Assembly (NCBI RefSeq): GCF_024181725.1
Contig: NZ_CP028908.1
Location: forward strand, 4,825,501-4,889,500
Length of the DNA stretch: 64,000 bases
Direction of reading: 5' to 3'
Source: Bradyrhizobium sp. WD16
GTDB lineage: Bacteria; Pseudomonadota; Alphaproteobacteria; Rhizobiales; Xanthobacteraceae
Shown in pieces: positions 1-64,000 of this stretch (the first letter of the stretch is position 1; every line of letters begins with the position of its first letter). The translations under genes and the position numbers were made by a program. Under the pieces are notes generated by a model. The model worked only from the letters and a program-made list of their open reading frames with translations, was not told the origin of the DNA and searched no databases.

Positions 1-584
1 GACGTGAAGACGTCGCAGCGGCCCGCCTCATAGGCCTTGACGGTCTCGTCGGCCGAGCTGAAGGCGATCACCTCGTATTTCATGTTGTTCGCCTTGAAAT
101 AGTCGGCGAGGTTCTGCTCGGTCGTGGTGCCGGTCTGAACGCAGATCGAGGCGCTGTTGAGCTCGAGCGCCGAATTCACCTTCAACGCCTTGCGCACCAG
201 GAAGCCCTGGCCGTCATAGTAGTTGACGCCGGTGTAGTTGAGGCCCAGCGACGTATCTCGCGACAGCGTCCAGGTCGAATTGCGGGACAGCACGTCGATC
301 TCGCCGGACTGCAGCGCGGTGAAGCGATCCTTGGCGGACAGCGGCACGAACTTCACCTTGGTCGGATCGTCGAAGATGGCCGCGGCCACGGCGCGGCAGA
401 GATCGACGTCGAGCCCGGTCCAGTTGCCCTTGTCGTCCGGTGACGAGAATCCCGGCAGGCCCTGGCTGACGCCGCAGGAGAGTACGCCGCGGTCCTTGAC
501 GGTCTTGAGGGTTTGCGCACCGGCGGTCTGGGTCGATGCGGCCGCGAAGACGGCGAGCGCGGCGAGGACGGAGACGCGTTTCAT
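1..584 (-). CDS. aapJ: General L-amino acid ABC transporter periplasmic binding protein (3' end beyond left edge)
   Basis: Periplasmic solute-binding protein that captures amino acids for an Aap/Bzt-type ABC importer. Only the first 194 codons lie in the window; the gene runs off the left edge. The start at 584 gives a signal peptide (MKRVSVLAALAVF...AGAQ). The mature N terminus LKTVKDRGVLSCGVSQGLPG and the stretch GLDVDLCRAVAAAIF are typical of SBP_bac_3 proteins of the AapJ class, as is FVPLSAKDRFTALQSGEIDV. The partner permease and ATPase genes would lie further left, so an operon cannot be judged. Function is inferred from family resemblance; substrate range is not readable here. Confidence 0.88.
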   Translation of the reverse strand, partial: MKRVSVLAALAVFAAASTQTAGAQTLKTVKDRGVLSCGVSQGLPGFSSPDDKGNWTGLDVDLCRAVAAAIFDDPTKVKFVPLSAKDRFTALQSGEIDVLSRNSTWTLSRDTSLGLNYTGVNYYDGQGFLVRKALKVNSALELNSASICVQTGTTTEQNLADYFKANNMKYEVIAFSSADETVKAYEAGRCDVFT

Positions 585-941
585 GACGGGACCTTTCACT
601 GTGACGCGGGTCATTGTGGCGTGGACGATGTGGCCTGAAGATGGGACGTGAAGAATGACGCTAATGATGGTGTGACGTGGATTGTTGAACACGGCCGACG
701 CCCACCGGCGCGCTTGGCAAAATGCTGCTCCGGAGCGCGGCCAACGGGGTAAATCGTTGCCGCGCATAACAGAACGGCGGCGGTAAGAGGTCAAGGGCTT
801 GACGGCCTTCGTCCCCGGTCCTCATATCGGCCGCCCCCGCGGCAACGGCTGCCGCGCGGACTTGCGCAGGTTCCTGCCGGCGATTTGCGCACCCGCTGCA
901 CGCGAAACGATCCGGACCATAGAAGGCGACGATACAAGGCC
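585..941. other. Divergent intergenic region between aapJ and metC
   Basis: About 357 bases between two divergently transcribed genes, so it must hold both promoters. I see no convincing gene. I looked for a SAM riboswitch in front of metC and found no recognisable SAM-II type pseudoknot pattern. Promoter hexamers are not clear enough to name. Confidence 0.4.
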
Positions 942-2126
942 ATGGCTTCCCCCAGCGACCACCCGCTTGCCCCCGAAACCACCCTCGTCACCGCCGGCCG
1001 CGACACTGCGGCGCAGAACGGATTCGTCAATCCGCCGGTGGTGCACGGCTCGACCGTGCTCTACCCGACCGCGGCCGACCTGCATGCCCATCGCGGCGAA
1101 TTCCAGTATGGCCGCCATGGCTCGCCGACGACGCGGGCGCTGCAGCAGGCACTGACGGCCCTCGAGGGCCCGAACTGCGCCGGGGTCGGTCTCGCGCCGT
1201 CGGGGCTCGCCGCGATCTCGACCGCTCTGCTCGCGGTGCTCAAGGCGGGCGACCATGTCCTGGTCTGCGACAGCGTCTATCGGCCGACCCGCGCGTTCTG
1301 CGACGATCTGCTCGGTCGCTATGGCGTCGAGACAAGTTATTTCGATCCGCTGATCGGCGGCGCCATCGACGCCCTGTTTCTGCCGAACACCCGGGCGGTG
1401 ATGGTGGAAGCGCCCGGCTCGCAGTCCTTCGACATGCCCGACATCCGCGCCATCGCCGAGGTCGCCCATGGACGCGGCGCGCTGGTGCTCGACGACAATA
1501 CCTGGGCGACACCGCTGTTTCACCGCTCGCTGGACCAGGGCGTCGATATCAGCATCCAGGCGGCGACCAAGTATCTCGGCGGCCATTCCGACATCCTGTT
1601 CGGGACGATCTCGGCCAACGCGGCGGCCTGGCCGCGCGTCGCCGAGGCGATCCGGCTGCTCGGCGTCTGCGCCGGTCCGGACGATGTCTTTCTGGCGCTG
1701 CGAGGCTTGCGCACCCTGTCGGTGCGGCTCGCCGCGCATCAGCGCGCGGGGCTGGAGATGGCGCATTGGTTCAAGGCGCGGCCTGAAGTCGCGCGGGTGC
1801 TTTATCCGGCGCTGCCGGACGATCCGGGTCACGCCATCTGGCGACGGGACTTCACCGGCGCCAGCGGGTTGTTCAGCGTCGTCCTCAAGCCGGTGCCGCA
1901 GGCCGCGGTCGATACCATGCTCGACAGCCTGAAGTTGTTCGGGATGGGCTATTCGTGGGGCGGCTTCGAAAGCCTCGTCATTCCGTTCGACTGCTCCTCG
2001 TATCGAACCGCGACGCGCTGGGCGCCGGAAGGCCCGACGCTGCGCTTTCATATCGGGCTGGAGAGCACCGACGACCTCAAGGCCGACCTCGATCGGGGCT
2101 TCGCGGCGCTGGGCGCCGCCCGTTGA
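942..2126 (+). CDS. metC: Cystathionine beta-lyase
   Basis: PLP enzyme of the Cys/Met metabolism family, cleaving cystathionine to homocysteine, pyruvate and ammonia in methionine synthesis. The 394-residue length fits the family. Visible features are the N-terminal GFVNPPVVHGSTVLYPT, the PLP-phosphate loop region (VGLAPSGLAAISTALLA), LDDNTWATPLFHRSLDQGVD and the PLP lysine in SIQAATKYLGGHSD. The conserved C-terminal stretch FGMGYSWGGFESL is characteristic of MetC rather than cystathionine gamma-synthase. The start at 942 gives MASPSDHPLAPETTLVTAGR; an upstream in-frame ATG at 885 adds 19 basic residues that look non-coding. It faces away from aapJ. A second Cys/Met PLP enzyme lies at 17.5 kb. 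Confidence 0.9.
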   Translation: MASPSDHPLAPETTLVTAGRDTAAQNGFVNPPVVHGSTVLYPTAADLHAHRGEFQYGRHGSPTTRALQQALTALEGPNCAGVGLAPSGLAAISTALLAVLKAGDHVLVCDSVYRPTRAFCDDLLGRYGVETSYFDPLIGGAIDALFLPNTRAVMVEAPGSQSFDMPDIRAIAEVAHGRGALVLDDNTWATPLFHRSLDQGVDISIQAATKYLGGHSDILFGTISANAAAWPRVAEAIRLLGVCAGPDDVFLALRGLRTLSVRLAAHQRAGLEMAHWFKARPEVARVLYPALPDDPGHAIWRRDFTGASGLFSVVLKPVPQAAVDTMLDSLKLFGMGYSWGGFESLVIPFDCSSYRTATRWAPEGPTLRFHIGLESTDDLKADLDRGFAALGAAR

Positions 2127-2132
2127 GGAACC

Positions 2133-2468
2133 TTATTTCTCTTCGGCCGCGGTCTGCCGACCGTGGGTGACGATGAAGTAGAGGTTGCGCGCATAGACCA
2201 GCAGGCCGAGCGCCTGGCCGGCGATGAAGACCGGGTCGCGGCGGTACAGCGCGTAGGCCAGCAGCAGCACGCCGCCGCCGACCGAGAAGAACCAGAAGGC
2301 CGCCGGCACGACGCTGCGCCGCGCCCGCTCCGAGGCGATCCACTGCACCACGAAGCGCATGGTGAAGAGACCCTGGGCGACGAAGCCGAGCACCACCCAG
2401 CCATCGAAATTCATCACGAAGACGTCGTGCAGATAGGCGGCGATTTTGCCCCACAGATCAGCCGACAT
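2133..2468 (-). CDS. Lipid A biosynthesis N-terminal (LAB_N) domain membrane protein
   Basis: Small integral membrane protein of 111 residues with about three hydrophobic helices. It contains the LAB_N hallmark FVVQWIASERARRSVVPAAF and FWFFSVGGGVLLLAYALYRR. LAB_N proteins occur alone or fused to glycosyltransferases in lipid A modification loci; their biochemical role is not settled. Its start lies inside the 3' end of the upstream GT2 gene (11-base overlap), so the two are very likely translated together. Membrane location is clear from the sequence; a part in lipid or lipid-linked sugar handling is inferred from the partner gene. Confidence 0.82.
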   Translation of the reverse strand: MSADLWGKIAAYLHDVFVMNFDGWVVLGFVAQGLFTMRFVVQWIASERARRSVVPAAFWFFSVGGGVLLLAYALYRRDPVFIAGQALGLLVYARNLYFIVTHGRQTAAEEK

Positions 2469-3219
2469 GACGGGCCACCTCGGTTGCGATCGGCTTGCTC
2501 TTCTTGCGACGGATCAGCCACCACACGCCGGCGAGATCCATGATCCCGACCCAGAGCCGGTCGAAGAAGCCGTAGTTCGAGACGCCGGCATGGCGCGGCC
2601 GATCGATGACGTCGACATAGGCGATCTCGAAGCCCTCGCGCCGGACCAGCGCCGGCAGGAAACGGTGCAGACCATCGAAATACGGCAGCGACAAGAACAC
2701 CTCGCGCGGAAAGGCCTTCAGCCCGCAGCCGGTGTCGCGGGTGCCGTCATGAAGGATGGCGTTGCGAACCCGGTTCGCCACCTTTGACTGGAAGCGCTTG
2801 AAACCGGTGTCCTTGCGCCCCACCCGCTGCCCGGCAACGAGTCCGATGCGGCCGCCGCCCTGCTCCAGCCTGGCGATCAGCTCGCGCAGGAACTGGGGAT
2901 TGTTCTGGCCGTCGCCGTCGAGCGTCGCGATCATGGCGCCGCGGGCGAACCGCACGCCGGTCCGCACCGCCGCCGATTGGCCGCAAGAGGCCTCGTGACG
3001 GACATGGCGCAGCTGCGGAAGCGAGGCCATCAGCGCCGTCAGCCGGTCGGCGGTGGCGTCGGTCGAGCCGTCATTGACGTAGATGATCTCGTGGGCCCAG
3101 CGGCCGTCGAGCGCGGCGACGATCTCGGCGACCAGCGGGGCGATATTGTCCGCCTCGTTGCGCACCGGCACGACGATCGAGACGGCCGGGCCATCTGCGC
3201 CGCAAGTCGTTGAATTCAT
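2458..3219 (-). CDS. Family 2 glycosyltransferase, polyprenyl-phosphate hexose synthase-like
   Basis: GT-A fold transferase of the dolichol-phosphate mannosyltransferase/ArnC group, expected to move a sugar from a nucleotide donor to a lipid-phosphate carrier on the cytoplasmic face. The N-terminal AVSIVVPVRNEADNIAPLV, EIIYVNDGSTDAT and the metal-binding TLDGDGQNNPQFL are textbook family motifs, and GCGLKAFPREVF follows. The C terminus is basic with one weak hydrophobic segment. I chose the ATG at 3219 (253 aa); a GTG at 3240 adds seven residues. It overlaps the LAB_N gene and is followed by PAP2 and GT39 genes on the same strand, suggesting that its lipid-linked sugar feeds the GT39 enzyme. 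The sugar identity is unknown. Confidence 0.85.
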   Translation of the reverse strand: MNSTTCGADGPAVSIVVPVRNEADNIAPLVAEIVAALDGRWAHEIIYVNDGSTDATADRLTALMASLPQLRHVRHEASCGQSAAVRTGVRFARGAMIATLDGDGQNNPQFLRELIARLEQGGGRIGLVAGQRVGRKDTGFKRFQSKVANRVRNAILHDGTRDTGCGLKAFPREVFLSLPYFDGLHRFLPALVRREGFEIAYVDVIDRPRHAGVSNYGFFDRLWVGIMDLAGVWWLIRRKKSKPIATEVARHVG

Positions 3220-3369
3220 GACACTCTCAATCCGCCTCACGGCGGCCGGAAGGCGCCGAAGGGCCGAGGATGGGTCCGGCGCGGCGAGCCCCGGCGGACG
3301 GTTTGGGCCCGCTTCTTATGGGGCCGCGACCCGCCCGGCAACCCCCTTCCGGCAGACCTCTGGCGGGCC

Positions 3370-4173
3370 TCAGAGAGCCGAGAAGGCGGGCGAAACCCGT
3401 CCGTCCGGCGAGATCTCGAAGCCGAGCCGCCGGACGGCGAACCAGTGGCGGACCGCCAAGGCGACCGAGACGCCGACGATGACACCGGCGAGCACGTCGC
3501 TGGGGTGATGGGCGACCAGGACAAGGCGGGTGGCGAGGATCACCAGCACGTAGACCACCACGACTCCGCCCAGCCGCGGCCAGATCGCCGCCACCGCCAC
3601 CGCCAGCGCCGCCGCCGTGGTGGCATGCCCCGATGGCAGGCTGGCATAGGCTTCGCTCAGGCTCAGCGGCGCGAAGTGGAAGGCATCCGCCTTGCCGCCG
3701 ACGAAGGGCCGGCCGCGCCCGACCAGGGCCTTCAGAAGTTCGCCGGCCAGGTTCGCCAGGGCCACCGAGAAGAACATCAAGGCGATCCGCGTCTGCCAGA
3801 CCGCGAGCCGCAGGCGCCAGGCCCCCCGCGATGCCGGCAGCACGAACAGCACCACAAGCAACGCGCCCGCCAAGATCCACAGCACATAGGCCGCCTTGCC
3901 GAATTCGGTGAGGATGCGGGCCCACCACAGTTGTGGCGCGCCGCGCGTCGGCATCATGGTGATCACCGGCACGTCGACGGCAATCATCAGCGCCACCACG
4001 ATCAGCGCGCCGCCGCCGAGCAGCAGCGCCAGCTGGCGTTGGAGGCGTCGCCGCGCCGCGGCGCGATGGGCCGGGATCGGCGCGCGCGCAAGGCGGCCGA
4101 GCGCGCGGCCGGTCTGCACCGGCAAGTCGCGCAGATAGGACCCGGCACCCTCGCCGCCCGCGTCGGCCGTCAT
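3370..4173 (-). CDS. PAP2-family membrane phosphatase
   Basis: Membrane phosphatase of the type 2 phosphatidic acid phosphatase superfamily, 267 residues with about six transmembrane segments. The three-part active site is visible: KALVGRGRP (motif 1), SLPSGHATTAAA (motif 2) and TRLVLVAHHPSDVLAG (motif 3, with the catalytic His and Asp). Such enzymes dephosphorylate lipid phosphates, including undecaprenyl pyrophosphate and lipid A phosphates. The gene starts one base after the GT39 stop codon, so the two are probably co-transcribed, and a lipid-carrier recycling or lipid A dephosphorylation role is plausible. The substrate cannot be read from the sequence. Confidence 0.87.
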   Translation of the reverse strand: MTADAGGEGAGSYLRDLPVQTGRALGRLARAPIPAHRAAARRRLQRQLALLLGGGALIVVALMIAVDVPVITMMPTRGAPQLWWARILTEFGKAAYVLWILAGALLVVLFVLPASRGAWRLRLAVWQTRIALMFFSVALANLAGELLKALVGRGRPFVGGKADAFHFAPLSLSEAYASLPSGHATTAAALAVAVAAIWPRLGGVVVVYVLVILATRLVLVAHHPSDVLAGVIVGVSVALAVRHWFAVRRLGFEISPDGRVSPAFSAL

Positions 4174-4174
4174 C

Positions 4175-5923
4175 TCAGCGCGTTCCCTCGGAACGGAAGA
4201 CCGCGATGGAAATCTGGCGTCCCTGCGAGAAATTGTAGCCGTCGATGCGCTCGGCCATGTCGTAGCGCAGGCCGATGGCCTCGGCGCGCTGGGCGAAGGC
4301 GCGCTCCTGACGCGATTCGATCAGGGCGAAGCGGCAGCTGCCCTGTTTGAGGAAGTCGGCGGCGCCCGAGCCGTCGGTGAGCAGGGTCGAGGTGCCGGTC
4401 ATGAAGACGAGACTCGGCTCGTGATAGCCGGCGGCCGCGGCCTGGGGCCCGACGCACTCGACCGAACGCAGCGTCCGCGCCAGCGTGACGCTGGGGAACA
4501 GCGGGGTCAGCGACGGCAGCACCACGCCATAGACCACGACACCGAGAAACCACGAGGCGGCGACCGCATTGAGCACGGAGCGCTCAGCCTCGTTGTCGTC
4601 GTAAAGCCACCACGCGAACAGGCCGAAGATCATCGCCCCCGCGGCGAACGGCCAGGCGAGGAAGGCCGGTTGCAGCGTCAGTGCGATGGCGATGACGATC
4701 ATCGCCACCGAGATCGCCGCCGGCCAGGCGAACCACCAGGCGGCGCCGCGCACCACCCATGGCGAGCGCGACAGCACGCGGCGCTCCAGCGCGCCCGCGA
4801 TCAAAATGGCGATCGCCGGATAGAGCGGCAGCACATAATGCGGCAGCTTGGTGATGACGAGCTCGAAGACGATCCAGGAGGGCACCAGCCAGGCGAGCAG
4901 GAACTGTGCGCCGGGTTCGCGCCGTGCCCGCCAGATCGCCGGCGCCGCCATGCCGGCGAGCGCTGAGGAGGGCCAGAAGGTCACCCAGAACAGCAGGAAG
5001 TAGACGCCGGGCGGAGCGCCGTGGGATTCCTGACCGCTGGTCAGCTTGGTCAGCATGTCGCCGCCGATGGAGTCGGCGAAGAAGCTTTCGCCCGACCGCA
5101 GCACGATCAGGATGAACCATGGCAGCACCAGCACCATGGTCCAGATCAGCCCCCACACCGGTCGCAACTGCCACAGCCAGCCGCCCGAGCGGTCGAGCGC
5201 CACCAGGGTGATGATGGCGAAGGCCGCGAACATCAGGATCAGCGGCCCCTTGAGCAGCAGGCCGACCGCCATGGCGGTCCAGAACACCGCGGGCAGCACG
5301 AACGATGGTCGTGGGTTGTCGATGCCGCGCTGCCAGGGCACGTAGATGCGCGCGAGCGCGCCCATGGAGGCGACCGCGGCACACAGCAGCATGGCGTCGG
5401 TCTTGGCGAGGCGCGCCTCGACCCCGAGCAGCACACAGCTGCACAGCATCAGCGCGGCGAGCACCGCGCCGCGGCGGGTGACGAAAGTGAGTGCGGTCCA
5501 GTAGGTCAGCAGCACCGCGCCGATGGCACCGAGCAGCGATGGCACCCGATAGAGCCAGATCCGGACCTGGGCGCGGGGCAGCCCCAGCGCCGAGGCGCCC
5601 TCCACCGCTGCGGCCTGCAGCCAGTAGATGCCGACCGGCTTCTTGTAGCGGACCTCGTCCTGGTAACGGATGTCGACGAAATCGCCGGTCTCGACCATCT
5701 GCTTGGTGGCCTGGGCGAAGCGCGGTTCGTCGCGATCGACGGGCGGTATGGTAAAAAAACCGGGCAGGAAGAACAGCGCGCCGACCAGGATCAGGAAGAC
5801 GACCGCCCGGCCGTGACTGCCCGCCACGATATCGAGCATGCGCGCCAGCGCCCGGCCCGGATCGGTCCGGTTGACCGGCTCGCGGGGCTCACCAAAGCGG
5901 GGGCGATAGAGGGTCTCACTCAT
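4175..5923 (-). CDS. Family 39 glycosyltransferase, ArnT-like
   Basis: Large GT-C membrane transferase (582 aa) of the ArnT/PMT family, using polyprenyl-phosphate sugars on the periplasmic side. The first periplasmic loop carries FTIPPVDRDEPRFAQATKQM with the conserved acidic DE pair, followed by RYKKPVGIYWLQAA, both hallmarks of ArnT-like enzymes. About a dozen hydrophobic segments follow, then a soluble C-terminal tail. The start at 5923 (MSETLYRPRFGEP) was preferred to an in-frame ATG 33 bases upstream. With the neighbouring GT2 and LAB_N genes it forms a plausible lipid A or envelope glycan decoration module. The acceptor is inferred only. Confidence 0.87.
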   Translation of the reverse strand: MSETLYRPRFGEPREPVNRTDPGRALARMLDIVAGSHGRAVVFLILVGALFFLPGFFTIPPVDRDEPRFAQATKQMVETGDFVDIRYQDEVRYKKPVGIYWLQAAAVEGASALGLPRAQVRIWLYRVPSLLGAIGAVLLTYWTALTFVTRRGAVLAALMLCSCVLLGVEARLAKTDAMLLCAAVASMGALARIYVPWQRGIDNPRPSFVLPAVFWTAMAVGLLLKGPLILMFAAFAIITLVALDRSGGWLWQLRPVWGLIWTMVLVLPWFILIVLRSGESFFADSIGGDMLTKLTSGQESHGAPPGVYFLLFWVTFWPSSALAGMAAPAIWRARREPGAQFLLAWLVPSWIVFELVITKLPHYVLPLYPAIAILIAGALERRVLSRSPWVVRGAAWWFAWPAAISVAMIVIAIALTLQPAFLAWPFAAGAMIFGLFAWWLYDDNEAERSVLNAVAASWFLGVVVYGVVLPSLTPLFPSVTLARTLRSVECVGPQAAAAGYHEPSLVFMTGTSTLLTDGSGAADFLKQGSCRFALIESRQERAFAQRAEAIGLRYDMAERIDGYNFSQGRQISIAVFRSEGTR

Positions 5924-5973
5924 TGGCCTCGCATACGATGAAACCGCCGGAGCCACAACAGCTTGGCACCCAG

Positions 5974-8073
5974 CTACTGAATTCTCACCACAACTGTGTC
6001 CGCGGCGCCCGTGGCGTCCATGACGGTGAATCGGGCGAAGCCCGGACCGGGGGGCGCCACCAGGCGCTGCCGACGGCTGTCGATCTCGCCGGCGGGAATG
6101 CCGTTGATCATCACCGTGAGTGGCAGCACGCCTCCGGCCACCTTCACCGGAACGGGCGCGGCACCTAGGCCCGCGGCTTCGATCTGGGAACCGTTGAGCG
6201 GAAACTGGATGTGCAGCGTCTGCTCGGTGCCGCTGCGGACAAGTTCGCCGGCCGGACGGAAACGCCGCAGCGGTAGCGGCAGCTTTGGATTGCTGGCGAT
6301 CAGGGTGCCGCGCGGCGGGCGCGGCAGCGGCGCCGGCAGCTTGCCGGTGCGAGCGAAGGCGTCAAACAGGATCGGCGCCGCGGCGGTGCGGCCGACCAGT
6401 CCGGGGATCGGGGCGCCGTCGGCGCGGCCGACCCAGACGCCGATGGTGGTCCGTCCATCGAAGCCGATCGCCCAGGCGTCGCGGTAACCGTAGCTGGTGC
6501 CGGTCTTGAAGGCGATGCGGCCATGGATGCCGTTGTCCGGTGGCGGCGTGCCAATCAGCACATTGCCGACCTGCCAGGCGGCGATGGGGTCGAGCAGCCG
6601 CCTCGCCTCACCGGTGTCGGCGCCGACATTTTCGCGCAATGCGAGAGTGTCGCCGCCACGCGCAATCCCCGCATAGAGGGTCACGAGATCGTTCAGGGTG
6701 ATGCCGACGCCGCCGAGTCCCATGGCGAGCCCGGGGACCTCGTTCCTGGGCAGCACCAGCGCGGCGCCGGCCTGCTTCAGTCGCGCCGCGAGGCGACTGG
6801 CGCCGACGCGATCGAGCAAGGCGATGGCCGGCACGTTGAGCGAGAGCTGCAGCGCCTTGCGCACCGGCACGGTGCCCTGGAAGGTCATGTCGAAATTTTC
6901 CGGCGCGTAGTTGCCGAAGCGGATCGGCCGGTCGTCGATCAGGCTTTCCGGGTGAACGAAGCCGTCCTCGAAGGCGAGGCCGTAGATGAAGGGCTTGAGC
7001 GTCGATCCCGGCGAGCGCACCGCCCGGGTCATGTCGACCTGCCCCGCCCGCCTTGCGTCGAAATAGTCCGGCGAGCCGACATGGCCGATGACCTCGCCGC
7101 TGTCGTGATCGACCACGAGGATCCCGACTGAGAGATCCGGGCCCATGGCGGCGAGCCGGTCGCGGGCCAGGGCCTCGAGGTTGTTCTGCAGGCCGGCATC
7201 GAGCGTGGTGCGGATTACCGCACCGTCGCGGCGGCCGGCGGCGGCCGCGTCGGTGGCATGGGGAGCGAGCAGCGGCATCGGCTGGCGCAGGTGCGGCACC
7301 GGTTCGGCCTGCGCCGCGGCGGCATCCTCGGCCGAGATCCTGCCCTCGTGGACCATGCGCGCCAGCACCCGGTCGCGCGCGGCGCGGGCGGCCTCGGGGT
7401 GACGGTCGAGGCGCCGGCGCTCCGGCGACTGCGGCAACGCGACCAGCAGGGCCGCTTGCCCCAGCGACAGGCGTTTAGGCTCCTTGCCGAAATAGGCCAG
7501 CGAGGCGGCACGGACGCCTTCGAGATTGCCGCCGAACGGCGCCAGCGTCAGATAAAGGTCGAGGATCTGGTCCTTGTCGCGCAGCCGTTCGATTTCGAGC
7601 GCGCGCACGATCTGGCGCAGCTTGGCGCCGACGGTGCGCCGGCTGCGCGGTTCGAGCAGCCGCGCGAGCTGCATGGTGATGGTCGAGCCGCCGGAGACGA
7701 TCTCGCCCGATCGGGCGAACTGCAGCGCGGCGCGGATCAGGGCCTGCGGGTCGACGCCGCCGTGGCTGCGGAAGCGCTGGTCCTCGTAGGCGAGCAGCAG
7801 ATCGACATACGTCGGATCGACGTCGGTTGCAGCATGGACCGGCAGGCGCCAGCGGCCGTCGGCCATTGCGTAGGCGCGCAGCAATTTGCCGTGCCGGTCG
7901 ACAACCGTGGTGGAGACCTCGGCGGCGCGGTCGAACGGCACCGGGCCGAGCGCAGCGACCCAGGCCGCCAGCCCGGCCGCGCACGCAAGGACGGCGACGG
8001 CCAGCGCCGCGCCCGCGAGCCGCCAGCGATGGCGGCGCGACGCGGCACCGGACGTGGTCGGCGCCGCGGTCAT
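5974..8073 (-). CDS. pbpC: Penicillin-binding protein 1C
   Basis: Bifunctional class A penicillin-binding protein, 699 residues. An N-terminal membrane anchor precedes a GT51 transglycosylase domain (YEDQRFRSHGGVDPQ with catalytic Glu, and GGSTITMQLARLL). The transpeptidase domain has the Ser-x-x-Lys in SPGSTLKPFIYG, LQLSLNVPA as the SxN motif and FKTGTSYGYRDAW as KTG. The C-terminal region matches the PBP1C-specific extension. It is preceded by and overlaps (ATGA) the alpha-2-macroglobulin gene, the same pairing as yfhM-pbpC of E. coli. Together they are thought to protect and repair the periplasmic wall when the envelope is breached. Confidence 0.93.
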   Translation of the reverse strand: MTAAPTTSGAASRRHRWRLAGAALAVAVLACAAGLAAWVAALGPVPFDRAAEVSTTVVDRHGKLLRAYAMADGRWRLPVHAATDVDPTYVDLLLAYEDQRFRSHGGVDPQALIRAALQFARSGEIVSGGSTITMQLARLLEPRSRRTVGAKLRQIVRALEIERLRDKDQILDLYLTLAPFGGNLEGVRAASLAYFGKEPKRLSLGQAALLVALPQSPERRRLDRHPEAARAARDRVLARMVHEGRISAEDAAAAQAEPVPHLRQPMPLLAPHATDAAAAGRRDGAVIRTTLDAGLQNNLEALARDRLAAMGPDLSVGILVVDHDSGEVIGHVGSPDYFDARRAGQVDMTRAVRSPGSTLKPFIYGLAFEDGFVHPESLIDDRPIRFGNYAPENFDMTFQGTVPVRKALQLSLNVPAIALLDRVGASRLAARLKQAGAALVLPRNEVPGLAMGLGGVGITLNDLVTLYAGIARGGDTLALRENVGADTGEARRLLDPIAAWQVGNVLIGTPPPDNGIHGRIAFKTGTSYGYRDAWAIGFDGRTTIGVWVGRADGAPIPGLVGRTAAAPILFDAFARTGKLPAPLPRPPRGTLIASNPKLPLPLRRFRPAGELVRSGTEQTLHIQFPLNGSQIEAAGLGAAPVPVKVAGGVLPLTVMINGIPAGEIDSRRQRLVAPPGPGFARFTVMDATGAADTVVVRIQ

Positions 8074-11000
8074 TTGGCCGATCGCACCTCGACCGTGCCG
8101 GTCGAGGTGCGGCCGTAGCGCGAGGGATTGTACATGTCTTCCACATAGGCCTGCGGCAGGACGTATCGGCCGGGCGACACCGCGCGCACCACATAGGCCA
8201 CCGTGAACACCGCGCTGTCGTCGCTCGCCCGCTCGATGGCGGCGCTGAAGCGATCGTCGCGGAACTCGGTGTTCTCCGGCTCCTCGCCGTCCTCGATCCA
8301 GTCGAGGGTGCCGGTGTCTCCGGACGAGACGAGGCGCGGATTGTCGATCTCGAGCCCCGCCGCCAGATGATCGACGACGATGATGCGACCGAATTCCGGC
8401 TTCGCCTCGGTGACCTTAAGGACCACCGCGAAGCGGTCGTTCTGCTTCACCTTGCTGATGTCCGCGGGCTTGCCGTCGAGCGTGAAGTAATTGCGCTCGA
8501 TCTTGAAGCCGTTGGCGGCGGCCGGCTCCGGCGTCACCGGCGCACCGGTCACCGCGAGCACGGCCTGCAGTGGCGCATCGCCGTTATTGGTGATCTTGAC
8601 CGGCTTGGCGGTGATGTCGGCGGCAGTGAAGTTGCGATAGAGCGCGGTCTTCACCGCCCGGCCGTCGACGTCGAGGACGATCGTATTGGCCTCCTTGGCG
8701 ATGGCCCGCGACGCCAGCACCAGCCAGGCATTCTCCTGGGTGGAGGTGAACGGCGTCAGCCCGCGCGCCGCCTCGACCCGCTCGACCGCGGAGGTCAGGG
8801 TCGCGCGCGGCGCGTTGCCTTCGCTCGCCAGCGACACCAGAGCTGCCGCGTCGCGCAGCGCCGAGCCGTAGTCGGTGCGGCCGAACACCAGCACCGGCTT
8901 GGGCGTGAGGTCGGCCAGGGCCGCATTGTAGGCCCGCTCCGCCCTCACCCGGTCGCCTGCCAGCGCCAGCGCCGCGGCGAGCTGGGCCTTGGCGATCGGC
9001 GTGGCGAAATTGGCGAGCTTGGTATCGGCGAGGTAGCGCAGGTCGCCGATCGGCGCCGCGCCGTTGCGCGCCAGCACATAGAGGCCGTAGGCGAGTTCAC
9101 GGCCGCCGTTCTTCTCCGGTTCGTCCGCATTGACCACGGCGTTGCGGATGTGATCGAGGGCGTTGCGGAACAACAGGTCGGGCACCGCGAAGCCCTTCTC
9201 GCGCGCCCGCGTCAGGAAGTCGGTGACATAGGCGTCGAGCCAGGCATCGTCGCCGCCGGCCGACCACAGGCCGAAGGAGCCGTTGGAGCCCTGGCGCGCC
9301 AACAGGCGGTCGATGGCGTCGCGGATGCGCTGGTCGACGGCGGTGTCCATGGCGAGATGGGCCTCGACGGCGAGATCGTTGACGTAGAGCAGCGGCATGG
9401 CCCGGCTGGCGATCTGCTCCGAACAGCCGAACGGATAGCGGTCGAGCGCCTTGAGGATGGTCGCGGCGTCGAGGGCGCTGGACATGCTCACGGACAGCGA
9501 GATGCCGCCGGTGCCGGGCACGAGGTCGGAGAACAGGTCCGGCGCCAGGGTCAGGCTCTCGCCCTTGGCGAGGGTCCGCACCGTGCGTCGCGCCAGGATC
9601 TGGGTCGCCGGCTTGACGTCGAGATTGTAGTGACGGGCGAGCGTCAGCCCGTTCGGCCCCTTGATGTCGACGTCGAGCCGCGCGGTGCCGGCACCGCCGG
9701 CGTCGAGCGACACCTGCACGGAATTGCGCTGCCTGGGCTGCAGCCGCATCACCGTGGCCGGCACGCCCGACAGCTTGATCGGTCCGGTCGTGTTGATGCC
9801 GATGGCATAGTCGCCGCCGGCGCCTTCGACGTTGTCGAGCTCGAGCGTCATGGTGCCGTGATCGCCGTTGAGCAGAAAGCGCGGCAAGGTGGTGGTCAGC
9901 ACCACCGGATCGCGGATCGTCACGTCCGTGGTGGCGCGGCCGATCCTGGTCGCGCTCCACGCCACGGCCATGACCCGCGCGGTGCCGGCGAATTCGGGGA
10001 TGTCGAAATCGATCGTCGCGGTGCCGTCCGGACCGACGGTGACGATGCCGGAATAGAGCGCAAGCGGCTTCTGGGTCGGCGGGCTGCCCTGCAGTTCGGC
10101 AGCAGCGATGTCACCGCCCGAGCGAATCTGGCCTCTCGTGCCCTGCATGCCGTCGATCAGCTGGCCATAGAGGTCGCGGATCTCGGTCGAGAGCGCCCGC
10201 TGGCCGAGGTAATAGTCGTCGGGGGCCGGCGGCTTGTAGCCGGTGAGATTGAGGATGCCGACATCGACGGCGGCCACCACGATCTTGGCGTCCTCGCCGG
10301 GCGACAGTCCGCCGATCTTCACCGGCAGCTTCAGCGTGCTGTTGGGCCGCACCAGCGGCGGCGGCGACAACGCCACGTCGAGGCTGCGTGACTTGCGGTC
10401 GATGGCGAACCATTTCAGGCCGATGGCCCGGCCCGGCATGCGCCTCGCGTCGACGTCGAGTGGTCGGCGCAAGGTCGTGACGACATAGGCTCCGGTGCCC
10501 CAGTCGCTGCCGACCTTGAGCTTGACCTGGGACGTGCCTTCCCTGACGTCCACCGACCGGGTGGTCAGCAGGCGATCGCCGAGCACATTGACCGTGAGCT
10601 TGCCGGCATTGCGGGCGTTGACCGAGACGGTCAGGGTGTCGCCGGCGGCGTATTCCTGCTTGTCGATCGAGGTTTCCAGGAGGTCGGGCGTGTCGGCGCT
10701 GCCGTCGGAATACCAGCCGACGTCGAATTGCAGCGAGGTCACCGGCCCGTCGGCGTCGGCGGTCTTGACGTCGAGGCGATAGCGGCCGGGCTGCGGGTTG
10801 AGGTCGAGGCGCGCCGGCTTGTCGGCGGTGAGCGCCAGGTCGCCATTGGCGACGCGCTTGGTGGTCTTGACCGGCTCGTAGTCCCAGGACGAGCCCTGCC
10901 GGTACCACTGATAGCGGGACTCGAGCCGCAGCAATTCGTAGCGCAGGTCGCTGCGCGCCAGCGTCCGGCCGTCGGGCGCGGCGAACACCACCTCGAACCT

Positions 11001-13289
11001 CGCGGGATCGCCCTCGGCGACACTGCGGCCGTCGAACAGCGGCTTCACTCCGATCATGTTGCCGGCCGGCGCCACCGGCAGCGACAGCTTGCGCTCCACT
11101 GCGCGGCCGCCGGCTTCGACCATGCGGACGAAGATCTGGGCCTCCTGCGGCCTGGTCGAGGTCGGCGGCTTGGCGAGGGCGACCTTCAGCGTCGCCTTGC
11201 CGGCGCTGTCGCTCTCGGGAAGGTCCTCGAGCGGGGTGCGTTCGTTGCTCGATGTCTCGGTGTCGGCGACGCCGAACTGGTAGCCGGCAAAGCCCGGCCG
11301 GGCGTCGGCCGGCTTGACCAGGAGATCGCCCTCGATGGTCAGGCCCGAGGCCGGGGCGCCATAGAGGAAATGACCGGCCACCTCAACTTCCACTGGAGCA
11401 TCAAGAGGAAGCTGTTTCGCCCTGGTCGAAAGATCGAATTCGATTCGGTCCGGGACGTAATCTTCGACGATGAAGGTGGTTTCGCCGATCGCCTTGGCCT
11501 TCGGATCGGTGAACGCCCGCACCCGCCAGGTACCGGTCGGCACCGCGGCGTTCAGCGGTAGCGTCAGGCTGTGACCGCCGGCGCCCTGGTCGGGTACCAT
11601 GGCGCGGCGGAATTCGACACCGTCCGGACGCTCGACCACCAGGGTCAGCGGCACGCCGCCCGCGGCCTTGCCCTCGCCGTCGCGCAGCAGCGCGGTGAGA
11701 TAGACGGTTTCGCCGGAGCGATAAACCCCACGCTCGGCATAGACGAAGGCGTCGAGCCCGGCGGGCACGGCGCGGCCCTCGACGCCGCGATCGGTGAGAT
11801 CGAAGGCGGTCGATTTCAGGCTGAGGAAGGCGTAATCGGCGGCCTCGGTCGCCACCGTCAGCAGCGCCGGCGACAGGCCGCCCTCGCCGCGCGCGAGGCC
11901 CGGCTCGAACAGCACATGGCCGGCCTCGTCGGTCTTTCTCGTCGCCAGGATTTCGTTGCTGCGCGACAGCAGCCGGACCTCGGCCCTGGCGACCGGACTG
12001 GTCGTCGCCAGCGAATTGACGAAGACATGGACGCCGTCGTTGCCGGAGAAGGCCGTCAGCCCGAGATCGGAGACGATGAACCACTGGGTCGCCAGCGACG
12101 AGGCATCGTCCTCGCTGGAAGCGCCGGCGGCCTTGGCCAGGGCGGTCATCACGTAGACGCCCGGCTGCATCGGGCCCGCCGCCTCATCCACCGGGAAAGC
12201 GGTGGTGATATCCTCGTTGAGCCTGGTTTCCGTGGCGATCTCGCCGGACCACACCTTGACGCCCTTCTCGTCACCGAGCGACGACAGGTCATAGGACGAC
12301 AGGGCGGTCTGGAAATCGCTGCCCAGCACCGTGTTGATCAGGTTGCGGTCGCCGATCCGGAAGATCTGCACCGCCACCGACGGGGTGTTGACGCTGACCA
12401 GCGGAATGCCGTGCTGGCCGGTGCGCGGCAGCACGTAGGCGCGGCTGGTGAAGCGCACGAACGGCTTGCGGTCGCGGACATAGACGTTGAACTCGGCGGA
12501 TTTGGGCAGCGCCTCCTTGACCGCCGACGGCAGGCCGGCGCGCAGACCGAGGCTGTAGCGTTCGCCGTGCTTGAGCCCTTCGACGCAAAGCTGCTGGTCT
12601 TCGGCGGTGATCGCCGGCTTGTCGTTGCCGGCAAGGGTCACGAACGGGGCGAAATCGACCCGCTTGGCGAGATCCTCGGAGAACTGGAAGCAGACCCGCG
12701 GCGCCGCCGATTCCGAATCCACCGAATAGTCCATCAGCCGGAAGCCGTGGTCGTCCCGCAGCTTTTCGTACTGGCCGCGGATCTCGGCAACCTCGCGCAG
12801 GTCGAGCGACAGCCGCAGCGAATCGAGCGCCGGCCGCCACAGCTTGCGGTCGGCGAAGGCGCGGCCGAGCACCGCCAGGGCATCGGCCTCCTCGCCGGCG
12901 TTGCCGGCGCGCTGATAGGCGATGTAGGCCGCGGTCGAGGCGCGCTCGAGCAGGAAGGTCTGCTCGCGGCTGTCGACGTAGCGGACCTGGAAAATGGTCT
13001 TGGCGAGCTTGAGCCAGTTGCCGGCATCCTCGGGCGCGATCGCGGCGATCTGGCCGAGGCTCTGCAGGGCGCCGCGGACATCGCCTCGCCGGATCGCGGC
13101 GTCGGCGTCACCCTTGAGTGCCGCCGCCGACTTCGCCACCGGCCCGGCGTCCTTCTTCATCTGGGCTTCGAGGCGGATGGCCGCGTCCGCCAGATCGTCG
13201 CGTTTGAAGGCCTTGTCGGCGGCCTGCGCCGCCACGAGCCCGAACGCCAGCGTTGCCATCACCACGGCGGCGCGAATCAGACCGGTCAT
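8070..13289 (-). CDS. Bacterial alpha-2-macroglobulin family protein with thioester
   Basis: Giant secreted protease trap of 1739 residues. A signal peptide (MTGLIRAAVVMATLAFGLVAAQAADKA) follows the ATG at 13289, which I chose over an upstream ATG at 13358. The thioester motif CSEQ is intact near residue 1289 (YPFGCSEQIASRAMPLLY). MG-like beta domains lie upstream and a C-terminal domain follows. There is no lipobox cysteine, so unlike E. coli YfhM it is predicted to be free in the periplasm. It ends in the start codon of pbpC (4-base overlap), so the two proteins are made together. The family role is covalent trapping of attacking proteases. Confidence 0.92.
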   Translation of the reverse strand: MTGLIRAAVVMATLAFGLVAAQAADKAFKRDDLADAAIRLEAQMKKDAGPVAKSAAALKGDADAAIRRGDVRGALQSLGQIAAIAPEDAGNWLKLAKTIFQVRYVDSREQTFLLERASTAAYIAYQRAGNAGEEADALAVLGRAFADRKLWRPALDSLRLSLDLREVAEIRGQYEKLRDDHGFRLMDYSVDSESAAPRVCFQFSEDLAKRVDFAPFVTLAGNDKPAITAEDQQLCVEGLKHGERYSLGLRAGLPSAVKEALPKSAEFNVYVRDRKPFVRFTSRAYVLPRTGQHGIPLVSVNTPSVAVQIFRIGDRNLINTVLGSDFQTALSSYDLSSLGDEKGVKVWSGEIATETRLNEDITTAFPVDEAAGPMQPGVYVMTALAKAAGASSEDDASSLATQWFIVSDLGLTAFSGNDGVHVFVNSLATTSPVARAEVRLLSRSNEILATRKTDEAGHVLFEPGLARGEGGLSPALLTVATEAADYAFLSLKSTAFDLTDRGVEGRAVPAGLDAFVYAERGVYRSGETVYLTALLRDGEGKAAGGVPLTLVVERPDGVEFRRAMVPDQGAGGHSLTLPLNAAVPTGTWRVRAFTDPKAKAIGETTFIVEDYVPDRIEFDLSTRAKQLPLDAPVEVEVAGHFLYGAPASGLTIEGDLLVKPADARPGFAGYQFGVADTETSSNERTPLEDLPESDSAGKATLKVALAKPPTSTRPQEAQIFVRMVEAGGRAVERKLSLPVAPAGNMIGVKPLFDGRSVAEGDPARFEVVFAAPDGRTLARSDLRYELLRLESRYQWYRQGSSWDYEPVKTTKRVANGDLALTADKPARLDLNPQPGRYRLDVKTADADGPVTSLQFDVGWYSDGSADTPDLLETSIDKQEYAAGDTLTVSVNARNAGKLTVNVLGDRLLTTRSVDVREGTSQVKLKVGSDWGTGAYVVTTLRRPLDVDARRMPGRAIGLKWFAIDRKSRSLDVALSPPPLVRPNSTLKLPVKIGGLSPGEDAKIVVAAVDVGILNLTGYKPPAPDDYYLGQRALSTEIRDLYGQLIDGMQGTRGQIRSGGDIAAAELQGSPPTQKPLALYSGIVTVGPDGTATIDFDIPEFAGTARVMAVAWSATRIGRATTDVTIRDPVVLTTTLPRFLLNGDHGTMTLELDNVEGAGGDYAIGINTTGPIKLSGVPATVMRLQPRQRNSVQVSLDAGGAGTARLDVDIKGPNGLTLARHYNLDVKPATQILARRTVRTLAKGESLTLAPDLFSDLVPGTGGISLSVSMSSALDAATILKALDRYPFGCSEQIASRAMPLLYVNDLAVEAHLAMDTAVDQRIRDAIDRLLARQGSNGSFGLWSAGGDDAWLDAYVTDFLTRAREKGFAVPDLLFRNALDHIRNAVVNADEPEKNGGRELAYGLYVLARNGAAPIGDLRYLADTKLANFATPIAKAQLAAALALAGDRVRAERAYNAALADLTPKPVLVFGRTDYGSALRDAAALVSLASEGNAPRATLTSAVERVEAARGLTPFTSTQENAWLVLASRAIAKEANTIVLDVDGRAVKTALYRNFTAADITAKPVKITNNGDAPLQAVLAVTGAPVTPEPAAANGFKIERNYFTLDGKPADISKVKQNDRFAVVLKVTEAKPEFGRIIVVDHLAAGLEIDNPRLVSSGDTGTLDWIEDGEEPENTEFRDDRFSAAIERASDDSAVFTVAYVVRAVSPGRYVLPQAYVEDMYNPSRYGRTSTGTVEVRSAK

Positions 13290-13611
13290 CGGAAGACTCC
13301 CCTGCAGGACGGCGTGGCCGTCGCTCGGAATGAAAGGCGCGAATCGTGGCGGGTACAAGTCAGTGGCGTGTCAGTCGAAGCCAATCACTGAACCACCCCG
13401 AGCCAGGTCGGCACGAAATGTCGGCACGATATGTCAGCACGAGTAAGTTGCGGACCAGCCCGACGGCAGGCCGGATCCGCCACGCCCGACAACGCGCGGC
13501 CGAATCCTCGCCGCCTGTGATTGTCGTATAAGCATAGCCCCGGGTTCGGGATCTGGCGTTGAAATCGGTCGATTTATTTTTTCAGAAATTTCCTGCTAAG
13601 AATGGGCTGAC
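13290..13611. other. Intergenic region upstream of the alpha-2-macroglobulin gene and tRNA-Arg
   Basis: About 320 bases with no convincing gene. It must contain the divergent promoters of the macroglobulin-pbpC unit and of the tRNA. A short A/T-rich stretch (13565-13600) precedes the tRNA. Confidence 0.35.
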
Positions 13612-13688
13612 GGTCCCGTAGCTCAGCTGGATAGAGCAACAGCCTTCTAAGCTGTGGGTCGGAGGTTCGAGTCCTCCCGGGATCGCCA
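13612..13688 (+). tRNA. tRNA-Arg (anticodon TCT)
   Basis: A 77-base cloverleaf. The acceptor strand GGTCCCG pairs with CGGGATC, the D arm is GCTC...GAGC, the anticodon stem is ACAGC/GCTGT with loop CTTCTAA (anticodon TCT), and the T arm is GGAGG/CCTCC around TTCGAGT. The discriminator base is G and CCA is encoded. An open frame on the opposite strand here (GDPGRTRTSDPQLRR...) is only the tRNA read backwards. A partial second copy of a tRNA 3' half lies about 0.9 kb downstream. Confidence 0.97.
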
Positions 13689-13913
13689 TTTGACCACCGC
13701 GTATTTGCCTTGAAAATAAAGGTGTTTTCGCGCGACTGGCGCGAGTTGACCATCGCCTGCCGACGCGAACGATCAGGGATCAAAACGAACGTTCGGGGTT
13801 ATTCCGGGACCGCGAATCCCGGACAGATTCGCTGCCATGATATGATGGGAGAAGGATTTTCTCTATCTTCGCCTTAGCGCGACTCTGCCCTTCGTCGGCG
13901 CTAGAATGCCGCC

Positions 13914-14033
13914 ATGACAGGCGACAAGACTATCTCGGTCGTCGAGGCTGAGGGCTACACCCAGACGGCCCCGATCATGCCCCTCACACTCCGCCGCGTC
14001 GCGCGCACGGGCCCACACGATCCTGAAGACTAA
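13914..14033 (+). CDS. Possible 39-residue small protein
   Basis: Short open frame starting MTGDKTISVVEAEGYTQTA and ending TGPHDPED. It lies between tRNA-Arg and an HTH gene. A strong hairpin (10-base arms at 14041-14050 and 14057-14066) follows eight bases after the stop, which would suit a terminator or processing signal, although no T run follows. There is no clear Shine-Dalgarno sequence. I do not recognise the product. The setting inside a likely integrated segment makes it a candidate accessory gene, but it may be chance. Confidence 0.25.
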   Translation: MTGDKTISVVEAEGYTQTAPIMPLTLRRVARTGPHDPED

Positions 14034-14106
14034 CCGGGGGCCTCGGCGGCGGAAATGCCGCCGGGGTTCCTGATCAGATAGGACGAATTGAGCGGAGGCT
14101 CAAGAC

Positions 14107-14376
14107 ATGGCTGCTCCGGCCCTCGATCTCATCGCTCTGCGCAAGCGCATCGGGCTCACCCAGGCGGAAATGGCCGATCGCATGGGCCTGGGCTCTCGTG
14201 CCTACTTCACCCTCGAGCAGGATCCCTCGTCGATCAACGCCCGGCACATCATGCTGGCGCAAATCGTCTCGTTGCGCGAGGCGGTGGAGCGCCACGACCG
14301 CAGCCTTGCGGATACCGCCGTCGCTGCGCTGGCCGATGAATTCGCGCGGCTCGCGAGCACTGAAACGCCCGCGTGA
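14107..14376 (+). CDS. Small helix-turn-helix protein, XRE-like
   Basis: 89-residue protein whose N-terminal half reads as an XRE helix-turn-helix (LIALRKRIGLTQAEMADRMG then GSRAYFTLEQDPSSI). The second half is a helical tail (SLREAVERHDRSLADTAVAA) that could dimerise. It probably binds DNA as a small regulator. The start MAAPALDL is preceded by a purine-rich GCGGAGG about 8 bases upstream. It stands alone between a tRNA gene and a tRNA fragment, the classic place for a cargo or immunity-type regulator of a small integrated element. Its targets are unknown. Confidence 0.7.
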   Translation: MAAPALDLIALRKRIGLTQAEMADRMGLGSRAYFTLEQDPSSINARHIMLAQIVSLREAVERHDRSLADTAVAALADEFARLASTETPA

Positions 14377-14572
14377 GGCAGCGCCGTCAGCCGCCCGCGC
14401 CGTCAGCTGCCAAGCGCCAGCAACACCTCCAGCACCACGACGGCGCCGACCACCAGGAGGCCGCAGCCGTCGCCGCCAACCTTGCGTTCGGACGACAGGC
14501 AAAAGGTCTTTAATTTTAAATAGTGTAACACGTTTTTATCCGAAAGGATTTGATTTTGCTCGCCTTTCGAAC

Positions 14573-14619
14573 TCCTCCTAAGCTGCGGGTTACTGGTTCG
14601 AATCCAGTCGGGATCGCCA
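14573..14619 (+). other. 3' tRNA-Arg-like fragment, possible attachment-site scar
   Basis: Starting in an anticodon-loop-like CTCCTAAG, the sequence continues with a perfect T arm (ACTGG TTCGAAT CCAGT), the acceptor strand CGGGATC, G and CCA. The acceptor strand and CCA are identical to tRNA-Arg(TCT) at 13612-13688, but the T stem differs and no 5' half (acceptor, D arm) precedes it. The CTCCTAA loop suggests a tRNA-Arg(CCT) 3' half. Such fragments are left when integrases use tRNA 3' ends as attachment sites. No integrase gene is present between or beside the two copies. Confidence 0.7.
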
Positions 14620-14868
14620 CCCCATCCAGGTCTGATATTTCCGGCCCCTCGGCCGCTGCCACTTGGCTCCGCTGACCGGTCGCAAGCATCACGCAGTCAT
14701 CACATCATACCGAATAGGTACAACCGTAGTTGAACGGCACATATAATATTCTATCGAATGTTGCATTTCGGGCACGGACTCTCGCCGCCGCGCAAGCTTA
14801 GACTGCTTCTATGGGTGGGGCGTCGATCACCCTTCGATTGGTCGATGGAGATTGGGTCAGGGGGCACC

Positions 14869-15672
14869 ATGAAACGGACAATTTTGCTGACGGCCGTGAC
14901 TGCGTTCAGCTTCGCCTCGACGGGTTGGGCTGCGGATTTGACGGTGAAGGCTCCGCCGCCCATCGCTCCGGCGCCGCTATGGACCGGCTGGTATGTCGGC
15001 TTGAACCTCGGCTACGGCTTCTCCGGCAGCAGTGATCCTTCAGCGCGGGCGACATCCGCATGGTGGGCGCCGGCGTTCGCCGCCGGCGCGGCGCCCGGCA
15101 GCTTCCCGGGGGCGCGCGAAGGTGTCTTCGGCGGCGGCCAGATTGGCTACAACTGGCAGGTCAATTCGTTGGTTGTCTGGGGCCTCGAGGCCGACATCCA
15201 GGGCTCGGATATCCACAAGACCACAGATCTGAGCAACCCCGGTGTTGGCGGCTTTTTCCCAGGCACTTCATTCGCCTCCCAGAAGCTCGATTGGTTCGGG
15301 ACGGTTCGTGGTCGCGTCGGTGTGCTGGCAGCCCCCACCGCGCTGGTCTACGTCACCGGTGGTCTCGCCTATGGCGAGAGCAAGTACGCGTACAATCTCT
15401 CGTTCCCGGCGAGCAACGACTTCGAGGATCTCTCGGCATCGAAGACCAAGGCGGGCTGGACCGTGGGCGGCGGCGTCGAATGGGTGTTTGCTCCGTCCTG
15501 GAGCGCCAAGGCCGAGTATCTCTACGTGAATCTGGGTCGTGAGAGCTTCCTGACCGTCGGCAGCGGACGTCCGTCCAACGTGACCAACCCCGTGGCGGTC
15601 GGCTTCGACGACAGCTATCACCTGGTACGCGTCGGCGTGAATTACAAATTCGGCCCGCTGCTCGGCAGATAA
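14869..15672 (+). CDS. Outer-membrane beta-barrel protein, Omp25/Omp31 family
   Basis: 267-residue outer-membrane barrel. The start MKRTILLTAVTAFSFASTG gives a signal peptide ending at GWAAD. The mature part begins LTVKAPPPIAPAPLWTGWYV, the proline-rich entry followed by WTGWYVGLNLGYGF, characteristic of the rhizobial/Brucella Omp25-Omp31 group. Alternating strands such as GQIGYNWQVNSLVVWGLEAD, and a C terminus VRVGVNYKFGPLLGR, complete the barrel. The ATG at 14869 has a GGGGG stretch upstream; an in-frame ATG at 14758 would add a non-signal extension. It is transcribed alone. The likely role is an abundant structural surface protein; no transport activity can be claimed. Confidence 0.88.
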   Translation: MKRTILLTAVTAFSFASTGWAADLTVKAPPPIAPAPLWTGWYVGLNLGYGFSGSSDPSARATSAWWAPAFAAGAAPGSFPGAREGVFGGGQIGYNWQVNSLVVWGLEADIQGSDIHKTTDLSNPGVGGFFPGTSFASQKLDWFGTVRGRVGVLAAPTALVYVTGGLAYGESKYAYNLSFPASNDFEDLSASKTKAGWTVGGGVEWVFAPSWSAKAEYLYVNLGRESFLTVGSGRPSNVTNPVAVGFDDSYHLVRVGVNYKFGPLLGR

Positions 15673-16090
15673 CCGGTCAACGGCATTCGTCCCGGTCTCG
15701 ATCGGGATCATTTGGATCGTTCATCGTCTTCCTCGCCGGCGCAACCAGGCCTGCCGCTTCTTCTTCGTGGCCGCGCCAGATCAAACGCTTCCTGGCGCCC
15801 CCGCGCGCAGGCGCCGGCGTTGATGAGGTCGCCGTGGCGAACGCCGAGGTCTCGTCGGCGGACGTGCGGCGTTTCGCCGAAATCCTCGAGCGAACTCGAA
15901 GGCGTTGTGCCGTCGCGCGCAAGCAGGCGGCACAACGCCCGTCGAACCATGCCTCGGCGTGGCTGACGGCGGAGCGGAAGGTTAACGACAGGTAAATCGG
16001 CCGCGCCCGCAGCAAGTTCCCGAGCAATCGTCCAGTAAGAAACCACGGCTAATGTTCGGCGAATTGTAACGGTTCGCGCTGGCCCCCTTC
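15673..16090. other. Intergenic region upstream of the TadG-like gene
   Basis: About 418 bases without a convincing gene; the open frames here have arginine/serine-rich noise composition. A TTAA-N7-TAAA sequence at 15982-15996 is one mismatch from a CtrA box (TTAA-N7-TTAA). It lies about 95 bases before the pilus-type gene, which is a sensible place but only a weak match. Confidence 0.3.
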
Positions 16091-17404
16091 ATGATCAAGC
16101 TTGCCGCCCATCTTCGCTCGCTGCGCGCCGACCGGCGCGGCAATGTCGCGGTGACCTTCGCCATCGCGCTCCTGCCGATCCTCGGTCTCGTCGGCGCCGC
16201 CGTCGACTATTCGATCGCGGTGAACACCCGAACCAAGATCGAAGCCGCGCTCGACACCGCCGTGCTGCTGGCGACCAGCAAGACCGAAGCCAACCTGCCG
16301 ACGGCGACCGCCCAGGCCGACGCGTTGAAGATGTTCGCCGCCCAGGTCGCCATGTTCGGCGTGACCACAAAATCCTCGAGCATCACCATCACCGATGGGG
16401 TGAACGGGCGCGTCGCCACCGGGACGGCCGCGGCCGATGTGCCGACCACCTTCATGAAGGTCATGGGCTTCAATTCGATCGCGGTGAACGGCAATGCCAC
16501 CGCCAAGGTCGGCCTGCCGGTCTATGTCGACTTCTATCTGTTGCTGGACAATTCGCCGTCGATGGGGGTGGCAGCGACGCCGGCCGATATCACCACCATG
16601 GTTAACAACACCACTGATCAGTGCGCTTTCGCCTGCCATGATACCTATACCTCGAGTTCAAGGAAGACGCTCAACAAGAACAGCTACTACGATCTCGCCA
16701 AGAAACTCGGCGTCACCATGCGCATCGACGTCGTCCGCCAGGCGACCCAGGCGCTGATGGATAAGGCGGCGGCGACCGAGGCGGTCTCCGACCAGTTCCG
16801 GATGGCGATCTACACCATGGGAGCCGACTGCAGCGGAGTCGGCCAGACCACCATCACGCCGCTGACCTCGAGCCTGTCGTCGGCCAAGAGCGCGGCCGCC
16901 GGCATCGACCTGATGACCATTCCCTATGCCGGCTACAACAATGACCAGTGCACCGATTTCGATAATGTGCTGGCGTCGATGAACAACACCATTCCGACCT
17001 CTGGTGCCGGCACCTCGACGGATCCGCAGAAATATCTGTTCTTCGTCTCGGACGGTGTCGCCGACGCCTACTACCCGACCAGCTGTACCAAGAAGACCAC
17101 TTCGGGCCGGTGCCAGGAGCCGCTGACCACGGCGATCTGCGACACGCTAAAAAATCGTGGGGTCAAGATCGCCGTACTCTACACCACCTACCTCGCCCTG
17201 CCGACCAACTCCTGGTACATGAACTGGATTGATCCGTTCAACAAAGGCCCCTACGGCCCGTCGCCGAACAGCGAGATCGCTCAGAAGATGCAGGCTTGCG
17301 CCTCGCCCGGTTTCTATTTCGAGGTCAGCCCGACGGACGGCATCAGCGAGGCGATGAATGCGCTGTTCCAGAAGGCGGTCTCGACCGCGCATCTGACCAA
17401 CTGA
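16091..17404 (+). CDS. TadG-like pilus assembly protein with von Willebrand A domain
   Basis: 437 residues. The N-terminal RRGNVAVTFAIALLPILGLV and following GAAVDYSIAVNTRTKI match the TadE/TadG minor pilin-like membrane anchor (one transmembrane helix after a short basic tail). The remainder is periplasmic and contains a VWA fold with the metal-ion site DNSPSM and YLFFVSDGVADAYY. Cysteine-containing insertions (DQCAFACHDTY, TSCTKKTTSGRC) probably form disulfides. Proteins of this type belong to Flp/Tad pilus systems or stand alone at the envelope. No other tad genes are near, so this is an orphan copy. Confidence 0.85.
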   Translation: MIKLAAHLRSLRADRRGNVAVTFAIALLPILGLVGAAVDYSIAVNTRTKIEAALDTAVLLATSKTEANLPTATAQADALKMFAAQVAMFGVTTKSSSITITDGVNGRVATGTAAADVPTTFMKVMGFNSIAVNGNATAKVGLPVYVDFYLLLDNSPSMGVAATPADITTMVNNTTDQCAFACHDTYTSSSRKTLNKNSYYDLAKKLGVTMRIDVVRQATQALMDKAAATEAVSDQFRMAIYTMGADCSGVGQTTITPLTSSLSSAKSAAAGIDLMTIPYAGYNNDQCTDFDNVLASMNNTIPTSGAGTSTDPQKYLFFVSDGVADAYYPTSCTKKTTSGRCQEPLTTAICDTLKNRGVKIAVLYTTYLALPTNSWYMNWIDPFNKGPYGPSPNSEIAQKMQACASPGFYFEVSPTDGISEAMNALFQKAVSTAHLTN

Positions 17405-17498
17405 GCGAAGGGTTCGGCAACATCTAGGACCCGCGCGGGGCCTGCCGCAGGTTCGGCGTGACTTGGTGCGGATTGCATTCACCGCGACGGCGTGAACA

Positions 17499-18821
17499 AT
17501 GGCGGCAAAACTGGAATCCTCGCCGATGGCCGCGCCCCGTCCCCCCGCCTTCGATACCCTGAGCCTGCATGCCGGTCAGCATCCCGACCCGGTGACCGGC
17601 GCGCGGGCCGTGCCGATCTACCAGACCACGTCCTTCGTGTTCCAGGACAGCGACCACGCCGCGGCGCTGTTCAATCTGGAACGCGCCGGGCACATCTACA
17701 GCCGGATCTCAAATCCCACCGTGGCGGTGCTGGAAGAGCGCCTCGCGGCACTGGAGGCCGGCGTCGGCGCCGTCTGCACCGCCAGCGGCATGGCGGCGAT
17801 GCATCTCGCCATCGCCACCCTGCTCGGCGCCGGCGATCATATCGTCGCCTCCGCCTCGCTCTATGGCGGCACCATCAATCTGCTGACCCACACGCTGCCG
17901 CGCTTCGGCATCACCACGACCTTCGTCCGCCCGCGCGATCTCGACGGCCTGCGCGCGGCGATCACGCCGGCGACGCGCCTCGTCATCGGCGAGACCATCG
18001 GCAATCCGGGACTCGAAGTGCTCGACATTCCTTCGGTCGCCGACATCGCCCACGCCGCCGGCGTTCCGCTGCTGATCGACAACACCTTCGCGACTCCGTG
18101 GCTGTGCCAGCCCGCGGCGCTCGGCGCCGACATCGTGATGAACTCCATCACCAAGTGGATCGGCGGTCACGGCACCAGCATCGGCGGCGTGCTGGTCGAT
18201 GCCGGTCGGTTCGACTGGGACGCCTCGGGCAAGTTTCCGACCCTGACGACGCCCTATGCCGGTTATCACGGCATCGTCTTCCGCGAGGAGTTCGGCCCGG
18301 CGGCCTTCATCATGCGGGCGCGGGCCGAAGGGCTGCGCGATTTCGGCGCCTGTCTGTCGCCGGCCAATGCCTTCCAGCTGCTGCAGGGCGTCGAGACTTT
18401 GCCGCTGCGCATGGCGCGACATGTGGAAAACACCGCGGCGGTGCTCGCGTTCCTCGCCGCCAACAAGGCGGTGGAATGGGTTCTTCACCCCTCGATGGAC
18501 AGCCATCCGGACCATGCGCTGGCGCAGAAGCTGCTGCCGCGCGGCGCCGGCGCCATCATCTCCTTCGGCATCAAGGGCGGCCGGGCCGCGGGCCGCAGAT
18601 TCATCGAGGCGCTGCGGTTGGCGAGCCACCTCGCCAATGTCGGCGACGCCAAGACGCTGGTGATCCATCCCGCCAGCACCACTCACCAGCAGATGGATGC
18701 GGCCCAGCTCAAGGCCGCCGGCGTCGGCGAGGAATTGATCCGCCTGTCGATCGGGCTCGAGGCCGCCGCCGACATCATCGATGATTTTGCCCAGGCGCTG
18801 CGCGCGTCGCAGAAGGTGTGA
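17499..18821 (+). CDS. metY: O-acetylhomoserine sulfhydrylase (aminocarboxypropyltransferase)
   Basis: PLP enzyme of the Cys/Met family, 440 residues, the longer MetY form. It makes homocysteine directly from O-acetylhomoserine and sulfide. Visible family features are FDTLSLHAGQHPDP, YQTTSFVFQDSDHAA, YSRISNPTVAVLEERLAALE, LIDNTFATPWLCQP and the PLP lysine in NSITKWIGGHGTS. The C terminus HPASTTHQQMD is typical of MetY. A second in-frame ATG lies at 17526. It nearly overlaps the downstream hydrolase gene. Together with MetC at 0.9 kb it gives the organism both transsulfuration and direct sulfhydrylation routes. Confidence 0.9.
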   Translation: MAAKLESSPMAAPRPPAFDTLSLHAGQHPDPVTGARAVPIYQTTSFVFQDSDHAAALFNLERAGHIYSRISNPTVAVLEERLAALEAGVGAVCTASGMAAMHLAIATLLGAGDHIVASASLYGGTINLLTHTLPRFGITTTFVRPRDLDGLRAAITPATRLVIGETIGNPGLEVLDIPSVADIAHAAGVPLLIDNTFATPWLCQPAALGADIVMNSITKWIGGHGTSIGGVLVDAGRFDWDASGKFPTLTTPYAGYHGIVFREEFGPAAFIMRARAEGLRDFGACLSPANAFQLLQGVETLPLRMARHVENTAAVLAFLAANKAVEWVLHPSMDSHPDHALAQKLLPRGAGAIISFGIKGGRAAGRRFIEALRLASHLANVGDAKTLVIHPASTTHQQMDAAQLKAAGVGEELIRLSIGLEAAADIIDDFAQALRASQKV

Positions 18822-18823
18822 CC

Positions 18824-19606
18824 ATGAATCTCGCGGTGGATGGCTTCGACACTTTCGTCGCGACCGGCGGCAGGCCGCTCGATCCTGCGCTGCCGGCCAT
18901 CGTCTTCCTGCACGGCGCCGGCTTCGACCACACCATCTGGGCGCTGCCGGCACGCTGGTTCGCCCATCATGGCCATGGCGTGCTGGCGCCGGACCTGCCC
19001 GGCCATGGCCGTTCCAAGGGCGCTGCGCTCGCCAGCATCGGCGACCTCGCCGGCTGGTGCGCCCGCCTGCTCGATGCAGCGGGCATCGCGCGGGCGCGGC
19101 TGGTCGGTCATTCGATGGGCGCACTGATCGCGCTGGAAGCCGCGGCGCGCCATCCCGATCGGGTCGCCGGAATCACCCTGATCGGCGCCGCCGCCAGCAT
19201 GAAGGTCTCGCCGGATCTCCTCGGTGCGGCGGACGCCAATCATCATGACGCTGTCGACATGGTGTCGATCTGGGGGTTCGGCTACCGCGCCGGTCTCGGC
19301 GGCTCGCAGAGCCCGGGGCTGTGGATGCTGGGTGGCGGCGAGCGCGTGCTGGAGCGCACGGCGCCGGGCGTGCTGCACAACGATCTCGCCGCCTGCAACG
19401 CCTATGACGGCGCGCTCGCGGCGGCGGCGAAGGTCTCCTGCCCCGCAACCCTGATCCTCGGCCAGCGCGACATGATGACTCCGCTGAAGTCCGGATTGCA
19501 GCTCGCCGACGCCATCACGCACGCGCGCCGCGTGGTGCTGCCGGGCGCCGGCCACATGATGATGACCGAGCGGCCGGACGACGTCCTTGCGGCGCTGACG
19601 AGCTGA
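18824..19606 (+). CDS. Alpha/beta hydrolase
   Basis: About 260-residue alpha/beta hydrolase. HGAGFDHTIWALPARWFAHH supplies the oxyanion region, GHSMGALIALEAAARHP the nucleophile elbow (Ser), LILGQRDMMTP the acid and GAGHMMMTERPDD the catalytic His. The substrate is not predictable. It starts two bases after the metY stop codon (ATG at 18824; a GTG at 18818 overlaps the stop), so it is co-transcribed with metY and may act on a related acyl ester, but that link is only positional. Confidence 0.85.
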   Translation: MNLAVDGFDTFVATGGRPLDPALPAIVFLHGAGFDHTIWALPARWFAHHGHGVLAPDLPGHGRSKGAALASIGDLAGWCARLLDAAGIARARLVGHSMGALIALEAAARHPDRVAGITLIGAAASMKVSPDLLGAADANHHDAVDMVSIWGFGYRAGLGGSQSPGLWMLGGGERVLERTAPGVLHNDLAACNAYDGALAAAAKVSCPATLILGQRDMMTPLKSGLQLADAITHARRVVLPGAGHMMMTERPDDVLAALTS

Positions 19607-19744
19607 AACGCGCGCTCGGGCAGCAGCCGGGCATCGGCGAGGAAAAGCATTTTTGCCGGAGCCGCCGCTCGTGAGGCCCGCGCTGCGGGTCGTCCCGAAC
19701 CATGAGGCGACAACGCGGAATGTGTTCCGCAACCACGCAACGGC

Positions 19745-20398
19745 TCAAGCCGCTGCGCCGTCCGCGAGGTTCAGCACCACGTCGGCGAAGCGTTCGCCCT
19801 GAATGACGATGTGATCGCGCAGGATCGTCGCCGCGGCGTCGCCGTCGCCGGCGATGATGGCTTCGACCGCCGCGGCGTGTTCGGTGAGCGACTGGGCGAT
19901 CCGGTTGCGCGCGCGCAACTGCATGCGGCGATACGGCGCGAGGCGGCGATGCAGCGCGAGAGCCTGCTCGGCGAGAAAGGCATTGTGGCTCGCCCGGTAG
20001 ACCAGGGCGTGAAACGCCGCGTTTTCGAAGTAGTAGGTCTCCGAATCGCCGGTCTGTGCCGCCTGCTCGCAGGCGGCGTGGGCGCTGCGCAGCGCAGCCG
20101 CGTCATGGTCGGTGCAGCGGCGCGCCGCGAGCCGGCCACAGGCGGCCTCGAGCTCCGCCATGCATTCGAACATTTCCACCAGCCGTCGGGCGTCGGGGGC
20201 GCTGACGATGGCGCCGCGCCGCGGCCGGATCTCCACCAGCCCGCTCGCCGCCAGATGCAGCAGCGCCTCACGAATCGGTGTCCGTGACACCCCGAATTTG
20301 TCGGCGAGCGTTGCTTCTTCCAGCCTGGCGCCGGGCGCGAGGGCGCCGGTGACGATCTCGTCCTCGATGGCTTCGCGCAGACGGAATGGGTGCTTCAT
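19745..20398 (-). CDS. GntR-family (FCD) transcriptional regulator of the malonate module
   Basis: 217-residue regulator. The winged-helix N terminus is visible in RLREAIEDEIVTGALAPGAR followed by FGVSRTPIREALLHLAASG. The C-terminal FCD domain (VEMFECMAELEAACGRLAAR, FHALVYRASHNAFL, EHAAAVEAIIAGD) carries the usual metal/ligand-binding histidines. The ATG at 20398 was chosen; the frame stays open upstream but reads as noise. It is divergent from malonyl-CoA decarboxylase across a 103-base gap that contains a palindrome suited to this regulator class. By analogy with MatR-type regulators it probably represses the malonate genes until malonate or malonyl-CoA binds. Confidence 0.88.
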   Translation of the reverse strand: MKHPFRLREAIEDEIVTGALAPGARLEEATLADKFGVSRTPIREALLHLAASGLVEIRPRRGAIVSAPDARRLVEMFECMAELEAACGRLAARRCTDHDAAALRSAHAACEQAAQTGDSETYYFENAAFHALVYRASHNAFLAEQALALHRRLAPYRRMQLRARNRIAQSLTEHAAAVEAIIAGDGDAAATILRDHIVIQGERFADVVLNLADGAAA

Positions 20399-20427
20399 AA
20401 GCGGTTCCGGCCTCAAAACACCGATAG

Positions 20428-20435
20428 TGTATACA
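20428..20435. promoter_or_regulatory. Candidate GntR/FCD operator
   Basis: Perfect 8-base palindrome TGTATACA in the divergent gap between the regulator and malonyl-CoA decarboxylase. FadR/FCD-type regulators commonly bind G-T-x-x-A-C palindromes such as TTGTATACAA. It lies 30 bases upstream of the regulator start and 67 upstream of the decarboxylase start, so it could control both. Confidence 0.5.
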
Positions 20436-20501
20436 TGGGAAGTCAGATAGTATGCAAAAATCGGTGCGGCGACCGGGGTCGGGCCGCGGGACGGGGATGC
20501 C

Positions 20502-21872
20502 ATGGTCAGATCTGTGGACGCGCAAGGCTTTCTCAACGAGCTGATGCAGACGTTGACCGAGCGCGGCCGCGCCCTCCTCCGCCGGGCCCGCAGCGGCGGT
20601 CCGGACAACACCGACCTCGTCGAACTTGCCGAGATGCTGCTGTCCCGCCGGGGCGAAGCCTCGGGCGTGGTGCTGGCCCAGACCCTGCTGTCGAGCTATG
20701 CCGGCGCGCCGGTTGAGGTTCGCCTGCAGTTTCTCAAGGCGCTGGCCGAGAGATTCGGCACCGATCCGGAGGCGGTGGCCGCCGCCGTCGAGGCCTATCG
20801 CGCCTCCCCCGATGTCACCACCATCGGCGCCCTCCACGCCGCCATCGAACCGCGCCGGCAGGAGTTGTTCCGCAGGCTCAATCTCGCCGCGGGCGGGACG
20901 TTCGCGCTGGTGCGGATGCGCGAGGAATTGCTCGACCATCTCAAGGCCAATCCGGAGCTGCGCGCCGTCGACACCGACTTCGGCCATTTGTTCTCGTCGT
21001 GGTTCAACCGCGGCTTTCTCCAGATGCGGCCGATCGGCTGGACGACCCCGGCGAGCATTCTCGAGAAGATCATCCGTTACGAGGCGGTGCATCCGATCGC
21101 CGGCTGGAACGACCTCAAGAGCCGGCTCGACCCGTCCGACCGGCGCTGCTTCGGTTTCTTCCATCCCCAGCTCGACGACGAGCCGCTGATCTTCGTCGAG
21201 GTGGCGCTGACCAACGACATTCCCGGCGCGGTGGCGCCACTGCTGGCGCTGGACCGCGCGCCCATCGCCGCCAGCACCGCAACCACCGCGATCTTCTATT
21301 CGATCTCCAACACCCAGCGCGGCCTCGCCGGGGTGTCCTTCGGCCATTTCCTGATCAAGCAGGTGGTCGTGGATCTCAAGCGCGACCTGCCGAACCTGAA
21401 GACCTTCGTCACGCTGTCGCCGGCGCCGGGATTCGCCGCCTGGCTACGGCGTGAGCGCGCCGCGGAGGGCTCGGCGTTCCTGACCGCTGAAACCAAGGCG
21501 GCGCTGCGGCGGCTCGACGAACCGGCCTGGTTCGAGGACGCCGCGACGCGCGCCGAACTGGAAGAGGCGCTGATGCCGATCGCGGCGCACTATTTCCTTC
21601 ACGCCAAGAACGAGAATGGCCGCCCGGTCGATCCGGTGGCGCGTTTCCATCTCGGCAACGGCGCGCGGCTCGAACGCATGAACTTTCTCGGCGATCTGTC
21701 CGAGCGCGGCCTGCGCCAGGCCCATGGCCTGATGGTCAACTATCTCTACGATCTCTCGGCCATCGAGAAGAACCACGAGGCCTATGCCGAAGCGGGCGAT
21801 ATCGCCGCGTCCGCGTCGGTAAGGCGCATTGCCAAAGACCTCGTCACCCGCGACCTTGTGCCATCCCACTGA
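20502..21872 (+). CDS. Malonyl-CoA decarboxylase
   Basis: 456-residue enzyme converting malonyl-CoA to acetyl-CoA and CO2, close to the usual length of bacterial MatA. The N-terminal four-helix region (LAEMLLSRRGEASGVVLAQT) is followed by the catalytic GNAT-like domain. Conserved stretches include FLQMRPIGWTTPASILEKII, RCFGFFHPQLDDEPLIFVEV, FYSISNTQRGLAGVSFG and TLSPAPGFAAWL. The C-terminal FHLGNGARLERMNFLGDLS contains the conserved His. It is divergent from the GntR regulator and 119 bases before a TRAP transporter operon, together forming a malonate uptake and degradation module. Confidence 0.93.
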   Translation: MVRSVDAQGFLNELMQTLTERGRALLRRARSGGPDNTDLVELAEMLLSRRGEASGVVLAQTLLSSYAGAPVEVRLQFLKALAERFGTDPEAVAAAVEAYRASPDVTTIGALHAAIEPRRQELFRRLNLAAGGTFALVRMREELLDHLKANPELRAVDTDFGHLFSSWFNRGFLQMRPIGWTTPASILEKIIRYEAVHPIAGWNDLKSRLDPSDRRCFGFFHPQLDDEPLIFVEVALTNDIPGAVAPLLALDRAPIAASTATTAIFYSISNTQRGLAGVSFGHFLIKQVVVDLKRDLPNLKTFVTLSPAPGFAAWLRRERAAEGSAFLTAETKAALRRLDEPAWFEDAATRAELEEALMPIAAHYFLHAKNENGRPVDPVARFHLGNGARLERMNFLGDLSERGLRQAHGLMVNYLYDLSAIEKNHEAYAEAGDIAASASVRRIAKDLVTRDLVPSH

Positions 21873-21991
21873 CGAAGGAGCCGACAGCCGTGCCCGAAGC
21901 GGCGCCGTGACTTCAACCGGCGACAGGCTGCCCTGCCGGCCGCAAATGCTGTAACAAACCTCAAGAAACCGCCTCATGGGAGAGACAATAA

Positions 21992-23008
21992 ATGCTGACC
22001 CGTCGTCACGTCCTCGCCTCGGCCCTTGCCGCGCCGGCGATCCTGCGCTTCGGCCCTGCCCAGGCCGCCACCACCCTGAAGATCTCGCACCAGTTTCCCG
22101 GCGGGACCATCGACAAGGGCGATTTCCGCGACCGCCTGACCCGCAAATTCGCCGCCGAACTGGGGCGACGCTCCGGTGGCGAGATCGCGGCCGAGGTCTA
22201 TCCCAATTCATCGCTGATCAAGGTCAACGCGCAGTTCTCGGCGATGCGCAAGGGCGCGCTCGACATGAGCCTGTTGCCGCTGCCCTATGCCGGCGGCGAA
22301 GTGCCCGAGACCAATATCGGCCTGATGCCCGGACTGGTCTCGACCTACGACCAGGGTCTGGCGTGGAAGACCAAGCCGGTCGGCAAGGCGCTGAGCGATT
22401 TCCTTGCCGACAAGGGCATCATGATCATCACCTGGATCTGGCAGGCCGGCGGCGTCGCCAGCCGTTCGCGCCCGCTGATCGCTCCCGAGGACGCCAAGGG
22501 CATGAAGGTGCGCGGCGGCTCGCGCGAAATGGACATGGTGCTCCAGAGCGCCGGCGCGGCGGTGCTGTCGCTGCCCTCCAATGAAATCTACACGGCGATG
22601 CAGACCGGCGCCTGCGACGCCGGCATCACCTCGTCGACCAGCCTGATTTCCTTCCGTCTCGAGGAGGTCTCCAAGCATCTCACCACCGGCCGCGGCCAGT
22701 CGTACTGGTACATGCTCGAGCCGCTCCTGATGTCGAAGTCGGTCTTCGAGGGCCTGCCCAAGGCGCAGCAGGACTTGATCCTGGCGGTCGGCGCCGAGAT
22801 GGAAGCGTTCGGCCGCATCGGCGCCGAGGACGACGACAACACCGTGGCGCAGGTGTACGAAAAGGCGGGCGCCAAGGTCTATGATCTCGATGCCGCGACG
22901 GTCGGCAAATGGCGGGACATCGCCCGCGACACGGCCTGGAAGGACTACGCGGCCAAGACCCCGACCACGGCGAAACTGCTCAAGCTCGCCACCGATGGCG
23001 CCGCATGA
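21992..23008 (+). CDS. TRAP transporter periplasmic binding protein (DctP family), probably malonate
   Basis: 338-residue binding protein. The twin-arginine-like start MLTRRHVLASALAAPAIL leads to cleavage near AQAATTLKISHQFPGGT. DctP family features include FAAELGRRSGGEIAAEVYPN, MRKGALDMSLLPLPYAGGEV and KGMKVRGGSREMDMVLQSAG with the conserved arginine that binds carboxylates. It captures a carboxylate in the periplasm for the two membrane subunits that follow with 4-base overlaps. Malonate is inferred from the adjacent malonyl-CoA decarboxylase, as in the matPQM arrangement of rhizobia. Confidence 0.88.
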   Translation: MLTRRHVLASALAAPAILRFGPAQAATTLKISHQFPGGTIDKGDFRDRLTRKFAAELGRRSGGEIAAEVYPNSSLIKVNAQFSAMRKGALDMSLLPLPYAGGEVPETNIGLMPGLVSTYDQGLAWKTKPVGKALSDFLADKGIMIITWIWQAGGVASRSRPLIAPEDAKGMKVRGGSREMDMVLQSAGAAVLSLPSNEIYTAMQTGACDAGITSSTSLISFRLEEVSKHLTTGRGQSYWYMLEPLLMSKSVFEGLPKAQQDLILAVGAEMEAFGRIGAEDDDNTVAQVYEKAGAKVYDLDAATVGKWRDIARDTAWKDYAAKTPTTAKLLKLATDGAA

Positions 23009-23577
23009 CGCACGCCTTGGATGACCATGACGCGCCCGGCGTGGGCCGTGCTGCCCGCGCCTGGCCGCCGGCGAGAACCGGGCTTCTCGCGACGCTCGAG
23101 CGCTGGGCCGCCGTCTGCAATCAGATCATCGTCGTTCTCGCCTCGGTGGCGCTGATCTCGGCCTGCCTGATCCTGAGCTACAGCGTGTTGACGCGCAGCC
23201 TGTTCCGCACCCCGACCTACTGGCAGGACGAGGCGGCGGTGTTCCTGCTGGTCGGCGCCACCTTCATGACCGCTGCCTATGTGCAGTCGCTCCGCGGACA
23301 TATCGGCATCGAGGCCATCATCGGTCTGCTGCCGCCACGGATCAATTTCATCCGGCAGCTGCTGGTCGACATCGCCAGCCTTGTCTTCTGTACCTTCTTC
23401 GCCTGGAAATCCTGGACCCTGACCCACGAGGCCTATATGGACGGCCAGGTGTCGAACTCGATGTGGAGCCCGCCGCTCGCCATTCCCTACGCCATGATGG
23501 CTGTGGGCATGACGCTGCTGTGCGGCCAGATGGCGCTGCAGATCTGCGGTGCGTTGCTGCGGAAATCCTTCAAATGA
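23005..23577 (+). CDS. TRAP transporter small permease (DctQ)
   Basis: 190-residue four-helix membrane subunit. Hydrophobic segments include QIIVVLASVALISACLILSY and EAAVFLLVGATFMTAAYV; WQDEAAVFLLVG and SLRGHIGIE are the recurring DctQ motifs. The ATG at 23005 overlaps the stop of the binding protein gene (ATGA), which fixes the start. It overlaps the large permease gene in the same way, so all three subunits are translationally coupled. Confidence 0.88.
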   Translation: MTHALDDHDAPGVGRAARAWPPARTGLLATLERWAAVCNQIIVVLASVALISACLILSYSVLTRSLFRTPTYWQDEAAVFLLVGATFMTAAYVQSLRGHIGIEAIIGLLPPRINFIRQLLVDIASLVFCTFFAWKSWTLTHEAYMDGQVSNSMWSPPLAIPYAMMAVGMTLLCGQMALQICGALLRKSFK

Positions 23578-24932
23578 CCGTGCTTGGTATCGGCCTCGCC
23601 TATGGCGGGGCGACGCTCGCCGCGATGTTCTCCGGCATGCCGATCGCATTTGCGCTCGGCGCCGTCGCCCTCGCCTTCATGGCGATCTACATGCCCGCCG
23701 CATCGCTCGATACGGTGACGCAGAACGTCTATGAGGAGATCGCCTCGATCACCCTGCTGTCCATTCCACTGTTCATCCTCAAGGGCGCGGCGATCGGCAA
23801 GTCGCGCGCCGGCCAGGACCTCTACTCGGCGCTGCATGCCTGGCTGCATCGCGTTCCCGGCGGCCTCGGCGTTGCCAACGTCTTCGCCTGCGCGCTGTTC
23901 GCGGCCATGGCCGGCTCCTCGCCGGCGACCTGTTCGGCGATCGGCTCCGCCGGCATTCCCGAGATGCGCAAGCGCGGTTACAGCGGCGGCTTCGCCGCCG
24001 GGATCATCGCGGCCGGCGGCACCCTCGGCATTCTGCTGCCGCCCTCGATCACCATGATCCTGTTCGCGGTCGCGGCCGAGAAATCGCTGGGCCGGCTGTT
24101 CCTCGCCGGCATCGGTCCCGGTCTGCTGCTGGTGACGCTGTTCGGCGGCTATGCGGTGCTGCGCTTCCGCAAGGAATACGCCAGCGCCGCCGCGCTCTAT
24201 GCCCGGACGGGGGAGACCTCGCCGATCCTCGCCCATGAGAAATACACCATGGCGCAACGCTTCAGCGTGCTGCCGCGGGTCATTCCATTCGTGACACTGC
24301 TGACCGGCGTCATGATCGCGCTTTACGGCGGCTACGCCACGCCTTCGGAAACCGCCGGCCTTGGCGGGCTGCTGGCGCTGGTGCTGATCGCATTGATCTA
24401 CAGCGTGTGGAAGCCGAGCGACCTCGCGCCGATCCTCTCCTCGACGATCAGGGAATCCACCATGCTGATGATGATCATCGGCATGTCCCTGCTGTATTCC
24501 TACGTCATGAGCTACCTGCACATTTCGCAGTCGGCCGCGCAGGCGATCGTCGACATGCAACTGCCGAAATGGGGGCTGCTCGCCGCCATTCTCGTCATGG
24601 TGGTGGTGCTCGGATTCTTCCTGCCGCCGGTGTCGATCATCCTGATGACCGCGCCGATCATTCTGCCGCCGCTGCGCGCTGCCGGTTTCGACATCATCTG
24701 GTTCGGCATCGTCGTCACCATCGTGATGGAAATGGGGCTGATCCATCCGCCGGTCGGGCTCAACATCTTCGTCATCCGCAATGTCGCGCCCGACATTCCG
24801 CTCGGCGAAGTGATCTGGGGCACCCTGCCCTTCGTGCTGCTGATGGCCGGCGCCGTGGTGCTGCTGTGCTTCGTGCCGCAGATCTCGACCTTGCTGCCGG
24901 ATCTCGTCATGGGCCCCGAGAGCCTGCGCTGA
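23574..24932 (+). CDS. TRAP transporter large permease (DctM)
   Basis: 452-residue ion-driven membrane subunit with about twelve hydrophobic segments. Characteristic stretches are MFSGMPIAFALGAVALAFMA, SIPLFILKGAAIG, FAAMAGSSPATCSAIGSAGI and AAGGTLGILLPPSITMILFA, and the C-terminal IHPPVGLNIFVIRNVAPDIP. The start at 23574 sits in an ATGA overlap with dctQ. It completes the carboxylate importer. The operon ends at a composite palindromic repeat shared with the convergent leucine operon. Confidence 0.9.
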   Translation: MTVLGIGLAYGGATLAAMFSGMPIAFALGAVALAFMAIYMPAASLDTVTQNVYEEIASITLLSIPLFILKGAAIGKSRAGQDLYSALHAWLHRVPGGLGVANVFACALFAAMAGSSPATCSAIGSAGIPEMRKRGYSGGFAAGIIAAGGTLGILLPPSITMILFAVAAEKSLGRLFLAGIGPGLLLVTLFGGYAVLRFRKEYASAAALYARTGETSPILAHEKYTMAQRFSVLPRVIPFVTLLTGVMIALYGGYATPSETAGLGGLLALVLIALIYSVWKPSDLAPILSSTIRESTMLMMIIGMSLLYSYVMSYLHISQSAAQAIVDMQLPKWGLLAAILVMVVVLGFFLPPVSIILMTAPIILPPLRAAGFDIIWFGIVVTIVMEMGLIHPPVGLNIFVIRNVAPDIPLGEVIWGTLPFVLLMAGAVVLLCFVPQISTLLPDLVMGPESLR

Positions 24933-25001
24933 CGCGCCAGGCCGCGCCGCGCCGAACGGCGGGCGCGATCGCAAATCGACGGCTCAGCTGCACGAGGGGC
25001 T

Positions 25002-25132
25002 CTAGTGTCCTGTCTCCGAATTACCGCCCCATTTGCCTCACGCTCGCACGGTCATTCGGAGGCATAAAGGACACTAGCAAAATCAAAGCGCTAGTGTGGC
25101 TTATGTCTCGCAATTGCGAGACGCCACACTGG
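25002..25132 (+). repeat. Composite palindromic repeat, copy 1 (hairpin types A and B)
   Basis: Type A hairpin at 25002-25077 (ends CTAGTGTCC and GGACACTAG, inner arms TCTCCGAAT and ATTCGGAGG), a 13-base spacer CAAAATCAAAGCG, then a short type B hairpin at 25091-25132 (AGTGTGGC and GCCACACT around GTCTCGCAATTGCGAGAC). Type B here lacks the loop of about 37 bases seen in other copies. It fills the gap between convergent TRAP and leucine operons and contains the stop codon of the HMG-CoA lyase gene. Confidence 0.9.
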
Positions 25133-26018
25133 CGTTGAGCGCGGTGGCGACGCGGCTCGGCGGCGGCCGACCGATCAGGCGGCTGATCGCATTGGTCGCA
25201 TCGAGCAGCTTGGGCAGGTCGATGCCGGTGCTGACGCCCATGCCGTCGAGCATGTAGACGACGTCCTCGGTCGCGACATTGCCGGTCGCGCCCGGCGCAT
25301 AGGGGCAGCCGCCGAGGCCGCCGGCGGCGCTGTCGATGACGCGGACGCCTTCCTCCAGCCCGGCGTAGAGATTGGCGAGGGCCTGGCCGTAGGTGTCGTG
25401 GAAGTGCATGGCGATCTCGCCAAGCGGCACCTCGCCCGCAACTGTACGCAGCAGCCGCCGCGCTCTTGCCGCCGTGCCGACGCCGATGGTGTCGCCGAGC
25501 GAAATCTCATAGCAGCCGAGGTCGCGGAGCGTCCTTGCAACCGCGGCGACAGCCGCCGGCTTGACTTCGCCGTCGAACGGGCAGCCGAGAACGCAGGAGA
25601 CGTAGCCGCGCACCCTGACGCCGTCGGCGCGGGCGCGCGCCAGCACCGGGCGGAAGCGATCGATGGATTCGGCGATGGAGCAGTTGATGTTGGCGCGCGA
25701 AAACCCCTCGGAGGCGGAGGCGAAAACCGCGATCAGGGTGGCGCCGGCCGCCCGCGCCGCCTCGTACCCCTTCTCGTTGGGCACCAGCACCGGAAAGTCG
25801 ATTCCGGAATGATGGCTGACCGCGCGCAGCACGGCATCCGAACCGGCCATCTGCGGCACAGCTTTGGGCGAGACGAAGCTGCCGACCTCGATGGTCTTGC
25901 AGCCGGCGCTCACCAGGGACTCGACGAAGGCGATGCGGCCCTCGACCGGGACCGCCGCCTTTTCGTTCTGCAGCCCGTCCCGCGGGCCGACTTCGACGAT
26001 GCGGACCTCGTCCACCAT
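25101..26018 (-). CDS. mvaB: Hydroxymethylglutaryl-CoA lyase
   Basis: 305-residue lyase splitting HMG-CoA into acetoacetate and acetyl-CoA, the last step of leucine breakdown. The N terminus has VGPRDGLQNE (catalytic Arg and metal Asp). YVSCVLGCPFDGEVKPA and the metal-binding MHFHDTYGQALAN follow. The active-site signature GLGGCPYAPGATGNVATED contains the catalytic Cys. It is last in a four-gene minus-strand operon, seven bases after the carboxylase alpha gene. The final codons (NASVASRNCET) and the TAA stop come from the type B repeat hairpin, so the natural C terminus has been replaced or extended by repeat DNA. Confidence 0.93.
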   Translation of the reverse strand: MVDEVRIVEVGPRDGLQNEKAAVPVEGRIAFVESLVSAGCKTIEVGSFVSPKAVPQMAGSDAVLRAVSHHSGIDFPVLVPNEKGYEAARAAGATLIAVFASASEGFSRANINCSIAESIDRFRPVLARARADGVRVRGYVSCVLGCPFDGEVKPAAVAAVARTLRDLGCYEISLGDTIGVGTAARARRLLRTVAGEVPLGEIAMHFHDTYGQALANLYAGLEEGVRVIDSAAGGLGGCPYAPGATGNVATEDVVYMLDGMGVSTGIDLPKLLDATNAISRLIGRPPPSRVATALNASVASRNCET

Positions 26019-26025
26019 GGCGTCT

Positions 26026-28038
26026 TCAGGCCTCCGTCGGTTCGATGTCGGCGAGTTCGGCCCCTTCCTGGACGATGTCGCCGACCTTGCATTTGAGCGC
26101 CCTGACGACGCCGTCGAACGGCGCCCGCAAGGTCTGTTCCATCTTCATCACCTCGAGGGTGAGGATCGCCGCGCCCTTCTCGATCGCCGCCCCCTCCTCG
26201 GTCAGCAGGGCCACCACCGTGCCGGGCAGCGGCGCCACGATCCGGTCCTCGCCGGCATGGTCCTCGTCCTCGACGCCGAACGGATCGACGAGATGCAGGT
26301 CGAAGCGGCCATTGCGGCTGCGCACGTAGATCTCATGGCCCTCGACCACCGCCACCACCTGGGTGCGGGCGCCGGAAAGATCAAGGCGGATCTCGGCGTC
26401 AGGCCCTGCCGTCCAGGCGAAGACGATCTCGCGGCCGTCGAAGGTCAGGGTCGACGGGCCGCGGCCGTAACGCAGGGTCAGGCGGTGTTCGGTCGCGTCC
26501 TGCCGCAGAACGAACAGGCGCTGGCGCCGGCCCACCGGCATCCAGCCGGCCGTGCGCCAGGGCGATGACGCGTCGGCCTCGGCGCTGCGGGCCTCGTCGC
26601 GCAGCACGGCGGCAACGGCGGCGCCGAGCTCCAGCGGCGATACCGGCGGCGATGCAGGCGTCAGCGCGGCGAGTTCACGCTCGATGAAGCCGGTATCGAT
26701 GGTGTTGGCGCGGACGGCCGGATGGGTCACCAGCGCCGACAGGAACGGAATGTTGGTGACGATGCCGCGCAGATCGCTGTCGTCGAGGCCGTGGGCAAGC
26801 CGCTCCAACGCGGCCTCGCGCGTCGGCCCCCAGGCGATCACCTTGGCAAGCATGGCGTCGTAATTCGGCGACACGGTGTCGCCGGCACGATAGCCGGCGT
26901 CGACCCGCAGCCCGCCGGCCTCGGCGGGCATGCGCCAGGTCCGGATGCGGCCGACCGACGGCATGAAGCCCCGCGCCGGATTCTCGGCATAGACCCGCGC
27001 CTCGACCGCGTGGCCGTTCAGCCGGACCTGATCCTGGGCCAGCGGCAGCACCTCGCCGAATGCGACGCGAAGCTGCCACTCGACGAGGTCGATGCCGGTG
27101 ATCAGCTCCGTGACCGGATGCTCGACCTGCAGGCGGGTGTTCATCTCGATGAAATAGACGTCGTGACCGTCCGAGACGAATTCGATGGTGCCGGCGCCGA
27201 CATAGTTGACGGCGGCGGCTGCCTTGCGCGCCGCGGCGCAGACCGCCTCGCGCTGGGCCGGGTCGAGAGTCGGCGATGGCGCCTCTTCGATCACCTTCTG
27301 ATGGCGGCGCTGCAAGGTGCATTCGCGCTCGAACAGCGACAGCAGATTGCCGTGGCTGTCGCCGATCACCTGGACCTCGATATGCCGCGGGTTGTCGACA
27401 TATTTCTCGATCAGCACGCGGTCGTCGGCGAAGGCCGCCAGCGCTTCGCGCTTGGCGCTCTGGAGCGCTTCGGCGAACTCGCCGGCGGTGCGCACGACAC
27501 GCATGCCGCGGCCGCCGCCGCCGGCGGAGGCCTTGATCAAAACCGGAAAGCCGATGGTTTCGGCCGCCGACCGCAGCGTCGCCTCGTCCTGCGCCTCGTC
27601 GTGATAGCCGGGCACCAGCGGCACGCCGGCCCGGGCCATCAGCGCCTTGGAGCCCGATTTCGAGCCCATGGCCCGGATCATGGCCGCCGTCGGGCCGACG
27701 AAGATCAGGCCGGCATCGCGGCAGGCGTCGGCGAATTCGGCACTTTCGGACAGGAAGCCGCAGCCTGGATGGATCGCCTCGGCGCCGGTCGCCTTCGCCG
27801 CCGCGATTACCCGCTCGATGTTGAGATAACTGTCGCGGGCCCGCGCTGGTCCGAGCAGGATGGCGTCGTCGGCCACGGCGACATGCATGGCATCCTGGTC
27901 GGCCTCGGAATAGACCGCGACGGTGCGCAGTCCGAGCGCCCGCGCGCTGCGGATGACGCGGCAGGCGATCTCGCCGCGGTTGGCGACCAGGAGCGTGCGG
28001 AAGCGACGATAAGGCACGGCGGTCACATCTGGCTCCAC
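26026..28038 (-). CDS. liuD: Methylcrotonyl-CoA carboxylase, biotin-carrying alpha subunit
   Basis: 670-residue acyl-CoA carboxylase alpha subunit. The biotin carboxylase part starts FRTLLVANRGEIACRVIRSA and has ATP-grasp features (KASAGGGGRGMRVV, FIEMNTRLQVEHPVTELITG). A linking BT domain follows, and the C-terminal biotinyl domain carries LEVMKMEQTL with the biotinylated lysine near residue 632. Substrate assignment to 3-methylcrotonyl-CoA rests on the operon (beta subunit, methylglutaconyl-CoA hydratase, HMG-CoA lyase). Its 5' end overlaps the hydratase gene by 16 bases. Confidence 0.93.
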   Translation of the reverse strand: MEPDVTAVPYRRFRTLLVANRGEIACRVIRSARALGLRTVAVYSEADQDAMHVAVADDAILLGPARARDSYLNIERVIAAAKATGAEAIHPGCGFLSESAEFADACRDAGLIFVGPTAAMIRAMGSKSGSKALMARAGVPLVPGYHDEAQDEATLRSAAETIGFPVLIKASAGGGGRGMRVVRTAGEFAEALQSAKREALAAFADDRVLIEKYVDNPRHIEVQVIGDSHGNLLSLFERECTLQRRHQKVIEEAPSPTLDPAQREAVCAAARKAAAAVNYVGAGTIEFVSDGHDVYFIEMNTRLQVEHPVTELITGIDLVEWQLRVAFGEVLPLAQDQVRLNGHAVEARVYAENPARGFMPSVGRIRTWRMPAEAGGLRVDAGYRAGDTVSPNYDAMLAKVIAWGPTREAALERLAHGLDDSDLRGIVTNIPFLSALVTHPAVRANTIDTGFIERELAALTPASPPVSPLELGAAVAAVLRDEARSAEADASSPWRTAGWMPVGRRQRLFVLRQDATEHRLTLRYGRGPSTLTFDGREIVFAWTAGPDAEIRLDLSGARTQVVAVVEGHEIYVRSRNGRFDLHLVDPFGVEDEDHAGEDRIVAPLPGTVVALLTEEGAAIEKGAAILTLEVMKMEQTLRAPFDGVVRALKCKVGDIVQEGAELADIEPTEA

Positions 28039-28808
28039 GACGGCTTGCGCTTTTCGAGGAAGGCCGCGAGCCCTTCACGGGCCTCGTCCTTCGCCCGCAT
28101 ATCGGCGATCAATTCGGCGGTATGGCGCAGCACGCCGGCATCGATGGCCCGGCCGGCGACCTGGCCGACCAGGGCCTTGGCGGCGGCGCGAGCGCCTGGC
28201 GCACCGCTGCGCAGCTGCTCGAGGAGCGCGGCGATGCGATCGTCCAGCGCCTCGGCGGCCACCGTCTCGTGGACAAGACCGATGCGGGCTGCCTCGGTCG
28301 CCGAGAACACCTCCGCGGTCTGGAAATAGCGCCGGCCATGGCGGGCGCCGATTGCGCGCAGTACATACGGGCTGATCACCGCGGGCACGAGGCCGAGCCG
28401 GACCTCGGACAGGCAGAAGCTGGCATCGGCTGCGGCGACGGCGATGTCGCAGGCCGCAACGAGGCCGATGCCGCCGCCATAGACCGGCCCCTGGACACGG
28501 GCGATCGTCGTCTGCGGCATTCGATCGAGCGCCGCGAGCATGCGCGCCAGCGGCTCGGCGTCGCGGATATTCTCCTCGCGGCCGTAGGCGGCCGCCCGCT
28601 TCATCCAGTTGATATCGGCCCCGGCGCAGAAGCTGCGCCCCTCGCCGGAAACCACGACCGTGGAAACTCCGTCGTCGGCGGCGACCGTTTCGAACGCGGC
28701 AGCGAGCGCCGCGATCATCGCCTCGTCGAAGGCGTTGTTGCGTTCGGGGCGGTGGAGGACGATACGGGCGAGCCCGCCGTCGCGCGCAATGCGTACGCTT
28801 TCGGTCAT
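28023..28808 (-). CDS. liuC: Enoyl-CoA hydratase/isomerase family protein, probable methylglutaconyl-CoA hydratase
   Basis: 261-residue crotonase-fold enzyme. RIVLHRPERNNAFDEAMI, SGEGRSFCAGADINWMKRAA (oxyanion hole) and QGPVYGGGIGLVAACDIAVA (second oxyanion glycine and catalytic-region residues) are clear. The catalytic Glu lies in ASFCLSEVRLGLVPAVISPY. In this operon the expected step is hydration of 3-methylglutaconyl-CoA to HMG-CoA. It lies three bases after the carboxylase beta gene and overlaps the alpha gene. The substrate is inferred from neighbours, since crotonases are hard to separate by sequence. Confidence 0.88.
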   Translation of the reverse strand: MTESVRIARDGGLARIVLHRPERNNAFDEAMIAALAAAFETVAADDGVSTVVVSGEGRSFCAGADINWMKRAAAYGREENIRDAEPLARMLAALDRMPQTTIARVQGPVYGGGIGLVAACDIAVAAADASFCLSEVRLGLVPAVISPYVLRAIGARHGRRYFQTAEVFSATEAARIGLVHETVAAEALDDRIAALLEQLRSGAPGARAAAKALVGQVAGRAIDAGVLRHTAELIADMRAKDEAREGLAAFLEKRKPSWSQM

Positions 28809-28811
28809 GAT

Positions 28812-30416
28812 CTACATCCTGAAGACGCCGAAGCGGGTCGGCTCGCTCGGCGCATTGGCGGCAGCGGACAGGCCGAGCCCGAGGACAAGACGGGTGTCGG
28901 CGGGATCGATGATGCCGTCATCCCACAGCCGCGCCGTGGCGTAATAGGGGTGGCCCTGCTGTTCGTACTGGGCACGGATCGGCGCGCGAAACGCATCCTC
29001 CTCGTCGGTCGACCATGTGCCGCCCTTGGCCTCGATGTTGTCGCGGCGAAGCTGGCTGAGCACCATGGCGGCCTGATCGCCGCCCATGACCGAGATCCGC
29101 GCATTGGGCCACATCCACAGGAAGCGCGGGCTGTAGGCACGGCCGCACATGCCGTAATTGCCCGCACCATAGGAACCGCCGATCACCACCGTGAATTTCG
29201 GCACAGCCGCCGTCGCCACCGCGGTGACGAGCTTGGCGCCGTCGCGGGCGATGCCGCCGGCCTCGTACTTCTTGCCCACCATGAAGCCGGTGATGTTCTG
29301 CAGGAAGACCAGGGGAATCTGTCGCTGACAGCACAGTTCGATGAAGTGCGCGCCCTTGAGCGAACTCTCGCTGAACAGGATTCCGTTGTTGGCGACGATG
29401 CCGACGGGATAGCCGAAGATGTGGGCGAAGCCGCAGACCAGCGTCGGGCCGTAGAGTTTCTTGAACTCCTCGAACTCCGAGCCGTCGACGAGGCGGGCAA
29501 TGACCTCGCGCACGTCGAAGGGCTTGCGCGCATCCGCCGGCACCACGCCATAGATCTCCTCCGGCGCATGGAGCGGCTCCCGCGGCGTACGGCGGCCGAT
29601 GGCGGCGTCGTGCGGCGGGTTGAGGTTGCCGACGATGCGCCGGGCGATGCCGATGGCGTGGGCGTCGTTCTGGGCGTAGTGATCGGTGACGCCGGACTGG
29701 CGGCTATGGACGTCGGCGCCGCCGAGTTCTTCCGCCGACACGACCTCGCCGGTCGCGGCCTTGACCAGCGGCGGGCCGCCGAGAAAGATCGTGCCCTGGT
29801 TGCGCACGATGATGCTCTCGTCGGACATCGCCGGAACATAGGCGCCGCCGGCGGTGCAGGAGCCCATCACCACGGCGATCTGCGGAATCGCCTGCGAGGA
29901 CAGCTGCGCCTGGTTGTAGAAGATGCGGCCGAAATGCCGCTCGTCCGGGAAGATCTCGTCTTGCTGCGGCAGGAAGGCGCCGCCGGAATCCACCATGTAG
30001 ATGCACGGCAGACGGTTCTGCCGCGCGATGTCCTGGGCGCGCAGATGCTTCTTCACCGTCATCGGATAGTAGGTGCCGCCGCTGATGGTGGCGTCGTTGG
30101 CGACGATCACGCATTCGCGGCCGGCGACGCGGCCGATCCCGGTGATGATGCTGGCGGAGTGGACGCTGCCGCCATAGAGACCGTAGGCGGCGAGCGGCGA
30201 CAATTCGAGGAAGGCCGTGCCCGGATCAATCAGCAGATCGACGCGATCACGCGCCAGCATCTTGCCGCGCGAGGTGTGCCGCGTCCGAGAAGCCTCGCCG
30301 CCGCCGAGCGCGACCTGATCGAGCTTCTCGCGCAGGTCCGCCACCAGACCGCGCATGGCCTCGGCGTTGCGGAGGAAGTCAGCGGATTTTGGATCGATTC
30401 CGGAGTGCAACGCCAT
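28812..30416 (-). CDS. liuB: Methylcrotonyl-CoA carboxylase, beta (carboxyltransferase) subunit
   Basis: 534-residue carboxyltransferase. The ATG at 30416 ([20 protein letters not shown]) has GGGAGG just upstream and matches the usual N terminus; the frame is open for 64 more codons of noise. Conserved parts include [60 protein letters not shown] and [20 protein letters not shown]. It is the first gene of the leucine-degradation operon. No isovaleryl-CoA dehydrogenase gene lies upstream, which is unusual for this cluster. Confidence 0.94.
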
Positions 30417-30815
30417 CTCCTCCCAAGCCCTCCCGGCCGTGTCCCTCGTCTGCCCTGGCGGGGATGAATCGTTGTGCCTGCCGGGGCACATGCCCCCGGG
30501 GGGCGGGACGCCTGCACTAAAGCAGTCTGCGCGGACCTGTCCAGCGCCACGGCGACAGAGGGCCGGCGATTTCGGCGTGGGGCCCGGCGGCTTGACGCAA
30601 GACATCATGAGCCCCGGTGCCGCCGCGGCGCTCGGACCGGGCGGCCCTTCGGCCGGTCAATTGTCGTCAGGGAGCCGGAGGTGAAGACCGTAGGGGATCG
30701 AGCTGGAGCGCCACGGCATGTGGGGCGCGGTCAACGAACGGCGGGATCAGCGCGATCGGGAGCATCGCCGCTTTCCGGCGTCGATGACCGTCAGTTGGCA
30801 AAATTCAAGGCTAAG
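30417..30815. other. Intergenic region upstream of the leucine operon
   Basis: About 399 bases between the carboxylase beta start and the NDUFS4-type gene stop. I see no credible gene; the long open frame on the plus strand is composition noise. It must hold the promoter of the leucine operon. Inverted GC-rich clusters near 30490-30505 could form a hairpin, but no terminator T run follows. Confidence 0.3.
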
Positions 30816-31121
30816 TCAGTGAGTCCATGGCTCGGGGCGACGATAAGCGAAGTTGTCGGAATAGGCGGCGATCCGCCGCACCGGCTCCTTCGGTTCGACC
30901 ACCTGGTAGGGAATGCCCTCGCGCTCGCAATAGGCGATCGCGTCTTCCCTGGTATCGAAACGCAGGGTCAGCTGCTGCTTCATGTCGGCCGAGCTGGTCC
31001 AGCCCATCAGCGGTTCGACCTCCCGGGGCAGCTCGGGCTCGTAGTCGAGCTGCCATTCCCGCGACTTGGCCTTGCCCGATTGCATCGCGTTCTTGGCGGG
31101 TTTGTAGATACGGGCCGTCAT
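30816..31121 (-). CDS. Complex I accessory subunit, NDUFS4 (ETC_C1_NDUFA4/18 kDa) family
   Basis: 101-residue protein of the NADH:ubiquinone oxidoreductase 18-kDa subunit family, found in mitochondria and alphaproteobacteria. MTARIYKPAKNAMQSGKAKS, WQLDYEPELPREVEPLMGW, LRFDTREDAIAYCEREGIPY and QVVEPKEPVRRIAAYSDNF are the family's conserved blocks. It is a peripheral-arm accessory subunit with no cofactor of its own. The ATG at 31121 was chosen over an in-frame ATG at 31184. It stands alone, away from any nuo operon. Confidence 0.9.
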   Translation of the reverse strand: MTARIYKPAKNAMQSGKAKSREWQLDYEPELPREVEPLMGWTSSADMKQQLTLRFDTREDAIAYCEREGIPYQVVEPKEPVRRIAAYSDNFAYRRPEPWTH

Positions 31122-31368
31122 GACGTCATGAACTCCAGTCGCTGCTTCGTGTCGCCGCATTGCGGCATCCTCGGGACCAGTCACGAGGCATCAAATCTTC
31201 GCGGTGGCCATCGCGTCCCTTCCGGAGCGCGTCTCTTTCAGTATATGAGCCTTTTATTGTACGATTCCGCTGTTTAACAGCCCTATTCCTTGTCCGTATC
31301 CTATTCGTTCCCGTTCCCGAGACAATCCGGCCGGCCGGGCCGAAAAGGCGGGCCGTGGCAGCCCCGAA

Positions 31369-32559
31369 ATGGTGGATATGAGCATCCGAGCGACACTTCC
31401 CTCCGGCGGCCGCGACCTGCGGCTGGACCTCTTTCGCGGCATCGCCAACTGGTGGATCTTCCTCGACCACATCCCCTACAACATCGTCAACTGGCTGACG
31501 CCGCGCAATTACGGCTTCAGCGACGCCGCCGACCTGTTCGTCTTCATCTCGGGGTACACCGCTTCGTTCGTCTATGCGCGGATGATGCTGGAGCGCGGCT
31601 TCCTCGTGGGCGCGACGCGGCTGATGAAGCGAGTCTGGCAGCTCTATGTCGCCCACGTCTTCCTGTTCGTCATCTACATCGTCACGATCGGCTTCGTTGC
31701 GATCAAGTTTCACGACCCGGACATCATCAACGAGTTCAACGTCGCCGGTCTCGTCGAAAATCCGATCGAGACGCTGACCCAGGGCATGATCCTCAAGTTC
31801 AAGCCGGTCAATCTCGACGTGCTGCCGCTCTACATCGTGCTGATGGGCTTCTTTCCGCCGGTGCTGTGGCTGATGCTGCGTCGGCCGGACACCGTGATGG
31901 TATGCTCGCTCGTCCTGTATTTCGCCGCCCGCCAGTTCGGCTGGAATCTCCCCGCCTACCCGATCGGCACCTGGTATTTCAACCCGTTCTGCTGGCAGCT
32001 CCTGTTCATCTTCGGCGCCTGGTTTGCGCTCGGCGGAGCGCTGGAGTCGCGCTCGGTGATCCAATCCAGGCACCTCCTGATCGCCGGCATCGCATATCTC
32101 TTGTTCTCGCTGGTGATGACCATGGCGGGCCGCTTCGAAGCAATCGGCAACCTGTTGCCGCCCTGGCTCTATGAGGCCTTCAATCCGAACGACAAGACCA
32201 ACCTTGCGCCTTATCGCGTACTCCATTTCGTCATCATCGCCTTCCTGGTCACCCGCTTCCTGCCGCAGAACTGGTCGGGGCTGGAGTGGAAGATCTTCGA
32301 ACCGATGATCCGCTGCGGACAGCAGTCGCTCGAGGTCTTCTGCGTCGGCGTGTTCCTGTCCTTCGTTGCCCATTTCATGCTGACACTGAGTTCCGGGTCG
32401 ATACTGGTGCAGGTCGTCATCAGCGTGGTCGGCATCGCGCTGCTGTGTGTCGTCGCTTATTATCGCAGCTGGTCGAAGCGACAGGACAAGCCGCCGCCGC
32501 GCCCGCGTCCCGCCCAGCATCCGGTGGAGGCCGGCGCAGCCGACGCCGGCCTGGTGTGA
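31369..32559 (+). CDS. opgC: OpgC family membrane protein (acyltransferase-like)
   Basis: 396-residue integral membrane protein with about ten hydrophobic segments. The N-terminal RDLRLDLFRGIANWWIFLDH, NYGFSDAADLFVFISGY and GATRLMKRVWQLYVAHVFLF are typical of OpgC_C proteins, which in other bacteria succinylate periplasmic glucans. The C-terminal tail is basic and proline-rich. A second ATG nine bases in (31378) is an equal start. It is transcribed divergently from the NDUFS4-type gene and stands alone. The glucan substrate is family knowledge, not shown here. Confidence 0.85.
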   Translation: MVDMSIRATLPSGGRDLRLDLFRGIANWWIFLDHIPYNIVNWLTPRNYGFSDAADLFVFISGYTASFVYARMMLERGFLVGATRLMKRVWQLYVAHVFLFVIYIVTIGFVAIKFHDPDIINEFNVAGLVENPIETLTQGMILKFKPVNLDVLPLYIVLMGFFPPVLWLMLRRPDTVMVCSLVLYFAARQFGWNLPAYPIGTWYFNPFCWQLLFIFGAWFALGGALESRSVIQSRHLLIAGIAYLLFSLVMTMAGRFEAIGNLLPPWLYEAFNPNDKTNLAPYRVLHFVIIAFLVTRFLPQNWSGLEWKIFEPMIRCGQQSLEVFCVGVFLSFVAHFMLTLSSGSILVQVVISVVGIALLCVVAYYRSWSKRQDKPPPRPRPAQHPVEAGAADAGLV

Positions 32560-32654
32560 CCGGCGATCCCGCCGCGGCAGCTTCATTATTCTGATCTGGC
32601 GCCTTGCGGTGCCAGACGCAAAATCGTAAGTGTTTCGCGGCTTTTAGGCCTCGT

Positions 32655-32731
32655 CGGGGCATAGCGCAGTCCGGTAGCGCATCTGCTTTGGGAGCAGAGG
32701 GTCGCAGGTTCAAATCCTGCTGCCCCGACCA
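32655..32731 (+). tRNA. tRNA-Pro (anticodon TGG)
   Basis: 77-base cloverleaf. The acceptor strand CGGGGCA pairs with TGCCCCG, the D arm is GCGC...GCGC, the anticodon stem is TCTGC/GCAGA with loop TTTGGGA (anticodon TGG), and the T arm is GCAGG/CCTGC around TTCAAAT. The discriminator is A and CCA is encoded. Confidence 0.97.
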
Positions 32732-32858
32732 ATTCCCGCCTCTCGATCCCCCTGGGATGCGGCAGTTCCGCGCCCCCTTAAGAAATTCCCGTTGAAAAAG
32801 ACCAGCTTAAGCGGGCCTCCCCGGAACGAAACCGACTCGGCGGCGTTTCACGGCGGGC

Positions 32859-34820
32859 TTGGAAGCGCACATGCCGGAAACATGGAAGGCACTGCAACCC
32901 GTCAAGGGGGTGCAATCAGACCTTTACGCGAGCGAACGGATCTTTCGGCAGTTGGTCGAAGGCGTCGTCGACTACGCCATTTTCATGCTCGACCCGTCCG
33001 GCATCGTCGCCAACTGGAACTCCGGTGCCGAGCGCATCAAGGGATACGCCGCGGCCGAGGTCGTTGGAACCCATTACAGCCGGTTCTTCACGGCTGAAGA
33101 TCGAGACAAGGGCATCCCGGCGCGCAATCTCGATCAGGCGCGGCGTTACGGCCGGTTCGAGGCCGACGGCTGGCGGGTGCGAAAGGATGGCTCGCGTTTC
33201 TTTGCCAATGTCGTGGTTGATGCGATCTACGAAGACGGCGAACTGATCGGCTTTGCCAAGATCATCCGTGACATTACCGAACGGCGCCGAGCCGAGCGGG
33301 AACTCTACGCCAGCGAGGATCGCTTTCGCCTGCTGGTCAGCGGCGTCGCCGATTACGCGCTGTACATGCTCGATCCCGCGGGGATCGTGACCAATTGGCA
33401 TGCCGGCGGGGAGCGCATCAAAGGCTATTCCGCCGACGAGATCGTCGGCCAGCATTTCTCGCGCTTCTATACCGAGGCCGACCGCGCAGCGGGACGTCCC
33501 GCCCGGGCACTGCAGATCGCCCGCGACACCGGCAAATATGAGGAGGAAGGCTGGCGCGTGCGCAAGGACGGCTCCTTCTTCTGGGCGAGCGTCGTTCTGC
33601 GGCCGATCCATGCCGACGACAGCACCCTCCTCGGCTTCGCCAAGATCACCCGCGACATCACCGAGCGCCACGAGGCCGAACAGAAGCTCGAGGCGGTGCA
33701 GCGGCAGTTGGCGGAATCGCAGAAGCTCGACGCACTCGGCCAACTCACCGGTGGCGTCGCCCATGATTTCAACAATCTTCTGATGATCGTGGCCGGCAAC
33801 CTGCCGGCGCTGGCGCGGGTGGCCCAGGGCGATCCGCGCGCCGAGCGCGCGGTTCGAGCGGTCGAACGCGTCGCCGAGCGTGGCGCCGCCCTCACCCATC
33901 AGCTCCTCAGCTTCGCTCGGCGTCAGCAGGTCCATCCGAAGACCGTCAGCGTCGGCGAAGGCATTCGCGCCGTGGGCGAGGTTCTGCGGGCCGGCCTGGG
34001 CGCCGCCCACTCCCTGCAGATCGACGTCGCGTCCGATCCCTGGCCAGTCACGGTCGATCCATCCGAATTCCAGACCGCGCTGGTCAATCTCGTCGTCAAT
34101 GCGCGCGACGCCATGGCAGGCGGCGGGATCGTCGACATTCGCGCCGGCAATGCGCAGCTGAAGGAGGAGAATCTGAGCGGCGACTTCGTCGCCATCACCG
34201 TCGCGGACAGCGGCGCCGGCATTCCGCCCGATGTCATCGACAGGGTGTTCGATCCCTTCTTCACCACCAAGCCGGTCGGCAAGGGCACCGGCCTTGGCCT
34301 CTCGCAGGTGCACGGCTTCGTGCACCAGGCGGGCGGCACGGTGCGACTGGAGAGTGAGTTCGGCAAGGGCACGTCGGTGACCATTCTGCTGCCGCGGAGC
34401 GAGGCCGAGGCCGGCGCGCATCAGTCCTCCGCCAGGGCCCCGGCGCATGCGGGAACCGTGCTGCTGGTCGAGGACAATCCCGATGTCGCCTTTGCCAGCA
34501 CCGCCCTGTTCGAACAGCTCGGCTATTCGGTGAGCTGGGCGGCGGATGCCGACGCGGCGCTGGACGAATTGAAGCGCGGGCATTTCGATATTGTGTTCAG
34601 CGATGTCGTCATGCCCGGCCGGCTCGACGGCATCGGGCTCGCGCGCGCGATCCGGCAGACGAGCCCGGAGATACCGATCCTGTTGGCGACCGGCTACAGC
34701 CCCAGCAGCGAGGCCACCATGGAATTTCCGATCCTGCGCAAGCCCTACCAGATCCACGACCTCAGCAAGGCGCTGGGCGAGCTCCGGCACCGCGCCGAAA
34801 CGTCGTTCTCCGCATCGTGA
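32859..34820 (+). CDS. Hybrid sensor histidine kinase with two PAS domains and a receiver
   Basis: 653-residue soluble kinase with no membrane segment. Two PAS domains (residues about 24-140 and 151-268) are near copies of each other, each ending in a PAC motif (IIRDITERR, ITRDITERH). The HisKA domain has LGQLTGGVAHDFNNLL with the phosphoacceptor His302. The ATPase domain has VVNARDAM and DSGAGIPPDVIDRVF, then GTGLGLSQVHGFV. The C-terminal receiver (TVLLVEDNPDVAFAS, FSDVVMPGRLDG with the phospho-Asp, LLATGYS, LRKPYQ) is intact. An alternative ATG is at 32871. A small membrane-protein frame overlaps its stop codon. The partner regulator and the signal are unknown. Confidence 0.92.
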   Translation: MEAHMPETWKALQPVKGVQSDLYASERIFRQLVEGVVDYAIFMLDPSGIVANWNSGAERIKGYAAAEVVGTHYSRFFTAEDRDKGIPARNLDQARRYGRFEADGWRVRKDGSRFFANVVVDAIYEDGELIGFAKIIRDITERRRAERELYASEDRFRLLVSGVADYALYMLDPAGIVTNWHAGGERIKGYSADEIVGQHFSRFYTEADRAAGRPARALQIARDTGKYEEEGWRVRKDGSFFWASVVLRPIHADDSTLLGFAKITRDITERHEAEQKLEAVQRQLAESQKLDALGQLTGGVAHDFNNLLMIVAGNLPALARVAQGDPRAERAVRAVERVAERGAALTHQLLSFARRQQVHPKTVSVGEGIRAVGEVLRAGLGAAHSLQIDVASDPWPVTVDPSEFQTALVNLVVNARDAMAGGGIVDIRAGNAQLKEENLSGDFVAITVADSGAGIPPDVIDRVFDPFFTTKPVGKGTGLGLSQVHGFVHQAGGTVRLESEFGKGTSVTILLPRSEAEAGAHQSSARAPAHAGTVLLVEDNPDVAFASTALFEQLGYSVSWAADADAALDELKRGHFDIVFSDVVMPGRLDGIGLARAIRQTSPEIPILLATGYSPSSEATMEFPILRKPYQIHDLSKALGELRHRAETSFSAS

Positions 34821-34933
34821 CGGGGCCATCGCGCGATCTTCAGCCCTTCAGCGAGCCGGCGTTCTGGCTGACCCCGGCTGTCATCTGCCTGCTGCTCGTC
34901 GGCGGCGGCGCCTTCCTGCGATCGGTACAGTAA
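34817..34933 (+). CDS. Possible 38-residue single-span membrane protein
   Basis: A GTG-start frame overlapping the kinase stop codon (GTGA). It encodes a short hydrophilic N terminus (MTGPSRDLQPFSEPAFWLTP) followed by one hydrophobic helix (AVICLLLVGGGAFL) and ends RSVQ. The overlap with the kinase gene suggests translational coupling, which is the best argument that it is real. I do not recognise it. If genuine it could be a small membrane modulator of the kinase, but that is speculation. Confidence 0.35.
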   Translation: MTGPSRDLQPFSEPAFWLTPAVICLLLVGGGAFLRSVQ

Positions 34934-35278
34934 AGGCGCCCGGCATCAGGCCTCCGTGCAGTGGGTGCATCCCGAACTTGTGAACGCTCTGCGACAATTC
35001 ATCGCGGGTTGAGCCATGCTCGACGCGAGGTGCTGAATCGGGAAGATACGGTAGCAGGATAAGCCGTTGTATATGCCCTTGTTCGGCGGCGCCAAAACGG
35101 CCAATGCCCGCGCGGGTTAGCTCCTCGTCCCCAGGCGCTCAAAACAGCCGAGCCCCGCGATTTCTGCAATGGAAGCCACTCCCGGTTGCATCTCGTTGCC
35201 GGTGACAACCGAAATCGGGGGGATTAATAGTGCCGGTGCCGCTTTTGATCCTGCCCCGCTGGAAGCGGGAGGCCGAAG
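34934..35278. other. Intergenic region, no gene seen
   Basis: About 345 bases after the kinase unit. No open frame here has plausible composition. It supplies the upstream region of the 50-residue conserved gene that follows. A purine-rich GGAAGCGGGAGG stands just before that gene's start. Confidence 0.3.
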
Positions 35279-35431
35279 ATGCAGAACTTTATCGAGACCC
35301 AGAATATCGCCCGCTTCAAGGCTCTGCTCGAAACCGAGACCGACCCTGACAAGCGCCGTATCATCAAGCAGCTGCTCGCGGAAGAAGAGGCAAAACACGC
35401 GGCGCGAATCGCCGGCGAGCGCTCCGTTTGA
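35279..35431 (+). CDS. Conserved 50-residue helical small protein
   Basis: Short gene encoding MQNFIETQNIARFKALLETE followed by TDPDKRRIIKQLLAEEEAKH and ending IAGERSV. It has a good Shine-Dalgarno (GCGGGAGG about 8 bases upstream). The pattern of an N-terminal 'ENI-RF--LL' stretch followed by 'ERR-I--LL-EEEAK' is, from memory, a recurrent small-protein type in Bradyrhizobium and relatives. It is all helical, soluble and highly charged. Its function is unknown. It is followed by two composite palindromic repeats and then a convergent gene. Confidence 0.72.
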   Translation: MQNFIETQNIARFKALLETETDPDKRRIIKQLLAEEEAKHAARIAGERSV

Positions 35432-35471
35432 CGCCGCAGCCTCGACGGAACTCCCGTCGAGAATTGCCGAC

Positions 35472-35639
35472 CTAGTGTCCTGTCTCCGAATTACCGCTTC
35501 ATTTGCCTCACCCTCGCACGGTAATTCGGAGACATAAAGAACACTAGCAAAATCAAAGCGCTAGTGTGGCTTATGTCTCGCAATTGCCTACGAGAGGCTT
35601 GCCGCGAAGGCGGTAGGCAATTGCGAGACGCCACACTAG
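35472..35639 (+). repeat. Composite palindromic repeat, copy 2 (hairpin types A and B)
   Basis: Type A at 35472-35547 has a perfect 16-base inner stem (TGTCTCCGAATTACCG with CGGTAATTCGGAGACA) inside CTAGTG ends. The spacer is CAAAATCAAAGCG. Type B at 35561-35639 has an inner 17-base stem (GTCTCGCAATTGCCTAC with its complement) and a 10-base outer stem CTAGTGTGGC/GCCACACTAG. It lies in a convergent gap. Its final CTAG is also the first CTAG of the adjoining type C hairpin. Confidence 0.92.
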
Positions 35640-35801
35640 TGTCCCGGTTCCAACGTTCGTATTCCGTTGCAGCGCTCATATGAACGTTGGAAACAAAGGG
35701 ACACTCGCATCATTATGATTCTCGTGCGGCTTTTGATCTGACGCGCGTATGAAGAATTCGCTGCAATGCGGAAACAAGCGTCAGATCCAAAACCGCACGA
35801 G
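35636..35801 (+). repeat. Composite palindromic repeat, copy 2b (hairpin types C and D)
   Basis: Type C at 35636-35707 (outer CTAGTGTCC, inner TTCCAACGTTC paired with GAACGTTGGAA) and type D at 35721-35801 (outer CTCGTGCGG/CCGCACGAG, inner GATCTGACGC/GCGTCAGATC). They are separated by a 13-base spacer CATCATTATGATT. Both ends of D changed together (CTAG to CTCG and CGAG), keeping the pairing. It ends one base before the stop codon of the DUF192 gene. Confidence 0.9.
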
Positions 35802-35802
35802 C

Positions 35803-36276
35803 TCATCTGGCTTCGAACAGCGGATGGGCGACGCGGTCGCCCGGCTTGATGCCGAGTTTCTTCGCAGTGCCAGCGATGACTTCCAGGACACCGCGCACCG
35901 GCCCGCCGGAAGGAATGATCTTTTCCGATTCGACCTGGGTATTCTCCGCGATCCGCAGGATGCGCCCGTCGGCCTTGATGAAGATCATGTCGAGCGGGAT
36001 CAGGGTGTTCTTCATCCACATGGAAACATTCTGTTCGGGCTGAAAGTCGAACAGCATGCCGCGGCCTTCGGGCAGCTCCTTCCGGAACATCAGGCCGTGC
36101 TCCCGTTCTTCGTTGGTCCGCATCAACTCGACGGTGAAGGGCAGCACACCGGACTGGGTGATGATCTCGAGAGACTGGAGTTCAGCGGCGCGCAGTGGGC
36201 CGCCAAACGGTCCGCACAGCACAGCCAGTAACGCGAGGAGCGACCACAAGGTCGCCAGACGACCGCGAGCTTTCAT
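35803..36276 (-). CDS. DUF192 family periplasmic protein
   Basis: 157-residue protein with an N-terminal signal peptide or anchor (LATLWSLLALLAVLCGPFGG, cut near LRAAELQ). The DUF192 fold follows, with LPFTVELMRTNEEREHGLMF, GRGMLFDFQPEQNVSMWMKN and TLIPLDMIFIKADGRI. The family is widespread in bacteria with no established activity. Its 3' end abuts a repeat hairpin and its upstream region contains another repeat copy. The 5' start MKARGR is supported by the signal sequence. Confidence 0.88.
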   Translation of the reverse strand: MKARGRLATLWSLLALLAVLCGPFGGPLRAAELQSLEIITQSGVLPFTVELMRTNEEREHGLMFRKELPEGRGMLFDFQPEQNVSMWMKNTLIPLDMIFIKADGRILRIAENTQVESEKIIPSGGPVRGVLEVIAGTAKKLGIKPGDRVAHPLFEAR

Positions 36277-36351
36277 CGAGATGACATATCCTGGACGAGA
36301 TTCAAATCCGGGCGAAACCGGGCCGGATCAAGAGGCGAGCGGTGGGAATAC

Positions 36352-36632
36352 GAACGTTAGAACCAAAGGGCCACTAGCATGGCTATGATTCTAGTGTGGT
36401 TTTGGATCTGACGCGCGTACGGAGAATTCGCTGCAACGCTGATACGAGCGTCAGATCCACTACACTAGTGTGGCGTCTCGCAATTGCCTACCGCCTTTGC
36501 AGCAAGCCTCCTCGTAGGCAATTGCGAGACATAAGCCACACCAGCACTTTGATTTTGCCAGTGTCCTTATGTCTCCGAATGACCGTGCGAGCATGAGGCA
36601 AATGGAGCGGTAATTCGGAGACAGGACACTAG
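36352..36632 (-). repeat. Composite palindromic repeat, copy 3 (partial C, D, then inverted B and A)
   Basis: A degraded right half of type C (36352-36377), a type D hairpin (36391-36468), then a type B hairpin (36465-36544) and a type A hairpin (36558-36632). B and A are in the opposite orientation to the other copies; the spacer CACTTTGATTTTGC is the reverse complement of the A-B spacer. D and B share one CTAG at 36465-36468. It lies between the DUF192 gene start and the cold-shock gene stop. Confidence 0.9.
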
Positions 36633-36786
36633 CCAGTCCACGCCCAAGGTAAAGCCAGTCGGCCGGGCGCGATGCGCACGACTGCTTGATCGATTGATCG
36701 GGGCCGAGACCGAACGCCGTCCCGCATCAGGCGTGGTCTGTCGCTGAAGCAGGCTGGGCGACGTGTTGCGGCTCGCACCGAGCCGG

Positions 36787-37449
36787 TCAGTGCGGCGACA
36801 TGCCCGGCGCACCGGTCTCCGGCTGGATCTCCGCCGCCATCATGCCCTTGGAGCCCGGCCCGTAACGGACCAGCACGTACTGACCCGGCCGCAATTCGGT
36901 CATGCCGTAGCGGCGCAGGGTCTCCATGTGAACGAAGATGTCCGGCGTGCCTTCGCCACGCGTCAGAAAGCCGAAGCCGCGCAGCCGGTTGAACCATTTG
37001 ACCTGTGCGCGCTCGAGGCCGCTGGTCGGAGCCACGGTGGCGTGGGTCCGTGGCGGCGGCAGCTGCGCCGGGTGGATGGCCGTCGACTCGTCCATGGAGA
37101 CGACGCGGAATGCCTGATAGCCCTTGGCGCGCTGCAGACACTCGACGACGATCCGCGCGCCTTCATAGGCGGTCTGATAACCATCACGCCGCAACACCGT
37201 GACGTGAAGCAGCACGTCAGGCCAGCCGTTGTCAGGGATGATGAATCCGTAGCCCTTGGACGCGTCGAACCATTTGATGGCACCGCTGACCTCGACGAGG
37301 TTGGGCCCTGCCCCGTCGTTGAGGAAAGGATCCACAGGCGATCGCTCATATCCGCGATGATCGAGCGCTCTCGGTTCAAGCCCCCGCGATGCCGCTCCGC
37401 TGCCAACGGAACTGCCCGCCCCCTTGGACTCAAAACTGTCCGACCCCAT
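36787..37449 (-). CDS. Tandem cold-shock domain protein
   Basis: 220-residue protein with two cold-shock domains. The first is VSGAIKWFDASKGYGFIIPD followed by VLLHVTVLRRDGY; the second is AQVKWFNRLRGFGFLTRGEG followed by DIFVHMETLRRYGM. Each has the RNP1-like KGYGFI or RGFGFL motif that stacks on single-stranded nucleic acid. A flexible Ser/Gly/Pro-rich N terminus (GAGSSVGSGAAS) and a linker (HPAQLPPPRTHATVAPTSGL) separate them. The ATG at 37449 (MGSDSFESKG) was chosen, with a GGGGA just upstream; in-frame ATGs lie at 37491 and 37503. The likely role is RNA chaperone. Confidence 0.9.
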   Translation of the reverse strand: MGSDSFESKGAGSSVGSGAASRGLEPRALDHRGYERSPVDPFLNDGAGPNLVEVSGAIKWFDASKGYGFIIPDNGWPDVLLHVTVLRRDGYQTAYEGARIVVECLQRAKGYQAFRVVSMDESTAIHPAQLPPPRTHATVAPTSGLERAQVKWFNRLRGFGFLTRGEGTPDIFVHMETLRRYGMTELRPGQYVLVRYGPGSKGMMAAEIQPETGAPGMSPH

Positions 37450-37817
37450 TTCCCCGGACCTCACACTGACGCGATCAGCCACCGCGTGCATCCCTGTCAC
37501 CATTCGCCTGCGCCAAACGAAAACGCCAGCTTCCGGCCCGCGCGATCCGAAACCGATCGTTAAGCTTTGATTCCGGGCGCGCGAATCTTGTGATTCGACG
37601 ATAACACTCCCGCGCAACCGGCAAAGCCAAAAAAAGTCGCGATGCCGACCTATGAACAGCCTTGCACCGAAAACGAATCAGATCGGCGGCTTCAGTTGCC
37701 GACGAAGGGGCCCACGCTCCTTCGAGCGTCCGAGCCGAAGCGACGCCAACGGACAATAGAATTCCCGTTCGTTTCCGGATTTGGCGTTCTACGGACGATT
37801 TGCGGCGACGCCGGTAG
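37450..37817. other. Intergenic region between sirtuin and cold-shock genes
   Basis: About 368 bases, no credible gene. As both flanking genes are on the minus strand, this must include the promoter and probably a long 5' leader of the cold-shock gene, a known feature of many csp mRNAs. I see no specific thermosensor structure. Confidence 0.3.
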
Positions 37818-38573
37818 TCAAATCCACTTCACCAGCGTGTCGCCGATGTCATGGCGAATGACCAGATCCGCAAGATCGTCCTGGTCGGTGGGCTCTTTGT
37901 TGACGATCACGAGCTTTGCGCCGGCCTGCTTGGCCATCGTCGGAATACCGGCCGCCGGCCACACCACCAACGAGGAGCCCATGGCGAGGAACAGATCGCA
38001 ACCGCGCGCCAGTTCCGCGGCACGGCGCATTTCTCCGTCCGGCATGGACTGGCCGAAGGAGATCGTCGCGGTCTTCACCGGCTCGCCGCAGGCCGTGCAG
38101 TCCGGCGCATGGCCGGTCCAGTCGTAGACCTGCTTGGCCCAATCGAGTTCATAGCGCGCGCCGCAGCCGATGCAGCGTGCGTACGACGTATTGCCGTGCA
38201 GTTCGATGACGGCATCGGCAGCAATGCCGGAGGCCTGGTGAAGGTTGTCGATGTTCTGGGTGATTACGGCCGGCACCTTGCCGGCACGATAAAGCGCGGC
38301 GATCGCCCGATGGCCCCGTCCAGGTCGCGCCGCGGCGAAGGTGCGCTCCAAGGCGAAGCGTCGCCGCCAGGCCTCGTCGCGAGCGTCCTGGCTGGCGACG
38401 AACTCGTCGAAGGGGATCGGCCGGTTGCGTGTCCACAGCCCGCCGGGCGAGCGAAAATCGGGAATACCGCATTCGGTCGAAATGCCGGCACCGGTGAAGG
38501 GAACGATCACCGAGGCACTGGCGATCATGTCGCCGAGTTGTTCGACACCGCTGGCGAGAGTCTGGGCAATCAT
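37818..38573 (-). CDS. Sir2-family NAD-dependent protein deacylase
   Basis: 251-residue sirtuin. The Rossmann core motifs are PFTGAGISTECGIPDFRSPG and ITQNIDNLHQASG, with the catalytic His in ELHGNTSYARC. The zinc ribbon uses CIGCGARYE and CTACGEPVK. MGSSLVVWPAAGIP completes the NAD site. The start at 38573 (MIAQTLASGV) was preferred to an upstream in-frame ATG at 38645. It removes acyl groups from lysines using NAD+; the acyl preference is not clear. It stands alone, divergent from the glyoxalase gene. Confidence 0.92.
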   Translation of the reverse strand: MIAQTLASGVEQLGDMIASASVIVPFTGAGISTECGIPDFRSPGGLWTRNRPIPFDEFVASQDARDEAWRRRFALERTFAAARPGRGHRAIAALYRAGKVPAVITQNIDNLHQASGIAADAVIELHGNTSYARCIGCGARYELDWAKQVYDWTGHAPDCTACGEPVKTATISFGQSMPDGEMRRAAELARGCDLFLAMGSSLVVWPAAGIPTMAKQAGAKLVIVNKEPTDQDDLADLVIRHDIGDTLVKWI

Positions 38574-38900
38574 CGAGCGCCACACCTGGAATGGCCTGAA
38601 TGGCGAGTTGGGTGATGATGAGTTGGTTCGAGCCGATCTGGGCAATGTAGTCCGCCGCCGTAGCGGGGCAAGGTTGGCAGCATCGATATCCGGATCCGGC
38701 GCGTCCTGCTTTCGTCAGCCTCGCCCACTCGGGCGTCGTCCGAGACCGACTCGCACCCGGACGACAAGCGTATTCGTGAGCGAGATGCAGGCAGATCAGG
38801 GCACCTCCGCGTGCAATTTTGTGCCCGTTGTTGCTATTCTCGCCGCCATCTGGGTCGGGCTGGAATTGCCTCGCCAGGAATCCTGAAAGGAATAGAACCC
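38574..38900. other. Divergent intergenic region between sirtuin and glyoxalase I genes
   Basis: About 327 bases. A 33-residue frame at 38785-38886 (MQADQGTSACNFVPVVAILA..., one hydrophobic stretch) ends 14 bases before gloA. It lacks a clear ribosome site, and I do not count it as a gene. No operator was recognised. Confidence 0.3.
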
Positions 38901-39347
38901 ATGCGCTACCTCCACACCATGCTGCGCGTTCGCAATCTCGACGCCGCGCTGAAATTCTATCGCGATGCCCTGGGGCTCGAGGAGGTGCGGCGCATCGAGA
39001 ACGAGAAGGGCCGCTTCACGCTGGTCTTTCTCGCGGCGCCCGAGGACCGGGAACTGGTCAAGCAGAAGGGGCGCCCCGCGCCCACGGTCGAACTCACCTA
39101 TAACTGGGATGAAGAGACCTATGGCGAGGACCGCTATTTCGGTCACCTTGCCTATGAGGTCGACGACATCTATGCGACCTGCGACCGGCTGGCCAAGCTC
39201 GGCATCACCATCAATCGGCCGCCGCGCGATGGCCAGATGGCGTTCGTGCGCTCGCCGGACCGCCACTCCATCGAATTGCTGCAGAAAGGCGAAGCCAAGC
39301 CGCCGCAAGAACCCTGGGCCTCGATGCCCAATACCGGCCACTGGTGA
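38901..39347 (+). CDS. gloA: Lactoylglutathione lyase (glyoxalase I)
   Basis: 148-residue VOC-fold enzyme that isomerises the methylglyoxal-glutathione hemithioacetal to S-lactoylglutathione. MRYLHTMLRVRNLDAALKFY carries the first metal His, VELTYNWDEETYGEDRYFGH the Glu and the second His, and SPDRHSIELLQKG the last Glu. Length and motifs match the Ni-type bacterial enzyme. The start at 38901 has AAAGGA a few bases upstream; the longer frame from 38811 lacks support. Confidence 0.93.
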   Translation: MRYLHTMLRVRNLDAALKFYRDALGLEEVRRIENEKGRFTLVFLAAPEDRELVKQKGRPAPTVELTYNWDEETYGEDRYFGHLAYEVDDIYATCDRLAKLGITINRPPRDGQMAFVRSPDRHSIELLQKGEAKPPQEPWASMPNTGHW

Positions 39348-39419
39348 CAGCGCGCGCGCCGGAACAGCCAAGATCCGCCCACGTTGATCTCGCACCACGC
39401 GAGATCATTGGAGGCGAGG

Positions 39420-39500
39420 ATGGGACGAGGAATTCTGTTGTGGCTGATCGGCGTGCCGATCCCCGTGATCATTCTGCTTTGGCTGTTCTTCGGTCACTGA
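39420..39500 (+). CDS. 26-residue conserved-looking small membrane protein
   Basis: A tiny gene, MGRGILLWLIGVPIPVIILL then WLFFGH, with a strong Shine-Dalgarno (GGAGGCGAGG directly upstream) and a terminator-like hairpin 22 bases after the stop. Short MGRG-start, single-helix peptides with a PIP-type motif recur in alphaproteobacteria as far as I recall. Almost the entire peptide is one transmembrane helix, so it should sit in the inner membrane. Function is unknown. The ribosome site and terminator make it more credible than its length suggests. Confidence 0.68.
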   Translation: MGRGILLWLIGVPIPVIILLWLFFGH

Positions 39501-39521
39501 CCAAGTTCTAAAACAATCCAA

Positions 39522-39549
39522 GAAGGCCCCGCCATGGCGCGGGGCCTTC
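39522..39549 (+). terminator. Terminator-like hairpin after the 26-residue gene
   Basis: GAAGGCCCCG (39522-39531) pairs perfectly with CGGGGCCTTC (39540-39549) around an 8-base loop. No strong T run follows, so termination on the plus strand is probable but not certain. Confidence 0.55.
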
Positions 39550-39805
39550 GTCCACCTCACCTCGACCTCGGGACTGATCGGCAATTTCGGCCAGGCCAAC
39601 GACGCCGCCGCCAAGCTCGGCATCGTCGGCCTGTCGAAGTCGATCGCGCTCGACATGAACCGCTTCAATGTCCGCTCCAACTGCGTCTCGCCCTTTGCCT
39701 GGAGTCGTCTGATCGGCACCATCCCGACCGAGACCGAGACCGAGGCGGACACGGCCCGGGTCGCGCATGCAGCAGATCGGACTGGAGAAGATCGCGCCGC
39801 TGTGA
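39548..39805 (+). pseudogene. Remnant of a short-chain dehydrogenase/reductase gene
   Basis: Internal and C-terminal part of an SDR: TSGLIGNFGQANDAAAKLGI, VGLSKSIALDMNRFNVRSNC and PFAWSRLIGTIPTETE. The catalytic Tyr-x-x-x-Lys has become Asp-x-x-x-Lys (NDAAAK instead of NYAAAK). Near 39770 the homology shifts frame: MQQIGLEKIAPL continues in another frame and meets TGA at 39803-39805. There is no N-terminal Rossmann part or start codon. It is a decayed fragment with no likely function. Confidence 0.75.
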
Positions 39806-39869
39806 GGGGCTGGCTCCTCCGTATCGCCCGCGCCAGCCGACTTGGCCCCTCGAAAGCCCCTCTCCGACC

Positions 39870-40673
39870 TCAGTCGAGGAATTTCGGCGCTCGCTTTTCC
39901 AGATTGGCGCGGACGGCCTCGGCCTGGTTCGGCGAGCCCATCAGCTTCTGCTGTTCGACGGATTCGGCCAGCAGCGCCGGCGCAGGATCGGGCAGCAGCG
40001 CGTTGAGCATGCGCTTGGCGGCACGAACGGCGTCGGGACTCTTGCCGGCGATCTCAAGCGCAGTCTCGAGCGCGGCGGTGTAAGGATCGTCGCAGATCCG
40101 GGTCGCAAGACCGTAGCTGAGCGCTTCCTGCGCCGAGAAGATGCGGCCGGTGAAGGTCAGTTCGCGCAGGATATCGTCGCGGACGAGGCTCGCCAGGATC
40201 GGCGTGCCGGCCATGTCCGGCACCAGTCCCCACTTGATTTCCATGATCGACATCCGCGCGTCGGGAGATAGAAAGCGCATGTCGGCGCCGAGCGCCAGCT
40301 GGAAACCGCCGCCGAAGGAGACGCCGTGGACCGCGGCGATGACCGGGACTGGGAGCTGGCGCCAGCCCCACACCGCCTGCTGGGCGTGATTGGCGATGCC
40401 GTGGGTGCGCGCCGTGAGATCGCGGAAGCCGCCGGTGCCGTGACCGCCATTGTCGTTCATGGCGGCGAAGCGGCCCATGTCGAGGCCGGCACAGAAGGCG
40501 CGACCTTCGCCGGACAGCACCACGGCGCGCAGCCCCTTGGTCTGCTGGAGACGCGCCGCAGTATCGACCAGCGCCTCGAACATGGCGGCGTCGAGCGCAT
40601 TCATCTTGTCGGCGCGAGTCAGGCGCACGTCGGCGACGCCGTCGGTGATCGTCACTGCAATCCGCCCGGTCAT
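39870..40673 (-). CDS. Enoyl-CoA hydratase/isomerase (crotonase) family protein
   Basis: 267-residue crotonase. VRLTRADKMNALDAAMFEAL, SGEGRAFCAGLDMGRFAAM and HGVSFGGGFQLALGADMRFL form the oxyanion hole and CoA site, with MEIKWGLVPDMAGTPILASL near the catalytic position. The usual catalytic Glu region reads SIMEIKWGLVPD, so one Glu is retained. The start at 40673 (MTGRIAV) was chosen over an in-frame ATG at 40748. It stands alone beside the SDR remnant, with which it may once have formed a fatty-acid oxidation cluster. The substrate is unknown. Confidence 0.87.
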   Translation of the reverse strand: MTGRIAVTITDGVADVRLTRADKMNALDAAMFEALVDTAARLQQTKGLRAVVLSGEGRAFCAGLDMGRFAAMNDNGGHGTGGFRDLTARTHGIANHAQQAVWGWRQLPVPVIAAVHGVSFGGGFQLALGADMRFLSPDARMSIMEIKWGLVPDMAGTPILASLVRDDILRELTFTGRIFSAQEALSYGLATRICDDPYTAALETALEIAGKSPDAVRAAKRMLNALLPDPAPALLAESVEQQKLMGSPNQAEAVRANLEKRAPKFLD

Positions 40674-40853
40674 TGAACGTCCCTCCGCATCGTCTCGGTC
40701 CTGCTTACCAGAACACCGCGTCGAATTTAACCCAATTGTCGTCACCATCGTGGCGACAATTAACCACCGCGCGGAGCTTGCCGCGCCCGCGGCGCGGAAA
40801 AATGCGAGAAATGCCTCGACTGCTGATCACAGGTTGTCAGCGAGGAATGCACG

Positions 40854-41090
40854 ATGCGCCCCTTTTCAGCCACGGTCGCGACCGTCGTCGGCGCCCTGCT
40901 TGTCCTCACGCCGGCGCGCGGCGATGACGGACAGTATTGGGTGGTCGGCAATCCGACGTCCGGGTGCAGGATTGTCACCGCGAACCCGATCGTCGACGGC
41001 GGTAATATCACCTTCTCCGACGGCCCCTACCGGTCCGAAGCCGACGCCAGGCTCGCCATGAGCACGATCGGCATCTGCAAGACATCGTGA
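40854..41090 (+). CDS. Small secreted protein of unknown function
   Basis: 78-residue protein. The N terminus MRPFSATVATVVGALLVLTP is a signal peptide cut near ARGDDGQYW. The mature part (VVGNPTSGCRIVTANPIVDG, then FSDGPYRSEADARLAMSTIG and ICKTS) has two cysteines that could form a disulfide, and the GPYRSEADA stretch recalls small sporulation-related/SPOR-like repeats. I do not recognise a specific family. It lies alone between the crotonase and another small gene and is probably periplasmic. Confidence 0.6.
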   Translation: MRPFSATVATVVGALLVLTPARGDDGQYWVVGNPTSGCRIVTANPIVDGGNITFSDGPYRSEADARLAMSTIGICKTS

Positions 41091-41192
41091 GCGGACCGCT
41101 ATGTTTCGTTTAGCTACAATTTGAGTGATCGGCTGCACCGGGCCGCAACCCCTCCGTGCGAGAGTGCGTCATCTTCTGGCGGACTGATCCCG

Positions 41193-41384
41193 ATGACCGA
41201 ACGCGAATACCAAATCGTCCTTGATGCCGTGGCCGAGGCCATGACGGTGGCGCCGCATGAGCGTACCGTCGACGATGGCGAGGACTTCGAGGATATGTTT
41301 CACTACCTGCCGCAACCGGCCAACGACAATGCCGGCCCCTGGCCCCTTCTGCCGTTCCCCGACGGCTGGACCGCCTCCTGCTGA
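41193..41384 (+). CDS. Small acidic protein of unknown function
   Basis: 63-residue acidic protein, MTEREYQIVLDAVAEAMTVA then HERTVDDGEDFEDMFHYLPQ and a proline-rich end (NAGPWPLLPFPDGWTASC). The ATG at 41193 was chosen over one at 41121, whose extension looks like noise. There is no signal or membrane segment. It is followed by the tandem palindromic repeat. I do not recognise it. Confidence 0.45.
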   Translation: MTEREYQIVLDAVAEAMTVAPHERTVDDGEDFEDMFHYLPQPANDNAGPWPLLPFPDGWTASC

Positions 41385-41504
41385 GGGCTTCCGGCGCCCA
41401 TCCCGCCAACAAATTCGTTGCCAAGGCACGGCGGCAATTTATACGCGTTGCGGGACTGGAGTGACGACGACTGGCGCAAGGCGCGCAGAATCCATCTGCG
41501 CGGC

Positions 41505-41834
41505 CTAGTGTCCCGTCTCCGAATTACCGCTTCGTTTGCCTCACGTTCGCACGGTCATTCGGAGACATAGGGACACTAGCAAAATCAAAGTGCTAGTGTG
41601 GCTTATGTCTCGCAATTGCCTACGAGAGGGTTGCAGCGACGGCGGTAGGCAATTGCGAGACGCCACACTAGTGTCCCGTCTCCGAATTACCGCTTCGTTT
41701 GCCTCACGCTCGCACGGTCATTCGGAGACATAGGGACACTAGCAAAATCAAAGTGCTAGTGTGGCTTATGTCTCGCAATTGCCTACGAGAGGGTTGCAGC
41801 GAAGGCGGTAGGCAATTGCGAGACGCCACACTAG
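41505..41834 (+). repeat. Composite palindromic repeat, copy 4 (A-B tandem duplication)
   Basis: Two nearly identical A-B units, period 163 bases: A 41505-41579, B 41593-41671, A 41668-41742, B 41756-41834. The two units share a single CTAG at 41668-41671. Each has the spacer CAAAATCAAAGTG. The pair lies between convergent genes, and the last CTA supplies the stop codon of a small minus-strand gene. Confidence 0.95.
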
Positions 41835-41944
41835 ATGTCACGCGTCTTGGCCCGGCCAATTCGGGCCCGCTCCACGCACGGCGACAACGCGGCGATCACC
41901 GCCAGCGCAGCCATCCCGAGTCCGACAATGGTCACAGCACTCAT
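41831..41944 (-). CDS. 37-residue small membrane protein under candidate CtrA control
   Basis: A short gene, MSAVTIVGLGMAALAVIAAL then SPCVERARIGRAKTRDI. It has one hydrophobic helix and a basic tail with a cysteine, and a strong Shine-Dalgarno (GGAGGA, 7 bases upstream). Its TAG stop is the CTAG end of a type B repeat hairpin. Two CtrA-like boxes lie 50-115 bases upstream. The ribosome site and promoter elements argue for a real gene. It is unrecognised; it resembles small pilin-like or membrane peptides only in general outline. Confidence 0.5.
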   Translation of the reverse strand: MSAVTIVGLGMAALAVIAALSPCVERARIGRAKTRDI

Positions 41945-41993
41945 CCGACGTCCTCCGGCACGATCCCCGATGTCTCAAATTTGACGGAGCCGG

Positions 41994-42059
41994 ATAACCA
42001 CGCGTTAACATCCGGGGCGGGGCGCCGCCCAAATCCAGTGCCGGTTAACGAATCGTTAA
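41994..42059 (-). promoter_or_regulatory. Two CtrA-like boxes upstream of the 37-residue gene
   Basis: A perfect TTAA-N7-TTAA (42045-42059, spacer CGAATCG) and a one-mismatch copy (41994-42008, TTAA-N7-TTAT on the minus strand). CtrA, the cell-cycle regulator of alphaproteobacteria, recognises TTAA-N7-TTAA. The boxes lie about 50 and 100 bases before the small minus-strand gene start. Confidence 0.5.
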
Positions 42060-42254
42060 GATCGATGCCCGTGCTCGCGGAGGCAGATGCAAGCCGCGCC
42101 GCCGGCCCGCTCTGCGGCGCCGTTCCGTCGAATGTCCAAGTGGATTGATAGCGCCGGCGGCCGGAACTGAGCGCAGCGCGCCGCCGCCGAGGCGGCCAGC
42201 ATCGGCGGTTAACGGCTCCGATACGAATTTCCTTTATGCGACTAAATCCTAATC

Positions 42255-42422
42255 CTAGTGTCCTGTTTCCAACGCTCGTATTTCTTTGCAGCAGGCGCTT
42301 CCACGAACGTTGGAAACAAAGGGACACTAGCATCATTATGATTCTAGTGCGGTTTTGGATCTGACGCGTGTTTGAAGAACTCGGCTCCAATGCTGAAACG
42401 AGCGTCAGATCCACCGCACCAG
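42255..42422 (+). repeat. Composite palindromic repeat, copy 5 (hairpin types C and D)
   Basis: Type C at 42255-42330 (CTAGTGTCC...GGACACTAG, inner TTCCAACG...CGTTGGAA), spacer CATCATTATGATT, then type D at 42344-42422 (CTAGTGCGG...CCGCACCAG, inner GATCTGACGC/GCGTCAGATC). It lies in a divergent gap, upstream of a 100-residue gene, unlike most copies. Confidence 0.9.
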
Positions 42423-42446
42423 GAGCATCGACCGGCGGCGGCGACC

Positions 42447-42749
42447 ATGCATGAGAAGCAGACGGCGGCCCCAGGCCTTCCCGGCAAGAGCGCGCTGGAC
42501 GCCGGCATGCGCCGCGACATCGTCCAGGCGTGCGAAACCATCGAGGATTGCGCCTATCAGCTTTCGCTCACGGTGAACAAGCTCGGCACCATGGGCAGCT
42601 TGGCGTCGGGCGAGTCGGACACGCACAATTTCAAGTCCCAGCTCGACGAGCACATGTCGGAGCTCGACGGCAAGATCCGCCAGATTCTCGATGTGGTGAA
42701 GCGCATCGGCGGCGACCTTGGCAGCAGATCCCGTCGATGCGGCGGCTGA
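42447..42749 (+). CDS. 100-residue helical protein of unknown function
   Basis: Soluble, charged protein starting MHEKQTAAPGLPGKSALDAG, with helices RRDIVQACETIEDCAYQLSL and FKSQLDEHMSELDGKIRQIL followed by DVVKRIGG. The pattern suggests a small coiled-coil or adaptor protein. The start at 42447 avoids reading into the upstream repeat (the frame is open from 42372 inside repeat DNA). The repeat hairpins end 24 bases before this start, so they lie in its promoter or leader. I do not recognise the family. Confidence 0.5.
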   Translation: MHEKQTAAPGLPGKSALDAGMRRDIVQACETIEDCAYQLSLTVNKLGTMGSLASGESDTHNFKSQLDEHMSELDGKIRQILDVVKRIGGDLGSRSRRCGG

Positions 42750-43085
42750 TTGCCGATCCGGCCGCGGCGGTTCGGGCATCCTGCCCCGATAAAACGCCGG
42801 CCAAGACGCCCCTTAGGGGCTAAGCCCATAGCCTGAATCGCCCCGTTTCCTCGGTATCTCTCTGGGCATCGGGCGTCGCCCGCTGCCGGGGGTGTTCCAT
42901 GGTAATTTCCTCGTTCCGTCCCTCCTCGATGCCTCGGCGGCGCCCGTCCGATCACGTGCAGCGAGTTCTTCTTCGCCTGCGTCATGAAATCGTGGTCGCC
43001 GGGCTATATCTCGGTGGAACCCTCAAATAGACTTAATGCTGCCCTTAAGTCCGCATGCGTTGGTGAACGTTTCGAAAGGTCCACA
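42750..43085. other. Intergenic region upstream of the radical SAM gene
   Basis: About 336 bases with no credible gene. It includes a small hairpin (GCCCC TTA GGGGC, 42808-42820) without a T run. It presumably holds the promoter of the radical SAM gene. Confidence 0.3.
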
Positions 43086-44870
43086 ATGCCGCCGAAGCGA
43101 AGCCAGCAGGTGCGTCGTTTTCAGCTGATCCTGCTCAAGCCCTCGCACTACGGCGACGACGGCTACCTGATCCGCTGGTGGCGCGCGATGAGCCCGTCGA
43201 ATTCTCTCGCATCGGTCTACAGCATTGCTGTCGATTGCGCGCAGAGACAGGTCTTGGGGCCCGATGTCGCCATCGATATCGTCGCGCTGGACGAGACCAA
43301 TACCCGGATCGATGTCCCCGCCCTCGTCTCGCGTCTCGAAAGCCACGGGAATTTCGGCTGCGTCGCGTTGATCGGCGTGCAGTCGAACCAGTATCCGCGG
43401 GCCCTCGATCTTGGCCGACCGTTCAGGGCGGCGGGGATCGCCGTCGCCATCGGCGGATTTCATGTCTCGGGATGTCTGTCCATGCTCGACGGGCAGGCTG
43501 TCGATCTCGATGCGTGCCGGGACATGGGCATCACGATTTTCGCCGGCGAGGCCGAGGGGCGGCTCGAACTCCTGCTGCAGGACGCCGCCGCCGGGGCGCT
43601 CAAGCCCGTCTACAACTACATGAATGATCTGCCTTCGATCGAGGGCACGCCGGGGCCGTTCCTGCCGGCGCAGGTTGTCAAACGCACGCTTGGTCGCAGC
43701 TCGAGCTTCGATGCCGGTCGGGGCTGTCCTTACCAGTGCTCATTCTGCACCATCATCAATGTGCAGGGCCGCAAGTCGCGCTTCCGGTCGCCGGACGATG
43801 TCGAACAACTCGTCAGACTGAATTTCGCGCAAGGCATCAGCAGCTTCTTCATCACCGACGACAATTTCGCGCGCAACCGGGAATGGGAAGCGATTCTGGA
43901 TCGCCTGATCGAACTTCGCGAAAACGACGGGATCCCGATCCGCCTCCTCATTCAGGTCGATACGCTCTGCCACAGGATCCCGAACTTTATCGAGAAAGCG
44001 AAGCGCGCCGGCGTCACGAAGGTCTTCATCGGGCTGGAGAACATCAACCCGGACAACCTGGCCGCGGCCAAGAAGCGCCAAAACAAGATCACGGAATACC
44101 GGACCATGCTCCTCGCGTGGCGGGCCCATGGCATTATCACCTTCGCGGGCTATATCCTGGGTTTTCCCGCGGATACGCCCGAGACGATCCGGCGCGACAT
44201 CGCCATCATCAAGAGCGAATTGCCGATCGACCTTCTGGAGTTCTTCTGTCTGACACCGCTCCCCGGCTCCGAAGACCATCGAATGCTCTGGAAGAACGGC
44301 ATCCCGATGAGCGCCGATCTCAACATTTACGATACGGAGCATCCCTGCACGGCCCACGTCCTGATGAGCGAGGCGCAATGGCGCGACATCTATCATGAGG
44401 CATGGTCCCTTTATTATACGCCGGAGCATATGAAGACCCTGCTGCGGCGCGCAGCGGTGACCGGCGCACCGCTGGGCAACCTGGCAAAATATCTGCTGAC
44501 ATTTTCGACGACCGATCGCCTGGAAGGAGTCCATCCGCTGCAGGGCGGAATTCTGCGCCTCAAGCATCCATCGGAACGCCGGCGCGGCCTGCCGCGCGAA
44601 TCCGCCTGGGTGTTCTGGCCGCGCTTTCTCTCGGACACGGTCCGGAAGCAAGCGATCCTGGCCGGCACGGCGGCGCGGCTGCTGGCGTGGGCCGTGGCGA
44701 TTGCATGGGCTCCTTCTTCACGGTCATATGCCGACTTGTCGCTCACGCCGGTCGACGCCGACGGCGACGATGCGCGCGATCTCGTCACCAAGACCACGGG
44801 CGGGCGGACCGCCGCGGCACATATCCGGAAGGTTGCAGCGCTGACCGGAGCATCCGACGCATCGCACTGA
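43086..44870 (+). CDS. B12-binding-domain-like radical SAM protein
   Basis: 594-residue enzyme. An N-terminal Rossmann-like region of the B12-binding type (about residues 15-170, with VALIGVQSNQYPRALDLGR and IAVAIGGFHVSG) is followed by the radical SAM core. The [4Fe-4S] cluster motif is GCPYQCSFC with Cys214, Cys218 and Cys221. FITDDNFARN, FIGLENINPDNL and GYILGFPADTPETIRRDI follow. I do not see the DxHxxG cobalamin ligand motif. A long C-terminal part contains a hydrophobic stretch near AARLLAWAVAIAWAPSS. The ATG at 43086 was chosen over 42984. It has no operon partners, so the substrate is unknown. Confidence 0.82.
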   Translation: MPPKRSQQVRRFQLILLKPSHYGDDGYLIRWWRAMSPSNSLASVYSIAVDCAQRQVLGPDVAIDIVALDETNTRIDVPALVSRLESHGNFGCVALIGVQSNQYPRALDLGRPFRAAGIAVAIGGFHVSGCLSMLDGQAVDLDACRDMGITIFAGEAEGRLELLLQDAAAGALKPVYNYMNDLPSIEGTPGPFLPAQVVKRTLGRSSSFDAGRGCPYQCSFCTIINVQGRKSRFRSPDDVEQLVRLNFAQGISSFFITDDNFARNREWEAILDRLIELRENDGIPIRLLIQVDTLCHRIPNFIEKAKRAGVTKVFIGLENINPDNLAAAKKRQNKITEYRTMLLAWRAHGIITFAGYILGFPADTPETIRRDIAIIKSELPIDLLEFFCLTPLPGSEDHRMLWKNGIPMSADLNIYDTEHPCTAHVLMSEAQWRDIYHEAWSLYYTPEHMKTLLRRAAVTGAPLGNLAKYLLTFSTTDRLEGVHPLQGGILRLKHPSERRRGLPRESAWVFWPRFLSDTVRKQAILAGTAARLLAWAVAIAWAPSSRSYADLSLTPVDADGDDARDLVTKTTGGRTAAAHIRKVAALTGASDASH

Positions 44871-45094
44871 TCCCCTCCCTCCATTCCGAACCGATGCATC
44901 GCCAAGTGCCGGAATCTTCCCATGAACCCATCTTCTTCGTGGTGACAACGATCACCTCTTGAGACATCGTAGCCATCGGCGCCGATGTGTCGCGTCGGAT
45001 GTCGAGCGCGGATGTGCCGAGAGCGAAACCCTCGGCAAAAACTCTTCGTCTCCAGGCTGGTTCTGGCTGCGAGATTGTCTCGAATGTGGGGTTG

Positions 45095-45415
45095 ATGATG
45101 CAGCTGCAGTCCATCTGGGTGCCTGTCGTCGCACTGGCTCTTGTCGTGCCGACGGTTCGTTCGGCATCGGCGGCCAGTCCCGTCAATGGCGAGCGCATCG
45201 CCAAGCGATGGTGTTCAAGCTGTCACGCCGTTGAAGCGGCTCAAAGGTCGACCAGCACCGAGGCGCCGCCGTTTTCGAGCATTGCCAGGAACCGCAATCT
45301 CGATGGTCCGCGGATCGCCTTCTACCTGCTCAATCCTCATCCGCAGATGCCTGATTTCGGCCTGTCGCGCGATGTGGCGTCGGATCTCGCCGCCTACATC
45401 CTCAAGCAACGGTGA
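45095..45415 (+). CDS. Small periplasmic c-type cytochrome
   Basis: 106-residue monohaem cytochrome. The signal peptide (MMQLQSIWVPVVALALVVPT) ends near VRSASAASP. The haem attachment site is CSSCH (Cys40, Cys43, His44) and the distal methionine is probably in NPHPQMPDFGLS. The C-terminal helix is VASDLAAYILKQR. It probably shuttles electrons in the periplasm; the partner is unknown. A second ATG lies three bases downstream. It is followed by a strong terminator, so it is a single-gene transcript. Confidence 0.87.
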   Translation: MMQLQSIWVPVVALALVVPTVRSASAASPVNGERIAKRWCSSCHAVEAAQRSTSTEAPPFSSIARNRNLDGPRIAFYLLNPHPQMPDFGLSRDVASDLAAYILKQR

Positions 45416-45493
45416 GGTGACCGGCCGGAACGTTTGCGCCACGGACGCGTTGAAGGTGCATCATCGATTGTGACTTCGAAAGTTGTTCCTGTC

Positions 45494-45532
45494 GGCCGCC
45501 TGGGCTGTCCCCCGCCCGGGCGGCCATTTTTT
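45494..45532 (+). terminator. Rho-independent terminator after the cytochrome c gene
   Basis: Twelve-base stem GGCCGCCTGGGC (45494-45505) with GCCCGGGCGGCC (45514-45525), one G-T pair, loop of 8, followed by A and six T. Very strong by eye. Confidence 0.85.
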
Positions 45533-45599
45533 GCACGCGTTTTGCACGCGCGATTTTCCTGCGTCCTTCCAGCGGGCTATGGATTGCTGTTGATTGCAA

Positions 45600-45766
45600 T
45601 CCAACCCCGAGCCTTCGTCGACCGAATGTTCGACCGGCGAAGCGCGCGGACCGATGACACGGACCTGCCCACCCTTGCGTCGAAAAGCGTGGGCGATGCC
45701 ATTTCCGATTCCGCTGGCGCCGCCGGCCGCAAGAATGATTTTTCCGCCGAAGTCGAGTTTGTCCAT
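45600..45766 (-). pseudogene. N-terminal remnant of a short-chain dehydrogenase gene
   Basis: The first 55 codons of an SDR: MDKLDFGGKIILAAGGASGI and GNGIAHAFRRKGGQVRVIG, with the nucleotide-binding GGASGIGNGIA motif. Homology fades after about SVDEGSGLD, and the frame continues as noise. The catalytic Tyr and Lys are absent. It is a truncated, presumably dead copy. It lies opposite to the flanking plus-strand genes. Confidence 0.7.
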
Positions 45767-46160
45767 GCCGCCCCCCCCTTGTCCACTGAGAAGAGTCCAT
45801 GGAGAAGTTTGTTGCGACCGCACCTTCGCTGCGCCGCAGCGCGAGGAGTCGGTCACGATGTGCCTCGTCTTTGCACTGCATCATGAGCGTGCGCCTTGCG
45901 CAGGCACACATTGCGGCAATGGAATTGATCCTGGTCAATTTGCTACGCTGCGTCCCACCAAAGACACGACATGAATTCAGGTGCGGGGATGGCGCCGCGA
46001 TTCAAATCGTGTTTGATACGCGACCGGCTGGTTGCGGCGCCGGGATGGTGAGGCCGCGACATCAGATCCTGCCGAGAGCTCGCCGTGACAGCTCGCGTCT
46101 GGGCGGGAGCCAAATTCGATGAGGGTTATCGTGAAATCGTCTGCACGCGAAAATTTCCGC
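45767..46160. other. Intergenic region upstream of malic enzyme
   Basis: About 394 bases between the SDR remnant and the chosen malic enzyme start. It probably contains the rest of the decayed locus and the malic enzyme promoter. No intact gene is visible. Confidence 0.3.
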
Positions 46161-47801
46161 ATGTCCGCATCTTCCGCTATTCCGCGCGGACTGGCTCTGC
46201 TGCGGGATCCGTTGCTCAACAAGGGAATCGCATTTTCGCTCGCCGAACGCGATGCGCTCGGCCTGCGCGGCCTGTTGCCGCCGCACGTCATGACGCTCGA
46301 GCAGCAGGCCGATCGCTTCATGAAGAATCTGCGCGGCCTGTCGGGCGATCTCGACAAGTTCGTGGCGCTCAACGCCCTGCGCGATCGCAACGAGACGTTG
46401 TTCCTGCGCGTGGTCTGCGACAACATCGACGAGATTCAGCCGCTGATCTATACACCGACCGTGGGGCTCGCCTGCCAGAAATTCGGCGACATCTGGCAGC
46501 GTCCGCGCGGCCTCTATATCAGCGCCGGTGATCGCGGACACATCGCCGAGGTGCTCGCCAACTGGCCGCACGCGGCGCGGCTGATCGTCGTGACCGATGG
46601 CGAACGGATTCTCGGCCTCGGCGATCTCGGCGCCAGCGGCATGGGCATCCCGGTCGGCAAGCTGTCGCTCTATGCGGCCTGTGCCGGCGTCCACCCAGCA
46701 TTGTGCCTGCCGGTGATGCTGGATGTCGGCACCAACAACCCCGACCTGCTCAAGGACAAGAATTATATCGGCCTGCGCCAGAATCGGCTGCGGGGCGGCG
46801 AATACGACGATTTCCTGGAAGAATTCATGAGCGCGGCGCAGCAGGCCTTCCCCGGCGTGCTGATCCAGTTCGAGGATTTCGCCAATCACAATGCGTTCCG
46901 CCTGCTGCACAGGTATCGCGAGCAGGCCTGCGTCTTCAACGACGACATCCAGGGCACTGCCGCGGTCGCGCTCGCTGGCGTCTTCTCCGCGCTGCGCGTC
47001 ACCGGCGGCAAGCTCAACGACCAGAAGCTGCTGTTCCTCGGCGCCGGCGAGGCCGCTACCGGCATCGCCGACCTCGTCGTCGCGGCCATGGTGGCGCAGG
47101 GGGCGAGCGAAACCGATGCACGGCGCCGGATCTGGCTGATGGATTCGCGCGGTCTGGTGGTCTGGGCGCGCAACGATCTCGCCGAACACAAACTGGGCTA
47201 CGCCCATGACCATCCCCCGGTCGGCGACTTCCTGAGCGCGATCCGTGAGCTCAGGCCGACCGCAATCATCGGCGTCTCGGCCGTCGGCGGCACCTTTACT
47301 CCGGAGGTGCTCAAGACCATGGCCGAACTCAACGATCGGCCGATCGTGTTCGCGCTGTCCAATCCGACATCCAAGGCCGAGTGCAGTGCCGAGGAGGCCT
47401 ATCGACATACCGGCGGCACGGCGCTGTTTGCCTGCGGCAGCCCCTATGATCCGGTCACCTTCGACAGCCGCATCTTCGTGCCGCGCCAGGGCAACAACTC
47501 ATATATCTTCCCCGGCGTCGGCCTCGGCGCCATCGCCAGCGGCGCCACACGCATCACCGACGAGATGTTCATGGCCGCCGCGCGCACCCTGGCCGATCTC
47601 GTCACCGATGCCGACCGCGCCCAGGGCAGCCTCTACCCGGCGCTGCCGCGGATCCGGGAAGTCTCCTGCCGGATCGCGGTCGAAGTCGCCAAGGTCGCCT
47701 ATCAGCGCGGTGTCTCGACGGGACGGCAGCCGGACGATGTGCTGGAGCGCGTCCGCTCGCAGATGTTCGAACCGGTCTATCACAGCTATCTGCCGGCATA
47801 G
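46161..47801 (+). CDS. NAD-dependent malic enzyme
   Basis: 546-residue malic enzyme of the long, non-fused (SfcA/MaeA) type, decarboxylating malate to pyruvate with reduction of NAD(P). IQPLIYTPTVGLACQKFGDI carries the catalytic Tyr region, and RLIVVTDGERILGLGDLGAS and IPVGKLSLYAACAGVHPALC carry the catalytic Lys. QFEDFANHNAFRLLHRY and FNDDIQGTAAVALAGVFSAL bind metal and malate. FLGAGEAATGIADLVVAAM is the dinucleotide site. The start MSASSAIPRGLALLRDPLLN at 46161 was preferred to an ATG at 46119. It ends before a repeat remnant and a strong terminator. Confidence 0.92.
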   Translation: MSASSAIPRGLALLRDPLLNKGIAFSLAERDALGLRGLLPPHVMTLEQQADRFMKNLRGLSGDLDKFVALNALRDRNETLFLRVVCDNIDEIQPLIYTPTVGLACQKFGDIWQRPRGLYISAGDRGHIAEVLANWPHAARLIVVTDGERILGLGDLGASGMGIPVGKLSLYAACAGVHPALCLPVMLDVGTNNPDLLKDKNYIGLRQNRLRGGEYDDFLEEFMSAAQQAFPGVLIQFEDFANHNAFRLLHRYREQACVFNDDIQGTAAVALAGVFSALRVTGGKLNDQKLLFLGAGEAATGIADLVVAAMVAQGASETDARRRIWLMDSRGLVVWARNDLAEHKLGYAHDHPPVGDFLSAIRELRPTAIIGVSAVGGTFTPEVLKTMAELNDRPIVFALSNPTSKAECSAEEAYRHTGGTALFACGSPYDPVTFDSRIFVPRQGNNSYIFPGVGLGAIASGATRITDEMFMAAARTLADLVTDADRAQGSLYPALPRIREVSCRIAVEVAKVAYQRGVSTGRQPDDVLERVRSQMFEPVYHSYLPA

Positions 47802-47823
47802 CCGCGGCCGGCGATCGCGCAAA

Positions 47824-47836
47824 GACGCCACACTAG
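47824..47836 (+). repeat. Remnant of a type B repeat end
   Basis: The 13 bases GACGCCACACTAG equal the right end of the type B hairpin seen in copies 2 and 4. It lies just after malic enzyme and ahead of its terminator, with no left arm. Probably a decayed copy; the match is short. Confidence 0.45.
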
Positions 47837-47845
47837 CAGAAGCAC

Positions 47846-47878
47846 AAAGACCTCCGGGCCGGCGCCCGGAGGTCTTTT
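47846..47878 (+). terminator. Rho-independent terminator after malic enzyme
   Basis: Fourteen-base perfect stem AAAGACCTCCGGGC (47846-47859) with its complement (47864-47877), loop CGGC, ending in TTTT. Because the stem starts with AAA and ends with TTT, it may also terminate from the other strand. Confidence 0.9.
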
Positions 47879-47960
47879 CGCTGACGCCGGGCTTTGAGCG
47901 CGAGTCCCGCGCGAGACGACCGGCTGACCGCGAGAAAATAGATGTCTCAAGCATCAGATG

Positions 47961-47989
47961 TTGACATTATCGCATCACTAATCACGATA
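47961..47989 (+). promoter_or_regulatory. Possible sigma-70-type promoter of the HTH-hyf operon
   Basis: A perfect -35 hexamer TTGACA at 47961-47966, followed at about 17-18 bases by ACGATA/CGATAC, a weak -10. It is the only good -35 in the gap before the HTH gene at 48039. Confidence 0.35.
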
Positions 47990-48038
47990 CAGAGATGATG
48001 ATTCATATGCGGGTGGCCCTCGAACAACGGACCGGCCG

Positions 48039-48332
48039 ATGATTACTGCCGCGCAATTACGGGCCGCCCGGGTGCTCCTGGGGATCGACCAGCGGCAGCT
48101 CGCCGAAATGTCCGGGCTGTCGGTGCCCACGATCCAGCGCATGGAGGCCAGCGAGAGCATGATCCGGGGCAACGTCGATTCCCTGATGAAGCTGATCGCC
48201 GCGCTCGATGGCGCCGGCATCGAATTGATCGATGAGGGGGCCGTGAGCAGTGCCGCCGGTCGAGGCGTCAGGCTGAGGCATCGGGCCGCCGTGGCACCCA
48301 GGCCGGCGGGTGGAACGCGGGCACGATCATGA
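48039..48332 (+). CDS. XRE-family transcriptional regulator coupled to the hyf-like operon
   Basis: 97-residue regulator. AAQLRAARVLLGIDQRQLAE followed by MSGLSVPTIQRMEASESMIR is a full XRE helix-turn-helix, and DSLMKLIAALDGAGIELIDE is the usual second helical part. Its stop overlaps the hyfB start (ATGA), so it is translated together with the membrane complex genes and probably regulates the operon, perhaps autogenously. Short XRE proteins of this type (LIAALD-AGIE-ID) are common in Bradyrhizobium. The effector is unknown. Confidence 0.85.
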   Translation: MITAAQLRAARVLLGIDQRQLAEMSGLSVPTIQRMEASESMIRGNVDSLMKLIAALDGAGIELIDEGAVSSAAGRGVRLRHRAAVAPRPAGGTRARS

Positions 48333-50347
48333 TGCAGGCGGTCGCGCTCCAACTTTGGTGCGTGGCGGGCCTGCTGGCCACCGCCATTGTCGCCATCGCC
48401 CTGGGCCGGTCGAGGCAGGCAACCGCCGTCGTCTACACCTTGACCCTGACCCTGTCGGCGCTGGCCTGCGCCGCCGCCCTCTCCCATCTGATCCGTGCGC
48501 CGACCGTTGCCAGCGAAACGGTGCTCCCGGTCGGGTTGCCGTGGCTCGGAGCTCATTTCCGGCTCGATGCGCTCGCCGCCTTCTTCCTCTTCGTGATCGA
48601 CCTCGGCGGCATGGTGGCGAGCCTCTATGCTCTCGGCTATGGCAGCCACGAAGAGGCCCCGCATCGTGTGCTGCCGTTCTTCGCTGCCTTCCTCGCCGGC
48701 ATGAACCTCGTGGTGCTGGCGGATGACGCCTTCAGCTATCTGCTCTGCTGGGAGTTCATGTCGCTGGCGTCATGGGCGCTGGTGCTGGCCCATCACCGCG
48801 ATCCCGCCAACGCCAGGGCGAGCTACGTCTATCTGGTGATGGCAAGCTTCGGCACGCTGGCGCTGCTGCTCGCCTTCGGCCTGATGGCCGGGCCCGCCGG
48901 CGGCTATGGCTTCGCCGCCATGCGTGCCGCCGAGCATCCGCCGACGCTGATGGCTTTTGTGCTGGTCCTGATGCTGCTTGGCGCGGGGTCGAAAGCCGGC
49001 CTTGTGCCGCTCCATGTCTGGCTGCCACTCGCCCACCCTGCGGCGCCAAGTCATGTCTCGGCGCTGATGAGCGGCGTCATGACCAAGGTCGCCGTCTACG
49101 GCTTCATTCGGGTGATGTTCGATCTCTTGGGACCGCCCACATGGTGGTCGAGCGTTATCGTCCTGTTCCTCGGCGGCATCACGGCGGTGATCGGCATCCT
49201 GCATGCCCTGATGGAAAAGGACCTCAAGCGTCTGCTTGCCTACAGCACCATCGAGAACATCGGCGTCATCTTCGTCAGTCTTGGTCTCGCGCTCGCTTTC
49301 CAGGCGAACGGCCAGGGCCTCGCCGCGGCGCTGGCCTTCACCGCCGCGCTGTTCCATGTCCTCAATCACTCGTTCTTCAAGAGCCTTTTGTTCTTCGGGG
49401 CCGGCGCCGTGCTCAGCGCCACCGGCGAACGCGACATGGAGAAGCTCGGCGGTCTGATCCACCGCATGCCCTCCACCAGCTTCGCCTTCCTGGTCGGTTG
49501 CGTCGCGATCTCGGCGCTGCCGCCATTCAACGGTTTCGTCTCGGAGTGGCTGGTATTCCAGGCCATCCTGCAGAGCCCCAGCCTGCCGCAATGGGCGCTC
49601 AAGATCATGGCTCCCGGTGTCGGCGCGCTGCTGGCGCTCGCCGCGGCACTGGCGGCCGCCTGCTTCGTCAAGGCGTTCGGCGTCACCTTCCTCGGCCGGC
49701 CGCGCAGTCCGATCGCCGAGACCGCCCATGAGGTCGACCGCTTTTCGCTGGCGGCGATGTTCGTTCTGGCGGCGCTCTGTCTGCTCGCCGGCGTCCTGCC
49801 GGGCCTGGTGATCGATACCGTTGCGCCGATCACCCAGGGACTGCTCGGCAGCCGGATGCCGACCCAGGCCCACGAGGCCTGGCTGTCGATCGTGCCGATC
49901 GCCCAGAGCCGCAGCTCCTATAACGGCCTCCTCGTTCTGCTGTTCATCACGATATCGGCCTCGCTCGCGGTCATGTTCATCCACCGCTTCGCGTCGCATG
50001 CCATCCGGCGTGGCCCGGCCTGGGGTTGCGGGTTCACGGATCCGACGCCGGCGGCGCAGTATTCCGGCGTCAGCTTCGCCCAACCGATCCGCCGCGTGTT
50101 CGGCACCCTGCTCTTCCGCGCCCGCGAGCGCGTCGAGATGCCGCCGCCCGGCGACGGCGCTCCGGCCCGCCTGACGATCGAGATGCACGACCTGATCTGG
50201 GAGCGCCTCTATCTGACTGTGAAGGACGCGGTCTGGTGGGCGGCAGACCGGTTGAACCTGCTGCAGTTCCTCACCATCCGTCGCTATCTCAGCCTGGTCT
50301 TCGCGACTCTCGTCGCCCTGCTTCTGGTGCTCGCGATATGGTCCTGA
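48329..50347 (+). CDS. hyfB: HyfB-like proton-translocating membrane subunit
   Basis: 672-residue antiporter-type subunit of complex I/group 4 hydrogenase complexes (NuoL/HycC/HyfB class) with about fourteen or more helices. It has LLCWEFMSLASWALV (conserved Glu), SKAGLVPLHVWLPLAHPAAP and SALMSGVMTKVAVYGFIRVM (conserved Lys residues), and MEKDLKRLLAYSTIENIGVI. The amphipathic C-terminal extension VWWAADRLNLLQFLTIRRYL and final helix LVFATLVALLLVLAIW fit HyfB. It is first of six overlapping genes; the HTH gene overlaps its start and hyfC overlaps its end by 10 bases. It pumps ions with the rest of the complex. Confidence 0.9.
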   Translation: MMQAVALQLWCVAGLLATAIVAIALGRSRQATAVVYTLTLTLSALACAAALSHLIRAPTVASETVLPVGLPWLGAHFRLDALAAFFLFVIDLGGMVASLYALGYGSHEEAPHRVLPFFAAFLAGMNLVVLADDAFSYLLCWEFMSLASWALVLAHHRDPANARASYVYLVMASFGTLALLLAFGLMAGPAGGYGFAAMRAAEHPPTLMAFVLVLMLLGAGSKAGLVPLHVWLPLAHPAAPSHVSALMSGVMTKVAVYGFIRVMFDLLGPPTWWSSVIVLFLGGITAVIGILHALMEKDLKRLLAYSTIENIGVIFVSLGLALAFQANGQGLAAALAFTAALFHVLNHSFFKSLLFFGAGAVLSATGERDMEKLGGLIHRMPSTSFAFLVGCVAISALPPFNGFVSEWLVFQAILQSPSLPQWALKIMAPGVGALLALAAALAAACFVKAFGVTFLGRPRSPIAETAHEVDRFSLAAMFVLAALCLLAGVLPGLVIDTVAPITQGLLGSRMPTQAHEAWLSIVPIAQSRSSYNGLLVLLFITISASLAVMFIHRFASHAIRRGPAWGCGFTDPTPAAQYSGVSFAQPIRRVFGTLLFRARERVEMPPPGDGAPARLTIEMHDLIWERLYLTVKDAVWWAADRLNLLQFLTIRRYLSLVFATLVALLLVLAIWS

Positions 50348-51294
50348 TCTCGGATATCGCCGTCCAGGGCGCCCAGATGGCGCTCGTCCTGCTGCTGTCG
50401 CCGCTGATGACCGGCTTCGTGCGCAAGGTCAAGGCGCGGCTGTTGCGCCGCCGGGGCGCTTCGATCTTCCAGCCGTATCGCGATCTGCTGCGCCTGCTGC
50501 GCAAGGAAGTGGTGCTGGCCGACAATGCATCCTGGCTGTTCCGCGTCACGCCGTACGTGACCTTCGCCGCCATCTGGGTCGCCGCCGCGCTGGTGCCGAC
50601 CTTCGCCACCGGCCTTCTTTTCAACTGGACCGCGGATCTGATCGCTATCGTCGCGCTGCTCGGCAGCGCCCGCTTCTTCCTGGCGCTCGCCGGCATGGAT
50701 GTCGGCACGAGTTTCGGCGGCATCGGCTCGAGCCGCGAGGTGATGATCGCGGCCCTGGCCGAGCCCGCCATGCTGCTGATGGTGTTCTGCGTCGCGCTGG
50801 TGGCCGGTTCGTCCCAGCTCTCGACCGTGGCCACCTTCATGGCCTCCTCCGAGGTCGGCCTGCGTGTGTCGCTCGGCATGGCGATGATCGCCCTCGTCAT
50901 GGTGGCGATCGCCGAGAATGCCCGCATCCCGGTCGACAATCCGGCGACCCATCTCGAACTCACCATGGTCCATGAGGCCATGATCCTGGAATATTCCGGG
51001 CGGCATCTCGCCATGATCGAGTTCGGCGCCTTCCTCAAGCTCCTGCTCTACATTTCGCTGATCGTCTGCGTCTTCTTTCCCTGGGAGGTGACGACCATCG
51101 GCGCCGGACCGCTGCACTACCTGATCAGCACCGCGGCCTATCTGGTCAAGATCGCGATCGCCGGCACGCTGCTGGCGCTGTTCGAGACCGCGACGGCGAA
51201 GATGCGGGTGTTCCGCGTGCCGGCGTTCCTCGGCGCGGCGCTCATGCTCGGCCTTCTCGGCACACTCCTGCTGTTCGTGTCACGGAGCCTGTGA
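50338..51294 (+). CDS. hyfC: HyfC-like membrane subunit (NuoH/HycD family)
   Basis: 318-residue NuoH-type subunit that connects the hydrophilic and membrane arms. It has PLMTGFVRKVKARLLRRRGA, SIFQPYRDLLRLLRKEVVLA and AIAENARIPVDNPATHLELT with the conserved Glu/Asp cluster, then VHEAMILEYSGRHLAMIEFG. The ATG at 50338 lies inside the hyfB 3' end. It provides the quinone- or substrate-proximal channel in complex I; here it joins the HyfG/HyfI pair to the pump subunits. Confidence 0.9.
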   Translation: MVLISDIAVQGAQMALVLLLSPLMTGFVRKVKARLLRRRGASIFQPYRDLLRLLRKEVVLADNASWLFRVTPYVTFAAIWVAAALVPTFATGLLFNWTADLIAIVALLGSARFFLALAGMDVGTSFGGIGSSREVMIAALAEPAMLLMVFCVALVAGSSQLSTVATFMASSEVGLRVSLGMAMIALVMVAIAENARIPVDNPATHLELTMVHEAMILEYSGRHLAMIEFGAFLKLLLYISLIVCVFFPWEVTTIGAGPLHYLISTAAYLVKIAIAGTLLALFETATAKMRVFRVPAFLGAALMLGLLGTLLLFVSRSL

Positions 51295-51956
51295 TGCACG
51301 ACATCTCCTTCGACATCGCCCATATGCTCGCAGGCGGCCTCGTTCTGATCAGCTTCATGATGCTGTATCAGGACCGGCTCTACGCGCTCTTGAACATTTT
51401 CGCAGTGCATGCGGTGCTGCTGGCCTGTTCCGTGGCCTGGCAGGCCTATGTCCAGAACGCGCCTCATCTCTACGTCACCGCCGCGATCGCGCTGGTGTTC
51501 AAGGCCATCATCATTCCGGTGGCGCTGCATCGCATGATCAGGCAGATGGGCATTCATCGCGACATCGAGAACGCGGTCGGCATCGGCATGACCATGCTCG
51601 CCGGCATGGGACTCGTCGCCCTGTCGATGGTGCTGATGCTCCGCGTCACCAGCGCGGCGGACCCGCTTGCCCGCGAAGACCTCGCCTTCGCCCTCTCGGT
51701 CGTGCTGCTGGGGCTTCTGGTGATGGTGACGCGCCGCAACGCTGTCAGTCAGGTGGTCGGCTTCATGTCGCTCGAAAACGGGCTGGTGCTGGCCGCGACC
51801 GGCGCCAAGGGCATGCCGCTGGTGGTGGAGATCAGCGTCGCGTTCTCGATCCTGATCGCCTTCATCGTCATCGGCGTCTTCCTGTTCCGCATCAGGGAGC
51901 GGTTCGACACGGTCGACGTCGGCGCCCTCGACGACTTCCGTGGAGAACGTCGATGA
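51294..51956 (+). CDS. hyfE: HyfE-like membrane subunit (NuoK-like)
   Basis: 220-residue hydrophobic protein with about six or seven helices. FDIAHMLAGGLVLISFMMLY, YVTAAIALVFKAIIIPVALH and SVVLLGLLVMVTRRNAVSQV are HyfE/NuoK-like; VVGFMSLENGLVLAATGAKG carries the conserved Glu of NuoK-type subunits. The start at 51294 is a TGATG overlap with hyfC; a GTG three bases earlier is also possible. It ends in an ATGA overlap with hyfF. Confidence 0.88.
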   Translation: MHDISFDIAHMLAGGLVLISFMMLYQDRLYALLNIFAVHAVLLACSVAWQAYVQNAPHLYVTAAIALVFKAIIIPVALHRMIRQMGIHRDIENAVGIGMTMLAGMGLVALSMVLMLRVTSAADPLAREDLAFALSVVLLGLLVMVTRRNAVSQVVGFMSLENGLVLAATGAKGMPLVVEISVAFSILIAFIVIGVFLFRIRERFDTVDVGALDDFRGERR

Positions 51957-53404
51957 GCCTGTCATCCATCGATCCGGTCGGCGCCGTCCTGCTGATCCCG
52001 ATCGGCGCTGCGGCGCTGCTCGCCATCCTGCCCGGCTATCGCGTCACCGCGCGGCTCAACATCGTCGCCAGCCTGCTGACGTTCCTCGCGGCGCTGTCGC
52101 TGTTCGTGGTCGACCGGCCGCCGGCCGGCCAATATCTGCTGGTCGACGACCTGAACATCGTCTTCATCGTCCTCAACACCTTCGTCGGCTTCACCACCAG
52201 CATCTTCAGCGCGAGCTACATCGCCCATGAGCTCGAGACCGGCCGGCTGACGCCGACCTATCTGCGCTTCTACCACGCCATGTACCAGACCATGATGTTC
52301 GGCATGAACCTCGCGTTCGTGTCCAACAATATCGGCCTGATGTGGGTGGCGATCGAGGTGGCGACGCTGACGACGGTGCTGATGGTCGGCATCTACCGCA
52401 CCCACGCCGCGCTGGAAGCCGCCTGGAAATATTTCATTCTCGGCAGCGTCGGCATCGCCCTGGCGCTGTTCGGCACCATCCTCGTCTATATGGCGGCGCG
52501 GCCGGTCCTCGGCGAAGGCCAGGACGCCATGGTCTGGACGGTGCTGATCGAACGCGCCGCGGCGTTCGATCCCGCCCTGCTCAACGTCGCCTTCGTCTTT
52601 CTGCTGCTCGGCTATGGCACCAAGGTCGGCCTGGCGCCGCTGCACGCATGGCTGCCGGATGCCCATGCCGAAGGCCCGACGCCGATCTCCGCGGTGCTAT
52701 CGGGACTGCTGCTCAACGTCGCGCTCTACGCCGTGCTGCGCTTCAAGATCCTGCTCGCCGCCAGCCCGGATGCCATGGCGCCGGGGCCGCTGATGGTGAT
52801 CATGGGGCTGGTCTCGCTGATCTTCGCCGCCTTCATGCTCTACCGCCGCAGCGACATCAAACGCCTGTTCGCCTATTCCTCGATCGAGCACATGGGCATC
52901 ATCGTCTTTGCCTTCGGCATGGGCGGTCCGCTGGCCAATTTCGCCGGGCTGCTCCACATGGTGATGCACAGCCTGACCAAGTCGGCGATCTTCTATGCAG
53001 TCGGTCATGTCGCGCAGGTCAAGGGCACCCAGCGCATCACCGAGATCCGCGGTCTCACCGAAACCCACCCCGCGCTCGGCTGGGGTCTCGTGCTCGGCGT
53101 CGTCGCCATCGCCGGCCTGCCGCCGCTCGGCATCTTCATGAGCGAATTCCTGGTGGTCAGCTCGACCTTCGCCCGCCAGCCGCTGCTGGCTATCGCGCTG
53201 GTATTCGGTCTGCTGCTCGCGTTCGGCGCGCTCACCCTGCGTCTGACCGGCGTCGCCTTCGGCGAGCCGCGCGGCAGCACCAGGCCGGCCGAGGCTTCCT
53301 ACGTGCCGATGTTCGCCCACCTGTCGCTGGTGCTGATGGCCGGAATCTACCTGCCCGCCCCGCTGGTGACGTGGTTCCAGCACGTGGCGAGCCGTCTTGG
53401 TTAG
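51953..53404 (+). CDS. hyfF: HyfF-like proton-translocating membrane subunit
   Basis: 483-residue second antiporter-type subunit (NuoM/N-like). IGLMWVAIEVATLTTVLMVG has the conserved Glu, GYGTKVGLAPLHAWLPDAHA the Lys, and YRRSDIKRLFAYSSIEHMGI the loop before the central helix. MVMHSLTKSAIFYAVGHVAQ supplies another Lys. With HyfB it gives the complex two pump modules. It is 15 bases before hyfG, with a GGGGAGG ribosome site between. Confidence 0.9.
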   Translation: MSLSSIDPVGAVLLIPIGAAALLAILPGYRVTARLNIVASLLTFLAALSLFVVDRPPAGQYLLVDDLNIVFIVLNTFVGFTTSIFSASYIAHELETGRLTPTYLRFYHAMYQTMMFGMNLAFVSNNIGLMWVAIEVATLTTVLMVGIYRTHAALEAAWKYFILGSVGIALALFGTILVYMAARPVLGEGQDAMVWTVLIERAAAFDPALLNVAFVFLLLGYGTKVGLAPLHAWLPDAHAEGPTPISAVLSGLLLNVALYAVLRFKILLAASPDAMAPGPLMVIMGLVSLIFAAFMLYRRSDIKRLFAYSSIEHMGIIVFAFGMGGPLANFAGLLHMVMHSLTKSAIFYAVGHVAQVKGTQRITEIRGLTETHPALGWGLVLGVVAIAGLPPLGIFMSEFLVVSSTFARQPLLAIALVFGLLLAFGALTLRLTGVAFGEPRGSTRPAEASYVPMFAHLSLVLMAGIYLPAPLVTWFQHVASRLG

Positions 53405-53419
53405 CGGGGAGGCAACGCC

Positions 53420-54928
53420 ATGTCAGCGCTGAGCGATCTCATCCGTCAGGGCCGTGTCGTCGGCGAGCACAAGCCGTGGCCGCGCGTACGGGTCGACCTC
53501 GCGGTCTGGAGCCTCGCCGCCAATGGCCTCGCCGACGGGCGGTTCAGCCTGCTCGGGTTGTGGGGCGAAACCGCCACGGTCCATCTGGCATTGCTCGACG
53601 CCGACAGCGCCGAGGTCGCCGTGATCAGCCTGCCCTGCCCGAAGGGGCAGTTTCCGTCGATCGCCAGGTATCACCTGCCGGCGCTGCGACTGGAGCGGAC
53701 CATCCATGACCTGTTCGGTCTCATCGCCGAGGGCTCGCCCGACAGCCGGCCCTGGCTCGACCACGGCCGCTGGGGGATGCGGCTCCCGCTGGCCGCCGAG
53801 CATCCGGTGCAGGCAACCGCGCCCTACCCCTTCCTGCCTGCCGAGGGCGACAGCCTCCACCAGATCGCCGTCGGCCCGGTCCATGCCGGCATCATCGAGC
53901 CGGGACATTTCCGCTTCACGGCAAGCGGCGAGACTGTGGTGAGATTGGAGCAGCGGCTCGGCTATACCCACAAGGGTGTCGAGGGGCTGATGGCCGGTGC
54001 CGAACTCGGGCAGGCCATGCGCCTCGCGGGCCGCGTCTCCGGCGATAGCACGGTCGCCTACGCCCTTGCCTTCGCGCGGGCGCTGGAAGCCGCTCTCGAG
54101 ATCGAGGTGCCGTCCAGGGCGGTCTGGCTGCGCGCGCTGATGGCCGAGCTCGAGCGCCTCGCCAACCACCTCGGCGATATCGGTGCGATCTGCAACGACG
54201 CCGCCTTTGCCCTGATGCTGGCCCATTGCGGAGTGTTGCGCGAGGATGTCCTGCGCGCCGCCGATGCCGTCTTCGGGCACCGCTTGATGCGCGACGTCAT
54301 CGTGCCGGGCGGCATCGCCCGCGACATCGCCGCCGGCGGAGCGGCGAGGATCCGCGTCACGCTCGACACCATCCGCCGTCGCTTCAAGGCGCTGGTGGAC
54401 CTCTACGACAACACGGCGTCGCTTCAGGACCGGACCGTCGGCACCGGAATCATCTCGGCGGCGCTGGCCCGGCAATATGCCGCCGGCGGCTATGTCGGGC
54501 GTGGCGCCGGCCGCGCCTTCGATGCGCGACGAACGCTGGCCTATGCGCCCTATGACCGCCTGCACTTCGAAGTGCCGGTGCTGGCGGACGGTGACGTCAA
54601 TGCGCGGGTCTGGATCCGCATCCGCGAAGTCGAGCAGAGCCTGTCGCTGATCGTGCAGATCCTCGCCGGGTTGCCCGATGGCCCGCTCCAGGTCGTGGCG
54701 CAGCCGCCGAGGGAGCCGCGCGAGGGCATGGCGATCGTCGAATCCTTCCGCGGTGACGTGCTGGCGTGGTTGCGGATCAATGACGGCCGGATCGAGCGCG
54801 CGCATTTGCGCGATCCGTCCTGGTTCCAGTGGCCGCTGCTCGAGGCGGCGATTGAAGGCAACATCGTCGCCGACTTCCCGCTCTGCAATAAATCGTTCAA
54901 CTGCTCCTATTCGGGCGCGGATCTGTAG
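53420..54928 (+). CDS. hyfG: HyfG-like large subunit (NuoCD/HycE fold) without nickel-iron ligands
   Basis: 502-residue fusion: an N-terminal NuoC-like domain (to about 130; TIHDLFGLIAEGSPDSRPWL) and a NuoD/hydrogenase-large-subunit domain (VGPVHAGIIEPGHFRF, RLGYTHKGVEGLMAGAELGQ). True group 4 hydrogenases bind NiFe through two CxxC motifs. Here the first site reads RVSGDST (residues 205-211), with Ser and Asp-Ser in place of Cys, and the C terminus DFPLCNKSFNCSYSGADL has only spaced cysteines (489, 495) and no CxxC. So it cannot hold a normal NiFe centre and resembles Ehr-type large subunits. It probably reacts with a quinone or another acceptor. Confidence 0.88.
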   Translation: MSALSDLIRQGRVVGEHKPWPRVRVDLAVWSLAANGLADGRFSLLGLWGETATVHLALLDADSAEVAVISLPCPKGQFPSIARYHLPALRLERTIHDLFGLIAEGSPDSRPWLDHGRWGMRLPLAAEHPVQATAPYPFLPAEGDSLHQIAVGPVHAGIIEPGHFRFTASGETVVRLEQRLGYTHKGVEGLMAGAELGQAMRLAGRVSGDSTVAYALAFARALEAALEIEVPSRAVWLRALMAELERLANHLGDIGAICNDAAFALMLAHCGVLREDVLRAADAVFGHRLMRDVIVPGGIARDIAAGGAARIRVTLDTIRRRFKALVDLYDNTASLQDRTVGTGIISAALARQYAAGGYVGRGAGRAFDARRTLAYAPYDRLHFEVPVLADGDVNARVWIRIREVEQSLSLIVQILAGLPDGPLQVVAQPPREPREGMAIVESFRGDVLAWLRINDGRIERAHLRDPSWFQWPLLEAAIEGNIVADFPLCNKSFNCSYSGADL

Positions 54929-54941
54929 AGGGCCGCACGTC

Positions 54942-55472
54942 ATGCGCAAGCTGCTGTTCCCGAGCCTCTTTCGTCGGCCGCTCACCGAGGCGTCGCCGGG
55001 CCTCGACGAGGCCGCGGTGGCCGAGATCGCCGGTGCGGTCGGCCGTGCCGCGCGGCGCCGCCTCGGCCGCAGTCTGTCGATCCGGGAAGTCGATGCCGGC
55101 TCGTGCAACGGCTGCGAGCTGGAGATCCACGCGCTCAACAACGCCTATTACGACGTCGAGCGCTTCGGCATCCGCTTCGTCGCCTCACCGCGCCACGCCG
55201 ATGTCCTGCTGGTCACCGGCCCCGTAACCATGAACATGCGCGAGGCCTTGCTGCGCACCTATGAAGCGACGCCGGATCCGAAATGGGTCGTCGCTGTCGG
55301 GGATTGCGGCCGCGGCGGCGGCTGCTTCGCCGGCAGCTATGGCGTGGTCGGCGGCGTCGCCGAAGTCATTCCGGTGGATCTGCACATTCCGGGCTGCCCG
55401 CCGACGCCGACCGCGCTGCTCAAGGGCCTGCTCGCCCTGCTCGACCAGGTGGACAGCAAGGCGTCGGCCTGA
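54942..55472 (+). CDS. HyfI-like small Fe-S subunit (NuoB family)
   Basis: 176-residue NuoB/HycG-type subunit. The N2-like [4Fe-4S] ligands are all present: GSCNGCELEIH (Cys55, Cys58), VGDCGRGGGC (Cys122) and HIPGCPPTPT (Cys152). The N-terminal extension (MRKLLFPSLFRRPLTEASPG) is basic. It starts 13 bases after hyfG and is the last gene of the operon. With the cluster intact but no NiFe site in HyfG, electrons probably pass from this cluster to a non-hydrogenase site, or the reverse. There is no ferredoxin-type subunit in the operon to feed it. Confidence 0.9.
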   Translation: MRKLLFPSLFRRPLTEASPGLDEAAVAEIAGAVGRAARRRLGRSLSIREVDAGSCNGCELEIHALNNAYYDVERFGIRFVASPRHADVLLVTGPVTMNMREALLRTYEATPDPKWVVAVGDCGRGGGCFAGSYGVVGGVAEVIPVDLHIPGCPPTPTALLKGLLALLDQVDSKASA

Positions 55473-55480
55473 GATCGCGG

Positions 55481-55699
55481 CTAACGCGTCCTGACCGCGC
55501 TGCGGACGGATGTCTTGGCCTTTGACGATGGGGTCGCGCCGCGCTTCGGCCGGCCCGCGGGCGTCGGATGCGCCAGGCGCTCCTTGAGCCGGTTGAACGC
55601 GGCGCGCGACCGCGAGCCAGGCGAGCTGCCTGACTGCACCTGCAACCGGAGGTCGCTTGTCCGAGAGGGCGCGTTGGTCGCCTGTCCTTCCTGGGGCAA
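55481..55699 (-). CDS. Possible 72-residue basic small protein
   Basis: Ser/Arg/Lys-rich frame, starting MPQEGQATNAPSRTSDLRLQ and ending with KAKTSVRSAVRTR. It is convergent with the hyf operon and its stop is eight bases from the HyfI stop. The composition is low-complexity, so it may be a chance frame in G+C-rich DNA or the tail of a decayed gene; AAFNRLKERLAHPTP is the only ordered-looking stretch. I do not recognise it. Confidence 0.28.
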   Translation of the reverse strand: MPQEGQATNAPSRTSDLRLQVQSGSSPGSRSRAAFNRLKERLAHPTPAGRPKRGATPSSKAKTSVRSAVRTR

Positions 55700-55714
55700 G
55701 TGGTTGATCGTGCG

Positions 55715-55843
55715 ATGAAATGTTTCTTTCTATTGCTGACGTCGGGTCTCGTTGTGGCAACTCTTCTGATCGGTCCGCCATGGCGGGTCGTCTGCGACAA
55801 GGGCGCGGTCGAGGCCCTGTTCGCACAGTGCCGGCACCGGTGA
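55715..55843 (+). CDS. Possible 42-residue exported small protein
   Basis: Frame beginning MKCFFLLLTSGLVVATLLIG, a clear hydrophobic signal or anchor, then PPWRVVCDKGAVEALFAQCR and HR. Three cysteines in total. There is no strong Shine-Dalgarno. Its codons are less G+C-rich at the start than its neighbours. Unknown function; it could be a small membrane or periplasmic peptide. Confidence 0.33.
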   Translation: MKCFFLLLTSGLVVATLLIGPPWRVVCDKGAVEALFAQCRHR

Positions 55844-55929
55844 CTTCAGCGAGAGGTGGCGGACCGTGAGGGCCGTCAGGCGCCGGGGTCGCCCGCAAGC
55901 GGCAGGCCGCTGTAGCGCCGCCGGCCGCC

Positions 55930-57303
55930 TCAAGAGCGCCCGGTCGTGCTCTCGATCCAGTCGAGGCATCGATCCGGCCACGCCGCCACATCACCGCCGT
56001 GGATGCCGAGGCCGAACCCGTGACCTCCCTGGTCGCAGATCAGAGCTTCAGCGGCGATATTGGCGGCGCGCAGGGCCTCAAGATAGGCCTTGCTGTTGTC
56101 GAATTTCGCCACGGTGTCGTCCCGCGCATGGACGACAAAGGTCGGAGACAAGCTTGCAGGGAGATCCCGCTCGAACGAATAGCGTTCGACCATGGCTGCC
56201 GATGCCGAGTTGCCGAGCAGAGCATTGCGCGATCCCGCATGAGTGAGACGCCGATCCATCGAGATCACGGGATAGACGAGAATGGCGAAGGCGGGCGGTT
56301 CGGCAGCCCGCGAGGCCCATGCAGCCATGTGACCTCCGGCCGAAAAGCCCATGACGCCGATCCGGTCCGGGTTGATGGCCCAGGCCGCAGCATGGGTTCG
56401 GGTCAACACCAGCGCCTGGTCGAGATCGGCCATCGGCCATGGCAGCCCCTCCCCGGTCAGATCCGGCCGCGGCAGGCGATATTTGACAACGATGCCGGCG
56501 ACCCCTCTGGCCGCAAACCAGCGAGCAACGTCGTAGCCTTCCTTGTCGATGGTGACACCGGCATAGCCGCCGCCCGGACAGATCACGATAGCGGCTCCCG
56601 ACGATCGTTCCTCGGGCGGCAGAAAGACCGTCATCGACGGCCGGGCGACGAACCGCACCGATCGGTTGGGACGGCCGGCGCCGCGTTCCTCGATTCGATC
56701 GCGCTCGATCGATGCAGACTCCCCGGCGCCCAGGGGCAACTCCAGCGGCAGCTCGCCGTCGCCCGTCGTCGTCCAGGACGATCCGAGCTGGAGGACCTCG
56801 AGCAGGATTTTCTCGATTTCGCCGAACCGGGCCTGATCGAGCCGTGGCGTCGCCGGTTCAGCAGGCAGGACGACGACCCGATCCGGATCGATCCCCCGCC
56901 GCTTGATCGCATCGGCCCGCTGCGCGGCCGTCGCCACGATCAGGCGGCGACAGCTGCGGCGCAGCAACCGGCCTGGCGGCGCAGCGCCAGTGTGGCGAAT
57001 GTCCGCCACGACGCCGATTCCGAGCAGATTGGCGAGGACGGCCCCCCAGTCCGTCCGGCGCGACGGCAACGAGTAGACCAGCGCCGGCCGTTCCGACCGG
57101 AGTCGTCGCGCCAGTCGCATCAGTTCCGTCGACCGGCCCGCTCCGACGCTCCACGGCTCCGGCGCAAACCACTTGGGACTGAGTTGATCGATCAATCCGC
57201 CAGCACTGCGGCGCGCCGCCTCGTCCATTCCGTCGGCCAGAACAGCGATCCGGAACGGCGACGGAGACTGCATCTGTGGAGCGAGCACGGCCGGCGTGGT
57301 CAA
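55930..57303 (-). CDS. Fusion of a glycosyltransferase-like N-terminal domain and an alpha/beta hydrolase
   Basis: 457 residues from a TTG start at 57303, which has AAGGGAAAG five bases upstream; an ATG at 57273 lacks a ribosome site. Residues 17-170 (FRIAVLADGMDEAARRSAGG, LIVATAAQRADAIKRRGIDP) look like the N-terminal Rossmann half of a GT4-type glycosyltransferase without its donor half. Residues 222-457 form an esterase: ICPGGGYAGVT oxyanion loop, GFSAGGHMAAW with Ser321, HARDDTVAKF acid and QGGHGFGLG His. Following an ABC export gene, it probably deacylates or modifies a surface glycan. The open frame continues upstream antisense to other coding DNA and is not part of the gene. Confidence 0.78.
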   Translation of the reverse strand: MTTPAVLAPQMQSPSPFRIAVLADGMDEAARRSAGGLIDQLSPKWFAPEPWSVGAGRSTELMRLARRLRSERPALVYSLPSRRTDWGAVLANLLGIGVVADIRHTGAAPPGRLLRRSCRRLIVATAAQRADAIKRRGIDPDRVVVLPAEPATPRLDQARFGEIEKILLEVLQLGSSWTTTGDGELPLELPLGAGESASIERDRIEERGAGRPNRSVRFVARPSMTVFLPPEERSSGAAIVICPGGGYAGVTIDKEGYDVARWFAARGVAGIVVKYRLPRPDLTGEGLPWPMADLDQALVLTRTHAAAWAINPDRIGVMGFSAGGHMAAWASRAAEPPAFAILVYPVISMDRRLTHAGSRNALLGNSASAAMVERYSFERDLPASLSPTFVVHARDDTVAKFDNSKAYLEALRAANIAAEALICDQGGHGFGLGIHGGDVAAWPDRCLDWIESTTGRS

Positions 57304-57320
57304 CGAATCTTTCCCTTGCG

Positions 57321-58178
57321 TCAGATCACGTCGGCGAAGCCGCGCTTGGTGCGCATGAAGAAGGCGTAGCCCGAGGCGGCGACGACGATTCCGGCCGCGA
57401 ACACCGCGCCAAACCTGCCCCATGCGGGAGCACGCCCCAGCAGGACGACACTGCGCGCGTCGTCGACCAGAGCGGCCAGCGGATTGAGATCGAAGAAGAA
57501 GCGGAATTGCGGCGGAACGCTGCTTAGCGAATAGAAGATTGCGCTGGCAAACATCATCACCACCAGCAACAGCGGCACGGCCGCGTTGATATCCCTGACG
57601 AACACCCCGAGGCTCGACAGCAGCCAGCTGAGCCCCAATGCAAGGCAGATCAAGGGCACGAGCACGAGCGGCAGCAGCGCCACGGTGGCCGGAACGGAGC
57701 CGCGCACCAACAGGACACCGCAGAAGAACGGAACGAAGCTGATGACCATCTGCAGCAGCGCGGCGGCCACCGCTGACAGCGGCAGGATCTCGAGCGGAAA
57801 CACCACCTTGGTGACGAAGTTCGGCCTGGACAGGATCAATGTCGGAGCGCGCCCGAGCGATTCCGCGAAGAAGTCGAAGAGGATCAGGCCGCAGAACAGC
57901 GACAGCACGAAGTCGAGTTTGCTGCCACCGGCGCCGCTCCCCAACTGGGGCTGCAGGATGAAGCCGAAGACGACGACATAGACCGTCAGCATCCCCAAGG
58001 GGCGAAGCAGCGACCAGAACACGCCGAGATAGGAGCCGCGGTAGCGCGCCAGGATATCCCGCAAGGTGAATTGCCGAAGCAAGGTGCCATGGCTGGCCAG
58101 CGCGCGCACGATCTCCCACGGCAACAGCAATTGCGGCCAGGACAGCCGATCGCCCGAGCGCTGCATCGCCAAAGTCAT
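57321..58178 (-). CDS. wzm: Polysaccharide ABC export permease (Wzm/KpsM type)
   Basis: 285-residue ABC-2 type membrane subunit with six helices. LRDILARYRGSYLGVFWSLL and PNFVTKVVFPLEILPLSAVA are the conserved blocks of Wzm/TagG/KpsM permeases, and the C-terminal AIFYSLSSVPPQFRFFFDLN followed by NPLAALVDDARSVVLLG is equally typical. The ATG at 58178 was chosen; the frame is open far upstream. The matching ATPase (Wzt-like) is at the right end of the window. Together they export an O-antigen- or capsule-like polymer. The esterase fusion gene starts 17 bases after its stop. Confidence 0.9.
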   Translation of the reverse strand: MTLAMQRSGDRLSWPQLLLPWEIVRALASHGTLLRQFTLRDILARYRGSYLGVFWSLLRPLGMLTVYVVVFGFILQPQLGSGAGGSKLDFVLSLFCGLILFDFFAESLGRAPTLILSRPNFVTKVVFPLEILPLSAVAAALLQMVISFVPFFCGVLLVRGSVPATVALLPLVLVPLICLALGLSWLLSSLGVFVRDINAAVPLLLVVMMFASAIFYSLSSVPPQFRFFFDLNPLAALVDDARSVVLLGRAPAWGRFGAVFAAGIVVAASGYAFFMRTKRGFADVI

Positions 58179-58304
58179 AGGTCGCCTTCTGTCGCGAAAT
58201 GTGCCCTTCGGGCAAGTTTGGCAGTAGCGCACCGGGAGCGCAAGGCGATACGCTGACCCCGTTCCGCGCGACGTTTCGATATCGCTCTCGTGCAAAAGTA
58301 CGCC

Positions 58305-59627
58305 ATGACAACCCAGCGTCAAGACCGATTCCCGCCATGGGCGCTGACGCTGTGCACGTTTGTCGGATCTGCGTTGGTCGCGCTTCCCTCCCTGCCAGGG
58401 CGCATGAATGCCGACGCGCTCGACATGTATGGTCAGGGGCTCGGTACGCCGCTGCACGACTGGCACGCACCGATCGTCCCCTGGCTGTGGCGATTGATCG
58501 GAGCCTCCCCGGCCCTGATTGCGGTGCAGACGACGTTGATCGTGTTTGCGATCGTTTACGCTGTGGTCCTTACCTGTCGTGCGAATGGTCTTTCGTCCTC
58601 GAGGGCGCTGGTTGCGGCATTTGGATTCGCGCTGCTTCCTCCGGTGCTGAACCACCTCGTCGCGGTCTCCAAGGACACCTGGGTGGCGGCGATCTTTGTC
58701 GCCGTCCTCGCGATGTCATCTGGCCCCTGGCGGGCCAGGCTGATCGATGTCCGCGCCGCGCTGGTCGCGCTCGCACCGTCGATCCGCCCGGAGACCGTCC
58801 TCCTCATGCCTGTCTTCATTTGGGGCGAGTATGTCCTGGCCGGGCGAAAACGTCTGGATGCCATCCGGTATGCCGGCGTCCTGCTCATGGTTGCGGCCGC
58901 TGTCGGCCTGCTGGTGGCCAAGGTCGTCAAGCCCGAGGCCCGGCATGCGGAAGGCGGAATCTTCCTGTTCGACCTGGCCGGTATCTCGATCCGGACGAAC
59001 CAGTTGCTGCTGACCCCGGCAAGCTTCCCCGCCAACGATCTGGCCGTGCTGCGGCGGCACTACTGGCCCGACAGTCTGTCGCCGATCGCATGGAGCGAGC
59101 CGCCAAGTGAAATGGTTCGCTTCGTGGTTGGTGACGACCTCGTTCAGCTCCGTCGCCGTTGGGTGGGCGCGATCATTGCCCATCCGCTGGCGTACATCGA
59201 TACCCGCGCCGGAATCGTGCTCAGCTACCTGAACGGGCATTGGCGGTTTCACCCCGGGGTCGATCTGAACGCGCATATCCATCTGTTCTGGCCTGGGCCG
59301 AACGAGATGATCAATGCCTATCTCGAAGCCGTGCCGCGATGGCTCTCCAGCCATTGGCTGATCTTGTTCGGCTCGCTCATCCTTCTGGCGATCATTGTGC
59401 GGCTGAAGCTGCAGCTGCGGCGACCGGAATGGATGGTCTATCTGGTGTTGGGGATCACCTATCAGCTCGTCCTGCTTCCTCTGATCGTGGTGCCGGATTA
59501 TCGCTTTGGATATGCGAGCGTCGTCCTGTTCTTCCTGATCCTCGGATTGACGTTACGCGAGCTCGCATGGCTCGGCCGAGCCCAGACGCCATGTCTGCTC
59601 CGCAAGCCCGCGAGCCGGTCAGACTGA
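58305..59627 (+). CDS. Integral membrane protein, GT-C-like
   Basis: 440-residue protein with about ten hydrophobic helices. The first periplasmic loop RMNADALDMYGQGLGTPLHD contains an acidic pair, DDWHAP-like contacts follow, and the loop SKDTWVAAIF is typical of this class. The C-terminal VVPDYRFGYASVVLFF recalls the PDYRY motif of membrane glycosyltransferase-like proteins. The ATG at 58305 was chosen over a GTG at 58290. It is the only plus-strand gene in the polysaccharide locus, facing away from wzm. It may move a sugar or lipid-linked glycan; the activity is not proven. Confidence 0.75.
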   Translation: MTTQRQDRFPPWALTLCTFVGSALVALPSLPGRMNADALDMYGQGLGTPLHDWHAPIVPWLWRLIGASPALIAVQTTLIVFAIVYAVVLTCRANGLSSSRALVAAFGFALLPPVLNHLVAVSKDTWVAAIFVAVLAMSSGPWRARLIDVRAALVALAPSIRPETVLLMPVFIWGEYVLAGRKRLDAIRYAGVLLMVAAAVGLLVAKVVKPEARHAEGGIFLFDLAGISIRTNQLLLTPASFPANDLAVLRRHYWPDSLSPIAWSEPPSEMVRFVVGDDLVQLRRRWVGAIIAHPLAYIDTRAGIVLSYLNGHWRFHPGVDLNAHIHLFWPGPNEMINAYLEAVPRWLSSHWLILFGSLILLAIIVRLKLQLRRPEWMVYLVLGITYQLVLLPLIVVPDYRFGYASVVLFFLILGLTLRELAWLGRAQTPCLLRKPASRSD

Positions 59628-59643
59628 CATCGCCCATGTGCAT

Positions 59644-61638
59644 TCAACGCGTCATCAGCCAATAGACCGCCCGCTGCAGGTGCGATCCCCGGCGATTGCG
59701 GCCCGCATGCCAGTAGTCATGCCGGAGAATCCACCGAAACGCCTGCGGCCGTGCGAGCATCCGCAGGCTGTGTGGATAGGCCAGCAGCCGCCGCGCGTAG
59801 ATCGCGCCGAACCCTTCGCCATGCGGGATGTCGCCGATATAGCGGGCCTCGGCTGCGGATGGATGGCGCAGGAAGCGCTTTAATTGCGCCGTGGCAGCAT
59901 CTCGCGTCAGCGCAAGCTCCGGGAAACGGGACTTGAGCGCCAAATAGTCATCGACGAACGCCATTGCCCCGGCCTGGAGCCGCGTGATGCTCTCGATCCG
60001 ATAAGGCTCGAGATCGGTGGTCGCCCGTACCGGGTTGAAATTTCCACCGGCGTCGCGCTCGATCCGGACGATTGTTCCCTCCGTCGCCGAAAACAGCAGC
60101 TCGACGACTTCGACCCCCTCCCAGATCAGGCGCCGGTATGCGTCCGGCTCGCCTCCCCGGAACAGATAGGCATCATGGGGATATCTGTCGTCGATCAGGC
60201 CGAGCTTGGGCGCAAAGGCATGCGTGCCGAGGTAAAGCCCTGTAATCTGGGGCCCGTCGCCGATATCGCGGAGCATGTCGGTGAGCGAGCGCTGCATCGT
60301 GCCATGCCAGCCGACGTCAACGAGGCCGACGCGACGGCCTGCAGTCAGGCCGGTGGCGCGCAGGTAGTCGAGCAGGACCTCCCGCTCCTCACGGGCATTG
60401 GCGCGAATCGGGTCCGCCAGCTCGGCGAACAACCGGCGCAGGCAGGCATAGTCCGCACCCGTTCTGACCTCATGGTGCGGGCTGTCGAAACCGGCGACGT
60501 GGAAGGCTTGCCGGTGCTGTCGCCAGTCGACGCCGGCGCGCTCGACGAACTGCGCGGCCGTGAGCGTCGAAATTCCACTCGACAGGAACGCGATGTCGTC
60601 GTCGTCGAGCTGCTTGATCGCCGCGATGTTGAGCGCTCTCCGCGAGCCGTACAGATAGTGCGTCTCGGTAACGGCGCTTTCGGTCGCGCCGGCCAGCCTG
60701 TCATACACCCGCTGCATGACAAGGCCTTCGCGGGCGAGGAAATACAGCGCGTCGAATTGGCGCTGCCTGGCCTGCTCGATCAGCCACTCGGTGAAACCAA
60801 CGAACAGCGGACCAACCGTTGCGTAGCCGAAATCCTCCCAGAAACCGTCGTCGTTCGCGCCGGCAGCGCTCGCTCTGCCATGAGTGATCCGGTTGGCAAT
60901 CAGCCCCTGGACGACCGATCGCGCCGGCACGTCTGGCTCCGCTGTCTTCCAGGCATTCGAGACGTGCCGCTCGCTCAGATAGGCGTCCATGCACCGTCTG
61001 TAGTACCAGGTCGACATCCCGTGTTTGCGACCCATCTCGATGTCGGAACGGACATTGTCGCCGATGTGGAGCCAGCGCGCCCCGCCTCCGAGACGGGCCC
61101 GGGCCTCGGCGTGAAGTTCGCCCGTCGACTTCGTCTTCTTCGAGGTCGACGATGCCAGCAGGGCCTCGTAACGGTCGTATCCGGCATTCTGCAGCAGATC
61201 CGCGATCACTGTCTCGGGCAGGTAGGTGTCCGAGATGAAGGCGATGCGCTTTCCGTGTCTGCAGCACCAGCGATAGACATCGTGAATGAATGGATTGCGC
61301 CGACAGACATCGATCTCGGCGGCGATTTCGATCTGGGCAAGGGCGTCGGCCTGATCCGGATCGAGATCCAGCGCCTCCGCCAGGGCCTCGTAAATCTCGG
61401 CGAGAGTGACCTCCCGCAGGCGGAGGCGTTGCCAGGCTCGGTCGCGCGCCATCTGCTCCGCGGCGCGCCGAGCCGGCGCAAACTTCATGGTATCATCGCC
61501 GAGCCGGCGACGTGCAGCCGGCTCCATCAGCAGGAACAGATCCTCCGGCCGCGCCAATGCACGCAGGATCGACGTATCGAACACATCGAACGACACGACG
61601 TCCGCGGCTTCGAGCTTCGACTTCAGCTTGATATCCAT
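59644..61638 (-). CDS. HAD-superfamily protein of the polysaccharide locus
   Basis: 664-residue protein. A HAD domain (residues about 10-230) has SFDVFDTSILRALARPEDLF as motif I, FISDTYLPETVIADLL as motif II, SSTSKKTKSTGE with the Lys, and LHIGDNVRSDIEMGRKHGMS as motif IV. The general-acid Asp of motif I (DxD) is Phe here (DVFDT), so phosphatase activity is doubtful; transferase or other roles are possible. A long C-terminal domain (EGLVMQRVYDRLAGATESAV, VGLVDVGWHGTMQRSLTDML) is seen in similar proteins of capsule loci. It follows the GT2 gene after 48 bases. Confidence 0.82.
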   Translation of the reverse strand: MDIKLKSKLEAADVVSFDVFDTSILRALARPEDLFLLMEPAARRRLGDDTMKFAPARRAAEQMARDRAWQRLRLREVTLAEIYEALAEALDLDPDQADALAQIEIAAEIDVCRRNPFIHDVYRWCCRHGKRIAFISDTYLPETVIADLLQNAGYDRYEALLASSTSKKTKSTGELHAEARARLGGGARWLHIGDNVRSDIEMGRKHGMSTWYYRRCMDAYLSERHVSNAWKTAEPDVPARSVVQGLIANRITHGRASAAGANDDGFWEDFGYATVGPLFVGFTEWLIEQARQRQFDALYFLAREGLVMQRVYDRLAGATESAVTETHYLYGSRRALNIAAIKQLDDDDIAFLSSGISTLTAAQFVERAGVDWRQHRQAFHVAGFDSPHHEVRTGADYACLRRLFAELADPIRANAREEREVLLDYLRATGLTAGRRVGLVDVGWHGTMQRSLTDMLRDIGDGPQITGLYLGTHAFAPKLGLIDDRYPHDAYLFRGGEPDAYRRLIWEGVEVVELLFSATEGTIVRIERDAGGNFNPVRATTDLEPYRIESITRLQAGAMAFVDDYLALKSRFPELALTRDAATAQLKRFLRHPSAAEARYIGDIPHGEGFGAIYARRLLAYPHSLRMLARPQAFRWILRHDYWHAGRNRRGSHLQRAVYWLMTR

Positions 61639-61686
61639 GTCCGCGGCTTGCGTTGTTGGCCTACGTTCTGCCCAAGGGGCCGGCGA

Positions 61687-62568
61687 CTATGTCCTGCGGA
61701 AGATGCGCGACAACAGGCCTTTGTCGCGGTCCTTCCGTCTCAGCCACCTTTTCAGCTGGAGAATCTGCCAGGAGATGTTGGCGCTGGCGCCGATGCCGGC
61801 GCGGCCATTCGCGAGATCCGAACGCAGCCATTCGTTGCGGAGCAAGGCGCTGTAGTTTTCGTGGCTCTCGCTCTGGCCGACGACGCTGTTGCTGTATTCG
61901 ACGGCATCGTTCGGCAGGCGATGATGATAGTAGGCGAGAAATTCGCGAAGCACCCCGATCTCGAAGCATTGCAGAAAACGGATGTTGAAATCCCAGTCCC
62001 CCAGAACCGGCAGGTCTTCGCGAAATGGGCCGATCGTCGCCAGCGCGTCGCGCCGGAACAGGAACGAGATCGGCGGAAACATGTTCTCCGCGAGCATGCG
62101 GAACAGGTGGACCGTCGTCACCCACGAATTGAAATCGTGCTTCACCACGGTCTTGATCCGCTCCCCCCGGATCGTCTCGATGACCCGCTCGGAGTGCGTG
62201 ATGACGCCGCCGAGCTTCGGAAAGCCCGAATTGTCCTGCATGTAGCTCACGGTCTTGCGCAAAAACTCCGGCCGCCAGGCGTCGTCGTCGTCATGAATGA
62301 CGAGATAGCGGCTCGCGCACGCCGCGATACCCTGGTTCGACGCCGCCTCCATGCCGCGTGACGTATTGTTGTGGATGACGTGGCAGCGGCCGGCATAGCG
62401 GTCCGCGCGCTCGACGACCAGGCGGTCCACCGGGGCGGGGTCGCCGCCGTCGTTGACCACCACGTGGATCCAGTCGTCGAAATTCTGGCCGAGCACGCTA
62501 TCCAGGGCGCGTGGCAGCAATAGCGGCCGATTTTTCGTCCGCGTGATCACCGCAACTGTGCCATCCAT
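61687..62568 (-). CDS. Family 2 glycosyltransferase
   Basis: 293-residue GT-A transferase. TVAVITRTKNRPLLLPRALD, VVVNDGGDPAPVDRLV and the metal-binding DDDDAWRPEFLRKTV are clear family 2 motifs; SNQGIAACASRYLVIHDDDD links them. SFLFRRDALATIGPFREDLP, VLGDWDFNIRFLQCFEIGVL and YYHHRLPNDAVEYSNSVVGQ complete the acceptor part. It is soluble or membrane-peripheral. It lies in a minus-strand run with the methyltransferase and Wzt genes and presumably adds a sugar to the exported polymer; donor and acceptor are unknown. Confidence 0.9.
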   Translation of the reverse strand: MDGTVAVITRTKNRPLLLPRALDSVLGQNFDDWIHVVVNDGGDPAPVDRLVVERADRYAGRCHVIHNNTSRGMEAASNQGIAACASRYLVIHDDDDAWRPEFLRKTVSYMQDNSGFPKLGGVITHSERVIETIRGERIKTVVKHDFNSWVTTVHLFRMLAENMFPPISFLFRRDALATIGPFREDLPVLGDWDFNIRFLQCFEIGVLREFLAYYHHRLPNDAVEYSNSVVGQSESHENYSALLRNEWLRSDLANGRAGIGASANISWQILQLKRWLRRKDRDKGLLSRIFRRT

Positions 62569-62613
62569 GAATCGATGTCCCCAACCCGTTTCCGATCCGA
62601 TCGCCCGATGACG

Positions 62614-63492
62614 TCAGTCGCGATCGGTACGACGAACAATACCAACCGCGCCGACCGATGCAATTCTCCGCCACTTTTCCAGCTCTGCGATCCGCAATTT
62701 CAGCTTTTCGCTCTCCTGCCACCAGCGGTCGGTCTGCTCCTTCTGCCATTGCAGGTCGATGGCCGCCCGCCTGCCGCTGGCCAGCCACTCGCCGCGATAC
62801 CGATAGCCTCGGATCTTGTCGGGCAGGCCCTGGGCGAGACCGGCTCGAAACCAGCGATCGCCCTTGGGAAAGACGATCCCGAGGCCCCACTGATTGAGAA
62901 ATTCGAAATGCGGATAGCGTTGCCTGGTCTCGGCCCAGAAGCGCGCGGATTCATAGCCCGAGGACGGCGCGACATCGTGCAGAAGGATGATCCCGTCCCT
63001 GGCGAGCTTCGGAAGCCATGTGGCGAAATCCCTGCTGACCGCGTCATAGGTGTGCAAGCCGTCGATGTGCAGCAGATCGATCGAGCCATCCGTGAACTCG
63101 CCGACCGCGTCGTCGAAACTGGCGCGGCGGACCATGAAGCGGTCATCGGCGAAGCAGAACGCCTTGGTCTTCTGGATCAGTTCGAACACCTCTTCGCCGT
63201 AGTGACCGGCATGCGGGTCTCCCTTCCAGGTATCGATGCCGACGACCTGCGCCTCGAGCGCACGATCCTTTACCGCCTGGCAGAATGCGAAATAGGAGCA
63301 GCCGTAATGAACACCGAGCTCGACGATCAGTCGCGGCTGGACGAAGGCGATCAGGTCATAGGCGAAGTCGCGATGGCTCTGCCACGGCGAAATGGCCAGT
63401 TCCGGGTTGAGAGCGTCGGCCTCATAGTCGGGTTCGCTGATCACCCAGGCGGCGCGCGGCGGCGTTTCGGCAGTGGGCGCGTCTTCAGTCAT
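62614..63492 (-). CDS. Class I SAM-dependent methyltransferase
   Basis: 292-residue methyltransferase of the Methyltransf_24 type. RLIVELGVHYGCSYFAFCQA is the SAM-binding motif I. VVGIDTWKGDPHAGHYGEEV and IDLLHIDGLHTYDAVSRDFA follow, the latter supplying the conserved acidic residue and His. A C-terminal helical coil (LQWQKEQTDRWWQESEKLKL) could contact other export proteins. It overlaps the Wzt-like gene by 8 bases. In polysaccharide loci such enzymes often methylate a terminal sugar and cap chain growth before export through Wzm/Wzt; that role is inferred. Confidence 0.87.
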   Translation of the reverse strand: MTEDAPTAETPPRAAWVISEPDYEADALNPELAISPWQSHRDFAYDLIAFVQPRLIVELGVHYGCSYFAFCQAVKDRALEAQVVGIDTWKGDPHAGHYGEEVFELIQKTKAFCFADDRFMVRRASFDDAVGEFTDGSIDLLHIDGLHTYDAVSRDFATWLPKLARDGIILLHDVAPSSGYESARFWAETRQRYPHFEFLNQWGLGIVFPKGDRWFRAGLAQGLPDKIRGYRYRGEWLASGRRAAIDLQWQKEQTDRWWQESEKLKLRIAELEKWRRIASVGAVGIVRRTDRD

Positions 63493-64000
63493 GTCCCACC
63501 GGGCTCAACGGCGCGTAGCTGGTGCGGGCGGCGCCCGGTGCCTGATGATCGTCGATCGGCATGACACCGAGATTGGCCATCGGGTTGTTGAAGATGCAGT
63601 GGATGACCCGGCCCGGGCTGACGGCGTCGAATTTGACGACGTTGTGAGCCCAGCACTGGATGACGTGGCGCAAGGCATCCGTTCCTTCGCCGACGCCGAT
63701 CGTGATGCTGTAGTCGCCGGGCTGGATATCCGGCCAGTCGAACTCGAAACGCACCAGATGATCTCCGGCGTCGAGCGCGAAAACGCCGTCGGCGAGGCTG
63801 CAGGTATTTTCGCCGCAGATCGGATTACCGAGGCGGTCGCTGAGAAAATACCCGATGATGACATGCGACTTGGCAGCGACGCTGGACAGCCAGATGTGAA
63901 CGCAGATGCGATCCCTCGCCTGCACGGCGCCTGGCGTTCGAAGGTCGGGCCTGGTGACGGCGATCCGCCTGATCAGAACTTCACCGGCCCCGCTGAGCTG
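63485..64000 (-). CDS. wzt: Wzt-like polysaccharide export ABC protein, C-terminal domain (5' end beyond right edge)
   Basis: C-terminal 171 codons of an export ATPase; the nucleotide-binding domain lies beyond the right edge. The beta-rich Wzt_C domain is visible in AKSHVIIGYFLSDRLGNPIC, FALDAGDHLVRFEFDWPDI and PGDYSITIGVGEGTDALRHV, ending with HCIFNNPMANLGVM. This domain recognises the terminal residue of the polymer in O-antigen exporters. It overlaps the methyltransferase gene, suggesting that methyl capping and recognition are linked. The assignment rests on the C-terminal fold and the nearby Wzm; the ATPase motifs are not in view. Confidence 0.8.
   Translation of the reverse strand, partial: QLSGAGEVLIRRIAVTRPDLRTPGAVQARDRICVHIWLSSVAAKSHVIIGYFLSDRLGNPICGENTCSLADGVFALDAGDHLVRFEFDWPDIQPGDYSITIGVGEGTDALRHVIQCWAHNVVKFDAVSPGRVIHCIFNNPMANLGVMPIDDHQAPGAARTSYAPLSPVGHD

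Follow-up and report, generated by a model that had tools for sequence, protein, structure and literature searches.

A REPIN-like family of two-hairpin repeats in Bradyrhizobium sp. WD16 with relatives in other Alphaproteobacteria

The closest described systems are the REPIN/BIME elements and their RAYT transposases, in which two imperfect palindromes, inverted relative to each other and separated by a spacer, make up the replicating unit, present in hundreds of copies that are intergenic, form tandem arrays and have no coding capacity. The individual REPs are 20-50 nt long and preceded by GTAG. One survey describes GTAG- and CGTC-tagged REPs, palindromes that reach high copy numbers in Bradyrhizobium and in many other alphaproteobacteria; those tagged CGTC have stems of 8-9 bp, loops of 4-5 nt and no associated transposase (PMC3733652). 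The available text on the archaeon Haloquadratum describes PATEs, which carry near-terminal palindromes and no transposase and some of which derive from IS605, and SMRs of about 110 bp, which show no target duplication, insert in the palindromes of other elements and have no known mover (PMC3119063). Palindromic intergenic repeats of Alphaproteobacteria also include Bru-RS1 and Bru-RS2 of Brucella (103 and 106 bp), the former a landing site of IS711 at YTAR, and the RIME and A-B-C motifs of Sinorhizobium.

The repeats described here form a high-copy, folded family with a wide distribution in the class, and they share the REPIN features listed above. An earlier note had called them REP/BIME-like and non-autonomous, a description that holds: they are inverted imperfect palindromes, largely intergenic, high in copy number, arranged in tandem and nested, and no coding capacity was seen in the units. 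Unlike REPs, their hairpins have CTAGTG feet, large loops and a length of about 75-80 nt, and unlike REPIN/RAYT systems their units insert into each other's CTAG. They resemble the alphaproteobacterial GTAG/CGTC REPs in being high-copy palindromes, and the CGTC type likewise lacks an associated transposase in the accessible account, but their stems (24-25 bp) and loops (about 20 nt or more) are far longer than those given there. As to PATEs, for which near-terminal palindromes and the lack of target duplication are the points of comparison, the units contain hairpins and may, as we infer below, insert without duplication; the available text on these archaeal PATEs and SMRs describes no pair of mirror-image hairpins around a spacer of 13 nt. 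With RIME, the A-B-C motifs and Bru-RS1/Bru-RS2 the comparison is one of descriptions, in which the Bru-RS repeats differ by size. No named family with the two-hairpin structure was found in the openly accessible literature or in Rfam (RIME and Bru-RS being compared by description only), in line with the earlier note, whose author knew of none.

The window, that is the whole 64-kb stretch of DNA that was analysed, contains two-hairpin units at all five places where they had been reported, as direct reading of each confirmed:

25002..25132 (+): A-spacer-B unit, B hairpin cut to 42 nt with its loop and inner stem gone
35472..35639 (+): A-spacer-B unit, spacer CAAAATCAAAGCG
35636..35801 (+): C-spacer-D unit, one CTAG common to it and the preceding A-spacer-B unit
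36345..36468 (+): C-spacer-D unit, C left-truncated
36465..36632 (-): A-spacer-B unit, joined through one shared CTAG to the C-spacer-D unit at 36345..36468
41505..41671 (+): A-spacer-B unit, first of a tandem pair with a period of 163
41668..41834 (+): A-spacer-B unit, the other member of the tandem pair, with 99% identity to its partner
42255..42422 (+): C-spacer-D unit, spacer CATCATTATGATT, with CCAG as right outer tetramer

Full units are 164-170 bp long. The spacer is 13 nt in every one of the window units and reads CAAAATCAAAG[CT]G or CATCATTATGATT, except that the truncated copy has CATGGCTATGATT. Six of the eight units are listed by the covariance model; those at 35636-35801 and 41505-41671 have no entry of their own and each overlaps a listed match at the shared CTAG, while the truncated C-spacer-D unit at 36345..36468 corresponds to a weak match at 36336-36463 on the minus strand. 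The C-spacer-D unit at 35636..35801 (+) ends beside a minus-strand ORF (35803-36276), next to its stop codon.

In the whole 5.95-Mb genome, the junction pattern has 470 matches and its reversed control none, and two units folded as DNA gave z-scores of -9.2 and -8.9; chance is thereby excluded as a source of the pattern. Parsing of part of the genome gave 115 full units, of which 36 belong to the C-D type and 61 to the A-B type, the latter being the sum of 49 units and a further 12 that have a third spacer, CAAAATCAAAAAG. The A-B copies are dispersed and mostly 95-100% identical among the best-scoring matches listed; a strand bias of the listed C-D copies was not visible by eye, their mirror symmetry making orientation hard to read. 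The cores had been said to differ completely, and so they look within the host genome only: once relatives are included, the A-B and C-D cores grade into each other, and the two types are, judged by sequence, two branches of one superfamily. In 400 kb of the host, none of 24 clusters lies inside a predicted gene, and the flanking genes are convergent at 5, divergent at 5 and in tandem at 14. The genome avoids CTAG, and in 400 kb of it the repeats supply about 120 of 194 CTAG sites.

Each hairpin has CTAG at both feet, a stem of 24-25 bp, a loop of roughly 20-24 nt and a bulge of 3-5 nt on its inner arm. The right hairpin is the inverted homologue of the left, so that a unit consists of two palindromes in inverse orientation around the spacer; A and the reverse complement of B are visibly similar, and both inner arms carry a bulge. 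An alignment of 23 diverse units runs end to end, and 97.2% of its 1125 stem cells are paired. Changes on both sides of a pair number 156 against 36 in shuffles, and 31 of the 49 stem pairs carry double changes, whereas one-sided changes that keep a standard (G-U) pair occupy only 9 cells, against 32 left unpaired. Within the genome, decay is one-sided, with 51 such changes in 36 distinct A-B copies, 9 of them giving G-T, and 91 in 31 distinct C-D copies, 27 giving G-T. Since G-U cells are few and in-genome decay is one-sided, G-U pairs are not favoured, which fits folding as DNA, and paired changes that hardly ever pass through G-U point to selection on DNA folding. Correction of the palindromes by template switching could be an alternative source of paired changes that involves no fold-reading enzyme. 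As for known structured RNAs, Rfam 15 found two tRNAs and nothing else in the window at gathering score, and in 11 relative loci (E <= 0.1) two matches, both far below their gathering scores; there is no credible match in either. One of these sub-gathering matches (L115, mir-276, E 0.064) overlies a unit.

The mobility of the family is visible in its dispersed near-identical copies, its tandem arrays and the whole units nested at the CTAG of others. Eight clusters (L004, L023, L029, L036, L037, L040, L048, L058) consist of one whole unit within the internal CTAG of another, in both orientations; units have moved whole and have entered CTAG either way round. In these eight clusters the apparent mosaic is due to insertion; the reading as exchangeable cores is partly right, since a few chimeras look real, such as C-spacer(AB)-B and A-spacer(CD)-D. 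One insertion lies in a D hairpin where the other copies displayed read GACGCTCGT, and is bordered by CTAG at its left end and by CTCG at its right end. Outer tetramers other than CTAG are found at 2 of 109 left ends and 19 of 109 right ends (Fisher p = 1.1e-4), the 19 including one misparse (CACT, L160) and possible decay; if only CT[not A]G is counted, 1 left and 10 right ends remain (p = 0.0098). Because of this asymmetry and the single CTCG target, the data suggest insertion at CT|NG without duplication of TA. A TA-duplication model fits every CTAG target equally, and only the CTCG case and the asymmetry oppose it. Loci in the same genus that might have served as empty sites are too diverged and rearranged, and the right flank of the one Bradyrhizobium empty site could not be aligned. 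The B. pachyrhizi locus has a rearranged right flank, and on its left GGCT-CTAG stands in the place of GGCTCGCCTGA in relatives; this left flank does not fit a simple insertion after that CT.

The covariance model detected copies in 15 other alphaproteobacterial genomes out of 289 searched, belonging to 10 other families. Among the named carriers are Bradyrhizobium, Agrobacterium, Ochrobactrum, Sphingobium and a Parvularculaceae MAG. In this MAG and in Bradyrhizobium sp. LHD-71, many matches lie at a contig end or no more than a few tens of bases away, as near-identical copies are expected to break assemblies. Viral contigs contained no copies, a plasmid search with the A-B unit found none, and further searches with whole units found copies in two cases and none in a third.

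Which enzyme moves the units can be considered from the REPIN plan. If they were strict REPINs, that is REP doublets moved by a RAYT (TnpA-REP, a Y1 HUH enzyme) cutting C|T in folded single-stranded DNA, their inverted palindrome pairs and their intergenic, tandem and clustered arrangement would be accounted for, as far as the accessible REPIN descriptions go, and so would the CT sites, at which TnpA-REP cleaves. The host does encode a single Y1 protein in an uninterrupted 226-aa frame, 3' of which lies a truncated A hairpin, and a Y1 match exists in three of the five other carriers with at least four junctions (G002, G005, G035). Nevertheless, the host gene is flanked by a different inverted repeat (GTGACAGTGCACTTAATT), the GTAG motif is absent, and the stems, loops and foot are unlike those of REPs. 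Moreover, 19 of 27 other carriers have no Y1 match, matches being found in 6 of 15 in one set, where ten of the 15 have three junctions or fewer, and in 2 of 12 in another, one below cut-off and one with a stop; G012 (15 junctions), G077 (10 junctions) and the Parvularculaceae MAG have none. The RAYT link that the earlier note raised was therefore not borne out: a RAYT is unlikely as the general mover, given the different flanking repeats and the minority of carriers with Y1, and the strict REPIN reading as a whole seems rather improbable. A derivative of IS91 with a Y2 transposase is also unlikely, since Y2 matches occur in only 2 of 23 genomes, one over cut-off; the 23 included one genome free of copies by pattern (G001), and the search, whose sensitivity rests on G035, found no match in 14 control genomes. 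IS630/mariner-like and IS5/IS427-like families duplicate TA inside CTAG targets, and descent from such a DDE transposon as a MITE, although unlikely, deserves some weight: CTAG flanks most copies on both sides, nested copies fit C-TA-[G...C]-TA-G, and a transposase-like sequence, recognised by eye, abuts unit ends in G002. The CTCG target and the left/right asymmetry speak against it, as does each half being a long hairpin itself, unlike simple terminal repeats. Furthermore, no longer element with the same ends, whether autonomous or IS605-type, was found in 440 kb of the host or in 62 of the 80 listed loci; three stretches between hairpins contained ordinary-looking ORFs, one IS256-like and one resembling a RAYT remnant by eye.

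IS110-type recombinases are RNA-guided and insert without duplication. IS110 work, in its accessible part, names a CT core, and a mover of this type acting at that core, with the two hairpins as guide RNA, would leave the same appearance. We regard it as very improbable, as only about four target bases are specified and the paired changes without G-U preference do not favour folding as RNA. It is just as doubtful that the units are regulatory or terminator hairpins of the host that selection retains at the ends of genes and that now move little. Their intergenic placement would suit such a role, as would the predicted neighbouring genes that end exactly on the outer CTAG (TAG stop) at 6 of 48 cluster ends and, in relatives, the frames of 200 or more codons that end at this TAG (22 of 109 ends, against 7 and 3 in the other frames). 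Yet the same test in the host shows no excess (7 against 6 and 5 of 65), the gene orientations given above show no convergent bias, the nesting and tandem arrays require movement, and the decay of in-genome copies is one-sided.

We therefore hold it somewhat probable that the family is REPIN-like and non-autonomous, and that its units are moved whole out of single-stranded DNA in its folded form. The mover is probably neither a Y1 (RAYT/IS200) nor a Y2 (IS91) transposase of the kinds that Pfam recognises. The replicating unit would be the mirror-image pair of imperfect hairpins held by the conserved 13-nt spacer, recognised in folded single-stranded DNA by an enzyme acting in trans, and each new copy would add about 163 bp. 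Joining would take place at CT|NG without target duplication, so that the CTAG carried by the element would stay on the left and the tetramer of the target on the right. Copies deficient in pairing would decay, and only well-folded masters would spread. A wider reading is possible, if short of probable: an unnamed, ancient mobile superfamily extending across the Alphaproteobacteria, whose content would be the folded two-hairpin signature only and whose enzyme, neither Y1 nor Y2, would read the fold of single-stranded DNA and paste at CT|NG with no duplication, in many cases onto a neighbouring gene's stop codon. In this host, a single lineage would then have expanded to about 470 copies, roughly 1.3% of the genome.

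Found in many families of the Alphaproteobacteria, these mobile non-coding repeats combine a sharp anatomy (feet, bulges, loops, spacer) with a high copy number, and with them one can test directly what moves REP-like elements where RAYTs are missing. Their paired changes with almost no G-U provide a clean natural case for selection on a DNA fold. Since they supply most of the CTAG sites, they may also shape where CTAG-specific insertion sequences land.

Direct reading of the sequence places eight units at five positions in the window, the same five at which the earlier note had reported the repeat. A full unit has a left and a right hairpin with a 13-nt spacer between them, and adjoining units have one CTAG in common. 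The covariance model built from aligned units recovers six of these units, the truncated copy as a weak match; each of the two missed units overlaps a reported match by the shared CTAG. The folding proposed in the note is borne out for two whole units, which as single-stranded DNA form essentially two hairpins (z = -9.2 and -8.9). Further copies, which the note had left to be counted, are abundant: a pattern spanning the hairpin-spacer-hairpin junction, with up to two mismatches allowed, has 470 matches in the 5.95 Mb genome against none for the reversed pattern. Taken as 470 copies of about 165 bp, the units would make up about 1.3% of the genome.

The anatomy of the units was studied in 440 kb of the genome together with 60 copy loci. 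Among the 128 junctions parsed, 115 have both ends, at a length of 164-170 bp. They correspond to hairpin combinations A-B (49), A-B with a third spacer, CAAAATCAAAAAG (12), and C-D (36); the remaining 18 are chimeras or unclear. A is similar to B read as its reverse complement, and an extra bulge is present on each inner arm; the unit is thus a mirror-image hairpin pair like those of BIMEs and REPINs. Three loci in two genomes (L291, L292 and L300; G490 and G708) carry shorter members, about 130 nt long, whose hairpin loops are very short but whose plan is unchanged. At L112 and L161, units of another type, with GTGGTCC/GTGGAG feet, share a contig with those of the GTGTCC/GTGTGG type.

According to a crude codon-usage gene finder applied to 400 kb of the genome, none of 24 clusters lies inside a predicted gene, though the end of a predicted gene reaches 50-82 bases into three of them. 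Their neighbours (14 tandem, 5 convergent, 5 divergent) are oriented much like those of all intergenic gaps (113, 35 and 41, respectively). A predicted neighbour terminates exactly on the outer CTAG at 6 of 48 cluster ends. In the relatives, 22 of 109 ends have an open frame of at least 200 codons that stops at the outer CTAG, and the other frames give 7 and 3; the genome itself has no such excess (7 against 6 and 5 of 65 ends). CTAG is scarce there: base composition predicts 1277 sites in 400 kb and 194 are present, of which about 120 sit in units. Beside the first copy in the window, four minus-strand ORFs resemble a leucine/isovalerate degradation cluster, their translations being judged by reading only:

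25101-30608, minus strand: putative lyase, biotin carboxylase, enoyl-CoA hydratase and carboxyltransferase ORFs
25101-26018: HMG-CoA-lyase-like ORF, its last codons within the B hairpin

In two other genomes (G001 and G002), the similarity starts right at the element edge, at 25130.

Junctions were found in 16 of 80 genomes (this one and 15 relatives), with a maximum of 27 outside the genome itself. Among the 80 loci listed in the named-genome scan, 38 belong to Bradyrhizobium sp. LHD-71 and 16 to a Parvularculaceae MAG; B. pachyrhizi, B. oropedii, B. uaiense, Afipia, a Pseudorhodoplanes MAG and further MAGs are also among the matches listed. Pieces from the Parvularculaceae MAG and LHD-71 begin or stop within units (L118, L119, L149, L156, L171, L172, L175, L177, L182, L189 and L194). 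Near-identical copies probably broke these assemblies, so the true copy numbers may be higher than counted. Among 289 genomes of the class, the covariance model recovers copies in at least 16: this one and 15 more, which belong to 10 other families. This is a lower bound, given the strict filters and the nine candidates scored per genome. Full-length matches occur on named plasmids of Rhizobium, Ochrobactrum, Martelella, Sphingobium, Agrobacterium and Roseibium; the viral contigs searched had no copies.

The cores of the relatives' copies differ, but the plan is common: CTAGTGTCC...GGACACTAG, a spacer mostly of the form CAAnnTnATGATT, and CTAGTGnnn...CACTAG, with a loop core near GCnGCA. Judging from these sequences, the units of this genome and of its relatives form one superfamily. 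An alignment of 23 diverse units (174 columns) was obtained from 30 automatic representatives by dropping eight (six in-genome mosaics, the variant L038 from this genome, and L107, whose right end was wrongly cut) and adding L124. Stem cells pair in 97.2% of 1125 cases against 82.5% in shuffles, and both sides have changed in 156 cells against 36, although the shuffles do not preserve the relatedness of the sequences. Double changes support 31 of 49 pairs. The paired signal is lost when partners are slid, a control that favours the tested structure, since this is essentially the predicted consensus.

The literature search, mostly without subscription papers, returned no description of this two-hairpin CTAG family. 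As far as REPINs are described in the parts seen of PMC3116915 and PMC8266576, the two-hairpin unit works like one but departs from them in two defining features, GTAG REPs and an associated RAYT. It also differs from the GTAG/CGTC REPs (PMC3733652) and from PATEs and SMRs (PMC3119063), as presented in the parts consulted. Bru-RS (PMC3163539, PMC10800456) and RIME (PMC2573895, PMC2873474) are known here from partial accounts, by description and not by sequence, and the parts seen of PMC2267715 make no mention of Bradyrhizobium. At locus L103 of G002, from about 1420 and 2545, IS5/IS427-type transposase-like ends, identified by eye, adjoin the CTAG of two units, resembling the reported IS711 at Bru-RS1 in Brucella.

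The RAYT with the same ends sought in the earlier note did not emerge. The only Y1/RAYT match in the genome, a 226-aa frame (G000:C1:55306-56158, L082), lies between inverted copies of a repeat, GTGACAGTGCACTTAATT, that differs from the units; 3' of the frame there is a truncated A hairpin. In other carriers, Y1 matches were found in 6 of 15 in one set and 2 of 12 in another, and Y2 matches in 2 of 23 genomes, absences being subject to draft and MAG incompleteness. Ten of the 15 carriers have at most three junctions. Of the other five, three (G002, G005 and G035) have a Y1 match, and the search gave none in G012 or G077, whose genomes are given as 100% complete. In the stretches examined, a longer relative that shares the ends of the units was not seen.

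Several observations bear on movement. Near-identical copies, as judged from the best-scoring candidates, are dispersed in the genome. Tandem arrays reach four units. Whole units are nested in the internal CTAG of others, in both orientations (L004, L023, L029, L036, L037, L040, L048 and L058). At genome position 4947636, an A-B unit lies within a D hairpin with flanks GACG-CTAG...CTCG-TATC; the flanks, when joined, give 67 matches across the join in the local set, and those displayed that cover the target stretch read GACGCTCGT. The ends were compared in 166 units with exact inner feet, of which 57 joined to another unit were excluded. In the remaining 109, the outer tetramer departs from CTAG twice on the left and 19 times on the right (Fisher p = 1.1e-4; one right case is a misparse). 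On the right, CTGG occurs 6 times, CTCG 3 times, CCAG twice and eight further variants once each; when only CT[not A]G is counted, the figures are 1 on the left and 10 on the right (p = 0.0098). We infer that a unit would join its target at CT|NG without duplication, itself bringing the left CTAG. The B. pachyrhizi locus fits such an insertion poorly and is no clean test.

The pattern of stem changes concerns the form in which the fold matters. Between subfamilies, only 9 cells hold a one-sided standard (G-U) pair; 32 are mispaired, beside the 156 doubly changed. Within the genome, the decay of copies is mostly one-sided: 36 distinct A-B units show 9 G-T and 42 other mismatches beside 9 double changes, and the corresponding counts in 31 distinct C-D units are 27, 64 and 23. 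Given the few one-sided G-U cells and these mismatch counts, G-U is not favoured in the stems. Template-switch correction of palindromes is another possible source of the paired changes. The simplest reading is that the fold would matter at the DNA rather than the RNA level, and only as long as a copy is spreading.
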